From positions 1 through 64,000 of the forward strand of contig SBEH01000008.1 of assembly GCA_009668945.1 (NCBI GenBank): a DNA stretch of 64,000 nt, given 5' to 3'. Position numbers and translations under genes: made by a program. The stretch is from Actinomycetota bacterium (GTDB lineage: Bacteria > Actinomycetota > Coriobacteriia > Anaerosomatales > Anaerosomataceae). The notes below the pieces were generated by a model. The model did not search any database. It saw only the letters and a list, made by a program, of their open reading frames with translations, and was not told where the DNA came from. Within the stretch, counting starts at the first letter, position 1; every line of letters starts with the position of its first letter. Below are positions 1 through 64,000 of the stretch, piece by piece.

Positions 1-1081
1 GGGTCGGCGTCGGGGCCGCCAACGTCATGAAGGTCGTCCGGAAGCTCACCGTGACGGGGTTCCTCGTGCCCTCGGCGTAGATGCCGCCCGAGAGCGTGAC
101 ATCGTACTGTTCGCCTGCAGCGTATCCGGATGGCAGATCGGCCGGGTTCGGCCGGAAGATGAAGCAGTTCGCCACGCCGTAGCCGTTGAAGTTGGCGTTG
201 AAGTACTCGCCGCCCGTGTTCGTGTCGGCCTCGTCGATCACCCAGGTCCGGCCGTCGGACACCCGGCGCAGCGTGACCGCGTGGCCGGTGCGGGTCGCGT
301 CCCAGTCGTACCTCGCCGGATTGAGCGTGATCGACCAAGGGGTGTATCGGCTGGCGAACTCGATTGGGAAGTACCCGGCGGACGGCCAGGCGACGTAGTC
401 GTACGCGACATCCGCCGACGGACGCGACGTGTCGAACGCGTAGGTGGTGTGGAAGGACTCCGCGTACCCGATGCCCGTGTAGAGCATCCGGGGATTGAGC
501 AGCCACCGGCGATGCCCGACGCGATCGATGTTGCCCGAGTCCGAGTCGTCCACGCATCCCCGCTGGAAGGCGTGGCTGGTGCCGTATCCGTACCCGATGT
601 TGCTGGAGCTCGTCGACGCGTATCCGCGGTCGTAGAAGGCCTGGTCCATGTCCGCAGGCTTCGGGGGAGTGTGTGAGAACGTCGATGCCTTGAGGAGCAC
701 TGCGCCGTACTGCGCGTCTGCATTCCTGGTGGCGTTCAGCGTCACGTCGTACGGCAGGCCGGCCAGGTAGCGCGCGAAGTTGACGGTGTTGACCGCATCG
801 CCGCGGAATCCGGCCGCGGCATCGCCGGGACTGTACGGGGCGCTTACGCTGGGCACGACCGCGTAGGGCGTGCCCGTGTATGCGGGCTCGAGCGCCGCCC
901 ACACCGCGCGGACGTCCGCCTCAGTGCGGATCGTGGTATCGACAGTCCACGTGGCTGCGTGCGCGGTTTCGAGAACGACAGCAGGCCCGGCGAAGAGGGC
1001 GAGTGTGCCCGCCAACGCCAGAACCGTCGCGTACGATGCGATTCGCACTAGCACACGCGGGCTATGACTGCGCAGCAACAC
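1..1081 (-). CDS. Secreted CAP-domain (SCP/PR1-like) protein, C-terminus cut by window edge
   Basis: The minus-strand frame stays open from the left edge to a GTG at 1081. That start is preceded by AGAGG about 8 bases upstream; GTG codons at 1054 and 1048 are alternatives. The N-terminus is a clear signal peptide, ending near ETAHAA. The mature part contains a stretch around GNIDRVGHRRWLLNP, which is the signature of bacterial CAP (cysteine-rich secretory/PR-1-like) domains. It is followed by a beta-rich segment that may be an Ig-like or cell-surface module. About 360 codons are visible and the 3' end is missing. CAP proteins are exported and their biochemical role in bacteria is mostly unknown, so no reaction is assigned. 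It lies 180 bp downstream of galU on the same strand. Confidence 0.75.
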   Translation of the reverse strand, partial: MLLRSHSPRVLVRIASYATVLALAGTLALFAGPAVVLETAHAATWTVDTTIRTEADVRAVWAALEPAYTGTPYAVVPSVSAPYSPGDAAAGFRGDAVNTVNFARYLAGLPYDVTLNATRNADAQYGAVLLKASTFSHTPPKPADMDQAFYDRGYASTSSSNIGYGYGTSHAFQRGCVDDSDSGNIDRVGHRRWLLNPRMLYTGIGYAESFHTTYAFDTSRPSADVAYDYVAWPSAGYFPIEFASRYTPWSITLNPARYDWDATRTGHAVTLRRVSDGRTWVIDEADTNTGGEYFNANFNGYGVANCFIFRPNPADLPSGYAAGEQYDVTLSGGIYAEGTRNPVTVSFRTTFMTLAAPTPT

Positions 1082-1261
1082 TGGACATGCCTCTGGATAT
1101 CGCCAACGACCGAGCGAACCGGTCTTCACATGCTGTGTCGGCATGCGGGTACGAGCACTTGAGGCCGAGCGGTAGCAAGGTGTATACCGAACGGCAGAAT
1201 CACCGTGAGTTTCGGCTGTGTTGGGCGACGAACGGTCGCCGACGGGAAGCCCCTCCGGGCG

Positions 1262-2113
1262 CTACCCCAACATCCGCCCGAGGCTCTCCCGCAGCGCAGG
1301 CCCGTACTCGTCGGTCTCGAGCGCCAGTACAACGTTCGCCTCGAGCCAAGAGAGCACGTTTCCGGTGTCGTATCCCTCACAGTCCATAGTCACCGCGTAG
1401 ATGTCCTCGGTCTCGAGCAGTTTGCGGAGCGCGTCGGTGAGCTGGATCTCCCCACCCCGACCGGCTTCCACATGCGGCAGGATTCGCATCACCTGCGGCG
1501 TGAGCAGGTAGCGCCCGAAGATCGCAAGATTCGACGGCGACTGGTTGGCTGGCGGTTTCTCCACGAGTTCCGTGAGCTTCCAGACGCCAGGCGCCACCTC
1601 GTGACCGCCGATGATACCGTAGCGGCTCACGTACTGCTGCTCCACGGGTTCTACGGCGATGACCGACGCGCCATAGGTGTCATACACCGCCTTGAGCTTG
1701 GGAAGGCAGTCTTTCTTCGGCACGATCACGTCGCCGAGCATGACGTAGAACGGCTCGTCGCCGGTGTGGGGCGCCCCGCACAGTATCGCGTGCCCCAATC
1801 CGCGCGGTCGTCCCTGTCGCACGTAGAAGACGTTGGCGAGATCCGGTATCGCTCTGATCTGTCGGAGCTTGTCTGTGTTGCCCGCCCGCTCAAGCAAGTC
1901 CTCGAGCTCCACCGACCGGTCGAAATGGTCCTCGATCGCCCGCTTGCCACGACCGGTGACGACGAGCACGTCGCTTACTCCGGCGGCCACGGCCTCCTCC
2001 ACCACATACTGGATGACCGGCTTGCTCAGGACGGGCAGCATCTCCTTCGGCTGCTCCTTCGTTGCGGGAAGGAACCGTGTGCCCACTCCAGCGGCGGGGA
2101 TGATCGCCTTCAT
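1262..2113 (-). CDS. galU: UTP--glucose-1-phosphate uridylyltransferase
   Basis: This 283-residue cytoplasmic enzyme makes UDP-glucose from UTP and glucose-1-phosphate, feeding cell-envelope polysaccharide synthesis. The N-terminus has the nucleotidyltransferase signature GVGTRFLPATKEQPKEMLP, followed by typical GalU features such as VTGRGKRAIEDHFD, GLGHAI and LVEKP. The length fits the family. The ATG start at 2113 is the only reasonable one. It lies 73 bp downstream of hemL on the same strand and may be read through from the heme genes, although no functional link is obvious. Confidence 0.95.
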   Translation of the reverse strand: MKAIIPAAGVGTRFLPATKEQPKEMLPVLSKPVIQYVVEEAVAAGVSDVLVVTGRGKRAIEDHFDRSVELEDLLERAGNTDKLRQIRAIPDLANVFYVRQGRPRGLGHAILCGAPHTGDEPFYVMLGDVIVPKKDCLPKLKAVYDTYGASVIAVEPVEQQYVSRYGIIGGHEVAPGVWKLTELVEKPPANQSPSNLAIFGRYLLTPQVMRILPHVEAGRGGEIQLTDALRKLLETEDIYAVTMDCEGYDTGNVLSWLEANVVLALETDEYGPALRESLGRMLG

Positions 2114-2186
2114 GCTCTAGCCTCCGAATCGACGTGTGCGCGTCCGGTCAAGCCGACCGTGATTCTCGCGAGTCACCAGCGTACTA

Positions 2187-3470
2187 CTACAGCCCTGACA
2201 GCACCTCATGCGCCGCAGATGTCAAAGCGTCGATGTCCGCATCCGAGTGAGCCATGCCGACGAACGTCGCCTCGTACTGGCTCGGCGCGAGCATGATCCC
2301 GCGGTCGAGCATCCCGCGGAAGTAGCGGGCGTACAGGTCGGTGTCGCTGGTCGAGGCGGTGGCCCAGTCGGTGACTTGCTGTCCCGTGAAGAACATGCAC
2401 GCCATCGCGCCCACCCGCGTGAGAAACGCGTTCGCGCCCGCCGATTCCGCCGCCGCCCGCAGACCGGATTCCAGCCGCGCGCCCTTGCGCTCGAGCTCGT
2501 CGTAGACGCCCGGCTTCGCGAGTTCGGCCATGAGCGCAAGCCCGGCGACCATCGCGATCGGGTTGCCCGAGAGGGTACCGGCCTGGTACACGGGGCCGAC
2601 CGGGGCCAGGCGCGACATGATCTCGCGCTTGCCGCCGAAGGCGCCCACCGGGAACCCGGCGCCGATGATCTTGCCGAGCGTGGTCAGGTCGGGCATGACG
2701 CCGTATCGCTCCTGCGCGCCACCGCGCGCGATACGAAAGCCCGTGATCACCTCGTCGAAGATCAGCACGACGCCATGAACGTCGCACAGATCGCGCAGTC
2801 CGGCGAGGAACCCCTCGGCTGGAGGCACGACGCCCATGTTGCCGGCGACCGGTTCGACGATGATCGCGGCCACCTTGTCACCTTCGGCGTCGAGCGCCGC
2901 ATCCACCGCGTCGAGGTCGTTGTACGGCAGCACGATCGTGTCCTGCGCCGCGCCGCTCGTGACGCCGGGCGTTCCCGGGATGCCGAGCGTGAGCAAGCCG
3001 CTCCCCGCCGCCACCAGTAGCGCGTCGCTGTGGCCGTGGTAGTTCCCGTCGAACTTGATGAACTTCTCCCGGCCGGTGTAGCCGCGGGCCAGGCGGATCG
3101 CGCTCATGGTGGCTTCGGTGCCGCTGGAGACCATACGGACCGTCTCGACCGACGGAACCGCCTCGCAGACGGCCTCGGCGGCGCGGACTTCGATCTCTGT
3201 GGGAGCGCCGTAGCTCGTGCCGCGTTCGAGCTGCTCGCGCACCGCGTCCAGCACGACATCCGGCGCATGGCCGAGGATCATCGGGCCCCACGAGGCTACG
3301 AAGTCCATGTACTCGTTGCCGTCCGCGTCCCACACGCGCGAGCCCTTCGCACGCTCGTAGAAGACGGGGTCGATCCCGACGCTCTTGAACGCCCTCACCG
3401 GGGAGTTGACGCCGCCTGGGATGACACGCTGCGCTCGCGCGAACAGATCGGACGAACGGGAGTGATCCAT
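2187..3470 (-). CDS. hemL: Glutamate-1-semialdehyde 2,1-aminomutase
   Basis: PLP-dependent enzyme that converts glutamate-1-semialdehyde to 5-aminolevulinate, the second step of the C5 tetrapyrrole pathway. The 427-residue product begins MDHSRSSDLFARAQRVIPGG, the usual HemL N-terminus. The open frame continues upstream but encodes nothing HemL-like, so the ATG at 3470 is preferred; a G-rich ribosome-binding stretch precedes it. Motifs include GGVNSPVRAF, the PLP-lysine segment TTLGKIIGAGFPVG, and YQAGTLSGNP. It is the last heme gene of the cluster. It is separated from ahbAB by 140 bp, most of it occupied by a palindromic repeat element. Confidence 0.95.
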   Translation of the reverse strand: MDHSRSSDLFARAQRVIPGGVNSPVRAFKSVGIDPVFYERAKGSRVWDADGNEYMDFVASWGPMILGHAPDVVLDAVREQLERGTSYGAPTEIEVRAAEAVCEAVPSVETVRMVSSGTEATMSAIRLARGYTGREKFIKFDGNYHGHSDALLVAAGSGLLTLGIPGTPGVTSGAAQDTIVLPYNDLDAVDAALDAEGDKVAAIIVEPVAGNMGVVPPAEGFLAGLRDLCDVHGVVLIFDEVITGFRIARGGAQERYGVMPDLTTLGKIIGAGFPVGAFGGKREIMSRLAPVGPVYQAGTLSGNPIAMVAGLALMAELAKPGVYDELERKGARLESGLRAAAESAGANAFLTRVGAMACMFFTGQQVTDWATASTSDTDLYARYFRGMLDRGIMLAPSQYEATFVGMAHSDADIDALTSAAHEVLSGL

Positions 3471-3492
3471 GGAGAAGAGCCCCCTAGGCTGT

Positions 3493-3605
3493 GTGACGGC
3501 CGAAGCGTGAGTATACCAGCTAACGAAGGCGGGCTCCGAGCAAAGCGTCCACAGGCGCGGGGTGTGCGCCGAGGACAGCGAGCGCAAAGTCACGGCTTCG
3601 GCCGT
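3493..3605. repeat. REP/MITE-like palindromic element, copy A (intergenic)
   Basis: Inverted arms lie at about 3496-3510 and 3589-3605 (core ACGGCCGAAGC). Within the right arm, 3591-3606 forms a perfect CACGGC-TTCG-GCCGTG hairpin. The interior at about 3535-3594 closely matches the interior of a second element at 5787-5900, including an exact 19-base match GCGCCGAGGACAGCGAGCG followed by GTCAC. Both copies span about 113-115 bp. This copy starts 5 bp past the ahbAB stop, so it could also act as a transcript end or a processing site. Confidence 0.6.
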
Positions 3606-3610
3606 GCGAG

Positions 3611-4591
3611 TCAGTCCCCTTCGGTGAAGTACCGCATCGGTGCGCGAGCGTGCTCGCGCACCGGGTAGGAGATGCGCGGCGCGTCCAACCCGCCGGCGAT
3701 ACGGATCCTCTCGATCGCCCGGTCGATCTCGCTGCGGCTCTCGCCCTCGATGACGGCCAGAATCGCCATGCCACCGGGGACACGCCGCTCGAAGCAGTGC
3801 ACCACCTCCGAAAACGAGGCGATCATCGTACCGGCCGCTTCGGGCTCGTCCGGGCAGCGCCATATCGTGAGCGCCGCACGCCACGGCTCTTCGCGGCGCC
3901 TGAACGTCGCCACGACGCTTGAGATCGCGCCGGACTCGTGGAGTTCCTGCGTCTGCTCCAGCGCCCAGCGCTCGTCCACGTCATACCCGCACTCGGCGAG
4001 CGTCTGCGCGAGCGCGGCATACGGACGCTCGGTGTGCGGCATGTCGCCTTGGAGAAGCCGAACGAGTGCTCTCTCGTCCCTGTCGAACGGGCGCGCACCG
4101 GCGGCGACAGACGCCTCACCGGGATCCGGGGCTCCATCGGCGTCGAACGCGGCCGTGACCTTGAAGAGCTCGTCGGGCAGAACGCGATACCGGTCGGCCA
4201 CGCCCGCCATGCGTGCCATCTCGCTTTCGGCGATCTCAAGCCGAGTCCGCGAGGGCGCGACGAGCACGTACCACAGCCGATAGCGGTCCTCGAGCTCGAA
4301 GACATGGGTCACGTTCGGCAGAGCCTCGAGCATCGCCGCAACCTCGTCGGCACGCTCTTCGGGAACGGCGAGCGCACCCAGAGCCGCCTGGTAGCCAAGC
4401 CCGGCGGGCGAGAAGGACGCACCAACCCTTCTGATGGCACGCGTGTCCCTCAACTCGCGCATCGCGGAAAGCGTTTCGGACTCCGACAGCCCGGCGCGCA
4501 CGCCGAGTTCGGCGTACGGCCTCAGCACGAGCGGAAGCCCGTCGGCGAGCGCGGCCAGGAGTGCCGCGGTGTCGTTGTGCTGGTCGGACAT
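3611..4591 (-). CDS. ahbAB: Siroheme decarboxylase, AhbA and AhbB fused in one chain
   Basis: In the siroheme-dependent heme pathway AhbA and AhbB form a heterodimer that removes two acetate carboxyls from siroheme to give 12,18-didecarboxysiroheme. Both belong to the Lrp/AsnC-like fold. Here one 326-residue protein carries two such modules. Residues about 10-150 hold a winged-helix part (LSESETLSAMRELRDTRAIR) and an AsnC-type part (VTHVFELEDRYRLWYVL). Residues about 165-320 repeat the plan (LAECGYDVDERWALEQTQEL, then VVHCFERRVPGGMAIL). The ATG at 4591 has GGAGG about 5 bases upstream. ahbD lies just upstream in the same direction, 35 bp away. The pathway placement rests on family resemblance and on the ahbD neighbour. 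A plain Lrp regulator would have one module and no ahbD beside it. Confidence 0.85.
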   Translation of the reverse strand: MSDQHNDTAALLAALADGLPLVLRPYAELGVRAGLSESETLSAMRELRDTRAIRRVGASFSPAGLGYQAALGALAVPEERADEVAAMLEALPNVTHVFELEDRYRLWYVLVAPSRTRLEIAESEMARMAGVADRYRVLPDELFKVTAAFDADGAPDPGEASVAAGARPFDRDERALVRLLQGDMPHTERPYAALAQTLAECGYDVDERWALEQTQELHESGAISSVVATFRRREEPWRAALTIWRCPDEPEAAGTMIASFSEVVHCFERRVPGGMAILAVIEGESRSEIDRAIERIRIAGGLDAPRISYPVREHARAPMRYFTEGD

Positions 4592-4626
4592 CGTATCCTC
4601 CGCGGACCCGTCGGGTCCGTGCAATC

Positions 4627-6015
4627 CTAGACTTCCGGGCGCTCCCCGGCCCACGCGGGCGGCTCGTAGGCGCAGTAGGGCTCGGACGCCAGGTAGTCGC
4701 CGGTCACCTCAAACGCGCGGGCCCGGCATCCGCCGCAGACAGCCTTGTACTCACACGCGCCGCACTTGCCCTTGAGCAGCGAGTAGTCACGGAGCTCGTT
4801 GAAGACCTTCGACTCCGTCCATATCTGCGAGAACGGCTGCTCTTTCACGTTGCCGAGCTGCATGTCGAAGTAGCCGCACGGCTGCACGTCTCCGACGTGG
4901 CTGATGAAGCAGAAGGTGATGCCGCCGAGGCAACCGCGCGTCATCGCATCGAGCCCGTACTCCTCGCGCGTGACCTTCTTGCCTTCAAGCTTCGCCTGCT
5001 GTCGGATTATGCGGTAGTAGTGCGGCGAATCGGTGGGCTTGAAGTGGAGCGGGCTCGTCTTCTGGCGGTGGTACGCCCACGTGAGAACGCGCTCGTACTC
5101 CTCGGGCGGAAGCTCCTTGTCGAGCAAGTCGCTCCCCCGTCCTGTCGGCACGAGCATGAAGATGTGGAACGCGTCGATGCCGAGCGACTCGGCAAGGTCG
5201 TGCACGGCCTCGACCTTCGTGTGATTGAGGGTTGTGACGGTCATGTTGATCTGCACGCCCACGCCGTGAGCCTTGGCCATCTTGATGCCGGCGATCGAGG
5301 CGTCGAACGCACCGGGCTCGCCGCGGAACGCGTCGTGTTCCTCGGCGGTCGGGAAGTCGATCGAGACCGAGATGCGCGGGATGCGGTGCTCGGCCATCTT
5401 CCCCGCAATCTCCTCGGTGACGAGCGTGGCGTTCGTGCCGATCACGGGCATCGCGCCCTTCTCGTGCGCGTAGTCGACGATGTCCCAGATGTCCGGGCGC
5501 ATGAGCGGCTCGCCGCCGGTCAGGATGATGATCGGGTTCGAGATCGTGACTATGTCGTCGATGGTCGCCTTGATCTGGTCGAACGACAGTTCGCCGGGGT
5601 AGTGGCCGAACTCCGCGGCTGCGCGGCAGTGCGCGCAGGAGAGGTTACAGGAGCGCGTGATCTCCCACGCGATGATGCGCGGCGGCTTGATGCCGGTGCG
5701 CGCGAGGTATGCCTCAGCCGCGGGACCGCCGCCAGGCCGGAAGCCGACGCTCCGCGCTCCACCGTGCCGCTGCCGGTCCATCGGAACGCCCGCCGGGTGA
5801 CCCCCGGGATGGCCCGCGCGCGGCGGGACCCGGAGCGAAGCCTCCGCAGGCGCGTCCTCCGCGCCGAGGACAGCGAGCGGGGGGTCACCGCCGGCGCGGT
5901 GCCCTCCCATCGGTATCCCGACGCCAGCCTCGCCGCACCCGGCTTCGGCGTCGGCAAGCGCTTGCTCCAGGTCGAGGTCCGGACGCGCGTCGGCGTTGCC
6001 AACGTTGTCGGCCAC
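4627..6015 (-). CDS. ahbD: Heme synthase AhbD (radical SAM Fe-coproporphyrin III decarboxylase) with unusual N-terminal extension
   Basis: AhbD oxidatively decarboxylates two propionates of Fe-coproporphyrin III to yield heme b. The radical-SAM core starts near residue 110 with RIIAWEITRSCNLSCAHC (CxxxCxxC). GGEPL follows, and the C-terminal auxiliary-cluster region contains FCFISHVGDVQPCGYF, GNVKEQPFSQIW and CGACEYKAVCGGCRARAF. Those C-terminal motifs fit AhbD rather than AhbC. The GTG start at 6015 overlaps the hemB stop (TAGTG) and is preceded by AAGGAAGG. Residues about 36-88 are low-complexity Gly/Pro/Arg sequence that coincides with a repeat element (5787-5900), so this part looks like an in-frame insertion. 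The AhbC step is not encoded in this window. Confidence 0.88.
   Translation of the reverse strand: MADNVGNADARPDLDLEQALADAEAGCGEAGVGIPMGGHRAGGDPPLAVLGAEDAPAEASLRVPPRAGHPGGHPAGVPMDRQRHGGARSVGFRPGGGPAAEAYLARTGIKPPRIIAWEITRSCNLSCAHCRAAAEFGHYPGELSFDQIKATIDDIVTISNPIIILTGGEPLMRPDIWDIVDYAHEKGAMPVIGTNATLVTEEIAGKMAEHRIPRISVSIDFPTAEEHDAFRGEPGAFDASIAGIKMAKAHGVGVQINMTVTTLNHTKVEAVHDLAESLGIDAFHIFMLVPTGRGSDLLDKELPPEEYERVLTWAYHRQKTSPLHFKPTDSPHYYRIIRQQAKLEGKKVTREEYGLDAMTRGCLGGITFCFISHVGDVQPCGYFDMQLGNVKEQPFSQIWTESKVFNELRDYSLLKGKCGACEYKAVCGGCRARAFEVTGDYLASEPYCAYEPPAWAGERPEV
5787..5900. repeat. REP/MITE-like palindromic element, copy B (inside ahbD)
   Basis: Second copy of the element at 3493-3605. Inverted arms (GTGACCCCC near 5797 and GGGGGTCAC near 5880, extended by GC-rich sequence) bracket an interior that matches copy A closely over about 60 bases, including the exact 19-base match GCGCCGAGGACAGCGAGCG. 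The interior can form small hairpins such as GTCCTC/GAGGAC. It lies in frame within the ahbD coding sequence and accounts for most of the odd N-terminal extension. Confidence 0.6.
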
Positions 6016-6998
6016 TACTCGCCTTCCTTGAGCCAGCGAGCAGCATCCTTGGCGTGGTAGGTGATGATCATGTCGGCGCCGGCACGCTTGAGACCGACGA
6101 GCGTCTCGAGCACGACGCGCTTCTCGTCGATCCACCCGTTCGCCGCCGCGGCCTTCACCATCGCATACTCGCCGCTCACGTTGTACGCGCATGTCGGGTA
6201 GCCGAATTCGTCCTTCACGCGCCGGATGACGTCCATGTATGCCAGCGCGGGCTTGACCATCACGATGTCGGCTCCCTCGGCGATATCGAGCGCGGTCTCC
6301 CGCAGGGCCTCCTCACCGTTGGCCGGATCCATCTGGTACGCGCGCCTGTCGCCGAACGCCGGAGCGCTGTCGGCGGCGTCGCGGAACGGGCCGTAGTACG
6401 CGCTTGCGTACTTCGCCGAGTAGGCCATGATCGGCACCTCGCTGAAGCCCTCGGCGTCGAGCGCCGAGCGGATCGCGCCCACGCGTCCGTCCATCATGTC
6501 CGAAGGCGCGACCATGTCGGCGCCGGCCTCGGCGTGAGAGACCGCGGTTGAGGCCAGCATCTCGAGGGTGACGTCGTTCATGACGCATCCGTGCTCATCG
6601 AGTGCACCGCAGTGGCCGTGCGAGGTGTACTCGCACATGCATACGTCTGTGATCACGGTGTACGCCGGATCATGCGCCTTGATCGCGCGGATGGCCTCCT
6701 GCACGATGCCGTTCTCGGCGTAGGCGCCACTCCCCGCCTCGTCCTTCACGTCCGGCAGGCCGAACAGGATGACCGCAGGGACGCCGAGCCGCTTCAGCTC
6801 GTCGATCTCGGCCGGAAGCTGGTCGAGGGTGAGCTGGAAGACGCCGGGCATCGACGCGATCTCGTCGCGCTTGCCCTTCCCGAACTTGACGAACAGCGGG
6901 TAGATGAGCTCGGCGGGCGAGAGCACTGCCTCGCGGACGAGCGCACGGAGCGCCGGGGTCCGCCGCAGGCGGCGCGGACGGTAGGCTGGGAACTCCAT
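6015..6998 (-). CDS. hemB: Delta-aminolevulinic acid dehydratase (porphobilinogen synthase)
   Basis: Condenses two 5-aminolevulinate molecules to porphobilinogen. The 327-residue product has the zinc-site signature [14 protein letters not shown], so it should be the Zn-dependent form. It also has the two Schiff-base lysine regions (YSAKYAS and [10 protein letters not shown]). The ATG at 6998 is preceded by an AGGAGG about 6 bases upstream. The stop overlaps the GTG start of ahbD by one base, which suggests translational coupling. The length is standard for the family. Confidence 0.96.
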
Positions 6999-7075
6999 CG
7001 GATGTCCTCCTCAAGAGAGCGTGCGGAACGCGCACGCACCGCACACCGCCGGATCGGCGGGCGCGAGGCACGCGC

Positions 7076-7306
7076 CTATTCTACGAAGGCGTCCGTTTCC
7101 GCTTCGGGCTTGTCGGAGCCATCGTCGGCCGTCTTCGGCTGTGCGCCGCCGACCTTGAACGTGACGAGACGCTTGTACTGAAGCGCCACCATCACTGCGG
7201 CTGTCGCGATGGCGGCCCAGAACAAGATCTGAACGCCGACGTAGACGATCTGCCCCCACTCGGCGAACCAGGTGAGGAAAGCGTTGGTGGGTGCCACAGT
7301 GCCCAT
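7076..7306 (-). CDS. Small single-pass membrane protein, unknown function
   Basis: This 76-residue product has one clear membrane helix (about residues 19-42, VYVGVQILFWAAIATAAVMV). A basic patch (QYKRLVTFK) and an acidic, probably disordered tail follow. I do not recognise a family. It sits between tRNA-Ala and hemB, 77 bp upstream of hemB and in the same orientation, so it may be co-transcribed with the heme genes. The open frame, membrane helix and operon position support a real gene. Confidence 0.6.
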   Translation of the reverse strand: MGTVAPTNAFLTWFAEWGQIVYVGVQILFWAAIATAAVMVALQYKRLVTFKVGGAQPKTADDGSDKPEAETDAFVE

Positions 7307-7398
7307 GCAGGTTCCTCTCGTCGACTGATCAGGTCACGACGCATTGTATGACGGTCGGGGCGACCCGCGCACGCAGGCCGCCCCGACATTGCATCTTC

Positions 7399-7474
<76 letters not shown>

Positions 7475-7602
7475 ACGTCCCAGACCCTGTTGGCCGTGCC
7501 CGGCAGGGCCGCAGAGCAGACATCAGTCTGCCCACTCGAGAACCCGCTGTCAACCGAGCCAACGGGCGCGTTGTCAGGCGGTCACAGCGCATCCGGACGG
7601 TG

Positions 7603-8451
7603 CTAGCAATCCCGACGGCAGGCGGCATCGATCGCCCGCACGAGCCCGGCTGAGGTGGAGTCATCGGCCTGGGCGCGACGCAGATACCCGTGACGGACCA
7701 GCGCATCCGTGGTCACGGGCCCGATGCTGGCAGCCAACGTGCGCTGCTTCAATGCGGGCACGTCGACACCTGCCGCCTCCGCCCACGCGGTGAAGTGTCT
7801 GACTGTCGACGGGCTCGTGAATGTGATCGCGTCGATGTCGCCTGCGACCAGACGGCGCACGATCGACGGGTCCGGCACGGCCGGCACGGTACGGTAGACG
7901 GCGACCACGTCGACATCGGCCCCCGCGCGACGCAGGTCGTCCGGGAGCAGGTCGCGCGCAACGGCCGCCCGGGGGATGAGCACGGACGTACCCGGGCCCA
8001 CGCCGATCGCGCGGAACTCGGCAGCCAGGCCCTCGGCACGCCGGTCGTCCGGCGCCGTATCGGCACGGAGTCCGTGCTCTTCGAGGCGCTCGGCTGTCGC
8101 CGGACCCACGGCCGCTATGCGCGCGCTGCCCATCAGCTCAGGGCCGACGCCGCGGTCGCGGATGCGGCCGATGAAGGCCTCGACCGCGTTCGCCGAGGTG
8201 AAGACGACCCAGTCGTAAGTCCCCAGACGCGAGATCGCCTCGTCAGCAGGGGTCCAGTCCTCCGGCTCGACGATGTCGATCACGGGCGCCGCGATGACCT
8301 CGGCACCGAGCGCTTCCAGGGGCTCGACAAGCGCTGCCGCCTGGTGCGCGGCGCGCGTGACCAGCACGCAACACCCCGCAAGGGATTCGGCCGCGCGTGC
8401 CCCTGCCGCATCCCCTCCCGGCCCGCGAGCGGCTCCGCGCGGCGCCGCCAT
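7603..8451 (-). CDS. hemD: Uroporphyrinogen-III synthase
   Basis: Cyclises and inverts ring D of hydroxymethylbilane to form uroporphyrinogen III, the branch point to siroheme and heme. The 282-residue product shows the loosely conserved HemD fold. Typical segments are VLVTRAAHQAAALVEPLEALG, YDWVVFTSANAVEAF, AAVGPATAERL and ITFTSPSTVRHF. An Ala/Gly-rich stretch of about 22 residues precedes the domain. The start lies 3 bp beyond the hemC stop. No uroporphyrinogen methyltransferase domain is fused to it, so siroheme synthesis must rely on genes outside the window. Confidence 0.9.
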   Translation of the reverse strand: MAAPRGAARGPGGDAAGARAAESLAGCCVLVTRAAHQAAALVEPLEALGAEVIAAPVIDIVEPEDWTPADEAISRLGTYDWVVFTSANAVEAFIGRIRDRGVGPELMGSARIAAVGPATAERLEEHGLRADTAPDDRRAEGLAAEFRAIGVGPGTSVLIPRAAVARDLLPDDLRRAGADVDVVAVYRTVPAVPDPSIVRRLVAGDIDAITFTSPSTVRHFTAWAEAAGVDVPALKQRTLAASIGPVTTDALVRHGYLRRAQADDSTSAGLVRAIDAACRRDC

Positions 8452-8454
8452 CTC

Positions 8455-9417
8455 TCAGGTTCCGAGCAGCTCGTCGGCGCCTACGGCACCGCGGATGGAC
8501 TCGAGAATCTCACCGGCGCCCAGCTGCAGCAGCCGAGCGACCATCGCCTCGCCCAACGCCCCGGGCTCTCCGGCGTCGCCGCACATCTGCTGCCTCACGA
8601 TGTGCGTGCCGTCGACGGCGCCTACCATCGCGTCCACGGTGAGCGTCTCGTCCTCGTACCGCGCGTACGCGCCGATGGGCACCTGGCAGCCGCCCTCGAG
8701 CATCCGCATCACGACCCGCTCGGCGGTGACGCACTCCATGGTCTCCGGGTGGCCGATGCGCTCCATCACGTGCAGCATCTCCTCGTCGTCTTCGCGGATC
8801 TCGATGCCGATGGCGCCCTGCCCGACAGCAGAGACCATCTGCGTCGTGGGGATGTAGCTCGAGATCCGGTCGGCCCAGCCCATGCGGGTGATACCGGCCG
8901 CAGCAAGCACGACAGCGTCGACCTCTCCCTCCTCGGCCTTGCGCATGCGCGTGTCGAGGTTGCCGCGGACATCCACGATCTCGAGGTCCGGCCGAAGCGC
9001 GCGGACCTGTGCCACCCGGCGCAGCGACGATGTGCCGACGCGTGCGCCCTGCGGAAGGGTGGTGAGGTCGTATCCGGCGCCGCTTACGATGACATCGCGA
9101 GCGTCGACGCGCTCGGGCATGGCGGCGATGATGCAGCCTTCGGGCAGCTCGGTGGGGACGTCCTTCATCGAGTGAACGCACAGGTCCACCATGCCGGCCA
9201 TCAGCTCGACCTCGAGTTCCTTGGTGAAGAGCCCCTTGCCGCCGACCTTCGCGAGCGGTACATCGAGGATCCTGTCGCCGGTGGTCTTGATGACCTTGAG
9301 GCTGACAGGCAGACCCGTCAGCTCCTCAAGCATCGCCTTCACGTACTCGGACTGCCACAGCGCGAGCTTGCTGCCGCGCGTGCCGATGACGAGCTCCCTA
9401 CGCTCCGCAGTCGCCAA
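8455..9417 (-). CDS. hemC: Hydroxymethylbilane synthase (porphobilinogen deaminase)
   Basis: Polymerises four porphobilinogens into hydroxymethylbilane on a covalently bound dipyrromethane cofactor. The 320-residue product shows ELVIGTRGSKLALWQ at the N-terminus, the KDVPTELPEG region, and the cofactor-binding cysteine in LEGGCQVPIGAYA. The chosen start is TTG at 9417, because GGAGG lies six bases upstream and the family N-terminus begins right after it. It overlaps the hemA 3' end by 20 bp. The upstream ATG at 9489 would add unrelated residues. Confidence 0.94.
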   Translation of the reverse strand: MATAERRELVIGTRGSKLALWQSEYVKAMLEELTGLPVSLKVIKTTGDRILDVPLAKVGGKGLFTKELEVELMAGMVDLCVHSMKDVPTELPEGCIIAAMPERVDARDVIVSGAGYDLTTLPQGARVGTSSLRRVAQVRALRPDLEIVDVRGNLDTRMRKAEEGEVDAVVLAAAGITRMGWADRISSYIPTTQMVSAVGQGAIGIEIREDDEEMLHVMERIGHPETMECVTAERVVMRMLEGGCQVPIGAYARYEDETLTVDAMVGAVDGTHIVRQQMCGDAGEPGALGEAMVARLLQLGAGEILESIRGAVGADELLGT

Positions 9418-10768
9418 CGTTGTCCTCCGTCTCCTTCCGCCGGTCCATGATCTCTCGCGCCCGCAAGTTGAGCAGGTTCCGGAAGGCACCGGGGCCTGAG
9501 CGGTCCTCGCTGTCTTCCAGCCCGTACAGCGCTCGAGCGACCTCCATGTACTCGTACGCGTCCTTGCCCGTCGCTGCCTTCTTCAGCCGGGCAGTGGGCC
9601 CGTGCAGCATCTTGTTCACTATCGCGCATGTGAGCGCCTCGACGGTCTTGCGGTCCACATCCGAGAGATCGAGGCGCTTGAGGGCCTTCTCGAGTTCCAT
9701 CTCGCGAATGACCTCGGCCTTCGCGCGGATCGCCGCGACGGTCGGCATGACCTCCATCGACTCGACCCACGCGAAGAACGCCGCGATCTCCTCATCTATG
9801 ATGCCCTCGGCCCTGTGCGCTTCGGTCATCCGCTCCTCGAGGTTCGACTCGACGACGCCGTTCAGGTCGTCGATGTCGTAGAGGAACACGCCGCCGAGGT
9901 CGTTGGCGCCGGGATCGATGTCCCGCGGGACTGCGATGTCGATCAGGAAGAGTGGCCGCGTGCGGTTCTTCGCGACAGGCGCGAGTTCGGCTTTCGTGAT
10001 CACGTACTCCGTGGCGGCCGTCGACGAGATCACGATGTCGGCCTCGCGGATGCTCTCGTACAGCCGCTCGTACGGTACGGCGGTACCGTTGAAGCGCTCG
10101 GCCATCTCCCGCGCCCGTTCGAACGTGCGGTTCACCACGAGAACGCGCGCCACCCCGTTGCTCACGAGGTGCTTGGCAGTGAGTTCGCTCATCTTGCCGG
10201 CGCCGAGGATGAGGATGGTACGCCCGTCAAGCGTATCGAAGACCTTCTTCGCGAGTTCCACGGCGGCGTAGCTGATGGAGACGGCGGCTTCCCCGATCGC
10301 AGTCTCGGTGCGCACACGCTTGCCCACCTCGAAGCTCTGGCGGAAGAGCTTGTTGAACACGCGTCCGGTGGCGTCGGCGTTGAACCCGTGCTCGTAGGCC
10401 TCCTTCGCCTGTCCGAGTATCTGCGCTTCGCCCACCACCATCGAATCGAGCGATGCGACGACGCGGAACAGGTGCCGGACGACCGTCTCGCCTGTGATGA
10501 TGTACAGGTAGCGGGCGAGCTCGTGACGGTCGAGGTCATGGTAGTCGGCGAGGAAGCCGATGACCGAGTCCACGCCGGCATCCTCGTTCGCCGCTACCGC
10601 GTAGACCTCCGTGCGGTTGCACGTCGAGACGATCACCGCCTCGCGTATGCCTTCGATGCGCGAGAGATGGTTGAGCGCGTCCTCCTGCACCTGCGCGGGG
10701 AACGTCAGCTTCTCGCGTATGGCGACAGGCGCGGTCTTGTGGCTCAGGCCGACAAGCACGAGGTGCAT
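9398..10768 (-). CDS. hemA: Glutamyl-tRNA reductase
   Basis: Reduces glutamyl-tRNA(Glu) to glutamate-1-semialdehyde with NADPH, the committed and usually regulated step of the C5 pathway. The 456-residue product starts MHLVLVGLSHKTAPVAIREK and contains the catalytic cysteine motif STCNRTEVYA. It also has the NADPH-binding segment TILILGAGKMSELTAKHL and a C-terminal helical dimerisation domain. It is the first gene of the heme cluster. A 231-bp leader upstream contains two strong inverted repeats, described separately. Confidence 0.96.
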   Translation of the reverse strand: MHLVLVGLSHKTAPVAIREKLTFPAQVQEDALNHLSRIEGIREAVIVSTCNRTEVYAVAANEDAGVDSVIGFLADYHDLDRHELARYLYIITGETVVRHLFRVVASLDSMVVGEAQILGQAKEAYEHGFNADATGRVFNKLFRQSFEVGKRVRTETAIGEAAVSISYAAVELAKKVFDTLDGRTILILGAGKMSELTAKHLVSNGVARVLVVNRTFERAREMAERFNGTAVPYERLYESIREADIVISSTAATEYVITKAELAPVAKNRTRPLFLIDIAVPRDIDPGANDLGGVFLYDIDDLNGVVESNLEERMTEAHRAEGIIDEEIAAFFAWVESMEVMPTVAAIRAKAEVIREMELEKALKRLDLSDVDRKTVEALTCAIVNKMLHGPTARLKKAATGKDAYEYMEVARALYGLEDSEDRSGPGAFRNLLNLRAREIMDRRKETEDNVGDCGA

Positions 10769-10813
10769 CAGTATCCGCTCGCTTTCGTGCGCTCACGTCG
10801 TGCAGGCGCGACA

Positions 10814-10828
10814 GTCCGCGACGCGGAC
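10814..10828. promoter_or_regulatory. Perfect 7-1-7 palindrome upstream of hemA
   Basis: GTCCGCG-A-CGCGGAC lies 46 bp before the hemA start. Its size and position are those of a repressor operator in a 5' leader, but the bound protein is unknown. A chance palindrome in GC-rich DNA cannot be excluded. Confidence 0.35.
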
Positions 10829-10843
10829 GGTAGAGGGCTGGGT

Positions 10844-10897
10844 CGCCCCCGCCGGTGCGGTGCGTTGTTGTTCAGGCAAGCAGGCCCGGCGGGGGCG
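10844..10897 (-). promoter_or_regulatory. 12-bp inverted repeat with 30-nt loop in the hemA leader
   Basis: CGCCCCCGCCGG at 10844-10855 is perfectly complementary to CCGGCGGGGGCG at 10886-10897. As RNA this gives a very stable stem with a 30-nt loop that includes an A-rich segment (GAACAACAAC). It lies between the reductase gene at 11000 and hemA. It could end the upstream transcript or shape the hemA leader. No T-run follows, so it is not a standard intrinsic terminator. Confidence 0.4.
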
Positions 10898-10999
10898 GTG
10901 TGGGGGTGATGCCTAGTACGCACCGCTTGTTCGTGCCCGAATATCAAGATGATACCACCCGGATCCCCGAGCGGCTTATGGCTAGCGACGAGCGGTCGT

Positions 11000-11836
11000 C
11001 TACTCGGCATGAGCGGAAGCTCCCTTGCGCGCTTCGGCAACCGTGCTGTCGAACAAGGCGAAGAACGCCTCCGGCCAGAGGCCCTCGAGACGGTAGAGCA
11101 GCCTGTTGCTGAATCCCGGCAACACAAGGAAGTGTCCGCGCTCTACACCGCGGACGAATAGCTTCGCCGTCTCCTCCGGACTGCGTGTCTTCGCGATGCC
11201 GTTGATCGCCTTCGTCTCCGCCGGCTCGGTGGCGATCTCACGAGCGTAGCCGGGCGTATCGATGTTCGACGGCGTGAGAAGTGTGACGCCGACGCCGTGC
11301 GGCTTCATCTCGCATCGCAGCACTTCGGCGAAACCGGTGACGCCGAACTTCGCCGCACTGTACGCCGAGTACCCGTACACGCCGACGAGGCCGCCCATCG
11401 ACGACACCATCGCGATATGACCGTGGCCGCGTTCGACCATCGCGGGCGCGACCGCACGCGCGGCGTGCACGACCCCTAGCAGGTTCACGCGCGCGTGCTC
11501 TTCGAACGCCTCCAGCGGCAGCTCCACGAATCGTCCCGGCGTGCAGTAGCCGGCGCACGCGAACAGCCACTCCACGGGTCCCGTCTCCGCTGAAGCGCTC
11601 GCGATCGCCCCCATGAGGTCCTCGCGATCGCCCACATCCGCCGAGCGCGTGATCACGCGCTGCGACTCGCTCGCGCGCGCAGCAAGAACGCGCTCGCGCG
11701 CCGTTGCGAGCCGCGCCTCGTCGCGCGCTACCAGCGTCACGTGAGCGCCTCGCTCGGCCGCAAGGACTGCGGTCGCGAGCCCCAGGCCGCTCGAGCCACC
11801 GGTGACGAGTGCGTGCGTGTCGCTCCAGGCCGCCAC
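11000..11836 (-). CDS. Short-chain dehydrogenase/reductase
   Basis: This 278-residue classical SDR has a Rossmann NAD(P) motif TGGSSGLGLA near residue 13. It also has ACAG in place of NNAG, the catalytic serine in MVSSMGGLVGVYG, and the catalytic YSAYSAAK. The C-terminal part (TPSNIDTPGY, then a hydrophobic end with LPGFSNRLLYRLEGLWP) resembles the 3-ketodihydrosphingosine reductase-like group, which acts on lipid substrates. The exact substrate cannot be told from sequence. It starts 9 bp after the HemX-like gene, so it is likely the last gene of the ccm operon. Confidence 0.85.
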   Translation of the reverse strand: MAAWSDTHALVTGGSSGLGLATAVLAAERGAHVTLVARDEARLATARERVLAARASESQRVITRSADVGDREDLMGAIASASAETGPVEWLFACAGYCTPGRFVELPLEAFEEHARVNLLGVVHAARAVAPAMVERGHGHIAMVSSMGGLVGVYGYSAYSAAKFGVTGFAEVLRCEMKPHGVGVTLLTPSNIDTPGYAREIATEPAETKAINGIAKTRSPEETAKLFVRGVERGHFLVLPGFSNRLLYRLEGLWPEAFFALFDSTVAEARKGASAHAE

Positions 11837-11845
11837 GGGACGTCC

Positions 11846-12691
11846 CTAGAGCCCGAACACGTGGAAGCCGGCAGGAACCGTACGTGCGGCTATTGCGAGA
11901 ACCACCACAAGAGCGAATCCGGCGAGGCACAGATATGCGGCCGAACGCCCAGCCCAGCCCTTGCGCCAGCGCATGAACTGGTAGAAGGCGAAGATGAGCC
12001 ATACCAGACCTGCGAGCACGACCCGAAGGTCCGCCCACCACAGGTGCACGTCCGTCTCGATGGCCCGCAGCACGCCCAGGACAAGGCCGGCCGAGTACAC
12101 GGGGAACGCCCAGACCACCGAGCGGCGCGCAACCTTGTCCGTCTGGGTCAGGGACGGCAGTCGGTTGAAGAGCTTCGAGGCTTTCTTGTGCTTCAACTGC
12201 CGCTCCATGACCACGTAGAGCAGCGAACCTGCCGCGCTGACCGCGAAACCGGCGTTCCCGAAGGCGATCAGAGCCACGTGAATGCCGATCCGCCAGTTGT
12301 CTAGGAGCGCCGCCTGCTCGGCCGTGAGGTCGGCCAGTACTCCGCGGCTCGCGCCCATGATCTGAGCGACCAACAGGACAACGAGCGCGCCTGGCACCAG
12401 CAGTGCCCCGTAGAACTTCACCTTCATCAGGTGCTCGAGCACGAAGTACACGAGTACGAGCGCCCACGCCATCAGGACGAGCACGTTCGCACCGGTGAGT
12501 TCCGTGCCGTCGGTGGCCGTCGACTGCAGGCCGATCGAGGCGGTATGTAGGACGAACCCGGCTCCGGTCGCGAACGTCGCGAACCACGATAGCGACGCGC
12601 GCTTCGTGAACGCCTGGTAGCCGTACAGCACGGTCGCCGCGGCGTAGAGCGCCATTGCGAGCCAGAATGCGACGAACGCTACCTCTGTCAC
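11846..12691 (-). CDS. HemX/CcsA-like cytochrome c assembly membrane protein
   Basis: A 281-residue polytopic protein with about eight membrane helices and the general layout of the CcsA/HemX (cytochrome c assembly) family. A tryptophan-rich periplasmic stretch around HLWWADLRVVL stands where CcmC, CcmF and CcsA have their heme-handling WWD motif, but the canonical WGxxWxWD is not intact. In Bacillus, HemX is encoded next to hemA and controls glutamyl-tRNA reductase levels. Here the gene lies between ccmD and hemA, so both a heme-handling and a HemA-regulating role fit. I favour HemX because of the degenerate motif. Confidence 0.7.
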   Translation of the reverse strand: MTEVAFVAFWLAMALYAAATVLYGYQAFTKRASLSWFATFATGAGFVLHTASIGLQSTATDGTELTGANVLVLMAWALVLVYFVLEHLMKVKFYGALLVPGALVVLLVAQIMGASRGVLADLTAEQAALLDNWRIGIHVALIAFGNAGFAVSAAGSLLYVVMERQLKHKKASKLFNRLPSLTQTDKVARRSVVWAFPVYSAGLVLGVLRAIETDVHLWWADLRVVLAGLVWLIFAFYQFMRWRKGWAGRSAAYLCLAGFALVVVLAIAARTVPAGFHVFGL

Positions 12692-12718
12692 GGCCCCTCC
12701 TCGCCTCGGCCTTGTGAA

Positions 12719-12907
12719 CTACTCGGCGCCCGAGCGCCGCGCGATTGCCGCCTCGAGCACCTCGACTTGCCTGCCCAGCCCGTTCAGTCGCTTGAGCGCG
12801 AGGCCGACGTAGACGATCAGCCCGGTCCACAGCAGGGCGTACGCCCCGGCCACCAGCGGCCATTGGGTGAGTACTAGGGAGTAGACCTCTTCGAGTGTTG
12901 GGTCCAT
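12719..12907 (-). CDS. ccmD: CcmD-like small heme exporter subunit
   Basis: A 62-residue protein with one membrane helix (about residues 18-38) followed by a charged helix rich in Arg/Leu/Glu. That is the plan of CcmD, which helps release holo-CcmE from the CcmABC complex. CcmD is too short and variable for confident recognition by motif. The call therefore relies on size, topology and position directly after ccmC (7 bp gap). Confidence 0.7.
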   Translation of the reverse strand: MDPTLEEVYSLVLTQWPLVAGAYALLWTGLIVYVGLALKRLNGLGRQVEVLEAAIARRSGAE

Positions 12908-12914
12908 GTCGATG

Positions 12915-13856
12915 CTACCTTTCCAACAGAGTCTTGGCGTGCTCGATGCGGTCCTTGAGCATGGTCTCGCCCATCCGCAGCTGGTAGATCGCGTAGCCGA
13001 GGAGGATCATCCCGATCTGGGCGACGATGAAGCTCACGAGCATGGGCGGCTCCAAACCGCCGCGCTCGATGACGGGGTGGTTGGACGGGATCAGACGGGT
13101 GATGAAGAACGAGATCGGCGCGTCGATGAAGGCGAGGATGCTGAATGCGGCGGCATACAGCGCCCGGCGCTCTTCGTCCTCCACGGCGTTTCGCAGCACG
13201 AAGTAGCCGATCACCAGGAGCGTCATGATGAAGTACGTGGTCAGCCTCGGCTCCCACTCCCACCAGACGCCCCAAGCGGCGCGGGTCCAGAGGATCCCCG
13301 TCATCATGGTGAGCGAGACGAACGTGAGCGTGACCTCCATGGATATGCGCGCCCTGGTATCGAACTCGCGCTTGCGGGTCATGATGAAGCGGATTCCGTA
13401 GAAGGCGGCGAGCGCGAAGACAAGGAACGAGATCTCTGCCACGGGGACGTGGAAGTAGAAGATCTTCTGCCCCCAGTCCGGTCGGCCGTATTCCGACCCC
13501 CGGACGACCGCCGACGTGATGTCCGCGACCGCGATCGTGTCCTTGGGCGCTCCGGCATCGCCGGTATCGGTGCCGACGACGACCCGGCTCTCGTCCGCCT
13601 CGACTACGCGGCCGGCGTACGATTCACCGTCGGCCTCGATCTCGGCTTCGTACCCGACGTAGTTGGCGAGATAGCGCGCCTCGTCGATCTTCTGCTCGAA
13701 CGGTCCCTGGTAGCGCACCGAGTCGGTATGACCGGCAACCCGGACGAACCCGAAGTCGGGGACGCCCGCCCAGAAGAACGTGCCCAGGAAGGCGCCGAGC
13801 GTCAGGACACCCCCCAGGACCAGCGCCACCAGCGCTCTGGTGCTCGCAAGCTTCAC
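12915..13856 (-). CDS. ccmC: Heme exporter/ligase CcmC with extra periplasmic domain
   Basis: CcmC presents heme to CcmE on the outer face of the membrane. The core has WGQKIFYFHVPVAEISFLVF and the tryptophan-rich motif WGVWWEWEPRLTTYF between membrane helices. This 313-residue version differs from ordinary CcmC (about 240 residues). After the first helix (about 8-29) it has about 90 extra periplasmic residues (33-125), rich in Asp/Glu/Val and OB- or beta-like, before the first core motif. The gene is 33 bp from ccmB and 7 bp from ccmD. Confidence 0.9.
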   Translation of the reverse strand: MKLASTRALVALVLGGVLTLGAFLGTFFWAGVPDFGFVRVAGHTDSVRYQGPFEQKIDEARYLANYVGYEAEIEADGESYAGRVVEADESRVVVGTDTGDAGAPKDTIAVADITSAVVRGSEYGRPDWGQKIFYFHVPVAEISFLVFALAAFYGIRFIMTRKREFDTRARISMEVTLTFVSLTMMTGILWTRAAWGVWWEWEPRLTTYFIMTLLVIGYFVLRNAVEDEERRALYAAAFSILAFIDAPISFFITRLIPSNHPVIERGGLEPPMLVSFIVAQIGMILLGYAIYQLRMGETMLKDRIEHAKTLLER

Positions 13857-13889
13857 GTGACTCCCATCCTCCTTCGTGCCAGTGGGCGC

Positions 13890-14594
13890 CTACGCGCCCA
13901 CGATGAATTCGTAGAGGCCGTACGACGCCAGCAACATGATGACATCGTAGCCCAACACCCACGCCATGCCCGCCCAGAACGCGTGCATCGCGTCCGGTCC
14001 GCCGACGATCGCCGCGCCGGTGGCGGTGACCGTACCGAGCAAGAGCGGATACGCCAGCGGGATGAAGAGCACGGCGAGGATGAAATCCTTGCCGGACGTG
14101 TTCACGGACATGGTTGCGAGCAGCGTACCCACACCGGCGATGCCGATCGAGCCGGCGAGCAGCACGAGCGGCACGAACGCTAGCGAGCTGACTTCGACCG
14201 TCTCACCCTGAAGGAACAGGAATGCGAACACCGGGATCGTGAGCGCCTCCACCGCGAGAAGGAAGATCAGGTTGCCCGTCACCTTCCCGAAGAAGATGAC
14301 GGGTCGGTCCACCGGCGAAAGCAGCAGTGCTTCGAGGCAGCCCTGGTCCTTCTCGTGCACGAGCGAGCGGTTGAGGCCGAGCATCGAGGTGAAGATGAAC
14401 GCGAGCCACAGCAGTCCCGCCGCGATGTCCCGCGGGTCGAAGGCCGAACCCGCCTGCGAGAGCGCGACGAAGTAGACGACCATAGTGAGCAGCGAGTATA
14501 GACCCATCGACATGAGCATCTCCTTGGTGCGGAGTTCCATGACGATGTCCTTCTTCAGCATGGCGCGGAACTGGCGCCAGGACAGACTGGCCAT
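13890..14594 (-). CDS. ccmB: Heme exporter ABC permease CcmB
   Basis: A 234-residue membrane subunit of the CcmABCD complex with about six helices. It opens with a short amphipathic N-terminus (FRAMLKKDIVMELRTKEM) and carries the family segment RSLVHEKDQGCLEALLLSPV. With CcmA it uses ATP hydrolysis to release heme-loaded CcmE. It is contiguous with ccmA with no gap and is translated in the same direction. Confidence 0.92.
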   Translation of the reverse strand: MASLSWRQFRAMLKKDIVMELRTKEMLMSMGLYSLLTMVVYFVALSQAGSAFDPRDIAAGLLWLAFIFTSMLGLNRSLVHEKDQGCLEALLLSPVDRPVIFFGKVTGNLIFLLAVEALTIPVFAFLFLQGETVEVSSLAFVPLVLLAGSIGIAGVGTLLATMSVNTSGKDFILAVLFIPLAYPLLLGTVTATGAAIVGGPDAMHAFWAGMAWVLGYDVIMLLASYGLYEFIVGA

Positions 14595-15326
14595 CTACGC
14601 CACCCCCATGCCGACAGTAGCGCGGTAGGTCTCGCGGAAGCGCGCGACGTCGAGGGCTTCGCGTGGCTCGAAGAGAACCACGCGCCCCTTGGCGAGGATT
14701 AGCGCGTGCGTGCAAAGCTCGAGGCCCTTGTCGAGGTCGTGGCTTATCATCACGAAGGTGTGGCGAGCGCGGATCTGTGCGATCAGCCCGTCGAGGATGT
14801 CCATCGCGTGAGGGTCGAGGCCGGAGTACGGCTCATCGAGGAAGATGACCTCGGGCTCGTGGAGCAACGCCCGGGCGATCGACAGACGCTGGAGCATCCC
14901 GCGCGAGAACGTACGCGCGAGGTCGAGCTTGCGGTGGTCGAGTTCCACGGCCTCCAGGAGCTCGGCTACCCTGACATGCGGCTTCTCGATCCCGTACATC
15001 TCCGCGAAGAACAGCAGGTTCTCCTCGGCGGTCAGATCCGGGTACAGCAGCGGGTTGTGGCTGATGAGCCCGATGCGCTGCCGCATCTCCACGGCGTCGT
15101 TCACCACGTCGAGGCCGAGCACCTTCGCCGTCCCGCTCGTCGGGTTGAGAAGACTCGTCAGCACCTTGACGAGTGTGGTCTTTCCGGCGCCGTTCGGCCC
15201 GAAGATCGACAGGAACGCCCGCTCGGGCAGGTCGATGGTCACGCCGTCGAGGGCCTTGCGCACGCCGAAGGCCCGGGTGAGATCCCGGACCTCCAGTGCG
15301 GGCGCGTAGCGCTCGGTGTCCGACAT
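14595..15326 (-). CDS. ccmA: Heme exporter ATP-binding protein CcmA
   Basis: A 243-residue ABC ATPase with Walker A FGPNGAGKTTLVK, signature FSRGMLQRLSIARALL, Walker B VIFLDEP, D-loop SGLDP and switch histidine ISHD. Its place between ccmF and ccmB identifies it as the CcmA subunit rather than a general drug-export ATPase. It supplies the energy for releasing heme-CcmE from CcmC. It lies 9 bp after ccmF. Confidence 0.93.
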   Translation of the reverse strand: MSDTERYAPALEVRDLTRAFGVRKALDGVTIDLPERAFLSIFGPNGAGKTTLVKVLTSLLNPTSGTAKVLGLDVVNDAVEMRQRIGLISHNPLLYPDLTAEENLLFFAEMYGIEKPHVRVAELLEAVELDHRKLDLARTFSRGMLQRLSIARALLHEPEVIFLDEPYSGLDPHAMDILDGLIAQIRARHTFVMISHDLDKGLELCTHALILAKGRVVLFEPREALDVARFRETYRATVGMGVA

Positions 15327-15335
15327 GCGACTCCC

Positions 15336-17411
15336 CTACGCCGCGAGCTGCTTCTTCGGCCAGGCAGCGATCGCGCTGCCCACGATCGTGATGATGAAGC
15401 CGGTCCACACCCACCACTGCAGCGGGAAGAACTTGATCGTGAGGTTCGCCGCATCGTTCGCATCCAGCCCCGAGAACGACATGAACACGTCTTTCAAGGG
15501 CTCGAACATGATCGCGACATGCTGCGTGCTCTGACCCTGCTGCGCAAGCTGCTGGGGGAAGCGCATCTGGGGCTGAGCCGTCGCGATCTTCTTCCCGTTC
15601 TTGCTCACATCCACGTTCAGCGTGTAGACGGTGTCGCCCTGGGTACCGCCCTCCGGGATGTTCTCCTGGGTCTCGTCCAGCGAGACGTACGTGAAGGTGT
15701 AGCCCTTGGCTTCGTACGACGCCCCCTGTTCCTGCGGGATGGCCGCCTGGAAGGTGGAGACGAACATCGTCGAGCCGACCAGTCCGAGCAGTATGACACC
15801 CATGCCGAGGTGAGTCAGGTACCCGCCCGATTGGGTGCGGGCGCGTGTGAACATCCACAGGAGCGAGGAGCCGAAGGAGGACTCCGTCGCCGCCGCGCGT
15901 TTGCGCGCGCCGTCGTAGAACAGCCACAGCGGGAGCGCGATCGCGTACGCGGCGGTGAGGGTACCAGCAATCGCGATGAAGTGATGCCACCAGGTGGGCG
16001 TGCTTGAGTCCGGCGTGTAGAACGGCATCATGAACGCGAAGAAGAGGCCGACGAATACGGCCGCGAGTACCGAGCCGACGATCAACGGCATCTTCGCCTT
16101 CTCCCACAGCTTCTTCGCGTCTCCGCCGCCCCAGGCGAGAATCGGGCAGATCGTCATGACGAAGATGTAGAAGATGCCGAGCGGACGCGCGAGCGCGTCG
16201 TACGCCGGTGGCTTGATGCTCTGCCCGCCGAGCGGCATCCACGAAGGGAACGCCGAGGCGAGCGTCAGATACGCAACGAGAACGCCAGAGATCAGCATGA
16301 TCACGTTGTTGAAGTAGTACGACCCCTCCTTGGAGAGGACCTTCTCGAAGCCGTCGGCCTCGCTCGTGATGCTCTTCCAGCGCATCCCGACGCCGATAGC
16401 CATCACGGCGAGAGAGCCGATCATCATCAGCAAGAAGAGCCAGAACGAGAGCGGGTCCTCCTCGAAGGCGTGCACCGACTGCACGATGCCCGAGCGCGTG
16501 ATGAACGTGCCGAGGAGTACGAACACGAACGTGACCGCCGCCATCATGAACGCCCAGACCTTGAAGCCGTCGCGACGCCGGTAGACGGTGAGCGAGTGTA
16601 CCAGGCCGACGCCCGTGAGCCACGGCAACAGCGACGCGTTCTCGACCGGGTCCCACGCCCAGTAGCCGCCGAACGCAAGCTCGTAGTAGGCCCACACGGA
16701 ACCGAGGCCTATGCCCACGCCGAGCAGCAGCCAGGAGAACACGGCGATTCGGTCGGACAGAACGACCCAGTTCTTCGATGTGTCGCCCGTGATCAGCGCC
16801 GCCAGTGCGAACGCGAACGGCACCGTCAGTCCGGCGTAGCCGATGAACAGCGTCGGCGGGTGCAGGACCATCGCCCACGTCTGCAGAAGCGGGTTCATCG
16901 CTGCACTGGTGAGCAGTGCACCGGAAGTGGCATCGACGTACCCGGCGGGAGTGGCGATGAACGGGTTGTTCTTGTCGATGAACAGCGCTGCCAGGAAGAA
17001 CAGCTGCACGAAGTTGACCACGGCAAGACCGACCGAACCCAGCTTGCTGTCGCTCTTCAGGAACTTGCCTGCGATGAACGCTGCGTAGATGGAGAGCACC
17101 CACTCCCAGAACAGGAGCGAGCCCTCGCGCCCGGCCCACACGCCCGAAAGGCGGTACAGCCACGCCCACGGACCGGTGATCGTCGGGTGGTTGAACACCA
17201 CGTACTGGAGCGAGAAGTTCTCGCTCAGGAACGCAGTGGCCAGCAGCACCATCGCAAGCGTGGTGAAGCCGAATGTACTGAAGGTCAGCAGATGCCCGAC
17301 CTTGCGGGCGTTCGATCCCTTCTCACCCGCCGTCGCGTACGCACCGACCGACACGATCGCGCAGACGCTCGCGAAGCCCAGTAGCACGTTGCCGAGAGTA
17401 CCGAGGTCCAT
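15336..17411 (-). CDS. ccmF: Cytochrome c heme lyase subunit CcmF
   Basis: A 691-residue polytopic protein with about 15 membrane helices that transfers heme from CcmE to the CXXCH cysteines of apocytochromes. Visible family motifs are YVVFNHPT, GREGSLLFWEWVLS, HPPTLFIGYAG and the periplasmic WWD-type motif GGYWAWDPVENASLLPW. The length is normal and the ATG at 17411 has GGAG upstream. No CcmG or CcmH gene is linked, which fits the System I* type suggested by the CcmE next door. Confidence 0.95.
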   Translation of the reverse strand: MDLGTLGNVLLGFASVCAIVSVGAYATAGEKGSNARKVGHLLTFSTFGFTTLAMVLLATAFLSENFSLQYVVFNHPTITGPWAWLYRLSGVWAGREGSLLFWEWVLSIYAAFIAGKFLKSDSKLGSVGLAVVNFVQLFFLAALFIDKNNPFIATPAGYVDATSGALLTSAAMNPLLQTWAMVLHPPTLFIGYAGLTVPFAFALAALITGDTSKNWVVLSDRIAVFSWLLLGVGIGLGSVWAYYELAFGGYWAWDPVENASLLPWLTGVGLVHSLTVYRRRDGFKVWAFMMAAVTFVFVLLGTFITRSGIVQSVHAFEEDPLSFWLFLLMMIGSLAVMAIGVGMRWKSITSEADGFEKVLSKEGSYYFNNVIMLISGVLVAYLTLASAFPSWMPLGGQSIKPPAYDALARPLGIFYIFVMTICPILAWGGGDAKKLWEKAKMPLIVGSVLAAVFVGLFFAFMMPFYTPDSSTPTWWHHFIAIAGTLTAAYAIALPLWLFYDGARKRAAATESSFGSSLLWMFTRARTQSGGYLTHLGMGVILLGLVGSTMFVSTFQAAIPQEQGASYEAKGYTFTYVSLDETQENIPEGGTQGDTVYTLNVDVSKNGKKIATAQPQMRFPQQLAQQGQSTQHVAIMFEPLKDVFMSFSGLDANDAANLTIKFFPLQWWVWTGFIITIVGSAIAAWPKKQLAA

Positions 17412-17443
17412 CCGTCAGCTCCGTTCGGTTCGGGCGTCTTCTT

Positions 17444-18130
17444 CTACTTGGAGGCCTTGTCCAGAGCCACTTCGGCGCACTGGAATATGCGACCTCGCTC
17501 GAGCGAGCCGGTGATGACGACTTTGGCGCCGTCGCCGAACTCGTCCGGCAGCCCGCCGCCGAAAGCAACGTCAAGCGGCGTGCCGGCGTCGACATCGTCC
17601 GCGATCTGGAAGCGCACCGGGGCACCGGCGTCCTTGATGGAGTCGGGAACCACGAAGCCGGTCACCTTGAGGGTGGCCGCACCCTCGAACTCGTCGGCAC
17701 GGTTGAGCACGTCGTTCACGGTGAGCGCGCCTGTGGCGGACTCGTACTTCGACGGGCACTTGGTGACGAGGTACTTCGCCTCGATCGTGCCGTCCTCGGA
17801 GACCGTGCCTGTGACCGTGGCCGTCGTCCCGTCGCCGAAGGATCCCGGGACCACGTCGTTCCACACGACGCCCAGGCGACCTGAGTCTTCCGCCTCGGCG
17901 TCCTCTATCTCGAACACGAACGGCTTCGCGCCCGACACCCACGATCCTGCGACGACCTGCCCGGTGACCTCGACCTGCTTGCCGACGAGCGTCTCGTCCG
18001 CGAGCACATCGGCGATGGACACCGGCGTGGCGACGCCCCCGCTCTGTGTCGCATAGAGCACGAGCACTCCGACCACCACGAAGACAAGGATGGTGACGCC
18101 GATGAGGCGCTGTTTGGCGCGCTTGTTCAC
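17444..18130 (-). CDS. ccmE: Heme chaperone CcmE, cysteine (CxxxY) type, with a second OB-like domain
   Basis: CcmE receives heme covalently from CcmC and passes it to CcmF. Residues about 8-27 form the N-terminal anchor. The first OB-like domain (about 35-130) ends with LVTKCPSKYE, so the heme-binding residue is Cys near position 125 with Tyr four residues on. Classical CcmE uses HxxxY instead; the CxxxY form is known from archaea and Desulfovibrio System I*. Residues about 138-228 form a second OB-like domain of similar plan (KVTGFVV, VVITGSL) that ends FQCAEVALDK and lacks CxxxY. Ordinary CcmE is about 150 residues. GTG at 18130 is preferred because CGAGGAG lies about 11 bases upstream; ATG at 18151 is possible. 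Confidence 0.87.
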   Translation of the reverse strand: MNKRAKQRLIGVTILVFVVVGVLVLYATQSGGVATPVSIADVLADETLVGKQVEVTGQVVAGSWVSGAKPFVFEIEDAEAEDSGRLGVVWNDVVPGSFGDGTTATVTGTVSEDGTIEAKYLVTKCPSKYESATGALTVNDVLNRADEFEGAATLKVTGFVVPDSIKDAGAPVRFQIADDVDAGTPLDVAFGGGLPDEFGDGAKVVITGSLERGRIFQCAEVALDKASK

Positions 18131-18328
18131 AGAGACGATCACTCCTCGCATGCGTGCGACTGAACGCGACGAGAACCACCGGGACGCAGTCGGCATGGGA
18201 AGCGACCGAACGCGCACCTTGCCCGCTTGAGTTGCCTGAACGCTGCTGATGGTAGCACACCCGCGCCCGCACGCGCGCGAGCGACCGAGCGCGGAGAGCA
18301 TGCCGAGTGACGGCACCCGGCTCGCGGG

Positions 18329-19093
18329 CTAGGCGTTGCGCTCCCACACTATGCGCAGCCCCTTGAGGGTCAAGTCGCCGTCGACGGCAGTGATAGTCTC
18401 GCACAGCGGCGCCATCCGTTCGGCGAGCCCGCCGGTGGCGATCACGGGGCACTCACCGCCCAGTTCTGCCCAGGTGCGGCGCACGAGACCGTCCACCATC
18501 GCCGCCTCGCCGAGGAGCAGCCCCGCCTGCAGTGACTCCCGGGTGTTCCGGCCGATGACCCTCGCGGGCGGCTCGAGGTCGACCGCCGAGAGGCGTGCGG
18601 CGCGGCTGAAGAGTGCCTCCGCGCTCGTCTCGATCCCTGCAGCGATCGCTCCGCCCAGGTAGGCGCCGCTCGCGTCGACGACATCGAGCGTCGTCGCTGT
18701 GCCGAAGTCCACCACGACCACGGGCGCGCCGGACGCGGCGATGGCGGCGACCGCGTTGGCAATGCGGTCGGCGCCGACTTCCCGAGGGTTCTCGTATGCC
18801 ACCGAAAGACCCGTCTTGACCCCGGGCCCGACAACAAGCGGCGCACGTCCGGTGGCACGCTCTGCAAGATCCTCGTATGCCGCGGTGAGCGCAGGCACCA
18901 CTGAGGCGATGACGACGCCGGCGACGTCGGGCCAACTGCGGCCATCGAGCTCGAGCAGGGCGCCCACCTTTACCCTGATCTCGTCCGCGGTGAGAGACGC
19001 GTCGGTGGCCATCCGCCAGCGCCCGTCCAGGCCACTGTCAGCAATCAGGCCGATGACCGTCTGGGTGTTGCCGATGTCTACGGCAAGTATCAT
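18329..19093 (-). CDS. coaX: Type III pantothenate kinase
   Basis: Phosphorylates pantothenate in the first step of coenzyme A synthesis. The 254-residue product has the ASKHA-fold phosphate motifs MILAVDIGNTQTVIGL, GADRIANAVAAI and VVDFGTATTLDVVD, typical of CoaX. ATG at 19093 is chosen because the DIGNT motif should be at the extreme N-terminus and AAGGGG precedes it. It lies upstream of ccmE on the same strand and is divergent from the two-component genes. The panB-panC genes that make its substrate are at 57063-58798. Confidence 0.95.
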   Translation of the reverse strand: MILAVDIGNTQTVIGLIADSGLDGRWRMATDASLTADEIRVKVGALLELDGRSWPDVAGVVIASVVPALTAAYEDLAERATGRAPLVVGPGVKTGLSVAYENPREVGADRIANAVAAIAASGAPVVVVDFGTATTLDVVDASGAYLGGAIAAGIETSAEALFSRAARLSAVDLEPPARVIGRNTRESLQAGLLLGEAAMVDGLVRRTWAELGGECPVIATGGLAERMAPLCETITAVDGDLTLKGLRIVWERNA

Positions 19094-19138
19094 CGTCGCG
19101 CCCCTTGCGTCCCGCATGACAGACCGTCAACGGCCGGT

Positions 19139-19158
19139 CCGGAGCCTCAGCGCTCCGG
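19139..19158. promoter_or_regulatory. Palindrome in the divergent coaX / response-regulator intergenic region
   Basis: CCGGAGC-CTCAGC-GCTCCGG is a perfect 7-bp inverted repeat in the 105-bp gap between coaX (minus) and the response regulator (plus), about 40 bp before the regulator start. It could be an autoregulatory operator, though in GC-rich DNA chance is possible. Confidence 0.3.
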
Positions 19159-19198
19159 TGCTATCATCGCAGATGACCTCGACTTTCGGAGGACGCCC

Positions 19199-19900
19199 AT
19201 GGCATCAGCGCCCGCCCGCATCCTCGTCGTAGACGACGAAGAGTCGATCCTTCAGTTCGTATCGTACAACCTCCGCAAGGAGGGCTATGACGTCACGACG
19301 GCCCCCGACGGCGATACCGCGCTAGAACTGGCGGCCGAATCACCCTTCGATCTTGTCGTGCTGGACATCATGCTCCCCGGCACGGACGGCTACGAGGTCT
19401 GCCGCAGGCTTCGCGCGGCGGGCGACACGCCTGTCCTCTTCCTCTCCGCACGCGACACCGAGCTCGACAAGGTCGTCGGACTCGAACTCGGAGGCGACGA
19501 CTACCTCGCCAAACCGTTCGGCGTTCGCGAGCTGATCGCCCGCGTGAAGGCGCTGCTCCGGCGCAGCGGCGCACGCTCCACGGATGCGCTGCGCGACGAC
19601 TCTCCACTCGAAGCGGCCGGAATCGTTCTGGACGAGGCCGCGCACACGGCTCGCTCCGGCGGGGCGGACATCGACCTCACACCGCGCGAGTTTGAACTGC
19701 TCGCGTGCCTGATGCGCCATGCCGGCCGGGTGCTGTCCCGCGAGTTCCTGCTCACCGAGGCATGGGGCTGGCAGTACCTCGTCGACACGAAGACCGTGGA
19801 TACGCACATCAAGCGCCTCCGGGACAAGCTCACGTCCGCCGGAGTCGACCCCGCAGTCGTCGAGACGGTCCGCGGGTACGGCTACCGTCTAGCGGGCTAG
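19199..19900 (+). CDS. OmpR/PhoB-family response regulator
   Basis: A 233-residue two-domain regulator. The receiver (about 1-120) has the acidic pair in VVDDEES, the phosphoacceptor Asp near 56 in LVVLDIMLPG, the LSARD segment, and the conserved Lys in DDYLAKPFG. The C-terminal winged helix (about 135-233) shows LTPREFELLACL, LSREFLLTEAWGW and VDTHIKRLRDKL. ATG at 19199 has TCGGAGGA upstream. It is paired with the histidine kinase five bases downstream. The regulon is unknown; a PhoP/PhoB-like role is only a guess from similarity. Confidence 0.95.
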   Translation: MASAPARILVVDDEESILQFVSYNLRKEGYDVTTAPDGDTALELAAESPFDLVVLDIMLPGTDGYEVCRRLRAAGDTPVLFLSARDTELDKVVGLELGGDDYLAKPFGVRELIARVKALLRRSGARSTDALRDDSPLEAAGIVLDEAAHTARSGGADIDLTPREFELLACLMRHAGRVLSREFLLTEAWGWQYLVDTKTVDTHIKRLRDKLTSAGVDPAVVETVRGYGYRLAG

Positions 19901-19905
19901 CGCCC

Positions 19906-21348
19906 GTGCGCTCGTCGATCCGCACCCGGCTCCTCGCCGCGTTTCTGGTGGTGGCGGTCGCCTCTGCACTGGGGCTGTCGGTGTACTTCTTGTCCGAACT
20001 CGAGTCTTACGGGCTGCGCAAGCTGGAGGAGCGGCTCAACAGCGAGAGTCTCGTCCTCGCGGGCATGGTCGCAGCCCAGATGAACGCCAGCGGCGAGCAT
20101 GTGCTCTCGCAGGGCCGGGCCGTAGCACTCCGAGACGAACTCGCACGGCTGGGCCCGATGATCGCCACCCACGTGCGCATTCTTGACGCAGAAGGAGTCG
20201 CGCTCGTCGACTCGGCCGAACCGGGCGACATCGGTGCGCGGTACGACAAGACGCCGGAAGTCGCGAGCGCACTTGAGGGCACGCGGGGTGCGGCGACCCG
20301 CATCACCGAGAACGGCCGGGTCGCGCTCTATGTAGCCAACCCGGTGATGGTGAACGGCCGTGTCGCGGGTGTCGCGTACACCTCGGCCACCACATTCTCG
20401 ATCCGCACGCTGTTGCGCGACTACCGTCTCCGTCTGGGCGCGGCCGTCCTCCTGTTCGTTGTCCTCGCGTTCGTGCTCACCGAGGTCCTGTCGCAGTGGC
20501 TGTCGGCGCCGCTACGCGACCTGGCGAGGACCGCGGTGGCTTTTGCGGGAGGCGACCACTCCGTGCGCGTTCGCCCGCGGGGTTCGAGCGAGATCCGGGC
20601 GCTCGGGGACGCGTTCAACGAGATGGCCGACGAGGTCCAGACGGTCATGTCCGAGCTCACCGAGGAGGAACGCCGCAAGACGCGCTTCGTGTCCGACGTG
20701 AGTCACGAGCTGCGTACGCCACTTACGGCGATACGCGGTGCGGCAGAAACCCTGCTCGACGGTGATGTGCCCGAGGACGACGCGCGGCAGTTCCTCTCGA
20801 CCATCGTGCGGGAGTCCGCGCGGCTCTCGAGGCTGGCGAACGACCTGCTGACGCTCCAACGGATCGAGGGCGCTACCGGCGAGCTTCCCATCACTCGCGT
20901 CGACCTGGGCGAGACTGCGCAGCACGCGATCGAGGGACTTGCGCCCTTGACCGAATCGCGCGGCGTGCGCGTGATCCTCGAGGGGTCCGCGCCGCCGGTA
21001 CTCGGCGACAAGGACCGGCTGCAGCAGGTGCTCGGAAACCTGATCGACAACGCCTCGAGGATGACTCCCGAGGGTGGAACAGTGAGAGTACTCGTCTCCT
21101 CCGAAGGCCGGGAGTCGGTGGTTCGCGTGCTCGACGAGGGGCCCGGCATCGCGGAGGAGGACATCCCGCACGTCTTCGACCGCTTCTATCGGGCGCAGGC
21201 GAGCAGGGACCGGTCCAGCGGCGGAGCGGGTCTGGGACTCGCCATCGTCTCGGCGATCGTGAGATCGCACGCCGGAACCGTGGCTGCGGCCAGCCGGCCC
21301 GAAGGCGGAACGGCGTTCACCGTACGGTTCCCCTCGGCCGCCGGCTAG
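19906..21348 (+). CDS. Membrane sensor histidine kinase
   Basis: A 480-residue sensor kinase starting at GTG 19906, five bases after the regulator stop. It has a first helix (about 9-27), an extracytoplasmic sensing region of about 140 residues, and a second helix around LGAAVLLFVVLAFVLTEVL. These are followed by a HAMP linker (LSAPLRDLARTA to FNEMADEVQ), a HisKA domain with the phospho-His in RFVSDVSHELRTPL, and an ATPase domain with N-box NLIDNASR, DEGPGI and GAGLGLAIV. The layout matches PhoR/ResE-type kinases. The signal is unknown. Confidence 0.95.
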   Translation: MRSSIRTRLLAAFLVVAVASALGLSVYFLSELESYGLRKLEERLNSESLVLAGMVAAQMNASGEHVLSQGRAVALRDELARLGPMIATHVRILDAEGVALVDSAEPGDIGARYDKTPEVASALEGTRGAATRITENGRVALYVANPVMVNGRVAGVAYTSATTFSIRTLLRDYRLRLGAAVLLFVVLAFVLTEVLSQWLSAPLRDLARTAVAFAGGDHSVRVRPRGSSEIRALGDAFNEMADEVQTVMSELTEEERRKTRFVSDVSHELRTPLTAIRGAAETLLDGDVPEDDARQFLSTIVRESARLSRLANDLLTLQRIEGATGELPITRVDLGETAQHAIEGLAPLTESRGVRVILEGSAPPVLGDKDRLQQVLGNLIDNASRMTPEGGTVRVLVSSEGRESVVRVLDEGPGIAEEDIPHVFDRFYRAQASRDRSSGGAGLGLAIVSAIVRSHAGTVAAASRPEGGTAFTVRFPSAAG

Positions 21349-21488
21349 CGCGGTCGTCACCGTTTCGGCACTCCGCCGTCGGGCTCGCGCAACCTCGGCG
21401 CCGCCGGGCCGCCATCTGCTGCGCGGATGATTGGCGAAGGATCGTCTGCAACCTCGCCGAATCGTCCGAAACGTCAGAAGGAGGAGCC

Positions 21489-22709
21489 ATGCGAGTCATC
21501 AGACTCGTCGCGATCGGGTGCATCTTCATCATCGCAGCACTTGCGTGGGTGGTACTGGCGGGCTCGGTACAGATACGGACGGAGACGACCGACACCAGCC
21601 TGGGGCAACGCGTGGAAGGACTCTGGGGCGGTCCGCAGTTCCAGGCGGCACCGTCATTCACGTTCCAGCCGTCAGCCGGCAAGAGCCAGGGCCTTGCGAT
21701 CGCCGGGAGCGACATCACCGCCGACTTCACCCTCGACCAGCGCCGCAAGGGACTGCTCTGGTACGCGACGTACGCGGTCGAGTTCGGCGCGGCGTATCGC
21801 GTCACCGCCCCCGAAGGGGAAGACGGCCAGACGACGATGTCGTTCACGTTCCCCACGTCCGACGGGGCGTACGACAGCTTCGCGGTGACGGTAGATGGTG
21901 TGGGAACGCCGGTCACCTACGTCGACGGCACGGCATACGCGACGTTCCCGCTGAAGGCGGGAGATTCCGCCGAGGTCCAAACGGGATACAAGACGCAAGG
22001 GCTCGACGAGTGGCGCTACCTGCCGACACCGGCGGGCGTTGGCGTCGTCGACGACTTCACGCTCAGGATGACCACCGACTTCGCCGACGTCGACTACCCC
22101 GCCGACGCGGTGTCGCCGACGGATTCAGACGTAGGCGACGGGAGAGCCGAGCTGGTCTGGACGTACGAGAGTCTCGTGACGGGGCGGCCGATAGGCCTGA
22201 TCATGCCGAAACCCGAGAACCCCGGCCCGCTGGCGGCCCGGATCTCGCTCTTCGCCCCGGTGTCCCTGCTCTTCTACTTCGCAGCGCTCGTCCTGCTCAC
22301 CGCCACAAGCGGACTCAAGCTCCACCCGATGCACTACGCATTCCTCGCCGCGGCATTCTTCGCGTTCCACCTCATGCTGGCGTACCTCGCCGACCACGTC
22401 GACATCAACATCGCATTCGCAATCGCCGCGGCGACGTCGGTGGCACTGTGCGTCGGCTACCTCATACTGGTGCTTGGACGTGGGAAGGCACTCGCGGAGA
22501 TAGCAATGAGCCAGTTCGTCTTCCTAGTGCTGTTCAGCTACAGCTTCTTCTTCAGGGGTTTCACCGGCCTCGCTGTGACGATCGGATCTGTGCTCACGCT
22601 CGCGTACTTCATGCTCAAGACCGCGCACGTGGATTGGGAGCGAGCGTTCATGCGTCAGCCGCAGTATGCACCACCGCCGTCAACTCCGCCCGCAGCGGAC
22701 GGCAGCTAG
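21489..22709 (+). CDS. CreD-like inner membrane protein
   Basis: A 406-residue protein with an N-terminal helix (about 5-27) and a large extracytoplasmic beta-rich region to about residue 250. A cluster of about five or six helices follows. The helical half, with MHYAFLAAAFFAFHLMLAYLADH and the ending LTLAYFMLKTAHVDW, resembles the C-terminal half of CreD (cell-envelope integrity protein), which is induced by two-component systems in enterobacteria. AAGGAGGAG stands just before the ATG. Its position 140 bp downstream of the kinase suggests it could be a target of that pair. The resemblance is partial. Confidence 0.6.
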   Translation: MRVIRLVAIGCIFIIAALAWVVLAGSVQIRTETTDTSLGQRVEGLWGGPQFQAAPSFTFQPSAGKSQGLAIAGSDITADFTLDQRRKGLLWYATYAVEFGAAYRVTAPEGEDGQTTMSFTFPTSDGAYDSFAVTVDGVGTPVTYVDGTAYATFPLKAGDSAEVQTGYKTQGLDEWRYLPTPAGVGVVDDFTLRMTTDFADVDYPADAVSPTDSDVGDGRAELVWTYESLVTGRPIGLIMPKPENPGPLAARISLFAPVSLLFYFAALVLLTATSGLKLHPMHYAFLAAAFFAFHLMLAYLADHVDINIAFAIAAATSVALCVGYLILVLGRGKALAEIAMSQFVFLVLFSYSFFFRGFTGLAVTIGSVLTLAYFMLKTAHVDWERAFMRQPQYAPPPSTPPAADGS

Positions 22710-25423
22710 ATCGCAAGCTGCGGCAGGTCGAGCCGGACGTGGTCCGGCGCCACTTCCGCAAGAAGGTCCGCAGTGTCCGGGTGGCAGGTGAAGAAGACGA
22801 CCTGCCGCCCGGATGCCGCTTCCGCGATGGCTTCCGCTGCTCCCCTGCGGCGCTCCGGGTCGAAGTTCACAAGCACATCGTCCATGAGTACCGGTAGCCC
22901 GGCTCCCACGTCGCCGAGCTGCTCGATGAGGCCCAGCCGCAGCGCGAGGTACAGTTGGTCGGCCGTACCCTGCGACAGGATGTCCGAGCTCATCACCCCA
23001 GACTTCGTGTCGAACACTTCGATGCGCCCCTCCGACAGCGGCACGGTGAGACCGACGTAGCGGCCGCCGGTCATCACCGAGAAGATTCCGCTGGCGCTCC
23101 GAACGACTTCCGGCTGGCGCTCGCTCTCGTATCGCGCCTGCGCGTCTGCGAGCAATCTGGACGCAACGGCCAGCACAAGGTAGGACTGCACGGCGTCGCC
23201 GAGCCGTTCCACCTGACCCGCTTCCCGGATGTGCAGTTCGCCGGCACGCTCTTCGCGGACACCGGCTTCCAGCCTGCCCTCGAGCTGGTGCTTGACCTGC
23301 GCCACAGTGTCGAAGGCCGCTGTCGCGTCGGACACTTCGCGCTCGGCCGAGGCGCGCAACACACGCAAGTCCTCGTGCGTGCCTCCATCGGCAAGACCGT
23401 AGTGCACCAGCAGCTCGAGGAGCTCGGCGCCCGCGGCCGTGCGCTTCTCGTCCTCGCCCTCGATCCTCGAGACGAGCGAGGCGATCAGGCGCTGGGCCTC
23501 GTCCCTGCGGGCCACGGCCGCTCGTGCCGAAGCGAGCGCCTCCTTGAGCCGGTTCACTATCACCGCTACGTCGGTCCGGGCGGTCTCGGACGGCACCTCG
23601 ACGAACGCGCCTGCGATACCCGAGAGCCGGGCGGCGAACGTGTCGATCTGTGCGGTGGCATGCGCGTGGGCGCCGGACGCCTCGCCGGCTGCGATTCTCG
23701 CTACCTGCTCGTCACGCACGAGCGCGACCCGCGCGGCCGCCGCCGCAGGCGTCATCGCGGCCTCGAGACCGTGTTGCGACAGCCACTCGGTCCATAGCGA
23801 CAAACGCGTTGCCAGCGACTCGCTGGCGAGCCTCGCGTCGCGTTCCGCGTCCTCGGCCGCATGCTGTGCCTCGGCCACCGTGTGCGCGGCCGTCCGCGCC
23901 GCCTCGAGCGCACGCCTGAGCCGCGATACCTCGAGCGTGCCGGCCTCAGGCTCGAGTCCCAGAGTCTTCAGATAGCCGCACTCGTCACCTTCCGGGGCGA
24001 CCGATGCCCCCGGGCGGGCACGTAGCGTGAAGACGGCGCCCGCCGCGACGAGCACGACACCGACGCCGACGGTGACCCACTCCCGAAGCGCGAGGCCGGT
24101 CACAAGTGCGACGACTCCCGACGCAAGCATCACGAGCGAGGGAACGTCCACCCCACGCCGAGTGTGTACCGTCACGCTGCCGCGAAGGGACTCGAGCGCG
24201 TCGAGCACGGCGAGGCGTTCCGCGATCGCCTCGGAGGCATCGGCCGCCGCAATCCCGAGCGGCTCGAGGTGACGTCCGAGCGCAGCGGTCGCTGCGGCGA
24301 GCATCTCGGAGACCCGTTGCGCGGACTCGCTCCTGGATTCCGCCTGGAGCTGTAGCCTCTGGATCTCATCTCGCGCCTCCTCGACAGCCACCAGGCACCC
24401 CTGGCAGTCCGACAGCGCCTCGATCGCTTCGGGAGCAAGCCCCGTCCGCGCCACGGCATCCGCAACGCGCGTATCCGCGCGCAGCACGGCCGCTTCAAGC
24501 TCGTCGAGAGACTGCACGGTGTGCGCGTGCCCTGCAGCCTCCTCGAGCAGAGCGTCGATCTCGGGGGCGGCAGCAAGCAGCGCCTCGTCGATCGCGAGCG
24601 CAGCAACCTCGTCTTCGAGTTGTTTGCGATCGCGCCGGAGGGCCTTCGATGCCTCCTCGGAAGCCGAGATCGCCGCGAGCTTCTCGTCTGCGCGTTCGAC
24701 CGCGACCGCAAGCTCCGTGGCCCGCTCCCGTGCCGCGTCGCGCACTTTGCGAGCTTCTTCGAGGGACTCGTCAAGCCCCTTCAGCCGTTCCTGGTCGCCG
24801 ATGAACGACTCGGCCTCTTCCCGAAGCTTCCTGGCATCGGCACGGGTAGTGCGGAGCTCCGCCACGAGCGCGTTCACCTCGGGTTTGCGTCCGGTGGGCT
24901 TGAACAGCTCGCCGGCTTCGCGGTCGATCGCCCCGCGCACCTCCTGCGGGCTGGTCCTCAGACCTGCGCTCGCCGCAAAGAGACGCGAGATGACGCTGTC
25001 GCCCGAGCTTCGCATCCGCTCGAGGTCTGCCATCTCCGCGAGCCCGAAGCCCAGGACGGTCCGGTACGCGGTCTCGCTCACCCCGCGGGTCAGCTCGTCC
25101 AGCAGATCCGGCCGCTCGGCGCCTCTGAGCGCCCGGATCGAGACCTTCCCGCCGTGCGTCCCGGCGGTGCGCTCGATCACCCAGGATCCCGATGCGTCGT
25201 CGAAGACCAGCCTTCCGACCCGCCCCTCTCCAGGAACGTCATACGTCGGCACCTGCTCCCTCGCGGTCGGAAAGCGGTAGAGGACCTGGTACACGAGGTT
25301 GCGCAAGGACGACTTCCCCGCCTCGTTCGGCCCGTACACGATATTGAGGCCGTCGCCGAGGTCCCCAAGCGTCAGCCCGGCGAGCGCTCCGAAACGTACC
25401 GCCTCGATCCTGTGGAGCCTCAT
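22706..25423 (-). CDS. YhaN-like SMC-family ATPase
   Basis: A 905-residue protein with an N-terminal Walker A (YGPNEAGKSSLRN) and long Ala/Glu/Arg-rich coiled coils either side of two short membrane-like helices at about residues 435-475. The C-terminal half-ATPase has LSQGTADQLYLALRLGLIEQ (signature) and LPVLMDDVLVNFD (Walker B). This is the plan of Bacillus YhaN, a membrane-associated SbcC/Rad50 relative that partners the YhaO nuclease in DNA end processing. The start overlaps the yhaO-like stop by four bases (ATGA). Its stop overlaps the convergent CreD-like stop at a CTAG. Confidence 0.88.
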   Translation of the reverse strand: MRLHRIEAVRFGALAGLTLGDLGDGLNIVYGPNEAGKSSLRNLVYQVLYRFPTAREQVPTYDVPGEGRVGRLVFDDASGSWVIERTAGTHGGKVSIRALRGAERPDLLDELTRGVSETAYRTVLGFGLAEMADLERMRSSGDSVISRLFAASAGLRTSPQEVRGAIDREAGELFKPTGRKPEVNALVAELRTTRADARKLREEAESFIGDQERLKGLDESLEEARKVRDAARERATELAVAVERADEKLAAISASEEASKALRRDRKQLEDEVAALAIDEALLAAAPEIDALLEEAAGHAHTVQSLDELEAAVLRADTRVADAVARTGLAPEAIEALSDCQGCLVAVEEARDEIQRLQLQAESRSESAQRVSEMLAAATAALGRHLEPLGIAAADASEAIAERLAVLDALESLRGSVTVHTRRGVDVPSLVMLASGVVALVTGLALREWVTVGVGVVLVAAGAVFTLRARPGASVAPEGDECGYLKTLGLEPEAGTLEVSRLRRALEAARTAAHTVAEAQHAAEDAERDARLASESLATRLSLWTEWLSQHGLEAAMTPAAAAARVALVRDEQVARIAAGEASGAHAHATAQIDTFAARLSGIAGAFVEVPSETARTDVAVIVNRLKEALASARAAVARRDEAQRLIASLVSRIEGEDEKRTAAGAELLELLVHYGLADGGTHEDLRVLRASAEREVSDATAAFDTVAQVKHQLEGRLEAGVREERAGELHIREAGQVERLGDAVQSYLVLAVASRLLADAQARYESERQPEVVRSASGIFSVMTGGRYVGLTVPLSEGRIEVFDTKSGVMSSDILSQGTADQLYLALRLGLIEQLGDVGAGLPVLMDDVLVNFDPERRRGAAEAIAEAASGRQVVFFTCHPDTADLLAEVAPDHVRLDLPQLAI

Positions 25424-26676
25424 CGCTCGTCGCCCGCCAGCAGTCGGTCGAGCACGAGGTCGCGAGCCCGCTCGAGCAGCGCGACCCGGTCCAGTTCGGG
25501 GATGTCGCGCGTGTCCAGAGCGGCGAATACCTGCGCGGATGCGTCGTCGATCAACGCCCGAAGGGCCTCGGAGTCCCCGAGCGTCTCGTCAGCGCGCTTG
25601 ACGAGGTCGCTCGCGAGGTCCTGACCCTCGCGGAGCGCCCCCAGGTCCACTGCCGACCGCGTCGAGTCTGCTATCCGATCGACCCACACCCATGGATCGC
25701 GGTCGAGCGAGGCGGCCCTGATCTCGGCCTGCACATCGCGCGTGACGCCCGGGCGTGCGAGCACGTCGTGCACGGGAGTTCGGCCGACGATCTCCAGCCG
25801 CACCACGGCCGGACGTCCCTGGGCGTTGCGGGCAGCGGCGTCCACCGCCTGGCCGAGTGCACCGATGACTTCCTCGATACTCTCGAAGCCGCTCGCGTCG
25901 ACGGTCTCGCGCGCCCACACAACGGCGGACGTAGCGATGAATTCGGTCTGGGCATCTCCGCCATCGAGTGTGACGACGCGACACCCGCGAGGCCCCGACT
26001 CGTTTGGGCTCAGGCCCTGGGTGCAGCCGCTGTACGCGATCATCGGAGAGTCGGCCAGCTGCTCTGGCTTGTGGATGTGACCGAGCGCCCAGTAGTCCAT
26101 CTTCGCCACGCGAAGGTCCTCCAGCGAGCATGGCGCGTAGGGTTCGTGGTCGGTGCGCCCGCCTACATTCGCGTGCAGAACGCCGATGGCGAGCTTGTCG
26201 TGACGGTCACGCTTGAAGCCGGCTGCCAGGTTGGCGGTCTCGGCGGAGGTCCGGAACGAGCGCCCGTAGAGCGCGCAGACCTCGCGGCCGTCGCGCTCGT
26301 GCACGATGCGCTCGACTTCGTTCTCGGAGAAGACGTGCACGCCCGCGGGCAGTACGAGTCCGGCCGATCGGCTGCTCGCCGGATCGTGGTTACCGCGCGC
26401 GACGTACACGCGGATGCCCGCCCTGGTCAAACGCTCGCAGGCGTCACGGAATGCGAATTCAGCACGAAGAGACCGCTCGCTCGCGTTGTAGGCGTCTCCA
26501 GCGATCACGAGGAAGTCGACGGCTTGCCCCAGACAGACGTCCACGAGCGCCTCGAGAGCATCGTACGTGGATGCGATCAACGCATCCTTCACCCGGGGGT
26601 CGGTGGCGTCCACGCCCTTGAAGGGCGCATCAAGGTGGAGGTCCGCGGCGTGCACGAAACGAACAGGCTCTGCCAC
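25420..26676 (-). CDS. YhaO-like metallophosphoesterase DNA nuclease
   Basis: A 418-residue calcineurin-like phosphoesterase of the SbcD/Mre11 group. It shows the metal-binding series FVHAADLHLDAPF, VIAGDAYN, VYVARGNHDP and ALGHIHKPE. The C-terminal part is a helical capping region. Bacillus YhaO is the nuclease partner of YhaN, and the four-base overlap with the ATPase gene fits a stable complex. The ATG at 26676 is at the family N-terminus. It lies 86 bp downstream of the 14-haem cytochrome gene and is functionally unrelated to it. Confidence 0.9.
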   Translation of the reverse strand: MAEPVRFVHAADLHLDAPFKGVDATDPRVKDALIASTYDALEALVDVCLGQAVDFLVIAGDAYNASERSLRAEFAFRDACERLTRAGIRVYVARGNHDPASSRSAGLVLPAGVHVFSENEVERIVHERDGREVCALYGRSFRTSAETANLAAGFKRDRHDKLAIGVLHANVGGRTDHEPYAPCSLEDLRVAKMDYWALGHIHKPEQLADSPMIAYSGCTQGLSPNESGPRGCRVVTLDGGDAQTEFIATSAVVWARETVDASGFESIEEVIGALGQAVDAAARNAQGRPAVVRLEIVGRTPVHDVLARPGVTRDVQAEIRAASLDRDPWVWVDRIADSTRSAVDLGALREGQDLASDLVKRADETLGDSEALRALIDDASAQVFAALDTRDIPELDRVALLERARDLVLDRLLAGDER

Positions 26677-26762
26677 AGCACCTCCCGCGTGACGTCGTTG
26701 GTGAGACGTATTCTATCGGGCGGCACTGACACGCGCAGCACCGGAGCCGCCGAGCGGCGCGC

Positions 26763-29753
26763 CTAGGGCGTGTACGTCTTGGAAGCCGGGTGACACGTGC
26801 TCGTGCAGGTGTGTGTAGCGTGGCTGTAGGCCGTGATATCGCCGCTGGCGATGAGCCGCTGCCGCGTCGGCGATCCGTGGCTGACGTGGCATGTGGCACA
26901 TCCGAAGCCGTGAGTCTCGCTGTGGAGTTCGTGCAGCGGTCCGGCCACGGCGTCCCTGAAGCCACTTCCGGTCGCCGCAACCGTGTCGTCTGCCCCCGTG
27001 AAGTAGACACTGTACTTGTGGCAGCCGTAGCACAGACCGTCGGAATTGGACGGACGGGCGCCAAGATACGGCAGCCTCAGGATCGGCGCTTCGGCCGACG
27101 TATGCGGACCCGCAACAGCCGGAGCCGCTCCTGCAATCGAATGGCAGTCGATGCAGTACAGCCTCGATGCTTGCGTCCACGGCGCGACGAACGTGCCGAC
27201 GTTGATCGCGGTCGTGGCCGCCGCCTCGACCGCATGGAAGCTCACGTTGGCCGTATCGAACTGCGCCGAGACATCCGCCGCGCCCTCGAGCCCGGCCGGA
27301 TTCTGATACGCGGAGTGGCACTTGTAGCAGAGCTCGTACTCGTTGTTCACGGGCCTCACACCGGCAAGCGCCGCGGTGGCACCCGACGTGCCCCGGATGA
27401 GTCCGTACGCGGCCGGTGCGATCCCGGCGGTCGATGTCGCCTCATGAGAGTTGTGACAGTCGGCGCAGTCGACGTGCCGAACGAAGGGCGCGACCTCGGC
27501 TGCAACGTGCGCATCGGGGACCGCCGCCACCGGATGCCTAGACGGGCCCACGCCGCCGAAGTCCGCGAGCGCGAGCGACGGCGCGGTACCTGCGCGTTCG
27601 ACGCCACCCGCCGCCAGGAGCGTGGCGGAAGCGAACGACGTCTGGCCGACGTTGTGCTGGAATACCTGCAGGCTGGGCGGGGTGGCCAGGGCGCCGGTCC
27701 GGCTCCAGTAGCCGCCGTTGCCGACGACGAGCTCGGCGTACGTGTCGCCATCGATGTCGCCTGCCGCGAGTGATCCCGTCCCGAAGCCGGTGCCCGTGAC
27801 CCACGACTGCGCCGCCCCGAGTCCGCTCACGGTGCTCTGTGCGAAGACGTAGACCTGACTCTGACCATCGGCGCCGTTCGCCGCCACCGAGAGCTCGGCA
27901 CCCGAGGTGCCGACCGGCGTGGAGCCGGGAAGCACATCGGCAACCAGCGTCGCCCATGGCTTCGCGGTGCCCACGGCAGGCAGGGTCGCGCTGCCGATCT
28001 CGGTCCCAGCTGCGCTGTAGACGGTCACGTGATTGACCGCCTCATCGGCGTTGGCCACCGCGATCTCCACGCCCGCCGCGATGTCGATATCGCCGATGCT
28101 CGGTCCTCGCACGCCCGCCTTCGCCGCGATTGGCGCGATGAAGGGGGCAAGCGTCCCGGGTGTTACCGCCGATTCTGTGAGCACATGGATCCGGGAGCCG
28201 GCGGCATCCGTGATGACCAGCTCCGCGTACCCGTCGGCATCAAGATCTCCCGCGGCCATGCCGGTGAGGTTCGCGCCGAGACCCGCGACGGTGTCCAGCG
28301 ACAACAGGCCCAGCATGTCGTAGCGATACACGTAGAGCGTGCTGCCCGAGATGACGCAGATCTCCGGTCGCGTCGGAACTCCGTTGGCGATGACGTCGGC
28401 GATGACCAGGTAGTCGGCGATGCCACCGATCGCCAGCCCTGCCGGCTCCAAGAAGTACGACGAGAGACCCTTGAGGGGATCCGGTTCGAACACCGTCAAC
28501 CGAGCCGAAGCGGTGTCTGTCACAAGGAGGTTCTGCGAACCGTCGCCATCGATGTCGCCCGCCGCCAGCACGCCAGCGAGTCCGAGTGGCGCGTAGAGCC
28601 GCGGCCCCTGGACGGCACGAGGCACGGTCGTCGTGGCCTCGGTACTCCACAGCGCCACCGTGCTGGATCCGGCGGTCGTCGTCTCCGCCGAGAAACTGGC
28701 GACCAGCTCGAGATCGGGCGCGGACGCCGCCGGGTACTGCAGCGACACGAGGTTAGTGCTCGCAGCACTCGCGCCGTCATGGCAGTCGAGGCACAGCGCC
28801 GAAGGCTTCATCTCGAGCAGCGACTGGATCGGATTGCCGGTGCCGTCGTCGCGGCCCATGGGCGCGTGGCAGACCTGACACTCGCCGATCAGTCGCGGCG
28901 TGGCCGGCGCCGGCCATTCGCCGGGTATGGTGGCGGTCCGGTTCGAGACGTAGTGTGCCGAAACCGAATAGGCGGTCTTGCCCGGGAACGAGCGATATGA
29001 GTTCTCGTGGCAGGTGAGACAGAACGTCCGATTGTTCGCCGTGACCGTCAGCGTCGCGACGACCGACGGCGGCGTGACCCTCGCCGTCAGTAGCGGGGCC
29101 ACCGCCGAGCCGTGCCCCTGATGGCAGATGAGGCAGCGAACCTGCGTGCCGTCCGCGGGATTCGGCAGCGAACCGTAGTGGAGCGTCTTTTCGTACACGG
29201 ACACGCCCGGGAACCGGCTTGCCGGCCGCACCTGGTGACACGTCCCGCAGTACGCCGAGCCGCGGTATACCGCTGTGCCAACTGCCGTCCTTGCGCGCAG
29301 GAGCCGCGCGTACGGCACGCCCGGCGCGCTCTCGGCCGTTCCGTGGCTGTCGTGGCAACTGCTGCAGTACTTCACTGGGGGGCCGTATGGGCTCGCGGCC
29401 GGCGCGAGCGAGTGGGCCGAGACCTCCGCGAAATCGGCCCCGACGGGAGTGCCGGAGCCTAGGGCGTCGACGCCGTGGCAGACGTAGCACAGCGCGGTGT
29501 CCCCGGAATTCAGCGCCACTGCAAGACCGAGGGCGGTCGACGTCATCTCCCAGCTGCCCGGATCGATTCGGCCGAAGTCGCCGGCCGCCGTGTGCGCACG
29601 GTGACACATGGCGCAGCTGTCCGGCGTCGTCGAAGTCGCGACGTGAGGGGCGGCCGCGAGGGCCGGAAGGGGTGAAGCGAGCACGGAGAGCGCGCACACG
29701 AATGCTGCGCTCGTGATGACCGCTATGCGGCCGAGCCCCGTACCCCGGATCAT
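26763..29753 (-). CDS. Multiheme c-type cytochrome interrupted by an FG-GAP beta-propeller (14 haem sites)
   Basis: A 996-residue exported protein. A signal peptide (about 1-34, ending LPALAAA) is followed by eight CXXCH sites at about residues 45-325 (CAMCH, CYVCH, CSSCH, CGTCH, CLICH, CLTCH, CQVCH, CLDCH). A haem-free region of about 400 residues carries FG-GAP/integrin-like calcium repeats (GDIDGDGSQNLLVTD, GDLDADGYAELVITD, GDIDGDTYAELVVGN). A C-terminal group adds five CXXCH sites and one CX3CH (CTSTCH) near the end. The propeller may bind a partner or surface while the haem blocks carry electrons. The gene has its own candidate promoter. I do not recognise a characterised homologue with this order. 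Confidence 0.85.
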   Translation of the reverse strand: MIRGTGLGRIAVITSAAFVCALSVLASPLPALAAAPHVATSTTPDSCAMCHRAHTAAGDFGRIDPGSWEMTSTALGLAVALNSGDTALCYVCHGVDALGSGTPVGADFAEVSAHSLAPAASPYGPPVKYCSSCHDSHGTAESAPGVPYARLLRARTAVGTAVYRGSAYCGTCHQVRPASRFPGVSVYEKTLHYGSLPNPADGTQVRCLICHQGHGSAVAPLLTARVTPPSVVATLTVTANNRTFCLTCHENSYRSFPGKTAYSVSAHYVSNRTATIPGEWPAPATPRLIGECQVCHAPMGRDDGTGNPIQSLLEMKPSALCLDCHDGASAASTNLVSLQYPAASAPDLELVASFSAETTTAGSSTVALWSTEATTTVPRAVQGPRLYAPLGLAGVLAAGDIDGDGSQNLLVTDTASARLTVFEPDPLKGLSSYFLEPAGLAIGGIADYLVIADVIANGVPTRPEICVISGSTLYVYRYDMLGLLSLDTVAGLGANLTGMAAGDLDADGYAELVITDAAGSRIHVLTESAVTPGTLAPFIAPIAAKAGVRGPSIGDIDIAAGVEIAVANADEAVNHVTVYSAAGTEIGSATLPAVGTAKPWATLVADVLPGSTPVGTSGAELSVAANGADGQSQVYVFAQSTVSGLGAAQSWVTGTGFGTGSLAAGDIDGDTYAELVVGNGGYWSRTGALATPPSLQVFQHNVGQTSFASATLLAAGGVERAGTAPSLALADFGGVGPSRHPVAAVPDAHVAAEVAPFVRHVDCADCHNSHEATSTAGIAPAAYGLIRGTSGATAALAGVRPVNNEYELCYKCHSAYQNPAGLEGAADVSAQFDTANVSFHAVEAAATTAINVGTFVAPWTQASRLYCIDCHSIAGAAPAVAGPHTSAEAPILRLPYLGARPSNSDGLCYGCHKYSVYFTGADDTVAATGSGFRDAVAGPLHELHSETHGFGCATCHVSHGSPTRQRLIASGDITAYSHATHTCTSTCHPASKTYTP

Positions 29754-29821
29754 GTCACCGCCCAGCTGTCCCCAGGACGATCCGCCTCATACCGGCCGGC
29801 GCACCGTCACACTTTGCAGAC

Positions 29822-29850
29822 AGTATACGATGTCGACTCGCGCGTTTCAC
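29822..29850 (-). promoter_or_regulatory. Candidate promoter for the 14-haem cytochrome
   Basis: Minus-strand TATACT (29822-29827) lies 17 bp from GTGAAA (29845-29850). This matches sigma-70-type -10 (5/6) and -35 (4/6) elements at normal spacing. It sits about 70 bp before the ATG at 29753, in the largest gap of the downstream cluster. Confidence 0.5.
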
Positions 29851-29896
29851 CCACGAACTGGGCGAGATTCCCCCGGAGTCTCGTGCGCCAGAAGCG

Positions 29897-32071
29897 CTAC
29901 TGCCCGAGCCAGAACGCCGGGCCGTCGAGGCTGTATATGTTCGGCCACCTGGCGAGGACGTTGTTCCTCTCGGCCTCGCTTGCGGTGTAGAAGTGACTGC
30001 CGTTGCTCTTGTTGTAGAACCGGTAGACCGGCACGCTGTTCGCCACCGGCCCCGGGTTCACCGCGTAGGTGGGCCCGTCCATCGAGAACGTCCCGGGCCA
30101 CCTGGCAAGCGCGTTGGCGGCCTCACCGGCGCTTGCGGTGTAGAAGTGGCTGCTGCTGACACGGTTGTACAGGCGAGTGAGCGGTGTCGTGTTGTTGGCC
30201 GGGTTGAGGTAGTACGCCACGCCCTCGTCCTGGAAGATGTGCGGCCACGTAGCGTTCACGTTGGCGCGCTCGGCGGCCGAGTCGGTGTAGAAGTGCGTGT
30301 TGTTCGTGAAGTTGTAGAAGCGGTACACGGGCACGGGGACGGGAGGAGGCGGCGGGGTGCTGCCACCTGAGACCGTGACGGTGATCGTCTCGGAGGCGGT
30401 CGCTGCGCCGTCGGAGACCACGACGGTGATCGGGTAGGTGCCGGGTCCCTGCGCCTCGGTGGGCGTCCAGGTGAAGGAGCCGCCGGAGGTGATGGCCGCA
30501 CCCGTCGGAGGGGTGCCTGAGAGGGAAAAGATCAGCGTCTGGGCCGGGATGTCGGCGTCTGTGGCCGTCGCGGTGAAGGACAGCAGCGAGCCTTCGGCCA
30601 CGTTCTTGTTGCCGATGGCGGCAAGGACGGGGGCGGTGTGGACCTCCGAGACCGTGACGGTGATCGTCTCGGAGGCGGTCGCTGCGCCGTCGGAGACCAC
30701 GACGGTGATCGGGTAGGTGCCGGGTCCCTGCGCCTCGGTGGGCGTCCAGGTGAAGGAGCCGCCGGAGGTGATGGCCGCACCCGTCGGAGGGGTGCCTGAG
30801 AGGGAAAAGATCAGCGTCTGGGCCGGGATGTCGGCGTCTGTGGCCGTCGCGGTGAAGGACAGCAGCGAGCCTTCGGCCACGTTCTTGTTGCCGATGGCGG
30901 CAAGGACGGGGGCGGTGTTCTGCGGTCCGCCGGTCGCCTGACGCCACGTGAGGCCGTCGGTGGTGAGAAGAACGGTTCCGGACGCGCCGACCGCCCATCC
31001 TATCGTGGTGCCGGGCCGGAACTCGACGTCGTAGAGCGCGTAGGGATTGCCGCCTGTGATCGTGCACGCAGCCCAGGTCGCACCGCCGTCCGTCGTCCGC
31101 ACGATGGTGCCGTCCGAACTCGCAGCCCAACCTTTGGCCGCATCGGTCATGTCGACTGCGGTCAGCACCGCAGTGCCCGCGGTTGCCGCCGAGGCCGTCC
31201 ACGTCGCGCCACCGTCCGTCGTGTAGTACACGACGCGGTTGCCACCCACGACTTGCCCCACCGTGATGCCGGCGGTCGCGGAACCGAAAGAGACGCCCTC
31301 CAAGCGCAGGTCGTTGGTGCCGAACCCGGTCACCTTGGTGTACGAGACGCCACTGTTCGTCGACTTGAACAGCGGGTACTTCTCGACATTCGCGGTATCG
31401 AGAGTCCAGTAGTCGATACCACATGCCCAGATCGTGGATCCCGCATACTCCACGTCGAGCAACTCACCACGGCCCACATCGTAGTACTGGTCGATGATCA
31501 GGTACCTGTGCGGCTTGGTCTCGTAGAACGGGTTGCCCCAGTACCGCAGGTTGCCCGCCGACCCCATCGACGTCCCACCGGTCCAGGTTCCGTCATACGG
31601 GGAGATGTCGCCGGCCGCGGTGATGGCGGCCATGCCGCCGACCTGGCAGGCCACATCGTTGTGACTTCTACCCGTTGCGTCGAGTAACCCGCCGTCCATC
31701 GAAACGTACGGAGTGAAGTCAACGTTCGTCCACGTCGCACCGCCGTCGCTGGTCGAGGCCACTTTGCCGGCGTGGTCGACCGCAACGCCGGTTGCCGAGT
31801 TCCAGAAGTCGATGCCCCGAAACGAGTACGTGTCGGCGCCGCGCACCTGGGTCCAAACGTCCCCACCGTCTGTGGTCTTCATGATCACGCCGTTGTCGGC
31901 CGCCGCAAACCCCGTCGTGTCGCTCGTGAACGTCACCGACGTTAGGCTGCCCGTCGTTACACCCGCGGCCTCAACACCTGATGCCGGGGGCATGCTGGCC
32001 GTCGGCAGGACAGCGGCGACCATGCTGGCAGCAACCAGCGCTGTGAGTCGATTTCTGACGCGGGCAGACAC
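29897..32071 (-). CDS. Secreted Ycf48-like propeller / Ig / DUF5648 surface protein
   Basis: A 724-residue exported protein. After a signal peptide, residues about 40-375 form BNR/Ycf48-like blades (repeated TTDGG-type turns such as KTTDGGDVWTQV, STSDGGATWTNV, RTTDGGATWAAC). Two almost identical Ig-like (He_PIG type) modules of 93 residues follow at about 382-568. A proline linker (GGSTPPPPPVPVPV) leads to three DUF5648-type repeats with YRFYN...HFYT signatures, ending FWLGQ. GTG at 32071 has GGAGG 12 bases upstream. No enzymatic residues are recognised. It is probably an adhesion or scaffold protein on the cell surface, 27 bp after the NHL gene. Confidence 0.8.
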   Translation of the reverse strand: MSARVRNRLTALVAASMVAAVLPTASMPPASGVEAAGVTTGSLTSVTFTSDTTGFAAADNGVIMKTTDGGDVWTQVRGADTYSFRGIDFWNSATGVAVDHAGKVASTSDGGATWTNVDFTPYVSMDGGLLDATGRSHNDVACQVGGMAAITAAGDISPYDGTWTGGTSMGSAGNLRYWGNPFYETKPHRYLIIDQYYDVGRGELLDVEYAGSTIWACGIDYWTLDTANVEKYPLFKSTNSGVSYTKVTGFGTNDLRLEGVSFGSATAGITVGQVVGGNRVVYYTTDGGATWTASAATAGTAVLTAVDMTDAAKGWAASSDGTIVRTTDGGATWAACTITGGNPYALYDVEFRPGTTIGWAVGASGTVLLTTDGLTWRQATGGPQNTAPVLAAIGNKNVAEGSLLSFTATATDADIPAQTLIFSLSGTPPTGAAITSGGSFTWTPTEAQGPGTYPITVVVSDGAATASETITVTVSEVHTAPVLAAIGNKNVAEGSLLSFTATATDADIPAQTLIFSLSGTPPTGAAITSGGSFTWTPTEAQGPGTYPITVVVSDGAATASETITVTVSGGSTPPPPPVPVPVYRFYNFTNNTHFYTDSAAERANVNATWPHIFQDEGVAYYLNPANNTTPLTRLYNRVSSSHFYTASAGEAANALARWPGTFSMDGPTYAVNPGPVANSVPVYRFYNKSNGSHFYTASEAERNNVLARWPNIYSLDGPAFWLGQ
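30369..30918 (-). repeat. Tandem 279-bp repeat encoding two identical Ig-like modules
   Basis: The segment 30369-30639 recurs at 30648-30918, a 279-bp period equal to 93 codons. By eye I find no mismatch over about 271 bases, including third codon positions. The reading frame is kept. Such identity points to a recent duplication or ongoing gene conversion. Confidence 0.95.
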
Positions 32072-32098
32072 CTCGAAATCATTCCTCCGTGATGTCGG

Positions 32099-33274
32099 TC
32101 ACGTGTTCGTGCTGCTAGGGGGCGTGTCCTCGACTATAGCAGCTTCCGCGCCCAACCGCCGTCTCGGCCAGAACGCGCCCGCGACCGCGGCGAGACTGGC
32201 CGCCATCAGCATCAGCCCGGAGAGTCGCATGGGCGAGAGTCGCAGCTTCTCTGCGACGGCTCGCACCCCGAACGACTCGGCAGGCCACTGCACGGACCAG
32301 ACTTGCACGCGCGCGTTGCCGGTGTCCGCCACGAACAGCTGGCTGCTCTGTGCGTCGTACACGACATCATTCGGATACGCCAACTGACCGGCTGCAGAGC
32401 CCGGAGCGCCGTAGCGCGTGACCTCAGAGCCGTCGGTGTCCAGCAACACAATCTCGCTCGCGAGCGCGTCGACCACAGCAACGTACGTTTTGCCTTGATC
32501 GCCCTCGAGGAAGGCGAGTCCTCGCGCGATGCCGTTGACCCGCACGAGTCGCTGGAACGCGCCCTCGCGATCGAACACTAGTACGCGGCGGTTGTTGCCG
32601 TCGCTGACCCATATGGTGTCGTCGCCGAACGCCACTGCGTTCGGGAAGTCCAACGCGACGGAGACATCGCCCGGGACAGCGGTGGCCTCCGCGCTACCCA
32701 GCGAGAACCGCACCTCGCCGGCGCGGTTCATGACCACCATGCGATGCCGTCCGGAGCTGTCGGTCACTGCCACCGAGCCCTCGCCGTCGCACGCCACACC
32801 GAGCGGCCCCCAGGTAGGGGTGCTCTCATTCGATGGCCGCAGATCGTCAAGACGAACGCCCTCAGCCGAGAATCTCAAGACTGACCGCGTCTCCCGGTCC
32901 ACCACCAGCAGCGTTCCGGTGGCGTTGTCACTTGCTGCGTACGCGGGCACCACCAGCGCACCTCGGCCGATCTCACCAAGATCGAACCCCGCCACCGAGA
33001 ACACGCGTACGACCGCCGCTTCGGAATCGGACACGTAGATACGACCATCGCCGACTGCGAGTCCGACCGGACGGATCAGCGGCGCATCCCCGGCATCGGG
33101 TAGGGACCTCACGTACGAGAGGCTCGGCGCCGCCTCGCCAACAGGAGAGACGGTGGGCACGGCCACCTTCGCCGCAGGCGCCAGAATCGCGATCGCCGCG
33201 CCCGCAAAGAGCGCCGTTGCTCCCACGGCGAAGACGACACGCCGGGGTCCTTCGAGCCGCAAGGTCAGCCGCAT
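32099..33274 (-). CDS. Membrane-anchored NHL-repeat beta-propeller protein
   Basis: A 391-residue protein with an N-terminal helix (about 14-33). The NHL propeller (about 55-335) has blades such as RPVGLAVGDGRIYVSDSE, FPNAVAFGDDTIWVSDGNN and YPNDVVYDAQSSQLFVADTG. A C-terminal helix (LSGLMLMAASLAAVAGAF) and a short charged tail follow. ATG at 33274 has AGGGG seven bases upstream; a TTG at 33277 is an alternative. It lies 9 bp after the lipoprotein gene. It is related in layout to the larger NHL protein at 42768-44348. The ligand or partner is unknown; proximity suggests assembly with the cytochromes. Confidence 0.85.
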   Translation of the reverse strand: MRLTLRLEGPRRVVFAVGATALFAGAAIAILAPAAKVAVPTVSPVGEAAPSLSYVRSLPDAGDAPLIRPVGLAVGDGRIYVSDSEAAVVRVFSVAGFDLGEIGRGALVVPAYAASDNATGTLLVVDRETRSVLRFSAEGVRLDDLRPSNESTPTWGPLGVACDGEGSVAVTDSSGRHRMVVMNRAGEVRFSLGSAEATAVPGDVSVALDFPNAVAFGDDTIWVSDGNNRRVLVFDREGAFQRLVRVNGIARGLAFLEGDQGKTYVAVVDALASEIVLLDTDGSEVTRYGAPGSAAGQLAYPNDVVYDAQSSQLFVADTGNARVQVWSVQWPAESFGVRAVAEKLRLSPMRLSGLMLMAASLAAVAGAFWPRRRLGAEAAIVEDTPPSSTNT

Positions 33275-33283
33275 CAAGCGCCC

Positions 33284-34120
33284 CTACTTCGCGATGCTCT
33301 CGACCACGGCGAACACGTCGTTCAGGAGACCCTCGCCGGATGCGCCGGTGGCGTGCAGCTCGACGATCACGGTCACCGCGCCGTCCGTGAAGACCGCGGC
33401 CGCGAACTGACCATTCGAGCCCGCAACAACCGCGTGCCCACCGATCGTCTTCTCCTGCCGCGCGTCCGGGTACTCGGTCGCGATCGCCGCCTGGGCCGCT
33501 TCTGCGGCCTTGGCGTCGATTCGCTGCTCGACCTCGATCATCAGCTGGTCCGCCGTGCTGCTTGTGGGAATGTACTGCCTGCTGAGTGACGCCATGTCCG
33601 CCAGTATCCCCTGCGCAGCGTAGCCGTTGATCGCGTCCGGCACGTACTTGGTGAGGCTCACGACGGGACCCGTCGGTTCCGCGGCCGGGTCCTCGGGAGT
33701 CGCGTCGCCACCTGGTGTGGCGGGATCATCGATCGGGTCGACGGCCGGCGTCTGCCCGGCGTCGATCGCGTCGGCCTGCTCCTTCGCCTTGCGGTAGGTC
33801 GGGTCGCGGTCGATCACCGTCTGCAGCCGCTCGCGGGCCGTAGCGAGGTCGCCTGCGGCAAGCGCGTCCTGCGCCTGCGCGTACAGCGCGCCCAGGTCAC
33901 CGTGCACCTCGCAGGTGATGACCTTGGTGGTCACGCCGTACTCGCCCACCTTGCTCTGCGGGACCTCGATCTCCTTCGTGTTGTCCTCGACGATCTCGCC
34001 GGCAGTGCATATGACGATCTCACCAGTCTTCATCTTGACCTTGCGCTGGCAGCCCGTGAGGGGTACGAGCAGACCGAACAACACGACGACGACCAGCGCA
34101 ATCGTCAGGAACTTCCTCAC
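33284..34120 (-). CDS. Lipoprotein with TPR-like segment, unknown function
   Basis: A 278-residue exported lipoprotein with a hydrophobic signal and lipobox LTGC (Cys near residue 24). A short helical repeat (LYAQAQDALAAGDLATARERLQTVIDRDP) looks like one TPR unit. An acidic Pro-rich linker (PAVDPIDDPATPGGDATPED) and a C-terminal alpha/beta domain follow. I do not recognise the C-terminal domain. The start overlaps the upstream membrane protein stop by four bases (ATGA), so the two are probably made together. Confidence 0.75.
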   Translation of the reverse strand: MRKFLTIALVVVVLFGLLVPLTGCQRKVKMKTGEIVICTAGEIVEDNTKEIEVPQSKVGEYGVTTKVITCEVHGDLGALYAQAQDALAAGDLATARERLQTVIDRDPTYRKAKEQADAIDAGQTPAVDPIDDPATPGGDATPEDPAAEPTGPVVSLTKYVPDAINGYAAQGILADMASLSRQYIPTSSTADQLMIEVEQRIDAKAAEAAQAAIATEYPDARQEKTIGGHAVVAGSNGQFAAAVFTDGAVTVIVELHATGASGEGLLNDVFAVVESIAK

Positions 34121-35565
34121 TGCGAGACCACCTCTCGTCCTTGCTCGTCACGCGCCGCGACCTCTTCGGACGCTACTGGCGTTCGATACGACAACGTTAC
34201 AGCCACGGCAAAGAGCGCGCCAACCAACGCGAGAATCGCCAGAATCGGCGGTCCTCCGCTGAAGTCGATGCGTGCGAACTCGGAACCGTAGTCGACTTGG
34301 ACATCCGATGGGATGAACGCGGTGAGGGTGCGAAGCGGCGTCGCAGCAGCAAGCGGCCACGCCACGGCCGCCGCCAGGACGGCGGCCCCTTGCGACCACC
34401 CCACTCGCGGAACAGACCGGCGCATCGCAATCCCGACCGAGGCGACGGCCACGCCCAGCGCAAGCCACGTTCCGGCCATTTCCGCGCCCCAGAGTCCGAA
34501 CGACGCTTCGAAGCTCGTGCCGTCAGCGCGAATCGCCGTCACACTTGCAGACATGCCCGGGAGGACCAGTGCGACAAGTGCCGCACACGTCGCGACCGCG
34601 CCAAACACCAGACCAGCCGTGCGGAGCAGGCGTGGGCGGGATGCCAGGTCGGGCGAGTCGTCTCGCTCAGCCCGGGCGAGCCAGAGCCCCGCCGCCGTCG
34701 AAACGGTACCACCCAGAATCGGCCATATGAGCAGCGGGTTCGGGCCTCTCGCCCCGAACACCTGCTCCAAGAGCAGGAGCAAGGTCATCGCCGCGGGGAC
34801 CAGCACGTACGCACTTGCGACTTCGTACGCGGAACCACGTCGGAGGAGCACCAGGGTCGAGGCCGTCACGAACACTGCCGCGATGCCGAACGCCCAGAGT
34901 CCCCCGCCGGCGAGGTCCGCCACCGTAAGCGTGCCGGCTCCCGCAGAGGCGCCACCGATCACGATGGCCGCTCCGATCCCGCCGAGCGAGGCACGAAGCG
35001 CGGCGGCGGGCAACGACTTCCGACGCGCTGCCGCAGCAAGCACGAGCACGAGCGTCACCCATAGTGCGCCCGCCAGCAACATCAGCAACTCCTCGCGACC
35101 GTACCGGACGAACGGAGAGAACGAACTTGGCCGCTCCCAGTTGCCGACCACCGCTGCAGCGCCCGCGAGGGCGAGCAGTACGCCGCCGATCCGTCGTATC
35201 CGAGTCGGAGGACCTACCGCCGCCGAGATGGCCAGCATGGCTCCCCACGCGGCGGTGGTGAAGAACACTACCTCACTACCGGGCGGGGCGTCGGTGTACC
35301 GGTTCGCCATGACGAGCCAGGGAGCCACGGCGAACCCTCCTGCGCCGACGAACGCTTGCGGAAGCCACTCGCGCAGACCTCGGGCTCGCTCCCCCGGCAG
35401 ACCCACGGCAACCAACACGCCCAGGAACGCTCCGGCTGCCGCAACTGCGGCGAGCGCCGCCGGAGACGAGTACTGATGCGCTTCGGTGCCGAATACACTC
35501 GCCGCCACGCTCGAGAGTAGCAGCACGATGAAGCCTGCGGCCTTGAGAGCGACACCTCTGCGCAC
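34117..35565 (-). CDS. Polytopic membrane protein (EamA/DMT-like in outline), unknown function
   Basis: About 482 residues with roughly 12-14 hydrophobic helices and few loops, weakly like drug/metabolite (EamA) carriers but without a motif I can name. The frame can be read from GTG 35661, but that N-terminal part (EGKGRARPGPSPS) is the translation of a strong hairpin (35591-35628). A start at GTG 35565 (RRGVALKAAGFIVLLLSS), with GGAAG seven bases upstream, is therefore preferred. It overlaps the lipoprotein gene by four bases. The gene sits amid electron-transfer genes, so it may be the membrane core of that system, but this is inference. Confidence 0.65.
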   Translation of the reverse strand: MRRGVALKAAGFIVLLLSSVAASVFGTEAHQYSSPAALAAVAAAGAFLGVLVAVGLPGERARGLREWLPQAFVGAGGFAVAPWLVMANRYTDAPPGSEVVFFTTAAWGAMLAISAAVGPPTRIRRIGGVLLALAGAAAVVGNWERPSSFSPFVRYGREELLMLLAGALWVTLVLVLAAAARRKSLPAAALRASLGGIGAAIVIGGASAGAGTLTVADLAGGGLWAFGIAAVFVTASTLVLLRRGSAYEVASAYVLVPAAMTLLLLLEQVFGARGPNPLLIWPILGGTVSTAAGLWLARAERDDSPDLASRPRLLRTAGLVFGAVATCAALVALVLPGMSASVTAIRADGTSFEASFGLWGAEMAGTWLALGVAVASVGIAMRRSVPRVGWSQGAAVLAAAVAWPLAAATPLRTLTAFIPSDVQVDYGSEFARIDFSGGPPILAILALVGALFAVAVTLSYRTPVASEEVAARDEQGREVVSQ

Positions 35566-35590
35566 AGACGCTTCCGGTCTGAGAACCAGC

Positions 35591-35628
35591 GAAGGGGAAG
35601 GGCCGGGGCGAGCCCGGCCCTTCCCTTC
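35591..35628 (-). terminator. Strong hairpin between the 6-haem cytochrome and the membrane protein gene
   Basis: GAAGGGAAGGGCCGGG pairs with its complement, with one bulged base, around a short GC-rich loop. It begins 36 bp after the cytochrome stop. The following bases (GCTGGTTCTC) are only mildly T-rich. It may be an intra-operon terminator or a stabilising 3' end that lowers expression of the downstream genes relative to formate dehydrogenase. Confidence 0.7.
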
Positions 35629-35664
35629 TCGCGTGTCGTCTGGCTCAGACGTCACGAACACCTC

Positions 35665-36990
35665 TTACTTGTTGTGGCATACCTGACAAGTACCCCGATT
35701 ATTGGTCCGCAAGAGCGCGTTGCCGTAATCCGGCGGTACGGTACCAACAGTAACGACAGTCGTGCCGTCGATCGTGACGCTCTTGGTGCCTGTGTTCCGC
35801 TGCGGGTTCGTCGAGTCGGCGACGCTGGCGAAGCCGCTCATCGTCGCACCAGAGCCGTGCGCCACGTGGCATGACAGGCAGTCGACCCAGTCGGTGGGTG
35901 TCTCCGCCATGACAACAGCGCCGTTGGTGTTGCCCTCGGCAGGATCGTGCGCCAGGGGAACTGCGTCGGCGGTGTTGTAGTTGAGCGGACCGGGCTGGAA
36001 CAGGCTCATCGCCACGTTCGTCGGATGCCTGTGACGCTCAACCAGACCGAAGCCATCGTTTGCGTCGTAGATCTCCGCCAGGTAGTCGTTGCCGCCAAGA
36101 CCGATGAACCCGTCGTTGAGGGTTCCGTTGAGGTCGAAGATGACCCCGGAATCGCCCTTCGTGTTCATCTGCGTGTGGCATGCTGCACACCAGCCGCTGA
36201 TGCCCTTGGTGGGATCGGGCAGCCCGGTGAGCGTGTTGATGGGTGCCTTGGCGTACCTCGGATTGGTGAAGTCCGGATAGTACGTCGTGTAGGCTGTCAT
36301 ACGCGCGGGGCCTTGAGGCCATCCGCCCACAGGATAGCCCTGCTCGGCCGAGATGACGTACGGCTGCGGGACACCACCCACGTATCCGCCAACCATGATG
36401 TTCGCGCGAGCGCCCGTAAGCGGATCGATACCAGCCACGATGTCCTTGAGCAGACGGTAGTTCGACGATCCGTGGGTGTCGTGGCAGGTCGTGCATGAGA
36501 TCTCGACCTTCTCGCCACCCGTGGTGATGATGCCGTCGCGACCGTCCGGACCGGCACCCCAGGCGACCCACGTCGCGCCACCGGGATAGTGCTGGGTCGG
36601 GAACCTCGAGAGGTCGAACCCGCCACCGTTGAGCGCCTGCCCGGCAAGGTTGTAAGTCTCGTCGCTCCCCAGATCACCGTCGCGGGACTGGAACACGCCG
36701 TCGAAGACGTTCGTGTCAGCACCGAACGCCGCCGAACCGTGGCAGGTCATGCAGAACGCTTCGTCGTCAGCGGCTGTGGAGATCAACAGCGCGCTGCGCG
36801 TACCACGAGTAGCACTCTGCCACGTGATGGGGCTTGACGCGGTGTGAGCACGGTGACATCCTGCGCACGCGTCGGTGTCCGCAGCGTAACCCCCGTGGAC
36901 ACTGCTGAAGGCCATCGCGACACCCGGCACCATGAACACCGCCAGTGCGACCGCGATTGCCAGAACGAATGCACGCTTCCTCAACGTCAT
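35665..36990 (-). CDS. Exported 6-haem c-type cytochrome
   Basis: A 441-residue protein with a signal peptide (cleavage after VPGVAMA) and six CXXCH sites: CAGCH, CMTCH, CTTCH, CAACH, CLSCH and CQVCH. Long haem-free stretches separate the sites. Segments such as DACAGCHRAHTA and CTTCHDTHGSSNYRLL resemble the doubled-CXXCH (DHL-type) sites of large extracellular cytochromes. ATG at 36990 overlaps the ferredoxin stop (TGATG) and has GGAGG close by, so it is translated together with the ferredoxin subunit. It probably accepts electrons from that subunit. Confidence 0.9.
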   Translation of the reverse strand: MTLRKRAFVLAIAVALAVFMVPGVAMAFSSVHGGYAADTDACAGCHRAHTASSPITWQSATRGTRSALLISTAADDEAFCMTCHGSAAFGADTNVFDGVFQSRDGDLGSDETYNLAGQALNGGGFDLSRFPTQHYPGGATWVAWGAGPDGRDGIITTGGEKVEISCTTCHDTHGSSNYRLLKDIVAGIDPLTGARANIMVGGYVGGVPQPYVISAEQGYPVGGWPQGPARMTAYTTYYPDFTNPRYAKAPINTLTGLPDPTKGISGWCAACHTQMNTKGDSGVIFDLNGTLNDGFIGLGGNDYLAEIYDANDGFGLVERHRHPTNVAMSLFQPGPLNYNTADAVPLAHDPAEGNTNGAVVMAETPTDWVDCLSCHVAHGSGATMSGFASVADSTNPQRNTGTKSVTIDGTTVVTVGTVPPDYGNALLRTNNRGTCQVCHNK

Positions 36991-37862
36991 CACACCTCCC
37001 CCATCGAATCATCGGTCATCTGCTGCCTGCGAGCAATCAGCGCGAACAAACCTGCGCCGAGTGCCGCCGGTACCAGAGCCGCCTTGGCGAACGGACTCGA
37101 CAGCACGCTGGAAACAAGCGGGGTCACATGGTCTTCAACGAACGGGTCGGCCTTGGGGGCAATGACCAGTGACTTCTTGCTTGCCCAGAAGATGCTACCG
37201 TCACCCTGCGCGGAAACGTACCCATTCGCGGAGTTCTGGATGTGGGCGATGACATTTGCACGCGTGTCGTACCTCATCGCCTTGGCCGGGCACGTGTACA
37301 CGCAGCTCGGCTCGTGGTCCTGCGCCACGTCGCTCTTGAATGCCACACCGGTGCCGAGAACCGTGTTGTAGTTCGAGGGCAGCGGGTTGCCGTACTTCGC
37401 GTCAAGTACCGCGCCTGCACGGCCGTGGCACATCGTGCACTTCCAGGCCTTGATCCCGTCGGTCCACGGAGCCTGGTCGCTTCCCTTGCCAACCTTGGGG
37501 TAGCCACCACGACCGCAGTCGATCTGACACTGGGCGATGCACTTGGTGCCGTCCGGGCCGTAGCCGTTCGGCGTGCAGAGGTCCGGGTCGATGTACACAG
37601 CGCCGGACGCCGCATCTTTGCGGATCGCGTCGAACGGGCAGCGCTTGACGCACGGCGGATTCTCGCAGTGCCAGCAGCTGTACCGCATGAACGGTCCCAT
37701 GTCGACGCGCTTCTGCGACTTGATGATGACGCGCTGATCAGGAGCAGTCTTGTGGATGCCCGGATTGAGCGCCTTCATCTGCCACGTACGCTTGCAGCTG
37801 ATCACACAGCCGTTGCATCGGACGCACTTGTCCACGTCCTGAAGGATCGCCATAACAGCCAT
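36990..37862 (-). CDS. Four-cluster ferredoxin-type subunit of formate dehydrogenase, membrane anchored
   Basis: A 290-residue FdnH/FdoH-like electron-transfer subunit. Cysteine groups CVRCNGCVISCKR, CWHCENPPCVKRCP, CTPNG...CIAQCQIDC and CTMCHGR...CVYTCPAKAM can ligate four [4Fe-4S] clusters. A hydrophobic segment near the C-terminus (FAKAALVPAALGAGLFALIA) anchors it in the membrane. It should take electrons from the selenoprotein encoded 17 bp upstream. No FdnI-type quinol-cytochrome b subunit follows; a 6-haem cytochrome does instead. The CTMCH is part of the iron-sulfur ligand set, not a c-haem site. Confidence 0.92.
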   Translation of the reverse strand: MAVMAILQDVDKCVRCNGCVISCKRTWQMKALNPGIHKTAPDQRVIIKSQKRVDMGPFMRYSCWHCENPPCVKRCPFDAIRKDAASGAVYIDPDLCTPNGYGPDGTKCIAQCQIDCGRGGYPKVGKGSDQAPWTDGIKAWKCTMCHGRAGAVLDAKYGNPLPSNYNTVLGTGVAFKSDVAQDHEPSCVYTCPAKAMRYDTRANVIAHIQNSANGYVSAQGDGSIFWASKKSLVIAPKADPFVEDHVTPLVSSVLSSPFAKAALVPAALGAGLFALIARRQQMTDDSMGEV

Positions 37863-37879
37863 CGTTCACCACCCCCTTT

Positions 37880-40800
37880 CTACGGAAGTCTCACGATGTT
37901 GCAGAGACAGGCCTTCGACTCAGGGATCACGGTGTTCGCATCCCCTGCGTCGATACACAGGTCGTTCGCCCGGCTGCCCTTCGACAGACCTTGGTCACCC
38001 CAGTGCCACGGGATGGCCACCACGCCGGGAGCGACGCGCTGGTTGCCGGCAGTACCTGCACCCACGCGCGCCTTGAAGCCCTTCGCCCAGCCGACGGTCG
38101 GGAATGCGGTCTCCCTAGCGAGCGTGCCCATGCTGTCGGCACGAGCAGTCACTACGTTGACCCAGTCACCGTCGTTGATGCCAAGCCTGACGGCGTCGAC
38201 CGAGTTGATCTCCACCCACGGCTCCGGCTCAGTCTCGACGTTCCACGGGTTGTTCCGAGTGATCGGACCGCCCTGGAAGTGCTCGACGCACCGGATGGTG
38301 GTGAGGACGAACGGGTAGTTCGCCGCGGGCGGATCGTTGACGGGCTTGCCACCCGCCACCGTGTAGCCGCGACCGGCCACTAGTGAGTCGTCCTTGACCA
38401 AGTCCCAGGCAGCCGTGCCCTTGGTGTTGCGGCCCCAGGTCGCGGCAAGATCCGCCCGTGGGGTCTCGTAGGGCTCGGTGTGCGCCGGGAACCTGCCGGC
38501 CAGGATGTGCACGGCGGTGGGTCCGCCGAGTGCGACGTCCGGCTTGTCCGACAAACGGTGGACGGTGCGATACCAACGCGAGTAGTTCAGCGTCGCCGTG
38601 TTGGTGCTCACGAACAGGCGGCTGCAGGAGTCCGGACCCATGTAGAAGTCCGACACGTCTCCTGGTACATCGCCGTTGTTGTAGAGCACGCGCCGGTTGA
38701 CCAGCCACGAGTAGCCCCAGCCAGGGAAGGCCAGGGTGCCGTTTCCGTCGGCCGTATCGCGGCTCTTCGAGCGGTTGTCGGTCGCCCAGTTCGCTTGTGC
38801 GGTGCCTAGCGGGGCCGCAGAGTGCCTGTTCGTGGTCCGGTCGGTGCTATACGCACCTGTGTAGAGCCACGAGATGCCGGTGGTCGGGGTGTTCATCTCG
38901 CGGTACACCAGCTCCGCAATCCACTCCGAGCCGGTGACGGCCGCCGGCAGCCGGGGCGCTGTCTCCGCGCCTCGCCAAATCTCGGCGATACCGCTGTTGG
39001 CGGTCTCGAAGTCGCTGGTGAGAGCCGCCGGCGTCCACCCGTAGCGCGACGCGTAGAGCGTCTGGTATGCATTCGTCCATGTCTTGCCGAGTGTCGTCCA
39101 GGTCGACGTGATGTGCCCGAACGCACCGGCGACATCGAGGGCCTTGGCGAACCTGAGCATGAGCTCGAGATCCGAGCGGCTCTTGCCCTTCGGATTCGTG
39201 GCCTTCTCGCGCCACTGGAGCACGCGGCCGGAGTTCGCTACGCTTCCGGCTTCCTCGACGTGCGCGCATGCCGGGATCAGATACGTCATGGCGCCAGCCT
39301 TGCGACTGCACATCGCAGTCTCAGTGGCGAACATGTCGACGACGACGAGCGTCTCGAGGTTGTACAGGCCGTCGCGGATCTTGCTCTGGTTCGGCTCGGT
39401 CACGGCAGGGTTCTGACCCCAACATACGAGCGCCTTGGTGTCACCCGCAATCATCTTGCGGAACATGGTGATGTGATCGTCGCCGTTGCCCTTGGGCCAG
39501 AGGTTGTACAGCGCCTTCGTGATCGGCTTGTCGGCCGATGGAGAGGTGATCCACGCCGGATCGCCGAAGAAGCTGTACGTCATGTTGAAGAACCCGCGCT
39601 GCTGCAAGCCCATGACCTTCGTGGCTGGAGTCGTCGCCACCGCCGGATCTCCGAGGTTGAACGCGTCGTCGTACGACCCGTTCATCTGCGCACGGCCGCC
39701 GGTACCGCTGAGCGGGAGGCCCCAGAGCGTGTCCATGTACTTGCCGTACGCGTTGACGACGCGGAGCGGCCGCGGGATGAAGCCGCGAAGCGGCTTGTTC
39801 GTGACGTTCTGAGGCTCCGGACCGGTGCGCGGCGTGTACAGCACGTTCTTGCCCCCGCTGGCAATGCCGTCCAGGCTGTCGTAGGCGTTGTTGTCGTACA
39901 CCTGCACGCCCGTAAAGGGGCCGGTCGGCGCGGAAGCCGATGCCTGCCAGACGCCATCGGGGTGCTTCTGGTAGGTCAGAACGTACTTGCCGCCGGTGAT
40001 CTCGATCGACGGGTCCTGCCCGGAGGCGAGGAGCGAGACCACTGCGCCAGGGGCCGCGCTGCCGATCGTAAGCGGCAGGTAGCTGATGCCAGCACCGTCG
40101 TAGTAGTAGACGTGAGTCGTAGTGCCGTTCGAGACGATTGACGGATACCTCACGGCCGTGGTGGTCGTGTACACAGTGCCCGTGGCCGTCCACAAGAGGC
40201 CGTTGGCCGACGTGAACTCGTATAGGTTGCCCGACGTGTAGGCAGGTATGTACGCACGGAACGTAGTACCATCCCACGCGATGTCGCCCGGAAGCGGGAT
40301 GTCCACACCCATTGCCGTGGCCGCAACGGTGATGAGGTTCGAACGGCCCTGATACACGTACGTACCGGCGCTTGCCACGTTCGTCGCGCGATAGACCAGG
40401 ATGTCCCAGCGGGCCGGATTCATGGCGTCGGCCATGGTCGCCGGAACGGCAGCAACCTTGTTCGCGAGTACCGACACCAGATAGCCCGCCGGATTCCCAT
40501 CTGCCGCGATCATGGCCTCAGCGAAGCCGTAGTACGGCACGAGGTCGATGGTGCCGGGTGCAAGGATGCCGGACTCGTCCGCAATCTGCTCGATGCTATC
40601 AACGTTCATCGAGCCCGGGTTGCCCGAGTAGTACGGGATGTTCCCGTAGAGCAGACCCTGATCGGTCGAGCCCTGAACGTTGTGGATGCCACGGAGGGCG
40701 TTGATACCGGCACCCGCGCGACCCACGTTGCCCATCACCGTCTGCATCACGGCGAACGACTTCACGTTCTGCGCGCCGCACGTGTGCTGCGTGAGGCCCA

Positions 40801-42343
40801 TGGCGTAGAGCATCGTGGTGGCGCGGTATCCCACGGCGCGAGGGTCCTGCGTGGCGAGGGCGCCGCCTACGGTCGAGCACCTGCTGTTGGCGATGAACGC
40901 ATCGGCTAGGAACTCGATGTCGGCCTCGGTGACTCCCGTGATCCCGGAGACAACCGACTTCGAGTACGGTGCCAGGTGGGCCTTGAGCCGATTGAACACC
41001 GTGTTCGGGTCGGGCGTGACCAGCGCGGTGGCAGGGGTGCCGTCAACCGTGTAGCCGTAGATCGTGTCGGCCTTCTTCGGGAAGTTGGAGATCGTGGTCT
41101 GGTCCGGTGCAATTGCGGTCACGACCCCAGTGGAAGCCAAGACCTTCTCCCGCACGTAGTCGGTTCCGCCGGCGTTGAGCACGAAACGGGCATCCGTGTA
41201 CTTGGAGTTCCTGGGGATGCTTCCGACCTGAAGGCTGTTGATCGTGGCGTTGCCGTCGGTGTAGAAGGTGCCACCGCCGGTCTGGTTCAAGAACGCGAGG
41301 AACTGCGTGCGCTGAGCCGCGGTGATGCTCGTATCAGCAGTGTCCTCCATCTTCGCGATTATCCGCCCGAGCACACCGTTCGCCAGAGCGATGTCCGTAC
41401 CCGGGCGCATGCGGATGAACTTGTCCGCGACGACCGCGGTGCGGGTCTTGCGGGGATCGACCACGACGAGCTTCGCACCCTTCGTGTTCGCCCAGGCGCT
41501 CAGCGACGGAGGCAGGCTCGTTGCTGCGGGCCAGCTGATATTCTGATTGTCGCGGGCCTTGTTGATGTGGGCCATACACGCCGGGTGGTTCTCCGACGGG
41601 TTCGCGCCCCAGACCAACACCATCGATGCGTTGCCGATGTCGGTCCAGTTGTTCGTCATGGAACCTCGTCCGAAGGCGGCGGCCAGACCGGCCACCGTGG
41701 ACGAGTGTCATATACGTGCCTGATGCTCGACGTTCGACGTTCCGAACTGAGCGATCAGGCGGCGGTACATGATGTTGGGCTCGTTGTTCATGTGCGACGA
41801 GCCGAGGAACGCCACGCCCTTGCTGTTGTGGCCGTTGGTCTCAGCAGGGGCGCCGGTTGCGTTGCGCGCGGTCACGAGCCGCGGCGCCAACTCGGCGAAT
41901 GCTGCGTCGAGGCCCATCGGCTGCCAGGCGCCGTCGCCGGTGCGCTTCCACGCGATTCCGCTCGCGTCACCACCGGTGTACCAGTCGATACCGTCGACGT
42001 TCGTGGCCTCCGGTACGCCGAGGCGGCGCTTGTTCGTCACCAGCTGGTAGGCTCCAGCTCCCTTGGCGCACAGACCGCCGTCGTTCCACGGAGACAGGTG
42101 ATCGCCGTAGACGTCGAGCACGTTTCCTGACGCGTCGACATCGACGAGCTGACCACAGCTCGCGGAACAGTACGGGCACGTCGTGTGGTAGGTCGCTGCG
42201 ACTGCCGCCGCGTCGGCCCGCGAAGGCCGAACGGCGAAGTCGACGCCCACAGCGCCCGCAGCGGCCGCCGCCGCGCCGACCTTCAAGAAATCGCGGCGCG
42301 AGAGCTCGAACTTCCCTCCTTGATTCTTGTCCTTAGTAGCCAT
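37880..42343 (-). CDS. Selenocysteine formate dehydrogenase-like molybdopterin catalytic subunit with inserted propeller-like domain
   Basis: The frame reads through an in-frame TGA at 41708-41710 (residue 212), giving 1487 residues. The context NVEHQARI-U-HSSTVAGL is exactly where FdnG-type formate dehydrogenases carry selenocysteine, and a SECIS hairpin follows. The N-terminus has a TAT signal (SRRDFLKVG) and a [4Fe-4S] set CPYCSASC...C (Cys 56, 59, 63, 92). Later family segments include GIHNVQGSTDQGLL, CWGQNPAVTEPN and a C-terminal molybdopterin dinucleotide domain. FdnG has about 1015 residues; here residues about 625-850 are an extra beta-rich segment (WDGTTFRAYIP, YPSIVSNGTTTHVYYYDG, GPFTGVQVYDN) resembling glycosidase-type propeller blades. 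Formate oxidation at the outer membrane face is the likely reaction, but the insertion makes the substrate less certain. Confidence 0.9.
41678..41710 (-). promoter_or_regulatory. UGA selenocysteine codon with bacterial SECIS hairpin
   Basis: TGA occupies 41708-41710. Starting 11 nt further on, GGTGGCC (41690-41696) pairs with GGCCGCC (41678-41684), giving seven base pairs with one G-U, around the five-base loop GGTCT. That loop is the same as in the known fdhF SECIS. The element would recruit SelB-Sec-tRNA. Confidence 0.9.
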
Positions 42344-42580
42344 GCTCTTCCCTTCCGTTCAGCGGGTCCATAGAGGAACCACCCCTGGCCCCCCCATGGG
42401 GACCACACACACGCGCGAGATGCCGGCACGCCTCCTTTCTTGAGCGTTGCAGCTTCGTCGGGAAACGCAAAGACCGACCAAGCGCGCCATCACGGCACCG
42501 CATAGCCGGTCTGATTACGTCTTGCACACCTCCCTTACCCTGGAAGTCGACCGCACACCGGGCCCCGCCGGAGGGGCCTT
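42344..42580 (-). other. Remainder of the long 5' leader of the formate dehydrogenase operon
   Basis: About 240 nt between the riboswitch core and the ATG at 42343. It holds the GGCCCC/GGGGCC hairpin at 42561-42578. It also holds an AAAGGAGG-like stretch near 42430-42440 that is too far from the start to be its ribosome-binding site. A weaker AAGGGAAG lies just before the ATG. I see no protein-coding gene in it. Confidence 0.6.
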
Positions 42581-42690
42581 CCTGCAGTCTCCTTTCCAAG
42601 TCGGGAGGCGCCATTGTTTCCGCTGACACCCTGATCGGCTTGCCCGCCGTAGCGCTGCGTGCGCCTTAGGCGCGACAAGCTCGGAGACGA
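42581..42690 (-). promoter_or_regulatory. MoCo (molybdenum cofactor) riboswitch in the formate dehydrogenase leader
   Basis: On the minus strand the leader contains CTCCGAGC, a GCGCC-TAA-GGCGC hairpin, GCAAGCCGATCAGGG, then GGAAAC..CGCCTCCCG..TTGGAAAGGAG. The CGCCTCCCG...TGGAAAGG block matches the core I remember from the E. coli moaA MoCo leader. The outer helix closes: GTCTCC (42683-42688) pairs with GGAGAC (42587-42592). A second GC-rich hairpin, GGCCCC/GGGGCC at 42561-42578, follows and may be the expression switch. The downstream gene is a molybdopterin enzyme, which fits. Confidence 0.75.
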
Positions 42691-42727
42691 TATTCGGTTG
42701 TACCTGCTGCCTTGCCTCAACTTCCTT

Positions 42728-42756
42728 AATACATTGTAACCGCAGTTACAATACAA
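42728..42756 (-). promoter_or_regulatory. Promoter with embedded operator for the formate dehydrogenase operon
   Basis: Minus-strand TTGTAT (42751-42756) and TGTATT (42728-42733) are separated by 17 bp. The spacer holds most of a perfect palindrome, ATTGTAAC-CGCA-GTTACAAT (42733-42752). A palindrome between -35 and -10 is a classic repressor or MerR-type activator site. The region is a short AT-rich island right after the NHL-PIN gene stop at 42768. Confidence 0.6.
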
Positions 42757-42767
42757 TCCCTCTCAGC

Positions 42768-44348
42768 CTACTCAGTGTCGTCCGGAGTGTCAATCCTCGA
42801 CTCAGGACTACGCCGCTGAGCGGCCGAACCCTTTCGCCGGACGGCGAATTCGCGAATGAAACGCTCCCGGTCGACAACGACGATATCCAGTGCCCGGGCA
42901 GCCTCGGCGAGAGTCGCGTCCTCGGTGGCAAGCCGGCCAGTGCGTTCGGCCATGGTGAGGATGATGGCGGTCTTCTCGTCGGCACCTGACTGTTCGACGA
43001 ACTCGCCCACGTCGGTGCGGGAGAAGGGTTCGCCGACGAGCAGCTCCCCGAAGCGCACCTCACCGGACCTGCGATGCAGGTACCGATCGAACAGGTCCTG
43101 GGTCACAATCCACTTGAACTTGCGGTTGTCCATCCGCGAGACCGCGCCTGCGGCGATCATGCCCTCGATGAAGTCCTCAGTGGTCATGAACGACGTGCGG
43201 CGGCGCAGCAGCGGCAGTAGGAGCAAGAGCAGCGGCGAGAGGCAGATGCCCCATTCGGCGGGCTCCTCAGGCAACGCAACCGGCGGGATTATGCCGGTCG
43301 GCCAGCCCCAGACCTGCACCTGGTTGTTCTCGCGGTCGCTCACGAACATCCGGCCGGTCTCATCGAGTGCGATGTCACTAGGGAAGCGGAACCGGCCTGG
43401 CTGCACACCCGGTCCGCCAAACCCGGTCTTGCGTTCGCCCGTGAGATCGTAGACGTCGATCATGTGCGCGAACGGGTCGGCCACCAGCAGGCGCTGCTCG
43501 CGATCCACGACCAGCCCCAAAGGCGAGCCTGACGTGTAGACGAGATACTTGAACTCGCCGTCGTGCGAGAACACCTGAACGCGATGGTTGCTCATGTCCG
43601 AGATGAACACGTCGCCCTCGGCCGAGAAGGCGATGCCGTTGGGATAGTAGAAGCCCCCGGGCGAATCCGTCATCTTGGCCGCCTGCACCGTCTTGCCGAA
43701 TCTCAACAGCTCGTTGCCCTCGGCATCAAACTCGAGGATCTGGTGCTGTTCGCTCAGTCCGAGATCCGCGACCCAGAGATTGCCGTCCTCATCGAAGGCG
43801 AGTGCGCAAGGGGCCCAGTACTCGATGACGTCGCTGTTCGGGATGAACTCGCGAATGAACGACCCGTCCTCCGGGCTGAACACGAAGATGCCGTGGAGGT
43901 GCCGGTCGGTGACCCACACGTTCCCGTCGGGCCCGATCACCACGCGCTGCGGAAGCTTGAGCTTGTCACCGGTGTCGCTGACGACCGAACTGAACGTGAA
44001 CAGGTAGTCGCCATCGGTCGTGTAAGCGCGTACGACGCGGCTCTGCGCATCGACGACGAACACCTTGCCGTCACCGGTCACGGCCACGCCGACCGGCATC
44101 ATCAGCGCGTCGGCGCCCTCCGGACCGGAGATCGCGTACAGGAACTCCGGCGCCTCTGTCGTTCCCTCGGTAAGCGACTTCACCGGCGGGAACGGCAGCC
44201 GTCGATTCGCCGAGTAGTACATGGTCGTCCACAGCAGCAGCATCAGAAGCACGACCAGACCTAGCAGCAGGGCCAGCTTGCGCACACGATCGTGCTTGCG
44301 CTTCCTGCCTGCGTAGTCCGTGATCTTCTCGATCGAGCGGTCGGTCAC
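42768..44348 (-). CDS. Transmembrane NHL-propeller protein with cytoplasmic PIN-like domain
   Basis: A 526-residue protein. A basic N-terminus and helix (about 24-46) lead to an extracytoplasmic NHL propeller (about 60-370) with blades such as MPVGVAVTGDGKVFVVDAQ, LPQRVVIGPDGNVWVTDRH and FPSDIALDETGRMFVSDREN. A second helix (WGICLSPLLLLLLPLL, about 375-392) returns the chain to the cytoplasm. The last 130 residues look PIN-like: FKWIVTQDLFDRYL, GADEKTAIILTMAERTGRLATEDATLAEAARALDIVVVDRERF. PIN domains are usually metal-dependent RNases. Some acidic positions are kept, but the usual first Asp is not obvious. It is the last gene of the upstream cytochrome cluster. Confidence 0.8.
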   Translation of the reverse strand: MTDRSIEKITDYAGRKRKHDRVRKLALLLGLVVLLMLLLWTTMYYSANRRLPFPPVKSLTEGTTEAPEFLYAISGPEGADALMMPVGVAVTGDGKVFVVDAQSRVVRAYTTDGDYLFTFSSVVSDTGDKLKLPQRVVIGPDGNVWVTDRHLHGIFVFSPEDGSFIREFIPNSDVIEYWAPCALAFDEDGNLWVADLGLSEQHQILEFDAEGNELLRFGKTVQAAKMTDSPGGFYYPNGIAFSAEGDVFISDMSNHRVQVFSHDGEFKYLVYTSGSPLGLVVDREQRLLVADPFAHMIDVYDLTGERKTGFGGPGVQPGRFRFPSDIALDETGRMFVSDRENNQVQVWGWPTGIIPPVALPEEPAEWGICLSPLLLLLLPLLRRRTSFMTTEDFIEGMIAAGAVSRMDNRKFKWIVTQDLFDRYLHRRSGEVRFGELLVGEPFSRTDVGEFVEQSGADEKTAIILTMAERTGRLATEDATLAEAARALDIVVVDRERFIREFAVRRKGSAAQRRSPESRIDTPDDTE

Positions 44349-44361
44349 AAAGTCACGCTCC

Positions 44362-45381
44362 CTACGGCGTTGTCGTTGCGGAGTCCAGCGCGGCCAGCGC
44401 TTCGGTGGCCTGCTTGTCGTTAGGTACGAGTTCTAGCAGGCGCTCCCATGCGGCCCGCTCATCGACCGGGCTATCCAGCTTGCCCAGCAGCTGCGCAACG
44501 AGTCTTGCGGCATCCACGTTCGTCGGCTCCAGCGCCGCGGCTATCCGCGCCTCCACGAGCGCCGCCGTCGGGTCGGATTCAACGAGAGACCTGGCCGCCA
44601 GCAGACGCTCCTCGCATGGCCCCAGCGCGACGAGCGCCTCCATCGGCTCGGGCTGACCGGGTGCAGCGTCGACCGACCGGCGGAACAGCTCCGCTGCCAT
44701 GGCTTCGTCACCGTCTGCAAGATACAGCAGCCCAAGGTCGTAGCATGCCTCGGGCATGTTGGGCACGAACATCAGAGCGGTCTCGAGCGACTCGCGCTGC
44801 TTGTCGACCGAGCCAAGCTCCCGGTAGGCCACCGAGAGCGCGTAGTGCGTGTCTGCATCTGCGCGTTTGATGCGCAGCGCCTCCTTGAGATAGGAGACCG
44901 CGTCTTCGTACTCGGCGAGCTTGATCAAGACAGTGCCGTAGTAGTAGTAGGCACGCTCAAGCCGCTCATCTTGGGCGGCGTACTCGTTCTTGCGTAGCAC
45001 CTCGATCGTGTTCCGCCAGTAGCCTTCGGCGGTGCGCCACTCCTCCTGCTGCATGGCGACAAGCGCTAGGCCGCTCAGAGCCAGCGGGTGGTCCGGCGAC
45101 AGCTTGAGCGCCTCTTCGTATTGCTCGATCGCCTTGGCAGGCCGACCGGTATCGCGGTACGCGTCGCCAAGAAGAATGCGCGCGGCGACGTTCTCCGGCT
45201 CGGCGGTGACCGAGGCCTCGAGTGCTTCGATGGCACGCTCGGTTACAGAGCTGTTCTCCACCTGACGTTGCCCGCTGTAGACGCTGTACGCGAGGAAGAC
45301 GAGTGCTCCGATGACGAACAAGCCGACGATACGGATCGCCCACGTGAGCCAGGGGTCGCGCATTGAGGATACTCGGGCCAA
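44362..45381 (-). CDS. Membrane-anchored TPR protein
   Basis: About 339 residues. After an N-terminal helix (about 12-33, AIRIVGLFVIGALVFLAYSVY) there are roughly seven tetratricopeptide repeats (for example AARILLGDAYRDTGRPAKAI, YYYGTVLIKLAEYEDAVSYL, CYDLGLLYLADGDEAMAAEL). TPR proteins scaffold complexes; similar ones accompany cytochrome c maturation (CcmI/NrfG type) and cytochrome assembly. A TTG start at 45381 is chosen because AGGAGG lies five bases upstream. ATG at 45363 lacks a ribosome-binding site. It lies 23 bp after the 20-haem cytochrome gene. Confidence 0.85.
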   Translation of the reverse strand: MARVSSMRDPWLTWAIRIVGLFVIGALVFLAYSVYSGQRQVENSSVTERAIEALEASVTAEPENVAARILLGDAYRDTGRPAKAIEQYEEALKLSPDHPLALSGLALVAMQQEEWRTAEGYWRNTIEVLRKNEYAAQDERLERAYYYYGTVLIKLAEYEDAVSYLKEALRIKRADADTHYALSVAYRELGSVDKQRESLETALMFVPNMPEACYDLGLLYLADGDEAMAAELFRRSVDAAPGQPEPMEALVALGPCEERLLAARSLVESDPTAALVEARIAAALEPTNVDAARLVAQLLGKLDSPVDERAAWERLLELVPNDKQATEALAALDSATTTP

Positions 45382-45404
45382 GCGTGCCTCCTGATGTGTG
45401 GTGT

Positions 45405-46997
45405 CTAGAGCAGGTCCTTGTGACAGCGGAGGCACAGCTCGGCGCCTCTGTACGGGGCGATCAGAGCGTTCTCGAAGTCGAGCGCTCCGTGGCATTCGTA
45501 GCAGATGCGCATGTCGTGCGGACCGGTAGCGGGACTCAGGATACGCACTCCGCCGACACCGAATCCGATGTGGCAGTCTTCGCACTTGTAGGGCTCGCCC
45601 TTCTTCTCGGGCAGCGCCACCTGGAAGTGTACTGCGTGCTCTGCCAGGCCGGCGTTCTGGATGTCGGTGGGCGGATCGGTCGCCATTTCCTCGTGACACT
45701 TCACGCAGTTCTCGAGGACGAGGTCCGCCGACCGTACGGTGCTGTGGTGGCAGTCCTGGCAGACCTCGCGGTCGGTGTGACACACGCCGCAGTCCTTGGC
45801 GAGCGAGCCATTGCCCTGCGCGTGGTCGGCAAGCCACGTCGCCGGGTGAGGCATCGTGGTCTGGTGGCACTGTTGGCAGTACTCGGAGGTGTGGCAGACC
45901 ACGCACAGGCCCTTCTGCTCCAGGTAGAGCCCGCCGTGCTCCTTGCTCCACTCGGGACCCTTGTGACTGTCGGGGATGACCATTTCCCCCTTGCGCCCGT
46001 CAGCGAGCTTCGTGCCACCGTTGTGGCACTCCACGCACGAGGCCGGAGCATGGCACTGCGCGCAGTACGCCGGATCGCTCGTCGCGGGGTCCTTGTGCTT
46101 CCCCGATAGGAATTCGACCGTGTGGTCGGGAGGCGTGAGATTGAACTCGGCGGTGTGGCACTTGAGACAGTCCGCGGCAGCCACCAGACCGCTGCCGTTG
46201 TGTGTGAGGCCGTGACACCGCGTGCAGTCGCGCATCGGCGGACGCTTGGTGCCGTTAGGACCGTGCGGGAAGGACGTGTGACATGCCTCGCATCGGTACG
46301 CGCGCTCGAGGTGCTTCGCGTGTGCGAACACGAGGCCGTCCACCGAGAAAGCGTCGATCCTCGGATGACAGTACACGCACTGTGAGATCGACACCGGCGC
46401 GGCGAGGTCCACTGACGCCGCGGGCCGGGTGGACGCCTTCGGCAGGGTGCTCAGGTAGATCGTCGGCATCGGGCCGATCTCTACACCGGCCTCCTGGTGG
46501 CAGACGTCGCAGTCCTCGGGCGGGTTGTGGCACATCAGGCACGTGTTCACGCCTCCCGCAGACGCGTCCGCGTGGGGCTTTGCCGGCCAGTCCTCGACGT
46601 GCGATGCAGGCCTCAGCGTGAATCCAGCCGGGTGACAGTCTGCGCACTGGCCGGAGGCCAGTGCGCCCATCGGCCCGTGGAACAGCCCGTGACACGTGAA
46701 GCAAGAAGGCATCTCCGGCGTCGCCGGGACGCCGCCCTCGTGCGCCGGCCGGTTGTGACAGGCGGTGCACTGGGTGAGCAGGTGCGCGGCGTGGTCGAAG
46801 ATGACGTTCGGGTTCCGGGACGCGCCAGGCTCCGGATGGCAAGGTGAGCAGGTCTCGCCGGTGGCCGGCGCGCTCACGTTCACGACACTGACTTCACCGA
46901 CCGCCGGTGCGTGCGGATACGCGAGCGTCACAACGACGGCAGCTGCTATCGATGCCGTCGTTGTGATCCAAAGGCGTGCTCGCGTCTTCCTCTGCAT
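45405..46997 (-). CDS. 20-haem c-type cytochrome
   Basis: A 530-residue exported protein with an N-terminal signal or anchor (about 8-30). It has twenty CXXCH motifs at near-regular spacing from CSPCH near residue 50 to CLRCH at the C-terminus. That is about one haem per 24 residues, typical of nanowire-like electron conduits. Many extra histidines (for example FDHAAH, FAHAKH, DHAQGNG) can serve as distal ligands. No enzymatic domain is seen. It is placed 8 bp after the 12-haem gene and should be a periplasm- or wall-spanning relay. Confidence 0.93.
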   Translation of the reverse strand: MQRKTRARLWITTTASIAAAVVVTLAYPHAPAVGEVSVVNVSAPATGETCSPCHPEPGASRNPNVIFDHAAHLLTQCTACHNRPAHEGGVPATPEMPSCFTCHGLFHGPMGALASGQCADCHPAGFTLRPASHVEDWPAKPHADASAGGVNTCLMCHNPPEDCDVCHQEAGVEIGPMPTIYLSTLPKASTRPAASVDLAAPVSISQCVYCHPRIDAFSVDGLVFAHAKHLERAYRCEACHTSFPHGPNGTKRPPMRDCTRCHGLTHNGSGLVAAADCLKCHTAEFNLTPPDHTVEFLSGKHKDPATSDPAYCAQCHAPASCVECHNGGTKLADGRKGEMVIPDSHKGPEWSKEHGGLYLEQKGLCVVCHTSEYCQQCHQTTMPHPATWLADHAQGNGSLAKDCGVCHTDREVCQDCHHSTVRSADLVLENCVKCHEEMATDPPTDIQNAGLAEHAVHFQVALPEKKGEPYKCEDCHIGFGVGGVRILSPATGPHDMRICYECHGALDFENALIAPYRGAELCLRCHKDLL

Positions 46998-47005
46998 CTA
47001 CTTTG

Positions 47006-48301
47006 CTACTTGCCTCCATCGCCGAAGGAGAGCAACTTAGCAAGCGGGTTCTTGGCCTTGACCTCGGACTGGCCGTGGATCATCTCCGCGGTCTGTGTCA
47101 CGAAGCCCTCGGTGGCGTCCTTGTGCTGGTGGCAGCCGATGCCGGTCGAGGCGTCGCCGGCGCACGTGGAGGCCACCTTCGCGTCGTTGGTGGAGGACAC
47201 AGGGTCGTCCGACGGTTGCGTAGAGTGCGCGGGATGGCAGTCCCAGCACGCCGGGGCATCTAGCGCGCCCATCTTGTACGCGGCGCCGTGGTACGGGTCG
47301 CTGTAGTTCTCCCAGCGGTCCTCGTGACACCGCGCGCACATCGCCTGACCGGCAAGCTGCAGATCGTCCCTCGCTGCCTGGGTGTCCAGCCGCTTGATCG
47401 TGTGCCCGCCGTGACAAGAGCCGCAGGTGGCGGACTTCAAATCGCCGTCGGCGATCTTCGTGCCGTGGATAGACGCCTGATAGGCGGTCAGCTGGTCCTC
47501 GTTCTTGTCCGTGGCCGGGTCGTCCTTGTCGTGGCACCCGGCCTTCGCGCATGCCATTCCGGCGTTGACGGACCAGACCTTGGTCTGGCCCGGCACATCG
47601 GCATAGGCGAAGTCGACGTGGCATTGGGGGCACGTGAGATCGCGGTGAGCCGATGCCTCAAGCCCGACGACCTGGAACGACTTGATCCCGAGTGCGGAGG
47701 TCTTGATCAGGTTCGGATTGCCGTGACAGGCCAGACATCCCGAGCCGGCGTCGTAGACCATCGGCTGCGGGGGCGTCCACCAGACGCTCTTGGCGGCGTG
47801 GCACTCGTCGCATTGCACCTGCGTGTGGCACATCGAGCACTGCGTGGTGAGGCGCTCCTGCGAGGGGACCACGTGTCCCTTGCCCGCCCAGTCACCCACG
47901 TGGAACGCGGGCTTGAGGCCGGGGAGATTGTTGCCATGGCAGTCGGTGCAGGTACCGGTAGCGATGACGCCCTGCGGACCGTGGTTGAGCCCGTGGCAGT
48001 TCCAGCACTCCTTCATCACCGGCAGATCGGTGCCTTCCGGCTTGTGCGGGAATTCGGGATGGCACGTACGGCACTCGTACGTGATGTGATTGCCGTGCGT
48101 GAAGATGTACTTGGGGTGCTTGTCCGTCTGCGTGTAGTTCGCGTGGCACGGCGTGCACTTGCCCGAGTACACGTCTCCGCTGATGTCGATGGTGAGCGCC
48201 CGCGCCAGCGCGGGCACGGCCAAGACGGCTGCCAGAACGAGGGCCGCTATCACCGCGCGCCTGGCACTCATGCCGGTGAGTGCTCCGAATCGCTTCGCCA
48301 T
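47006..48301 (-). CDS. Multihaem c-type cytochrome (about 12 haem sites)
   Basis: A 431-residue exported protein with a signal peptide (LVLAAVLAVPALARA) and eleven CXXCH motifs. It also has one CX4CH (CAKAGCH, as found in tetrahaem c3-type cytochromes) and a CX9CH near the C-terminus whose haem binding is doubtful. Its C-terminal part (CARCHEDRWENYSDPYHGAAYKMGALDAPACWDCHPAH to IHGQSEVKAKNPLAKL) is clearly homologous to the next gene upstream. ATG 48301 is used; ATG 48271 would also leave a good signal peptide. It probably relays electrons between the smaller cytochrome and the 20-haem protein. Confidence 0.9.
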   Translation of the reverse strand: MAKRFGALTGMSARRAVIAALVLAAVLAVPALARALTIDISGDVYSGKCTPCHANYTQTDKHPKYIFTHGNHITYECRTCHPEFPHKPEGTDLPVMKECWNCHGLNHGPQGVIATGTCTDCHGNNLPGLKPAFHVGDWAGKGHVVPSQERLTTQCSMCHTQVQCDECHAAKSVWWTPPQPMVYDAGSGCLACHGNPNLIKTSALGIKSFQVVGLEASAHRDLTCPQCHVDFAYADVPGQTKVWSVNAGMACAKAGCHDKDDPATDKNEDQLTAYQASIHGTKIADGDLKSATCGSCHGGHTIKRLDTQAARDDLQLAGQAMCARCHEDRWENYSDPYHGAAYKMGALDAPACWDCHPAHSTQPSDDPVSSTNDAKVASTCAGDASTGIGCHQHKDATEGFVTQTAEMIHGQSEVKAKNPLAKLLSFGDGGK

Positions 48302-48343
48302 ACCCCTAGACCCGCCCTCTCTGTCGTTAGACGCGCCCCGCGT

Positions 48344-49291
48344 CTACGTGTCATCCCCACCGCCGAAGAGGCGGCCGATCGCATCGCCGATCGAACGGAA
48401 GAACTTCAGGATCGGATTCTCGGCCTCCACGTCCGGACGTCCATGGATGAAGGCCGCGTACTCCGTGTAGTTCTCGTCGACGCCGTTGTGACACCCTTCC
48501 TGACCGCACGTCTCGACAAGGTGAACCTCGTTCACCTTCGAATCGCGGTTCTTGGAAGGCTGGATGTCGTGCCATCCATGGCAGTCCCAGCACGCCGGCG
48601 CGTCTTCGGCACCGAGCTTGTATGCGGCACCGTGGTAGTAGTCGCTGTAGTTGTCCCAGTAGTCCTCGTGGCAACGCCCGCAGACCTGCCAGCCCTGCTG
48701 GTGCAGCTCCGCTTTGCCGTCCTTCCAGTCCTCCCCGCCCTTCTCGGTGAGCGCGAGCATCCCGTGGCTGCCATGGCAGTCGCCGCACAGCGGCTTGGGC
48801 CCGACGGAGGTCTCGGTGGACGCATCGGCGGCCGGAACGGCGACAGCGCCCGCGCTCGCCGCGGCGGAAACATCGACGGTCTGCCGATGGACGCCTGCGC
48901 CGAGGGCCTTCGACTGGTCGGCATGGCAGTTCCTGCATGCCGACTTGGCCGTGATCGGCCAGTCTGCCGCCTCATGCGGCGCCGTGTAGGCGAAATCGAT
49001 GTGGCAGCCGACGCACTGCGTGTCGGCGTGAGTCGAGGTGCGCAGTTGCTCCTCGTTGATGAAGAAGCTCACGACGGCGCCCTCGCGCACGCGCACGAGC
49101 GCCGGGTCGCCGTGGCACACCAGACAGCCGGACCTTGCGTCGGAGGGCAGCGTGAAGTCGAGCTCGTAGGGGGCGGTCGCCGACGTTTCAGCGGCCGGCA
49201 CGGCCTCCTGCGCGACGGCTGCGGCAGACACACCGAGAGCCGCCCACAGAACGCATCCTACAGCGAGAGCGCGTGTCCCCCAGCGGCGCAT
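48344..49291 (-). CDS. 7-haem c-type cytochrome, paralogue of the neighbouring 12-haem protein
   Basis: A 315-residue exported protein with a signal peptide and six CXXCH sites (CLVCH, CVGCH, CRNCH, CGDCH, CGRCH, CWDCH) plus one CX4CH (CGQEGCH). The block CGRCHEDYWDNYSDYYHGAAYKLG to ENPILKFF parallels the 12-haem cytochrome, so the two arose by duplication with gain or loss of haem blocks. ATG 49291 has GGAG upstream. It directly follows the b-type cytochrome gene (8 bp) and is the likely first c-haem acceptor from it. Confidence 0.92.
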   Translation of the reverse strand: MRRWGTRALAVGCVLWAALGVSAAAVAQEAVPAAETSATAPYELDFTLPSDARSGCLVCHGDPALVRVREGAVVSFFINEEQLRTSTHADTQCVGCHIDFAYTAPHEAADWPITAKSACRNCHADQSKALGAGVHRQTVDVSAAASAGAVAVPAADASTETSVGPKPLCGDCHGSHGMLALTEKGGEDWKDGKAELHQQGWQVCGRCHEDYWDNYSDYYHGAAYKLGAEDAPACWDCHGWHDIQPSKNRDSKVNEVHLVETCGQEGCHNGVDENYTEYAAFIHGRPDVEAENPILKFFRSIGDAIGRLFGGGDDT

Positions 49292-49299
49292 TCCGTCTC

Positions 49300-50163
49300 C
49301 TACTCCGCTTCCGCAGCGAGCACCGGCGCGCCGTGTTCTCCGTGGTCGCCATGCTCCGCATGCGCCTTCGCCTTGGCCTCCTCGATCAGGTGGTCTGGAT
49401 ACCGCTTGAAGCCGAAGAAGTCGAGGCTGATCAGCAAGTCCTCGTTCAGAGCGAGGTAGAAGTGCACCGTGGTGATGATGATGAAGAGCCAGTTGATCGC
49501 GTAGTGCACCACCCGGATCCAAGCGCCGGCGATGGCGACATCGCCGAGCATCGCGCCGAGCCACCAGCCGACGAGAACCTCGCGCGGGCTGTAGCCGAAG
49601 AGGATCGGCTGCGTCAGCAGCGCAAGTCCTGTGAAGCCCTGGAGGAGCATCAGGCCGAGGAACACAAGGTAGGTCAGCTTCTGCATCACGTTGTACTCGG
49701 CGACGTGAGGCTTGCTGTTCGAGAGATACGCGTAGTACATCGCTACGCCACCCATGGATTGCATGTCGCGGCGCCCTACGGCGAACTTCTTCCAGTCACG
49801 GTCCTTCGCGAAGAAAGCGTACCAGATCCGCCAGAAGAGGTTCAGCAGGACGATCGTCATCGCGACGTAGTGGATGTAGCGCATCGGGGTCCGCCAACCC
49901 GCGTAGGTGGGGAACCGGATGTACAGGCCGGAGGCCGCCAGAGCGATCATGCACGCGAGATGGACCCAGTGCATGAGCTTCGGAAGGAACGGTGCGCGGT
50001 GGTCGTGGTCCGGCCACTTCCACTCGATCCACTTCTTGCGGAAGCGCCCCTTGGGCATTCCCACGAAGAAGTGCAGGACCATGGCACTTGCGGTAGCGAT
50101 CCACAGGATGAAGAAGATCGCGTCCATCCAGACGTTCACCTTCGCGAGCAGAATCGCAAACAC
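49300..50163 (-). CDS. Membrane b-type cytochrome (cytochrome b561 / Ni-Fe hydrogenase cytochrome b-like)
   Basis: A 287-residue protein with five or so membrane helices. It has histidines in the helical regions LPKLMHWVHLACMIAL, YIHYVAMTIVLL and VVHYAINWLFIIITTVHFYL, which suit two b-haems. The C-terminus is a His/Glu-rich cytoplasmic tail (AHAEHGDHGEHG). It would link the quinone pool to the cytochromes encoded behind it. GTG at 50163 gives the longest form; a GTG at 50139 (NVWMDAIFF) is an alternative. A good promoter lies about 150 bp upstream, so this is the first gene of the cluster. Confidence 0.85.
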   Translation of the reverse strand: MFAILLAKVNVWMDAIFFILWIATASAMVLHFFVGMPKGRFRKKWIEWKWPDHDHRAPFLPKLMHWVHLACMIALAASGLYIRFPTYAGWRTPMRYIHYVAMTIVLLNLFWRIWYAFFAKDRDWKKFAVGRRDMQSMGGVAMYYAYLSNSKPHVAEYNVMQKLTYLVFLGLMLLQGFTGLALLTQPILFGYSPREVLVGWWLGAMLGDVAIAGAWIRVVHYAINWLFIIITTVHFYLALNEDLLISLDFFGFKRYPDHLIEEAKAKAHAEHGDHGEHGAPVLAAEAE

Positions 50164-50313
50164 CCCCTACCCGTGACAACGCCCGGACTCCCCCAGGCTT
50201 TGGGACGTAGGGTCACAGGCTCATCGACTCGCGGCGGGTGTGCCGGCACCCTGCATCCACACGTTGGACACCCCTCCGGCCGACGACTCTGACGGGCCGC
50301 GTGACCTGAACAC

Positions 50314-50342
50314 ACCATATATACGCACTCGGGACGTGTCAA
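50314..50342 (-). promoter_or_regulatory. Promoter of the cytochrome cluster
   Basis: A perfect -35 TTGACA (50337-50342, minus strand) is 17 bp from TATGGT (50314-50319). The local sequence TATATATGGTG is the only AT-rich spot in the 205-bp gap upstream of the b-type cytochrome. The leader between it and the start is about 150 nt, with no riboswitch that I recognise. Confidence 0.65.
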
Positions 50343-50368
50343 CGAACCGCTGGCGCCCTCGGGAGGCC

Positions 50369-50809
50369 CTACTCTCGCGCTGGATGATGCTCGACGAGCG
50401 TGATGTCGAAGGTCAGGGTGTGCCCCGCCAGCGGATGGTTGAAGTCCACGGTGACGTTCACGCGGTCGGGGCTGATCTCCACCACTCGCCCGGTGTACGA
50501 CTCCCCGTCGTCGCCGATGACGTTGAAGTGAGCGTCGAGGGGCGGCTCGGCCTCGCCGAACACGTCGACCGGAACGACCTGGCGCGCTTCGGCTACGTAC
50601 GGGCCGTATGCCTCCTCGGCCGGGATGGTCACGGTCACGGCGCCTCCGACCTCGAGTCCGATCACCGCCGACTCGAACATCGGCAGAACGTCTCCCGCGC
50701 CGATTGCGAAGAGCAGAGGCGCCCGACCGGCGCTGGAGTCGAAGACGGAGCCGTCCTCGAGGCGTCCCTCGTACTCGACAGCAACCGTATCGCCGTGACG
50801 TGCTGGCAT
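50369..50809 (-). CDS. FKBP-type peptidyl-prolyl isomerase (SlyD-like)
   Basis: A 146-residue SlyD-type protein. It has the FKBP half-domain start DTVAVEYEGRLEDGSVFDSS, the IGAGDVLPMFESAVIGLEVG segment and IPAEEAYGPY. An inserted-flap chaperone region follows, then DFNHPLAGHTLTFDITLVE. It assists protein folding by cis-trans proline isomerisation. It lacks the His/Cys-rich metal-binding tail of enterobacterial SlyD. The ATG at 50809 has GGGAGG upstream. It is encoded just upstream of the cytochrome promoter, after bioY. Confidence 0.93.
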   Translation of the reverse strand: MPARHGDTVAVEYEGRLEDGSVFDSSAGRAPLLFAIGAGDVLPMFESAVIGLEVGGAVTVTIPAEEAYGPYVAEARQVVPVDVFGEAEPPLDAHFNVIGDDGESYTGRVVEISPDRVNVTVDFNHPLAGHTLTFDITLVEHHPARE

Positions 50810-50869
50810 GGCGCGCCTCCCGTGGAAGTTGACCTGACACTCCGACGCCGGAATGCTAGCACACGAGCG

Positions 50870-51436
50870 TCACGCGGGGGGCGGCACGCGGTCGCCAAGT
50901 CCGGCCTTGCGCAACGCGCGAGCCACGAGCATCGCGACTGCGGCCTTGGCGAGGTCGATGACAACGAACGGTGCGACCGCTACCGCGAATGCATCGGCGA
51001 TGGAGCGTCCGGAGACGGCTGCAAACTGCGCGAGACCTGCGACGTAGGTCACGAGTACCAGCACGACAAGCGCGACGATGTCGGCAAGCAGCCCGCGGCG
51101 CTGGCCGCCAGTGGCCTCGATAGCCCGCCTGATCGCCGCACCCGCAAGAGCACCCGCGAAAAAGCCGAAGAGGAAGCCGCCGGTCGGGCCGGCGAGTACC
51201 CCGGCGCCCGCACCCCCGCCCGAGAAGACCGGCATGCCGACAGCGCCGATCAAGAGGTACAGTCCGACGGCTGCCGCGGCCTCGGCCGGCGAGAGCACCA
51301 GCACGGCCACGGCGATCACGAGCACCTGGAGGGTGACGGGAACGGGGCCGATCGGGACCGTCACCAGCGCGCTGGCAGCGATGAGCGCGGCGACAAGCGC
51401 GGCGCGGACGAAAGGGAGAAGCCGGGATCTGGTCAT
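50870..51436 (-). CDS. bioY: Biotin transporter substrate-binding subunit BioY
   Basis: A 188-residue polytopic S-component of the biotin uptake system, with about six helices. Typical BioY segments are VPIGPVPVTLQVLVI, GLYLLIGAVGMPVFSGG and GPTGGFLFGF. It binds biotin and works with an ECF ATPase/transmembrane module or alone. The BirA-type operator 13 bp upstream of its ATG and the birA gene beyond it support biotin-responsive expression. Confidence 0.95.
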   Translation of the reverse strand: MTRSRLLPFVRAALVAALIAASALVTVPIGPVPVTLQVLVIAVAVLVLSPAEAAAAVGLYLLIGAVGMPVFSGGGAGAGVLAGPTGGFLFGFFAGALAGAAIRRAIEATGGQRRGLLADIVALVVLVLVTYVAGLAQFAAVSGRSIADAFAVAVAPFVVIDLAKAAVAMLVARALRKAGLGDRVPPPA

Positions 51437-51449
51437 GCGCGTCCTGTCG

Positions 51450-51484
51450 TATCGTAAACATCACTGTGCAGAGCGTTTACGATA
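51450..51484. promoter_or_regulatory. BirA operator (biotin-responsive) upstream of bioY
   Basis: TATCGTAAAC at 51450-51459 is repeated inverted as GTTTACGATA at 51475-51484, with 15 bases between. This is a perfect 10-bp inverted repeat. The GTAAAC...GTTTAC half-sites and spacing match the known BirA operator pattern (TTGTAAACC-N-GGTTTACAA). It sits between birA (ends 51505) and bioY (starts 51436), so holo-BirA would repress bioY when biotin is plentiful. Confidence 0.9.
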
Positions 51485-51504
51485 GCCGCCGGATCCCACC
51501 GGCG

Positions 51505-52464
51505 TCAACAGCGAAGCGTCACTTCGCCCGCGGCGACCCGAAACTGTCCGCCCGCGCCGTCGAGGAGGAGCTCTCCGGAATCGGAGACTCCAGCCGCGAC
51601 TCCCTCGGCGACGATTACGCCGGCAGCATCGCGCACGGTCACTGGCCGCCCGGCAAGCGTGTCGCGCGCCAGCACCTCGACCCTGGCCGGGCCGAAGCCG
51701 TCCTGTAGGAACTCGCGATAGCCGGCGGCGATCCCGTCGAGCACGGCGGCGGCGATCTCCGCGACCCGTGCCCCGGACACCGCCTCACGCACGAACGCGC
51801 CATCGGGCCCGGGCGCGGCACCGACATTGATGCCACACCCGACGACGACCCACTCGACGCGGTCCGCCTCCGCCGACATCTCCAGCAGGATGCCGCCGAG
51901 CTTGCGATCGTCGAGCATGAGGTCGTTCGGCCACTTGATGCCGGCATCCACGCCTGCGGCGCGCAGCCCGCGGGCGACCCCGGCGGCCACGACGAGCGAA
52001 AGCGGCGCCGCCTCGGCGGGCGCGATAGCGGGCCTGAGCACGCACGACACGTATGCGCCGCCCGCGGGCGATTCCCACACCCGCCCGAGGCGACCCCGGC
52101 CGGCCGTTTGCCTGGCGGCGACGACGGACACACCCTCCGGCGCGCGAGCCCGCGCGAGCCGCTTGGCGTCATCGTTGGTGGACGTGACCTCGGCGGCTCC
52201 TTCGCAAGCGATCCACAGCGGGTCGCGCAGACGCGGCCCGACCTCCTCAGGAATGCAGGCGTCGGGCGCCGATTCGAGGCGGTACCCTGCCCGTGGCGCC
52301 GCAGCGATCTTGTAGCCGAGCGCGCGCAAGGCAGCCACGTGCTTGCTCACCGCCACCCGCGAGACTCCGAGATCGGCGGCGATCGCCTCACCGGAAACGC
52401 CGGCGGGACCCGCGGCGGCAAGCGCTGCGGCGACCTGCGCTCTACGGGAGGTCGAGATCAACAT
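51505..52464 (-). CDS. birA: Bifunctional biotin--protein ligase / biotin repressor
   Basis: A 319-residue class II BirA. An N-terminal winged helix (about 8-60, GVSGEAIAADLGVSRVAVSK) precedes the ligase domain with STNDDAKRLA, GRGRLGRVWESPAGG (biotinyl-AMP site) and KWPNDLMLDDRKLGGILLE. A C-terminal SH3-like domain follows. It attaches biotin to carboxylase carriers and represses biotin genes. Its operator is visible in front of bioY. The start lies inside the dedA 3' end (23-bp overlap). Confidence 0.95.
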   Translation of the reverse strand: MLISTSRRAQVAAALAAAGPAGVSGEAIAADLGVSRVAVSKHVAALRALGYKIAAAPRAGYRLESAPDACIPEEVGPRLRDPLWIACEGAAEVTSTNDDAKRLARARAPEGVSVVAARQTAGRGRLGRVWESPAGGAYVSCVLRPAIAPAEAAPLSLVVAAGVARGLRAAGVDAGIKWPNDLMLDDRKLGGILLEMSAEADRVEWVVVGCGINVGAAPGPDGAFVREAVSGARVAEIAAAVLDGIAAGYREFLQDGFGPARVEVLARDTLAGRPVTVRDAAGVIVAEGVAAGVSDSGELLLDGAGGQFRVAAGEVTLRC

Positions 52465-53143
52465 CGGCCTCCGAGCCCTCGGCGTGTTCGTCTTCCTCGG
52501 CCATTTCGGCGAACTTGTCGACCCGGCGTGCGATCAGCTCCCGACGGCCCCAGAAGAGGAAGGCGAGCATCCCCACCAAGACGAGAAGGCCGAACCAGGT
52601 GATGCTGCGGGCGATCTTAAGAGCACGGTCGAAGTTCTCGGCGAAGACCCATCCGAGCGAGATCATCAGCGTCGTGTAGATGAGCGCGCCGACGAACGTG
52701 TACAGCTCAAAGATCCAGAGGCGCATGCTCGACACGCCGGCGATCATCGGCACGAAGTTCTTGAATCCGGCCGCGAAGCGGGAGACGAGCACCGTCTTGT
52801 TGCCGTGATGCTCGAAGTACTCCTCGGCCGCGGTGATGCGCTCCTCGTCGAAGAACCTGCCTCCCCACTTGAGGAGCGCGGCCCGACCGCCGCGGCGGCC
52901 GAAGAGGTAGGAGAGGTTGCTGCCGGTCAGCGTGCCCGCCAGCGACGAGATGCCGACGAGCCAGGGGTTCAGGCCGCCCATCTTCGCAACGAACCCCGCA
53001 GCCATCACGACCGTCTCTCCGGGCGTGAAGGATCCCAGGACGAAGAGGTTCTCGGCGACGGTGAAGAGCGCCACGATGAGGTACCCGAGCGTATCGAGCG
53101 CCGCGAGGAACCAGTCGAGTATCGGGACGCCGGTCTCAGGCAT
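52442..53143 (-). CDS. DedA-family membrane protein
   Basis: About 233 residues with five or so helices. It carries the DedA/VTT-type segments LFVLGSFTPGETVVMAAG, GTLTGSNLSYLFGRRGG and SRFAAGFKNFVPMIAGVS. DedA proteins are linked to phospholipid (undecaprenyl-phosphate and related) flipping and envelope homeostasis. A cytoplasmic acidic tail ends the chain. ATG 53143 has GGAGG nine bases upstream and directly follows the small membrane gene stop. The open frame upstream to 53176 encodes nothing conserved. Confidence 0.9.
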   Translation of the reverse strand: MPETGVPILDWFLAALDTLGYLIVALFTVAENLFVLGSFTPGETVVMAAGFVAKMGGLNPWLVGISSLAGTLTGSNLSYLFGRRGGRAALLKWGGRFFDEERITAAEEYFEHHGNKTVLVSRFAAGFKNFVPMIAGVSSMRLWIFELYTFVGALIYTTLMISLGWVFAENFDRALKIARSITWFGLLVLVGMLAFLFWGRRELIARRVDKFAEMAEEDEHAEGSEADVDLDLP

Positions 53144-53144
53144 G

Positions 53145-53582
53145 TCACTCGGCCTCCGGCGCGACAGACCACGCAACCCACTGGTCGAAACGCGGGTAGA
53201 GCAGCGCCAGACCGACCAGAGTCACGAGCAGCATGAGGTAGAAGTCGACGGCCTGGCGCGTCATCAGCGCAAGCGCAGCGCCGATCACGGCGGGCGCGAG
53301 AGCGAAGGCCACGAGCCGCCACGAGAGTGACACGACCGTCACGGGCGCGAGCGGTCTGGCCGCCGTGTCACGCGCACGGGTCCCGCGGCCCATCATCACG
53401 GACGCGATCGCCGCGGCGACGAACAGGTACCGCACAGCGCTCTCGGCGGTCTGGCCCTCGGCCCACCATGCGCTGGACGCTGCCGTCTGGATTGCCGCTG
53501 TCAGCGCCAGCGGCAGCAGTAGGACCGGCACCGCCCGGCGCGTCCAGGCAAGGTATGCGTCGCGGAGTGTCGGCGCGGTCAC
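53145..53582 (-). CDS. Small four-helix membrane protein, unknown function
   Basis: A 145-residue protein with about four hydrophobic helices (for example VLLLPLALTAAIQTAAS, YLFVAAAIASVMM, LVAFALAPAVIGAALALM, YLMLLVTLVGLALLY). The GTG start at 53582 overlaps the nadC stop (GTGA) and has GGAG eight bases upstream. I cannot assign a family. Overlaps with nadC and close spacing to dedA place it firmly in the operon. Confidence 0.75.
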   Translation of the reverse strand: MTAPTLRDAYLAWTRRAVPVLLLPLALTAAIQTAASSAWWAEGQTAESAVRYLFVAAAIASVMMGRGTRARDTAARPLAPVTVVSLSWRLVAFALAPAVIGAALALMTRQAVDFYLMLLVTLVGLALLYPRFDQWVAWSVAPEAE

Positions 53583-54487
53583 TTGCGTCGCTCCGCATCC
53601 AGCCCGAAGTCGAGCGGTGGCGCGAACGTGAGCGCGCTCGTCGAGACCCGGTCGATGCCGGCTGCGGCAAGGGCCGACAGGCGATCGAAGGTGATCCCCC
53701 CCGAAGCCTCCGTCAGACACGCCCGACCCTGCGCGGCCTCGCGCACGGCGACGACCGCCCGGGCGAGCGTGTCCTCGTCCATGTTGTCGAGCAGCACGTA
53801 GTCGGCGCCTGCCCCAGCCGCCTCAGCGGCCTGCGAGACCGACTCCGCCTCACACTCGACGAGCAGCCCCGGGTGCGCCGCTTTCTCCTGACGCACGGCG
53901 TCGGTCACGCTCCCGAATGCCACGATGTGGTTGTCCTTGATGAGGACCATGTCGAACAGCCCAGCCCGGTGGTTGTACGCGCCGCCGACACGTACCGCGT
54001 ACTTCGAGAGCGCCCGCAACCCGGGCAGCGTCTTTCGGGTATCTGTGACGGCGATCGCATCCCCCGCCGCACGTTGCCAGCGCCGCGCCTCGGAGGCGAT
54101 GCCGGAGAGTACCATCAGCAGGTTGAGCGCGGTGCGCTCTGCCGCGAGCACGGCGCGCGCGTCACCCTCGACCTCGAGCACCCTCTCGCCCGCACGGACA
54201 TCCGCACCCTCGGCCACGCGCGGAAAGCACTCGACGTTCGTGCCCGAAGCTTCGGCCAGCATCTCGAACGCGCGCGCAGCGACCGGCAGGCCGCACACAA
54301 CACCGGCTTCGCGTGCCACGATCGCACCGCAGAAGGGGTCCGGCAGCGCGAGCGCCGAGGACGTGGCGTCCCGCATGAGGAGTGACGAGTCCCCGCGTGC
54401 TGTCAGCACGCGCTCGGTTGCTACGCCGAGGTCCTCCGCAAGCGCGCGAGCGACAAGATCGTCGATCGGCGGCAGGTCGAAGCTCAT
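53579..54487 (-). CDS. nadC: Nicotinate-nucleotide pyrophosphorylase (carboxylating)
   Basis: Converts quinolinate and PRPP to nicotinate mononucleotide, the third step of de novo NAD synthesis. The 302-residue product shows ALAEDLGV at the N-terminus, TDTRKTLPGLRALSKYAVR, FDMVLIKDNHI, VECEAES and LTEASGGI. The ATG at 54487 overlaps the nadB stop (ATGA) and is the family start. The longer frame upstream is inside nadB. Confidence 0.95.
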   Translation of the reverse strand: MSFDLPPIDDLVARALAEDLGVATERVLTARGDSSLLMRDATSSALALPDPFCGAIVAREAGVVCGLPVAARAFEMLAEASGTNVECFPRVAEGADVRAGERVLEVEGDARAVLAAERTALNLLMVLSGIASEARRWQRAAGDAIAVTDTRKTLPGLRALSKYAVRVGGAYNHRAGLFDMVLIKDNHIVAFGSVTDAVRQEKAAHPGLLVECEAESVSQAAEAAGAGADYVLLDNMDEDTLARAVVAVREAAQGRACLTEASGGITFDRLSALAAAGIDRVSTSALTFAPPLDFGLDAERRK

Positions 54488-56136
54488 GCGCGACCTCCCG
54501 TCAGCATCGGCGCGTCGGCGACGTCCTCGGAGCGCACGTCGGCGCCCCGTCGCCACATGAGGTGCCGGCGCCACGCAGCGTCATCGCGGTCGGGATGGTC
54601 GGCGCGGAAGTGCGTCCCTCGGCTCTCCTCACGCATGCGGGCAGCAGCCACGGTAAGCCATGCGTTCACGAGCAAGTTCCGCGTTTCGATCGCATGCAGG
54701 TCCGTACCGCCGAGGTTGGCGGCAAGCCCGGCGATCCCTTCCGCCGCTCCGGCGAGTCCTTCGGCCGAACGTGTCACCCCCACGTGACGGCTCATCAGCA
54801 GCTGGAGTGCCGAACGGGCGGCACGCTGGTCCGCGCCGACGGGTTCGGCGACGTCCGCGTGCGCGCGTCCCGCCCGGGCGCGACCGCGTTCGCCCTCGAG
54901 CGCGCGCACGATCCTGCGCGAGCACACGAGCCCCTCGAGGAGCGAGTTGCTCGCGAGCCGGTTCGCCCCGTGCAGGCCCGAGGCGGCGCACTCGCCGGCC
55001 GCGTAGAGTCCGGGCAGTGATGTGCGGCCGTCGATGTCCACGCGCACACCGCCGATGAGGTAGTGCGCCGCCGGCGCCACCGGCACCAGGTCGCTTGAGA
55101 GGTCGAAGCCGGCCTCGCGGCAGCCCTCGGTGACTGTCGGGAAGCGCCCGGCGAGGAACTCCGCGCCGAGGTGCCGGGCATCGAGCCAGACGTTCGGCCG
55201 GTTGCAGCGGTGCATGACCTTCTCGATCTCGCGGCTCACCACATCGCGCGGGGCAAGCTCGGCCAGCGGGTGGAGCGCGGGCATGAAGCGCTCGAGATTG
55301 CAGTCGAGCAGGTATGCACCTTCACCCCGCAGCGCCTCCGTGATGAGGAACTTCACGGTCGACGCGCTGTCGAGCGCGGTAGGGTGGAACTGCACGAACT
55401 CCATATCCGCGATCTCCGCGCCTGCGCGCCACGCTGCAGCGATCCCATCGCCGGTGGCCACGAGCGGGTTGGTCGTGACGCGGTACACCTGTCCGGCGCC
55501 GCCGCTCGCCAGGATCACCGCCCCTGCGGAAAGCGCGATGAGCGCGTGCGAGCCGCTGTCCATCACAAGCGCCCCGGTGCAGCGATCGTCGTCGGTCAGC
55601 AGGTCCACCAGGAATGCGTCTTCGACGAGCTGGATCCCAGGCGTGCGGCGCACCACCGCCGAGAGCGTGTTCTGGACCTCGGCACCGGTGGCATCGCCCG
55701 AGTGAAGGACGCGCGGCAGGCTGTGGCCTCCCTCGCGTGCGAGCGCGACCTTGCCGCCCTCGGCGCGATCGAACCGCACGCCGAGCGTCTCCAGTTCTGC
55801 CAGCGCGTCGGCGGCTTCGCTCACCACCGAGCGCACCACATCGGGGTCGCACAGCCCCTGCCCCACCACGAGCGTGTCGGCGAGGTGCAGTTCCACCGAG
55901 TCCGCTTCGCCCACCGCGCCGGCGATGCCTCCCTGCGCGTACCACGTGTTCGCGTCGGTTACTTCGGACTTCGTGACCAGCGTGACCGTGCCAAGCCGGG
56001 CGGCATGAAGCGCTGCGGTGAGTCCCGCGATGCCCGAGCCGATGATGAGCACGTCGCTGCGCTCGGCGGGCATGGCGGCGGTGTCGAACGAGACGACGTA
56101 GCGCTGATCGAGGGCGGCGGGCACGACGGAGGACAT
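54484..56136 (-). CDS. nadB: L-aspartate oxidase
   Basis: A 550-residue FAD enzyme that oxidises aspartate to iminoaspartate for quinolinate synthesis. The dinucleotide fold VLIIGSGIAGLTAALHAARLG is near residue 28. DMEFVQFHPTAL, ITEALRGEGAYLL, APAAHYLIGGVRVDIDGR and GANRLASNSLLEGLVCSRR are flavoprotein-subunit signatures shared with SdhA. The context nadA-nadB-nadC makes NadB the right assignment. A 6-bp gap separates it from nadA. Confidence 0.95.
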   Translation of the reverse strand: MSSVVPAALDQRYVVSFDTAAMPAERSDVLIIGSGIAGLTAALHAARLGTVTLVTKSEVTDANTWYAQGGIAGAVGEADSVELHLADTLVVGQGLCDPDVVRSVVSEAADALAELETLGVRFDRAEGGKVALAREGGHSLPRVLHSGDATGAEVQNTLSAVVRRTPGIQLVEDAFLVDLLTDDDRCTGALVMDSGSHALIALSAGAVILASGGAGQVYRVTTNPLVATGDGIAAAWRAGAEIADMEFVQFHPTALDSASTVKFLITEALRGEGAYLLDCNLERFMPALHPLAELAPRDVVSREIEKVMHRCNRPNVWLDARHLGAEFLAGRFPTVTEGCREAGFDLSSDLVPVAPAAHYLIGGVRVDIDGRTSLPGLYAAGECAASGLHGANRLASNSLLEGLVCSRRIVRALEGERGRARAGRAHADVAEPVGADQRAARSALQLLMSRHVGVTRSAEGLAGAAEGIAGLAANLGGTDLHAIETRNLLVNAWLTVAAARMREESRGTHFRADHPDRDDAAWRRHLMWRRGADVRSEDVADAPMLTGGRA

Positions 56137-56142
56137 CTCGCG

Positions 56143-57063
56143 CTATCCGATCGCGGTCATGCGCTCAAGCGAACCCCGGGCGGCGTCCGCAACCTCCGCG
56201 GGCACCACGATCTCGCCACTCATGTCGCGCAGTGCGTCGCGGACGTGGTCGAGACGGGTCATCTTCATGTTCGGGCACAGCATCGCAGGCGCGAGACCGA
56301 CAAAGCGCTTGCCCGGTGCCGCCTTCTCGAGTCCGGTGAGCAAGCCGCTCTCCGTCACGACGATGATCTCCTCCGCATCGCTCGCCGCCGACCACCGGAG
56401 CATCTGGCTCGTGGAGAGAACGGCGTCGGCCGCCGCGGTGATCTCGGGCCGGCATTCAGGATGCGCGATCACCGGCGCGCCGGGATGCTGCCGCCTGGCG
56501 TCCTCCACCTGCTCGAGGGTCACCCGGTCGTGCGTCGGACAGTAGCCGTCCCAGAGGATCATCTCGACCTCGGGCAGCTTCGACGCGATCCACGTGCCGA
56601 GGTTGCGATCGGGACCGAACAGGACCTTGGGCGAGCCGAGGGAGCGCACGACCTCCACCGCATTGGCCGACGTGCAACAGACGTCGGTGAGCACCTTGAC
56701 CTCCGCCGAGGAGTTCACGTACATCACGACCGGGACGCCCGGGTACTCCGCCTTCCAGGCGGCGAGCTGCTCGCCTGTGATCATGTCGGCCATCGGACAG
56801 CCCGCGTCGGTGCGTGGGATCAGCACCGTCTTAGCGGGCGCCAGGATCTTCGCCGTCTCCGCCATGAAGCGCACACCGGCGAGCACGATGACCGATGCTT
56901 CGGCCGCCGCCGCACGCCTGGCGAGCTCAAGCGAGTCGCCCACCACGTCGGCGATCGCCTGCACCTCGGCACGCTGGTAGTTGTGCGCGAAGATCACGGC
57001 GTCGCGCTCGCGCGCGAGTTCCCGTACCTCGGCCGACAGCGCCTCCAGAATCGCGACGTCCAC
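56143..57063 (-). CDS. nadA: Quinolinate synthase
   Basis: A 306-residue [4Fe-4S] enzyme that condenses iminoaspartate with dihydroxyacetone phosphate. Visible features are AVIFAHNYQRAEVQAIAD, YVNSSAEVKVLTDVCCTSANA, VIAHPECRPE and LAPAMLCPNMKMT, which hold the cluster cysteines. The GTG start at 57063 overlaps the panC stop (TAGTG). The longer upstream frame lies inside panC and is not NadA-like. Confidence 0.95.
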   Translation of the reverse strand: MDVAILEALSAEVRELARERDAVIFAHNYQRAEVQAIADVVGDSLELARRAAAAEASVIVLAGVRFMAETAKILAPAKTVLIPRTDAGCPMADMITGEQLAAWKAEYPGVPVVMYVNSSAEVKVLTDVCCTSANAVEVVRSLGSPKVLFGPDRNLGTWIASKLPEVEMILWDGYCPTHDRVTLEQVEDARRQHPGAPVIAHPECRPEITAAADAVLSTSQMLRWSAASDAEEIIVVTESGLLTGLEKAAPGKRFVGLAPAMLCPNMKMTRLDHVRDALRDMSGEIVVPAEVADAARGSLERMTAIG

Positions 57064-57914
57064 TAGCCCACCGCCAGTGCGAGGTTGTCGATGAGACGCG
57101 TCGAGCCTACGCGCGCGGCGATGAGCGCACGTGCCGGCGCGCTGCCGAGCGTCTCGAGCGGCGCGAGTGTCGCGGCGTCTACCACCGCGACGTAGTCGAG
57201 CGCCGCAAGCGACTCGCCCTCGACGGCTCCGCACATCGCCTCCTCGAGCACCCGCGCATCTCGTTCGCCGTCGAGTGCGAGAGTCTCTGCGCTGCGAAGC
57301 GCACGGTAGAGCACCGTCGCCGCTTCGCGCTCATCGCGAGACAGGTACGCGTTGCGGCTGGACATCGCGAGTCCGTCGCACTCGCGCACCGTGGGACATC
57401 CGACCACCTTCACGGGCAGGTCAAGATCGCGAACCATGCGCCGGATGACCGTGAGCTGCTGATAGTCCTTCTCGCCGAAGAACGCCAGATCGGGCCCCAC
57501 CACCGAGAGGAGCTTCGTCACGACCGTGCACACGCCGCCGAAGTGCGTAGGGCGCGTCGCGCCTTCGAGCACGGCACCGAGCGCACCCGGGTCCACGGTG
57601 ACATCCGCGCCGCCGCCGTACATCGCCTCGGATGTAGGCGTGAACGCCAGATCTGCTCCCTCGGCGCCAAGCAGGTCGAGATCGCGTTCGAGGTCCCGCG
57701 GGTAGGCGGCGAAGTCCTCGCCCGGCGCGAACTGCGTGGGGTTCACGAACACCGAGACGACCACGTAGTCGGCGCGCTCGTGCGCGGCACGGACGAGCGA
57801 CAGATGTCCGTCGTGCAGCGCGCCCATCGTCGGGACGAGCGCGATGCGCTTACTCTCGCGCCGCGCCTCGCCGACGGCTTGCCGGACCTCGTCCTTCGAG
57901 CCGAGCCGCTCCAC
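57063..57914 (-). CDS. panC: Pantothenate synthetase
   Basis: ATP-dependent ligation of pantoate and beta-alanine. The 283-residue product has the HIGH-type motif PTMGALHDGHLSLVRAA, VSVFVNPTQFAPGEDF, FFGEKDYQQL and MSSRNAYLS. The GTG start at 57914 overlaps the panB stop (TAGTG), matching the junction style of panC-nadA. With panB and coaX it covers part of the coenzyme A pathway. Confidence 0.96.
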   Translation of the reverse strand: MERLGSKDEVRQAVGEARRESKRIALVPTMGALHDGHLSLVRAAHERADYVVVSVFVNPTQFAPGEDFAAYPRDLERDLDLLGAEGADLAFTPTSEAMYGGGADVTVDPGALGAVLEGATRPTHFGGVCTVVTKLLSVVGPDLAFFGEKDYQQLTVIRRMVRDLDLPVKVVGCPTVRECDGLAMSSRNAYLSRDEREAATVLYRALRSAETLALDGERDARVLEEAMCGAVEGESLAALDYVAVVDAATLAPLETLGSAPARALIAARVGSTRLIDNLALAVG

Positions 57915-58798
57915 TAGCCCTCCTCGTCGGTGAGCGGCAGTATGCGCTCCAGTTCGGCCACGACATCCGCCGCGAGATGCGACGTCTGCTTCTCGGTCGG
58001 GAAGGCGCCGCTGCGCACGTCATCCACGTACGCGGAGACGGCCTTGCCGATGACCGCCCCGGCCTCGGTATAGCGCCTCGCATGCTTCGGCGTGAAGTCA
58101 CCGAGCCCCAGCACGTCGTGGTAGACCTGCACCTGACCGTCGCACCCGGCACCCGCACCGATGCCGATGGTCGGTATCGTCAGCTCCTCGCTGACCATCT
58201 GCGCGAGTTCGGCCGGCACGAGTTCGAGCACCACCGCGAACGCGCCCGCAGCCTCGAGCGCGAGGCAGTCCTCGACCAGGCGGATGGCGCTCGCCGAATC
58301 GCGCCCCTGGAGCTTGTAGCCGCCGAAGACGTTCACCGACTGGGGCGTGAGTCCGACGTGGCCCATCACGGGTATGCCGGCATCGGTCATCAGCCCCACC
58401 GTATCAGCCACCGCCATGCCGCCCTCGAGCTTCACCGCCTGCGCACCGGCCTCCGCGAGGAACCGGCCGGCGTTGCGCAGCGCGTCCTCGACGCTCGCCT
58501 GGTAGCTCATGAACGGCATGTCGGCGATGACGAGCGCCCGCTTCGCGCCGCGCGACACGGCCGCGGTCGCGCGCAGCATGTCGTCCATGGTGACCGGCAG
58601 CGTGCTGTCGTAGCCGAGAACGGTCATGCCGAGCGAGTCGCCGACGAGGATGGCGTCCACGCCTGCCGCCTCCACGAGGCGCGCGCCGGAAACGTCGTAC
58701 GCTGTGATGACTGCGATGCGCTCGCCGGAGGCCTTCATCGCGATCAGGTCTGTGGTGGTCACTCGTGCGGCTGGTCTGCCCGCCGGCGTTGCGCTCAT
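57914..58798 (-). CDS. panB: 3-methyl-2-oxobutanoate hydroxymethyltransferase
   Basis: Adds a hydroxymethyl group from methylene-tetrahydrofolate to ketoisovalerate, giving ketopantoate. The 294-residue product shows VITAYDVSGARLVEAAGVDAI, VGDSLGMTVLGYDSTLPVT, KLEGG, GHVGLTPQSVNVFGGYKLQG and IGIGAGAGCDGQVQVYHDVLG. The ATG at 58798 has GGAG upstream and begins the family N-terminus. It is probably the first gene of the pan-nad operon. A 136-bp gap separates it from folK. Confidence 0.95.
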   Translation of the reverse strand: MSATPAGRPAARVTTTDLIAMKASGERIAVITAYDVSGARLVEAAGVDAILVGDSLGMTVLGYDSTLPVTMDDMLRATAAVSRGAKRALVIADMPFMSYQASVEDALRNAGRFLAEAGAQAVKLEGGMAVADTVGLMTDAGIPVMGHVGLTPQSVNVFGGYKLQGRDSASAIRLVEDCLALEAAGAFAVVLELVPAELAQMVSEELTIPTIGIGAGAGCDGQVQVYHDVLGLGDFTPKHARRYTEAGAVIGKAVSAYVDDVRSGAFPTEKQTSHLAADVVAELERILPLTDEEG

Positions 58799-58934
58799 AG
58801 TCCCACTCCATCCCGGTGGTCCCGGCCGCTTCCTCCGGTCCGGGCCGCCTTCAAGAAACGGAGCACGAGTATACACCCCGACGTGCGGGGACGCGCGTTT
58901 CCCGACTTGCGGGGAGGCGACGGACGGCGGGCTG

Positions 58935-59768
58935 TCAGGCGCCGTCGCTGTCCGGCTCCGGCGGCTCGTCGAGAACCGGCTGCGCCGCATGCACGTCGGC
59001 GAGCAGCTCCCGGGCGCGCGCCGCCATCGTCGGCGGGACGAGCAGCCGGTACGTCCGCGGCAGAGCCCAGGGACTGTACTCCAACTGCGGCGGCATGGGG
59101 TCCCAGCCTATGGGGATGCCCTCCTGCTCCAGCACGGCCGCGTCGAACAGCAGGTCCATGGCGAACGACGTTCCGACACCGACGGCGAAGCGCCTGGACG
59201 CGATTTCCTCCCACCCGGCGAAGTCCGCGCCGAACCGCTGCGGCCCCGTCCAGCCTCCGGGAGGGGGCGTCACGTCCTCGTAGCCGGGGACGGGCCCGAG
59301 TCCCGAGGTGATGCGCCCTTGCGTCGCGCGGTCGCGCGTGACCGGGGAACCGTCGGGCCACTCGGCGTGCGGCGCGATCTCGAGCAGTGGCGAGACCGCG
59401 AAGTCGCGATCAGCCAGACGCGGATGCGGGACGGTGAGCTCGGGCGTATCCCACTCGTCATCACCGTAGAGGAGGACGTCGAGATCGATCAGCCGCGGGC
59501 CATACCGCTCGCCGGGGACGCGCCCGAGTGCAGCCTCGATGTCCTCGAGGAGGCCGAGGAGGCGGTCCGCGGGGATGGCGGTTGCGATTCGCGCCACGGC
59601 ATTCGCGAAAGGCGGCTGGTCGGTCACCCCCCACGGCTCCGATTCCACGGCGTTGGACACCGAGATCACCCGGGTCTCGTCGAGCCCGCCGATCGCGTCG
59701 AGCGCCCGGCGAAGGTTCGCGAGCCGGTCGCCGAGGTTGCTGCCGAGGCCTACATACGCGTCGGTCAC
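58935..59768 (-). CDS. folK: HPPK (7,8-dihydro-6-hydroxymethylpterin pyrophosphokinase) with C-terminal extension
   Basis: Transfers pyrophosphate to the pterin before FolP. Residues 1-160 are [49 protein letters not shown] and VPHPRLADRDF. The remaining 115 residues are not part of HPPK. They are Pro/Trp/Gly-rich and include a segment (RTYRLLVPPTMAARARELL) like DUF2007-type domains. The GTG start at 59768 overlaps the folP stop (GTGA). No folB (dihydroneopterin aldolase) lies between folE and folK here. Confidence 0.9.
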   Translation of the reverse strand: MTDAYVGLGSNLGDRLANLRRALDAIGGLDETRVISVSNAVESEPWGVTDQPPFANAVARIATAIPADRLLGLLEDIEAALGRVPGERYGPRLIDLDVLLYGDDEWDTPELTVPHPRLADRDFAVSPLLEIAPHAEWPDGSPVTRDRATQGRITSGLGPVPGYEDVTPPPGGWTGPQRFGADFAGWEEIASRRFAVGVGTSFAMDLLFDAAVLEQEGIPIGWDPMPPQLEYSPWALPRTYRLLVPPTMAARARELLADVHAAQPVLDEPPEPDSDGA

Positions 59769-60634
59769 CTCGCGCCGCCCTCGATAGCTGACCACACGCT
59801 GAGCGCCCGGACGGTCTCCGCCACGTCGTGCACCCGCACCACATCGACGCCGTGCCCTGCTGCCCACACAGCGGCGATCACGCTTCCCGCCACGCGCCGG
59901 TCGGGCCGCTCCTCGCCGGTGATCTCGCCTATGAAGCGCTTCCGCGACGCGCCGACGAGTACCGTATGCCCGAGGGCTGCGATCTCCGGAAGCCTGGCGA
60001 GCAGTTCGAGGTTGTGTTCTGTCGTCTTTCCGAACCCGATCCCGGGATCGACGGCGATACGCTCGCAGGCCACGCCCGCGGCCTCGAGAGCCGCAGCCTG
60101 CGACGCGAGGTAGTCGCGAACCTCGACCACCACGTCGCCGTATTCCGGCGCAGCCTGCATCGTCTTCGGCTCGCCGAGCATGTGCATCGCGACGACACCG
60201 GCATCGCATGCCGCCGCTGCTTCGGTCATCGCCGGATCGCGGAAGCCGGAAATGTCGTTGATGATGCTTGCGCCCTCGGCCACGCACGCCCGGGCAACCT
60301 CGGCGTGGCGCGTGTCGATGGACACCGGGATATCCAGGCCGTGCACGAGCGCCGCTACGACCGGCAGCACGCGCTCCAGCTCCTCGACGACGGACACCTC
60401 ATCGGAGCCGGGCCGCGTGGACTCGCCGCCGACATCGATCATGTCCGCGCCTTCGCGCGCCATCTGCAGTCCGCGCTCGAGTGCAGCGAGCGGGTCGAGG
60501 AACCGGCCGCCGTCGGAGAACGAGTCCGGCGTGACGTTGAGGATGCCCATGACGAGCGGGCGCGCAAGGCCGAGCGCGTACCGCCCGCAACGCCAGATGC
60601 GGGAGCTGGCGGCCGCGGCGCCGGCATCGTTCAT
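59765..60634 (-). CDS. folP: Dihydropteroate synthase
   Basis: Condenses p-aminobenzoate with the pterin pyrophosphate; the target of sulfonamides. The 289-residue product shows [48 protein letters not shown] and [12 protein letters not shown]. The length is normal. The ATG overlaps the folE stop (ATGA) and the stop overlaps the folK start. Confidence 0.96.
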
Positions 60635-61197
60635 CGCGCGCCCTTGATGAGGCTCATCGCCTCGGCGCGAGTGGCGGCATTGCGTGCGAAGATGCCCCGC
60701 ACCGCCGACGTGGTGGTGATGGCACCCGGCTTCTGCACCCCGCGCATCGACATGCAGAGGTGCTCGGCCTCGATCACGACCAGCGCTCCCTGCGGCTCAA
60801 GCTGCTCCACCAGCGTGTCGGCGATCTGAGAGGTCATGCGCTCCTGGACCTGCGGACGCCGCGCGTACACCTCCACCAGCCGCCCGAGCTTGGACAGTCC
60901 GCAGATGCGTCCGTCCTCGCCCGGAACGTACGCCAGGTGCGCCTTGCCCACGAAAGGCAGCAGGTGGTGCTCGCACACCGAGTACAGGGGGATGTCGCGT
61001 ATAAGCACCATCTCCTGATGACCTTCGTTGAAGGTGACCTGGAAGTGCTCGGCCGCATCAGTGTCGAGTCCGGCGAAGATCTCGGCGTACATCTCCGCCA
61101 CGCGACGGGGTGTGTCCTGCAGCCCCTCGCGTCCCGGATCCTCCCCGATACCCTCGAGGATGAGGCGCACGCCCTCTTCGATCTTCGCGCGGTCCAT
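60631..61197 (-). CDS. folE: GTP cyclohydrolase I
   Basis: Opens the folate pathway by converting GTP to dihydroneopterin triphosphate. The 188-residue product shows the zinc and active-site motifs [19 protein letters not shown] and [12 protein letters not shown], and the [15 protein letters not shown] segment. It is the first gene of folE-folP-folK, with a possible -10 box about 30 bp upstream. Confidence 0.96.
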
Positions 61198-61229
61198 AGA
61201 GCCCTCCGCCGACGGCGTCAGTGTCTGGG

Positions 61230-61257
61230 ATTGTACCCTACGGAACCGTTCGAACGG
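61230..61257 (-). promoter_or_regulatory. Possible folE promoter -10 box and palindrome
   Basis: Minus-strand TACAAT (61230-61235) suits a -10 element. The perfect 12-bp palindrome CCGTTCGAACGG (61246-61257) covers the spacer and -35 area, where no good -35 is seen. This may be a regulator-dependent promoter for folE. Confidence 0.35.
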
Positions 61258-61269
61258 CCGCTACCGCCG

Positions 61270-62193
61270 CTAGCCGAAGACGCGCACAAACGATATCGCC
61301 GCCGGGCCGAGGATGACGAGCAGGGTGGCCGGCAGGATGCACAGCACCAGCGGGAACACCAGCTTGACCGGCGCCTTCTGCGCGGCCTCCTCGGCGAACT
61401 GGCGGCGCTTCGTCCGCATCTCGGCCGCCTGTGTCCGAAGCACGCTGCTCACCGAAACGCCGAAGACGTCGGCCTGGACGATCGCCATGATGAATCCGTT
61501 CAGCTCGGGGACCTCCGTGCGCGCCGAGAGGTGACGCAGCGCCTCGGCCCGGCTCACGCCCGCCTGGACCTCCTGAAGCATCCGCCCGAACTGCTCGGAC
61601 AGCGGCCCGGAGGTGTTGCGCACTATCTTGGCGATCGCCTGGTCGAAACCGAGACCCGCCTCGACAGAGATCGTCAGCATGTCGAGCATATCGGGAAGCA
61701 TGCGGCGGATCGCGTTCTTGTAGTCGGTGATCCGCGACGCGAGCCAGAGGTCCGGCATGAAGAAGGCGAGGATGACGAGCGGGATCACGACCAGCAGCCA
61801 GGTCGTCGGGCTGAGCGGTCGGATGACCGAGATCGCGGTGAACAGCAATCCCGTTCCGACGGCCGAGAGTATCTTGACGACCATGAACCGCCCGACCTCC
61901 ATGCCGCGCGGGTTGCCGGCAAGCACGAGCCGGCGGCGAACGCTGTCGGCGTACCCCTTCGGCGCCGCTGCCGAACCGGCCCGCTTCACCGCATCGGCTA
62001 CGGGCGCGCTCACGCGCTCGGCGAACGGGCGCAGAAGCGGTTCGACTTGCTTGGCCTGCTTCGCTTCGTACTCGCTCATCTTGCGCAGTCGACGTGTGAC
62101 CTGCATCTCCTCGGAGAAGACCGTTGAAAGCACGAGGTAGGCAAGCGCGACCACCATCGAGAACACGAGGAAGACGACGATAGGGGCGAGCAC
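61270..62193 (-). CDS. tadC: TadC-like type II/Tad secretion inner membrane protein
   Basis: A 307-residue GspF-family protein. An N-terminal helix and a basic cytoplasmic region are followed by the T2SSF domain with MLPDMLDMLTISVEAGLGFDQAI-type sequence (about residues 160-190), FGVSVSSVLRTQAAEMRTKRR, and two C-terminal helices. Tad systems assemble Flp-type pili or pseudopili with TadA, TadB and TadC. The GTG start is 3 bp after the TadB-fusion stop. The pair of F-type proteins identifies this one as TadC. Confidence 0.88.
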   Translation of the reverse strand: MLAPIVVFLVFSMVVALAYLVLSTVFSEEMQVTRRLRKMSEYEAKQAKQVEPLLRPFAERVSAPVADAVKRAGSAAAPKGYADSVRRRLVLAGNPRGMEVGRFMVVKILSAVGTGLLFTAISVIRPLSPTTWLLVVIPLVILAFFMPDLWLASRITDYKNAIRRMLPDMLDMLTISVEAGLGFDQAIAKIVRNTSGPLSEQFGRMLQEVQAGVSRAEALRHLSARTEVPELNGFIMAIVQADVFGVSVSSVLRTQAAEMRTKRRQFAEEAAQKAPVKLVFPLVLCILPATLLVILGPAAISFVRVFG

Positions 62194-62196
62194 GGC

Positions 62197-64000
62197 CTAC
62201 ACCTCCACCCTCATGGCGCGCACCAGCCAGATCGAGCCGACCATCAGAAGCGTCAGCCCCAGGCCGAGGATCATCCAACCCATCGGCTCGGTGAACAGTG
62301 GCAGCATGTACGTCGGGTTCACGAACGTAAGCACGATACCCTCCACGAACGGCAGAGCCAGAAGGATGATGGCCGACATGCGCCCTTCGGCCGTAAGCGC
62401 ACTCACGTGACGCCGGAGCGCCGCCCGCTCGCGGATGGTGGTGGCGACCACGTCCAGCACCTCGGCGAGGTTGCCGCCGACCTCCCGCTGGATCGCGATC
62501 GCCGATACCGCCCAGCCGAAGTCCTCGCTGCCCACCCGTTCGGCCATCGACCGAAGTGCATCCTCGACGGGGAGTCCAAGCCGCGCTTCGGTCTGAACGC
62601 GTTGGAACTCATCCGAGGCCGGCGGGAGCGTCTCCTGCACAACCATGTCCACCGACTGGAGCAGCCCCCAGCCTGCACGGAGTGAGCCCGCGATGAGGTT
62701 CAGGATCTGCGGCAGCTGCTCCTCGAAGGCCGTCATGCGAGAGCGGGCCTTCAGGTCGAGGTAGAGAATCGGGGCAAGGGTGGCGAGCACCACGACGAAG
62801 GCGGAGACCACCAGGTTGCCGCTCACGACCTCGGCCGCAACGCCCGCGACGACGACCAGGGTGATGTGCGCGGTCATGTACTCGGCAGGACGCAGCGGAA
62901 GACCCGCGCGTTCGAGCCGCTGACGCACAAGGCCGGTGATGCCACGCCTACCGGCGACGTAGCCGACCACTCCTACCATCCGCTGGCGTAAGGTGTCGCC
63001 AGTCGCCTCGGCGGCCGACGGCAAACCGGCGGCAGTGCCGCGAAGCTGCTCGTAGAAGCGCATCTGGTCGAGCGTGGTCCGTGGCCGGACGAGGACAAGG
63101 ATCAGCCCGAGGGCCAGCAGCCCCACCGAGAAGCCCACGAGCGCCACCGCCCCGACCAAAGACAGAACGTCCGCCGGCCCGACCTTCAGGACCTCGCCGG
63201 TGCCGGTCTCCCTCACCTCGAAGCGCGGGTTCGCCACGAACGTGGATGCCAGTGCCGAGTTCGCGCCGGACACCGCGGTCACCTCGATCTCGAGGTCCTT
63301 CGTCTGCGGCTCCGCGCTGCGGTAGACGATCACGTAGCTCGTCTGGATCTCCTCGGCGATGTTGCGGTAGAGGTCCGGGAGCGCCGCGACATCCTCGATC
63401 GCGACCTGCCTGCCGCCGGTCTGCGCGGCGATCGTCTGCAAGACGGTGGGATCCGCCTCGTACGACGGCAGTGAGATGGAGTACACAGGGACGCCCGCGC
63501 CGGTGACCTGGCGCACGGCTTCGTCGAGCGTCGTGCGGCTCATCGTGTCGCCGCCGTCCGAGAGGAACACGATCCCCTTGAGATTCGCGCCCGGCTCAGC
63601 GGCCATGCCCGCCGCGACCACGAGCGAGTCGTACGCTGCGGTCTCCCCGCCCGCCTCCAGTCCGTCTATCGCCGCGTTGAGAGCCGCGTCGTCAGCGGTA
63701 AAAGCGGAGGCGACACGCGCGCTGGACGAGAAGGCAACGATCGCGACCCGGTTCGGCGCCTGCATCGCCGCCACAAACGCCCGGGCGGCGCTCTTCGCCG
63801 CGTCGAGCGAGGCGCCCTTCATGCTGCCGCTCGTGTCGATCGCCAAGACGACGTCCACGGGCTTCTCGGGTGCGGTCAGGTGGTCCTCGGCGAGCACGTC
63901 GACCTTCTCGCCGTTCTCGGTGACCGAGAAGGCGGCCTGTGCCCCGTCCGCTGCGAACTCGGCCGGGACAGTGAGCGAGATCCGGACGTCCGGGAAGTCC
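62197..64000 (-). CDS. von Willebrand A domain fused to TadB-type secretion protein, N-terminus cut by window edge
   Basis: The frame is open to the right edge, with at least 600 codons. The visible N-terminal part is a VWA domain with an intact MIDAS: DVVLAIDTSGSMKG, later FLSDGGDTMSR. A beta-rich stretch of about 70 residues, a membrane helix pair and a TadB/GspF domain follow (QLPQILNLIAGSLRAGWGLLQSV, GGNLAEVLDVVATTIRERAAL, two final helices). TadB is normally about 300 residues without VWA. The fusion would put an extracytoplasmic metal-dependent adhesion domain on the pilus machinery. The 5' end lies outside the window. Confidence 0.88.
   Translation of the reverse strand, partial: DFPDVRISLTVPAEFAADGAQAAFSVTENGEKVDVLAEDHLTAPEKPVDVVLAIDTSGSMKGASLDAAKSAARAFVAAMQAPNRVAIVAFSSSARVASAFTADDAALNAAIDGLEAGGETAAYDSLVVAAGMAAEPGANLKGIVFLSDGGDTMSRTTLDEAVRQVTGAGVPVYSISLPSYEADPTVLQTIAAQTGGRQVAIEDVAALPDLYRNIAEEIQTSYVIVYRSAEPQTKDLEIEVTAVSGANSALASTFVANPRFEVRETGTGEVLKVGPADVLSLVGAVALVGFSVGLLALGLILVLVRPRTTLDQMRFYEQLRGTAAGLPSAAEATGDTLRQRMVGVVGYVAGRRGITGLVRQRLERAGLPLRPAEYMTAHITLVVVAGVAAEVVSGNLVVSAFVVVLATLAPILYLDLKARSRMTAFEEQLPQILNLIAGSLRAGWGLLQSVDMVVQETLPPASDEFQRVQTEARLGLPVEDALRSMAERVGSEDFGWAVSAIAIQREVGGNLAEVLDVVATTIRERAALRRHVSALTAEGRMSAIILLALPFVEGIVLTFVNPTYMLPLFTEPMGWMILGLGLTLLMVGSIWLVRAMRVEV

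Follow-up and report, generated by a model that had tools for sequence, protein, structure and literature searches.

Sec-containing, TAT-exported formate dehydrogenases (FDHs) with an Fe-S partner are known from Desulfovibrio (FdhAB/FdhABC3) and E. coli (FdnG), and FdhABC3 includes a multihaem c subunit as well. The locus described here shares the exported Sec enzyme and its Fe-S partner but differs from these systems in a six-haem cytochrome (c6), a cytb gene 7 kb away and an FDH with an inserted propeller. The best solved relatives of this FDH are 9qm0, 8cm4, 6sdr and 1kqf. In Geobacter, CbcL/CbcBA pair a b-type cytochrome with a multihaem c cytochrome and serve Fe(III) reduction at low potential (PMC9129911). 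In architecture, this pairing is matched here by cytb (PF01292, invariant His) and the adjacent seven-haem c7, with a cell wall in place of the Geobacter outer membrane. Multihaem cytochromes also characterize the Gram-positive EET sets of Carboxydothermus, Thermincola and Dethiobacter, in the last of which they cluster with NHL and TPR proteins (PMC10376724); FDH, a Moco riboswitch, c6 and the polytopic protein are unreported for these clusters in the available parts of the literature.

Two papers bear on the locus more directly. Parvivirga hydrogeniphila can use formate or H2 as donor for growth, with Fe(III) as acceptor, and its cluster MCL4079376-90 was noted in 2022 as a candidate determinant of Fe(III) reduction (PMC9686372). 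This is almost certainly the same cluster as ours: among its 15 loci, FDH (383) and FdhB (382) are flanked by six genes in one direction and seven in the other, which reproduces the present layout gene for gene when FKBP is included. The available text names some of the genes only and does not cover riboswitch, modules, hydrogenase variant, embedded propeller or distribution. The same source describes a Gram-positive type wall in cultured relatives and no Fe(III) reduction by A. tenue; a genome tentatively matched to A. tenue lacks the island. In EMTCatB1 at a biocathode (PMC7943316, 2021), genes 1c0406-1c0408 likewise encode FDH, FdhB and an adjoining multihaem cytochrome. With locus tags mapped to island genes by adjacency to FDH, FDH, FdhB and c6 fell in the top 10% of transcripts, and c6 alone among the five cytochromes is reported in the most abundant ones, so the two halves of the island may be unequally expressed. 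That report, in its available part, treats the genes as FDH only and leaves the remainder of the cluster undiscussed. Because of these accounts from 2021 and 2022, the view of an earlier note on this DNA that no characterised system has this set needs qualification; in their available parts, neither paper dissects the cluster.

Gene content of the island

Within the 64,000-nucleotide window, the whole stretch of DNA analysed, we delimited a 15-gene island on the minus strand (Table 1). It comprises 14 genes at 26763-50163 with almost no spacing between them, all recognized previously as co-directional, and an FKBP gene that had been overlooked and that has cytb as its neighbour in 13 of the family's island regions. 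Encoded are a di-haem b cytochrome, five multihaem cytochromes, a TAT-exported Sec FDH, and TPR and propeller proteins. To the four beta-propeller proteins described before, we add a fifth propeller, embedded in the FDH. Seven His residues of cytb are invariant across 19 orthologues, and the inner transmembrane (TM) segment of NHL1 recurs in 32 of 33. For the polytopic protein, which certain genomes of another class encode in two parts divided near aa 340, Foldseek on the AF2 model returned 5i20 (TMt 0.7); a role as NrfD/PsrC anchor is unsupported, the best fold match being DMT/EamA-like. Among the annotated island genes there was no outer-membrane beta-barrel family of the kind that marks MtrCAB/PCC porin-cytochrome systems.

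Table 1 Features of the island, listed in the direction of transcription.
Feature	Coordinates	Strand	Evidence
FKBP/SlyD-like prolyl isomerase, probable first island gene	50369..50809	-	ORF, 146 aa
cytb, di-haem b-type cytochrome, PF01292 (HydC/FdnI-like)	49300..50163	-	Pfam E 7e-20
c7, heptahaem cytochrome	48344..49291	-	6 CXXCH + CX4CH
c13, 13-haem cytochrome (c12 of the earlier note)	47006..48301	-	11 CXXCH + CX4CH + CX9CH
c20, 20-haem cytochrome	45405..46997	-	20 CXXCH
TPR protein, hydrophobic segment at N-terminus	44362..45363	-	Pfam + orthologue comparison
NHL1, NHL propeller with N-terminal and inner TM segments, C-terminal domain	42768..44348	-	NHL E 2e-31
Moco/tungsten riboswitch RF01055, leader of FDH half	42571..42699	-	67.9 bits (gathering score 36), E 3e-14
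FDH catalytic subunit: TAT signal, Fe4S4, Sec	37880..42343	-	Pfam; Sec TGA 41710-41708
Sec UGA + SECIS-like hairpin, GGUCU apical loop	41661..41722	-	MFE -28.8 kcal/mol, z -2.7
GH43-like five-bladed propeller embedded in FDH, ~aa 580-862	39758..40606	-	AF2 pLDDT 76; VIA Z 19.3
FdhB, Fe-S subunit, C-terminal TM helix	36990..37862	-	Pfam/NCBIfam profiles
c6, 6-haem cytochrome, presumed FDH electron acceptor	35665..36990	-	6 haems
Polytopic protein, 10-TM DMT/EamA-like domain + 4-TM domain	34117..35661	-	AF2 pLDDT 87
Lipoprotein	33284..34120	-	lipobox LTGC
NHL2, NHL propeller, TM at N- and C-terminus	32099..33274	-	profile match; TM check in orthologues
Ycf48-like propeller + Ig-like repeats + DUF5648, secreted	29897..32071	-	profile match
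c14, 14-haem cytochrome: 8 haems, FG-GAP propeller, 6 haems; secreted	26763..29753	-	13 CXXCH + CX3CH

Haem sites of the multihaem cytochromes

A recount of motifs gave 56 CXXCH sites in the five cytochromes (6, 11, 20, 6 and 13) and four variants, namely CX4CH in c7, CX4CH and CX9CH in c13 and CX3CH in c14, in agreement with the earlier tally of motifs. The total is thus 60 haem sites distributed as 7, 13, 20, 6 and 14, which corrects only the protein previously thought to bind about 12 haems. We regard the variants as real because each aligns with a haem site in relatives, where it appears as CX2CH, CX4CH or CX9CH: the CX9CH of c13 lies opposite CX2CH/CX4CH, and the terminal motif of c14 is CX3CH in 18 of 19 orthologues and CX4CH in the remaining one. 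The same alignments rule out sequencing errors as the source of the odd spacings. Counts are constant in all complete orthologues of c20, c6 and c14 (20, 6 and 13+1) and in nearly all of c7 and c13 (7 and 13); 60 sites in five proteins with conserved counts rule out chance motifs. With a possible kinship to polymerising cytochrome nanowires of the OmcS/OmcE type in view, sequence searches at the thresholds applied found no solved relatives of c20, c14 or c13.

Formate dehydrogenase and its embedded propeller

The catalytic subunit has the TAT signal, Fe4S4 domain, molybdopterin domains and active-site Sec of Sec-FDHs (FdnG/FdhA). Its earlier description as a TAT-exported selenoprotein dehydrogenase is borne out, as regards Sec, by the in-frame TGA, present in all relatives covering that site, the SECIS-like hairpin, a tRNA-Sec gene and alignment of the Sec position with solved Sec-FDHs. 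The match to the NCBIfam equivalog TIGR01553 (FDH-N alpha) falls into five stretches with insertions between them and scores 407.8 bits where the cut-off is 814.2, so we class the protein as a relative of that family and not as an FDH-N equivalog. The C-terminal TM helix of FdhB is retained in 35 of 38 orthologues.

One insertion is predicted to adopt the fold of a five-bladed GH43 propeller, its model scoring VIA Z 19.3 over 231 residues and Foldseek E 4e-8; a search against PDB sequences gave no significant match. Such propellers occur in FDHs of five of 69 order genomes at two different sites, the homologues in four other FDHs being inserted at aa ~163. Repeated placement of a sugar-hydrolase-like propeller in different loops of a selenoenzyme is uncommon in its own right. 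The catalytic Asp/Asp/Glu triad of GH43 is not conserved, which leaves an active glycosidase unsupported; D55 is the single acidic column shared by all five inserts. An intein or chimera is disfavoured, as the insert is in frame, all-beta and GH43-like, with homologues only inside FDHs within the order.

Two modules and a hydrogenase variant

The RF01055 riboswitch, on the same strand as FDH, divides the island in two and also precedes FDH in 29 of the 32 relatives examined. The upstream half, module 1, comprises cytb-c7-c13-c20-TPR-NHL1; module 2 consists of the riboswitch, FDH, FdhB and c6, followed by the surface parts. At seven or more other loci, and also in genome G037, module 1 is instead followed by an exported [NiFe] hydrogenase and a related 6-haem cytochrome (HydS-HydL-c6), and another genome (G328) unites hydrogenase, c6, Moco riboswitch and FDH in one cluster. 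The earlier note's reading of a formate-linked multihaem island holds, and the island is conserved as one unit, but its halves are separable, the upstream one also occurring with a [NiFe] hydrogenase and the other being led by a separate Moco riboswitch. From its junction with the hydrogenase in relatives, the island resembles an electron conduit with exchangeable fuel enzymes, and module 1 looks like a separate, general conduit for which FDH and [NiFe] hydrogenase would be interchangeable. The hydrogenase variant allows donor and conduit parts to be told apart by comparative genomics alone, with c6 as the predicted adaptor.

Proposed electron path and alternatives

Taken together, the island probably encodes a two-module extracytoplasmic chain that passes electrons from formate to multihaem cytochromes. 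Module 2 would oxidise formate outside the membrane, where the C-terminal helix of FdhB may tether the FDH, and electrons would run from Sec/Mo(W) through the FeS centres and FdhB to c6. The cytb/c7 pair would exchange electrons with the membrane, probably with the quinone pool as in Geobacter CbcL/CbcBA; c13 and c20 could carry them through the wall, towards a wall or surface end putatively formed by the secreted c14-FG-GAP, Ycf48-like and NHL2 propeller proteins and the lipoprotein, with the propellers as putative parts for docking or for binding the wall. Several findings weigh against the quinone step: UbiA homologues here are MenA-like but under the curated cut-off, the futalosine route is absent here, and quinones were undetected in the two isolates of the P. 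hydrogeniphila study (PMC9686372). In relatives, the [NiFe] hydrogenase with its own c6 would attach to the same module 1. Formate oxidation with Fe(III) or another outer acceptor appears the most likely physiology, while a reverse run at a cathode is possible. A broader proposal is more tentative and, in our judgement, somewhat doubtful: a wall-spanning Actinomycetota conduit in which module 1 takes electrons from either exported enzyme via a dedicated c6 adaptor, and in which the propeller, grafted into FDH at two alternative sites in some lineages, docks to wall polysaccharide or to the conduit. For Gram-positive wall electron transfer, a largely open question, the island offers a fixed parts list that is conserved across the order and traceable in the phylum; with one probable cultured carrier growing on formate and Fe(III), the question becomes testable.

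Mo/W Sec-FDHs of this family are reversible, and electrons might instead enter from outside (cathode, Fe(II) or partner cells) for the FDH to make formate from CO2 and so supply the reductive glycine pathway. We consider this unlikely as the main role. It would suit an FDH that is the sole molybdopterin oxidoreductase (PF00384) of the genome, and two reports would fit it, one assigning the homologous FDH to CO2 reduction (PMC9686372), the other describing EMTCatB1 from a biocathode enrichment, where FDH-FdhB-c6 expression was high (PMC7943316). However, TAT export means that formate would arise outside and require import, no formate channel was found within the island, and the cultured relative uses formate as donor (PMC9686372).

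Less probable still is an ordinary FdnGHI-like respiratory enzyme, in which FDH-FdhB would deliver electrons to cytb and on to quinone, while the multihaem genes would belong to a separate pathway that adjoins by chance. The FdnH-like C-terminal helix of FdhB, the HydC/FdnI membership of cytb and the occurrence of module 1 without FDH would fit this arrangement. Gene positions argue otherwise: cytb sits beside c7 within module 1, 7 kb from FDH, and accompanies module 1 to the hydrogenase loci, while within the order FdhB is immediately followed by c6, as HydL is by a c6 of its own. In addition, FDH and c20 co-occur completely within the family (together in 14/14 genomes, jointly absent from 13/13; Fisher p 5e-8).

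Conservation and loss of the island

In support of the two-module chain, both the gene order and the numbers of haem sites are maintained throughout the order Anaerosomatales (41 genomes with an FDH), the co-directional order being kept in every contig of sufficient length; c20 was present in 47 of the 69 order genomes. The joint occurrence of FDH and c20 in the family, the module swap, the status of FDH as the genome's sole PF00384 protein, the physiology of P. hydrogeniphila and A. tenue, and the cathode expression of FDH, FdhB and c6 speak for the same chain; that c6 alone of the cytochromes is reported among the most abundant transcripts speaks against it. Other classes of the phylum, reached by a profile search with the polytopic protein, contain a rearranged cluster with c6 upstream of FDH. 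Lack of a conserved gene order had been named as grounds for abandoning the idea of one system; order is in fact conserved within Anaerosomatales and partly beyond the class. Scanning genome contigs for exact FdhB peptide patterns yielded 30 loci with Actinobacteria/Coriobacteriia titles, weak evidence of taxonomic restriction because the patterns were exact.

The patchy presence of the island and the clean empty sites of relatives, even within the genus, might point to a selfish element or a recent transfer that lacks any unified role. This reading is very improbable given the same flanks throughout the family (birA/bioY/mre11-like), the order-wide and phylum-wide gene order, the invariant haem counts and an instance of loss. 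In that genome (G007), a deletion scar fuses the FKBP N-terminus to the remaining half of c14, which shows, as read from the sequence, that the island was lost there and not gained.

A conserved two-part island

All 14 genes of the electron-transfer island proposed in the earlier note from the sequence alone were present at the expected places on the minus strand, with gaps mostly near zero; the observation was real, and its conservation proved far stronger than the sequence alone could reveal. Because an FKBP gene precedes the di-haem b-type cytochrome (cytb) and recurs in 13 island regions within the family Anaerosomataceae, we count 15 genes. The sole large gap, between NHL1 and the Sec formate dehydrogenase (FDH), is retained in relatives. 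With a Moco riboswitch in this gap (matched in 29 of the 32 upstream regions tested; no match in genomes G051, G063 and G073), the FDH half has a regulated leader of its own.

Locations of features discussed in the text
Feature	Location	Context
Moco riboswitch		inside ~450-bp NHL1–FDH gap
FKBP gene	50369-50809	precedes cytb
Haem synthesis and cytochrome maturation genes	6015-17411	~9 kb from island
c14/FKBP fusion	L210:11711-13318	G007, adjoining bioY
424-aa protein	L211:247-1518	next after c6
Hydrogenase large subunit (L227)	G000:C11:162162-163655	genome of the window
Moco riboswitch	L186:12810-12954	G328, between hydrogenase-linked c6 and FDH

Among 69 Anaerosomatales genomes, FDH occurred in 41 and the 20-haem cytochrome c20 in 47. 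Within the family, 14 genomes held both and 13 lacked both (Fisher p 5e-8, uncorrected for relatedness). The birA, bioY and mre11-like genes are contiguous in island-free G077 (same genus as the window), G047, G013 and G093. In G007, a relative from the genus holding EMTCatB1, an in-frame fusion joins the FKBP N-terminus to what remains of c14, its C-terminal half, an apparent island deletion scar. A polytopic-protein profile also recovered the cluster outside the class Coriobacteriia, ordered cytb-c7-c20-TPR-NHL1-c6-FDH-FdhB-polytopic protein-lipoprotein, with c14 in two of three long loci. The polytopic protein itself (model pLDDT 87) comprises a 10-TM DMT/EamA-like and a 4-TM domain, split by a stop near residue 340 in G365, G502, G541 and G328, and may be a permease or scaffold.

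Exchange of the proposed electron-donor module

Seven FDH-less loci (L211, L212, L219, L220, L223, L224 and L225) carry cytb-c7-c12-c20-TPR-NHL1, or only c20-TPR-NHL1, followed by a TAT-type [NiFe] hydrogenase (small, then large subunit) and a 6-haem cytochrome. Both donors share one contig in G037 (FDH-FdhB-c6-polytopic protein-lipoprotein, then TPR-NHL1-HydS-HydL-c6) and a single cluster in G328, from another class (NHL1-HydS-HydL-c6-riboswitch-FDH-FdhB), so the riboswitch–FDH pairing extends beyond the class. This swap is the strongest evidence that the upstream half may be a common conduit and c6 its adaptor. The 424-aa protein after the hydrogenase-linked c6 in L211 lacks a Pfam match; ORFs of similar size follow c6 in L223 and L219. 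In the genome of the window, an in-frame TGA makes the [NiFe] hydrogenase large subunit of L227 a possible second selenoprotein.

A propeller embedded in the formate dehydrogenase

The suggested TAT-exported selenoprotein was borne out by TAT, Fe4S4 and molybdopterin domains, an in-frame TGA that all relatives covering the site share, a hairpin with GGUCU in its loop after this codon and a tRNA-Sec gene. FDH is the sole PF00384 protein of the genome, and Desulfovibrio FdhA and E. coli FdnG are its nearest solved relatives. Of 38 FdhB orthologues, 35 carry a C-terminal TM helix.

FDH residues ~580-862 are absent from most relatives. Four other FDHs, among them one from the same genus, carry homologous domains (25-32% identity, E 4e-14 to 3e-9) at residue ~163; the domain occurs in only 5 of 69 order genomes, once each and always within FDH. 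Its AlphaFold2 model, from only four sequences, is all-beta (pLDDT 76, pTM 0.76) and resembles five-bladed GH43 propellers in both Foldseek (E 4e-8) and VIA (Z 19.3, rmsd 3.2, 231 residues) comparisons. No conserved catalytic triad was seen across the homologous inserts, which suggests that binding or docking is more likely than hydrolysis. In L049 (G101:C316), one of two tandem FDH genes carries the residue-~163 propeller and the other lacks it.

Haem sites

The island encodes the 56 CXXCH motifs first noted, plus two CX4CH, one CX9CH and one CX3CH, 60 sites in all; c12, put at about 12 haems, has 13. The variants align with true haem positions, where relatives read CX2CH, CX4CH or CX9CH. Counts are constant in every complete copy of c20 (20), c6 (6) and c14 (13+1), and in nearly all copies of c7 (7) and c12. 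Elsewhere in the window lie hemA-D-like genes, identified by reading, and a System I-like maturation set (CcmA, CcmB, CcmC/CcmF-type).

Relation to known systems and electron flow

The island would be a case of multihaem extracytoplasmic respiration fed by FDH, a kind already known. The earlier note knew of no characterised counterpart, yet PMC9686372 describes a 'peculiar' P. hydrogeniphila cluster (MCL4079376-90; FDH, MCL4079382-3). Its FDH-FdhB pair lies between a group of six genes and a group of seven; counted from FDH, these positions equal those of our island exactly, FKBP included. The literature searched appears to contain no description of either the modular donor swap or the embedded propeller.

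In the best-supported reading, which we consider probable, formate would be oxidised outside the membrane by FDH and electrons would pass through FdhB to c6. The latter would exchange electrons with the upstream half, cytb and c7 coupling the chain to the membrane and c20 and c14 delivering at the surface. Flow in the reverse direction is a serious if rather unlikely rival. No futalosine pathway gene was found in the genome, and two UbiA homologues, nearest to MenA, score below cut-off. According to PMC9686372, quinones were not detected in the isolates P. hydrogeniphila and A. tenue; the former, with a Gram-positive type wall, uses formate or H2 as donor with Fe(III), which A. tenue is unable to reduce. 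EMTCatB1 (L101, G003) carries the entire island, and at a cathode its FDH, FdhB and next multihaem cytochrome ranked in the top 10% of transcripts, as reported in PMC7943316.
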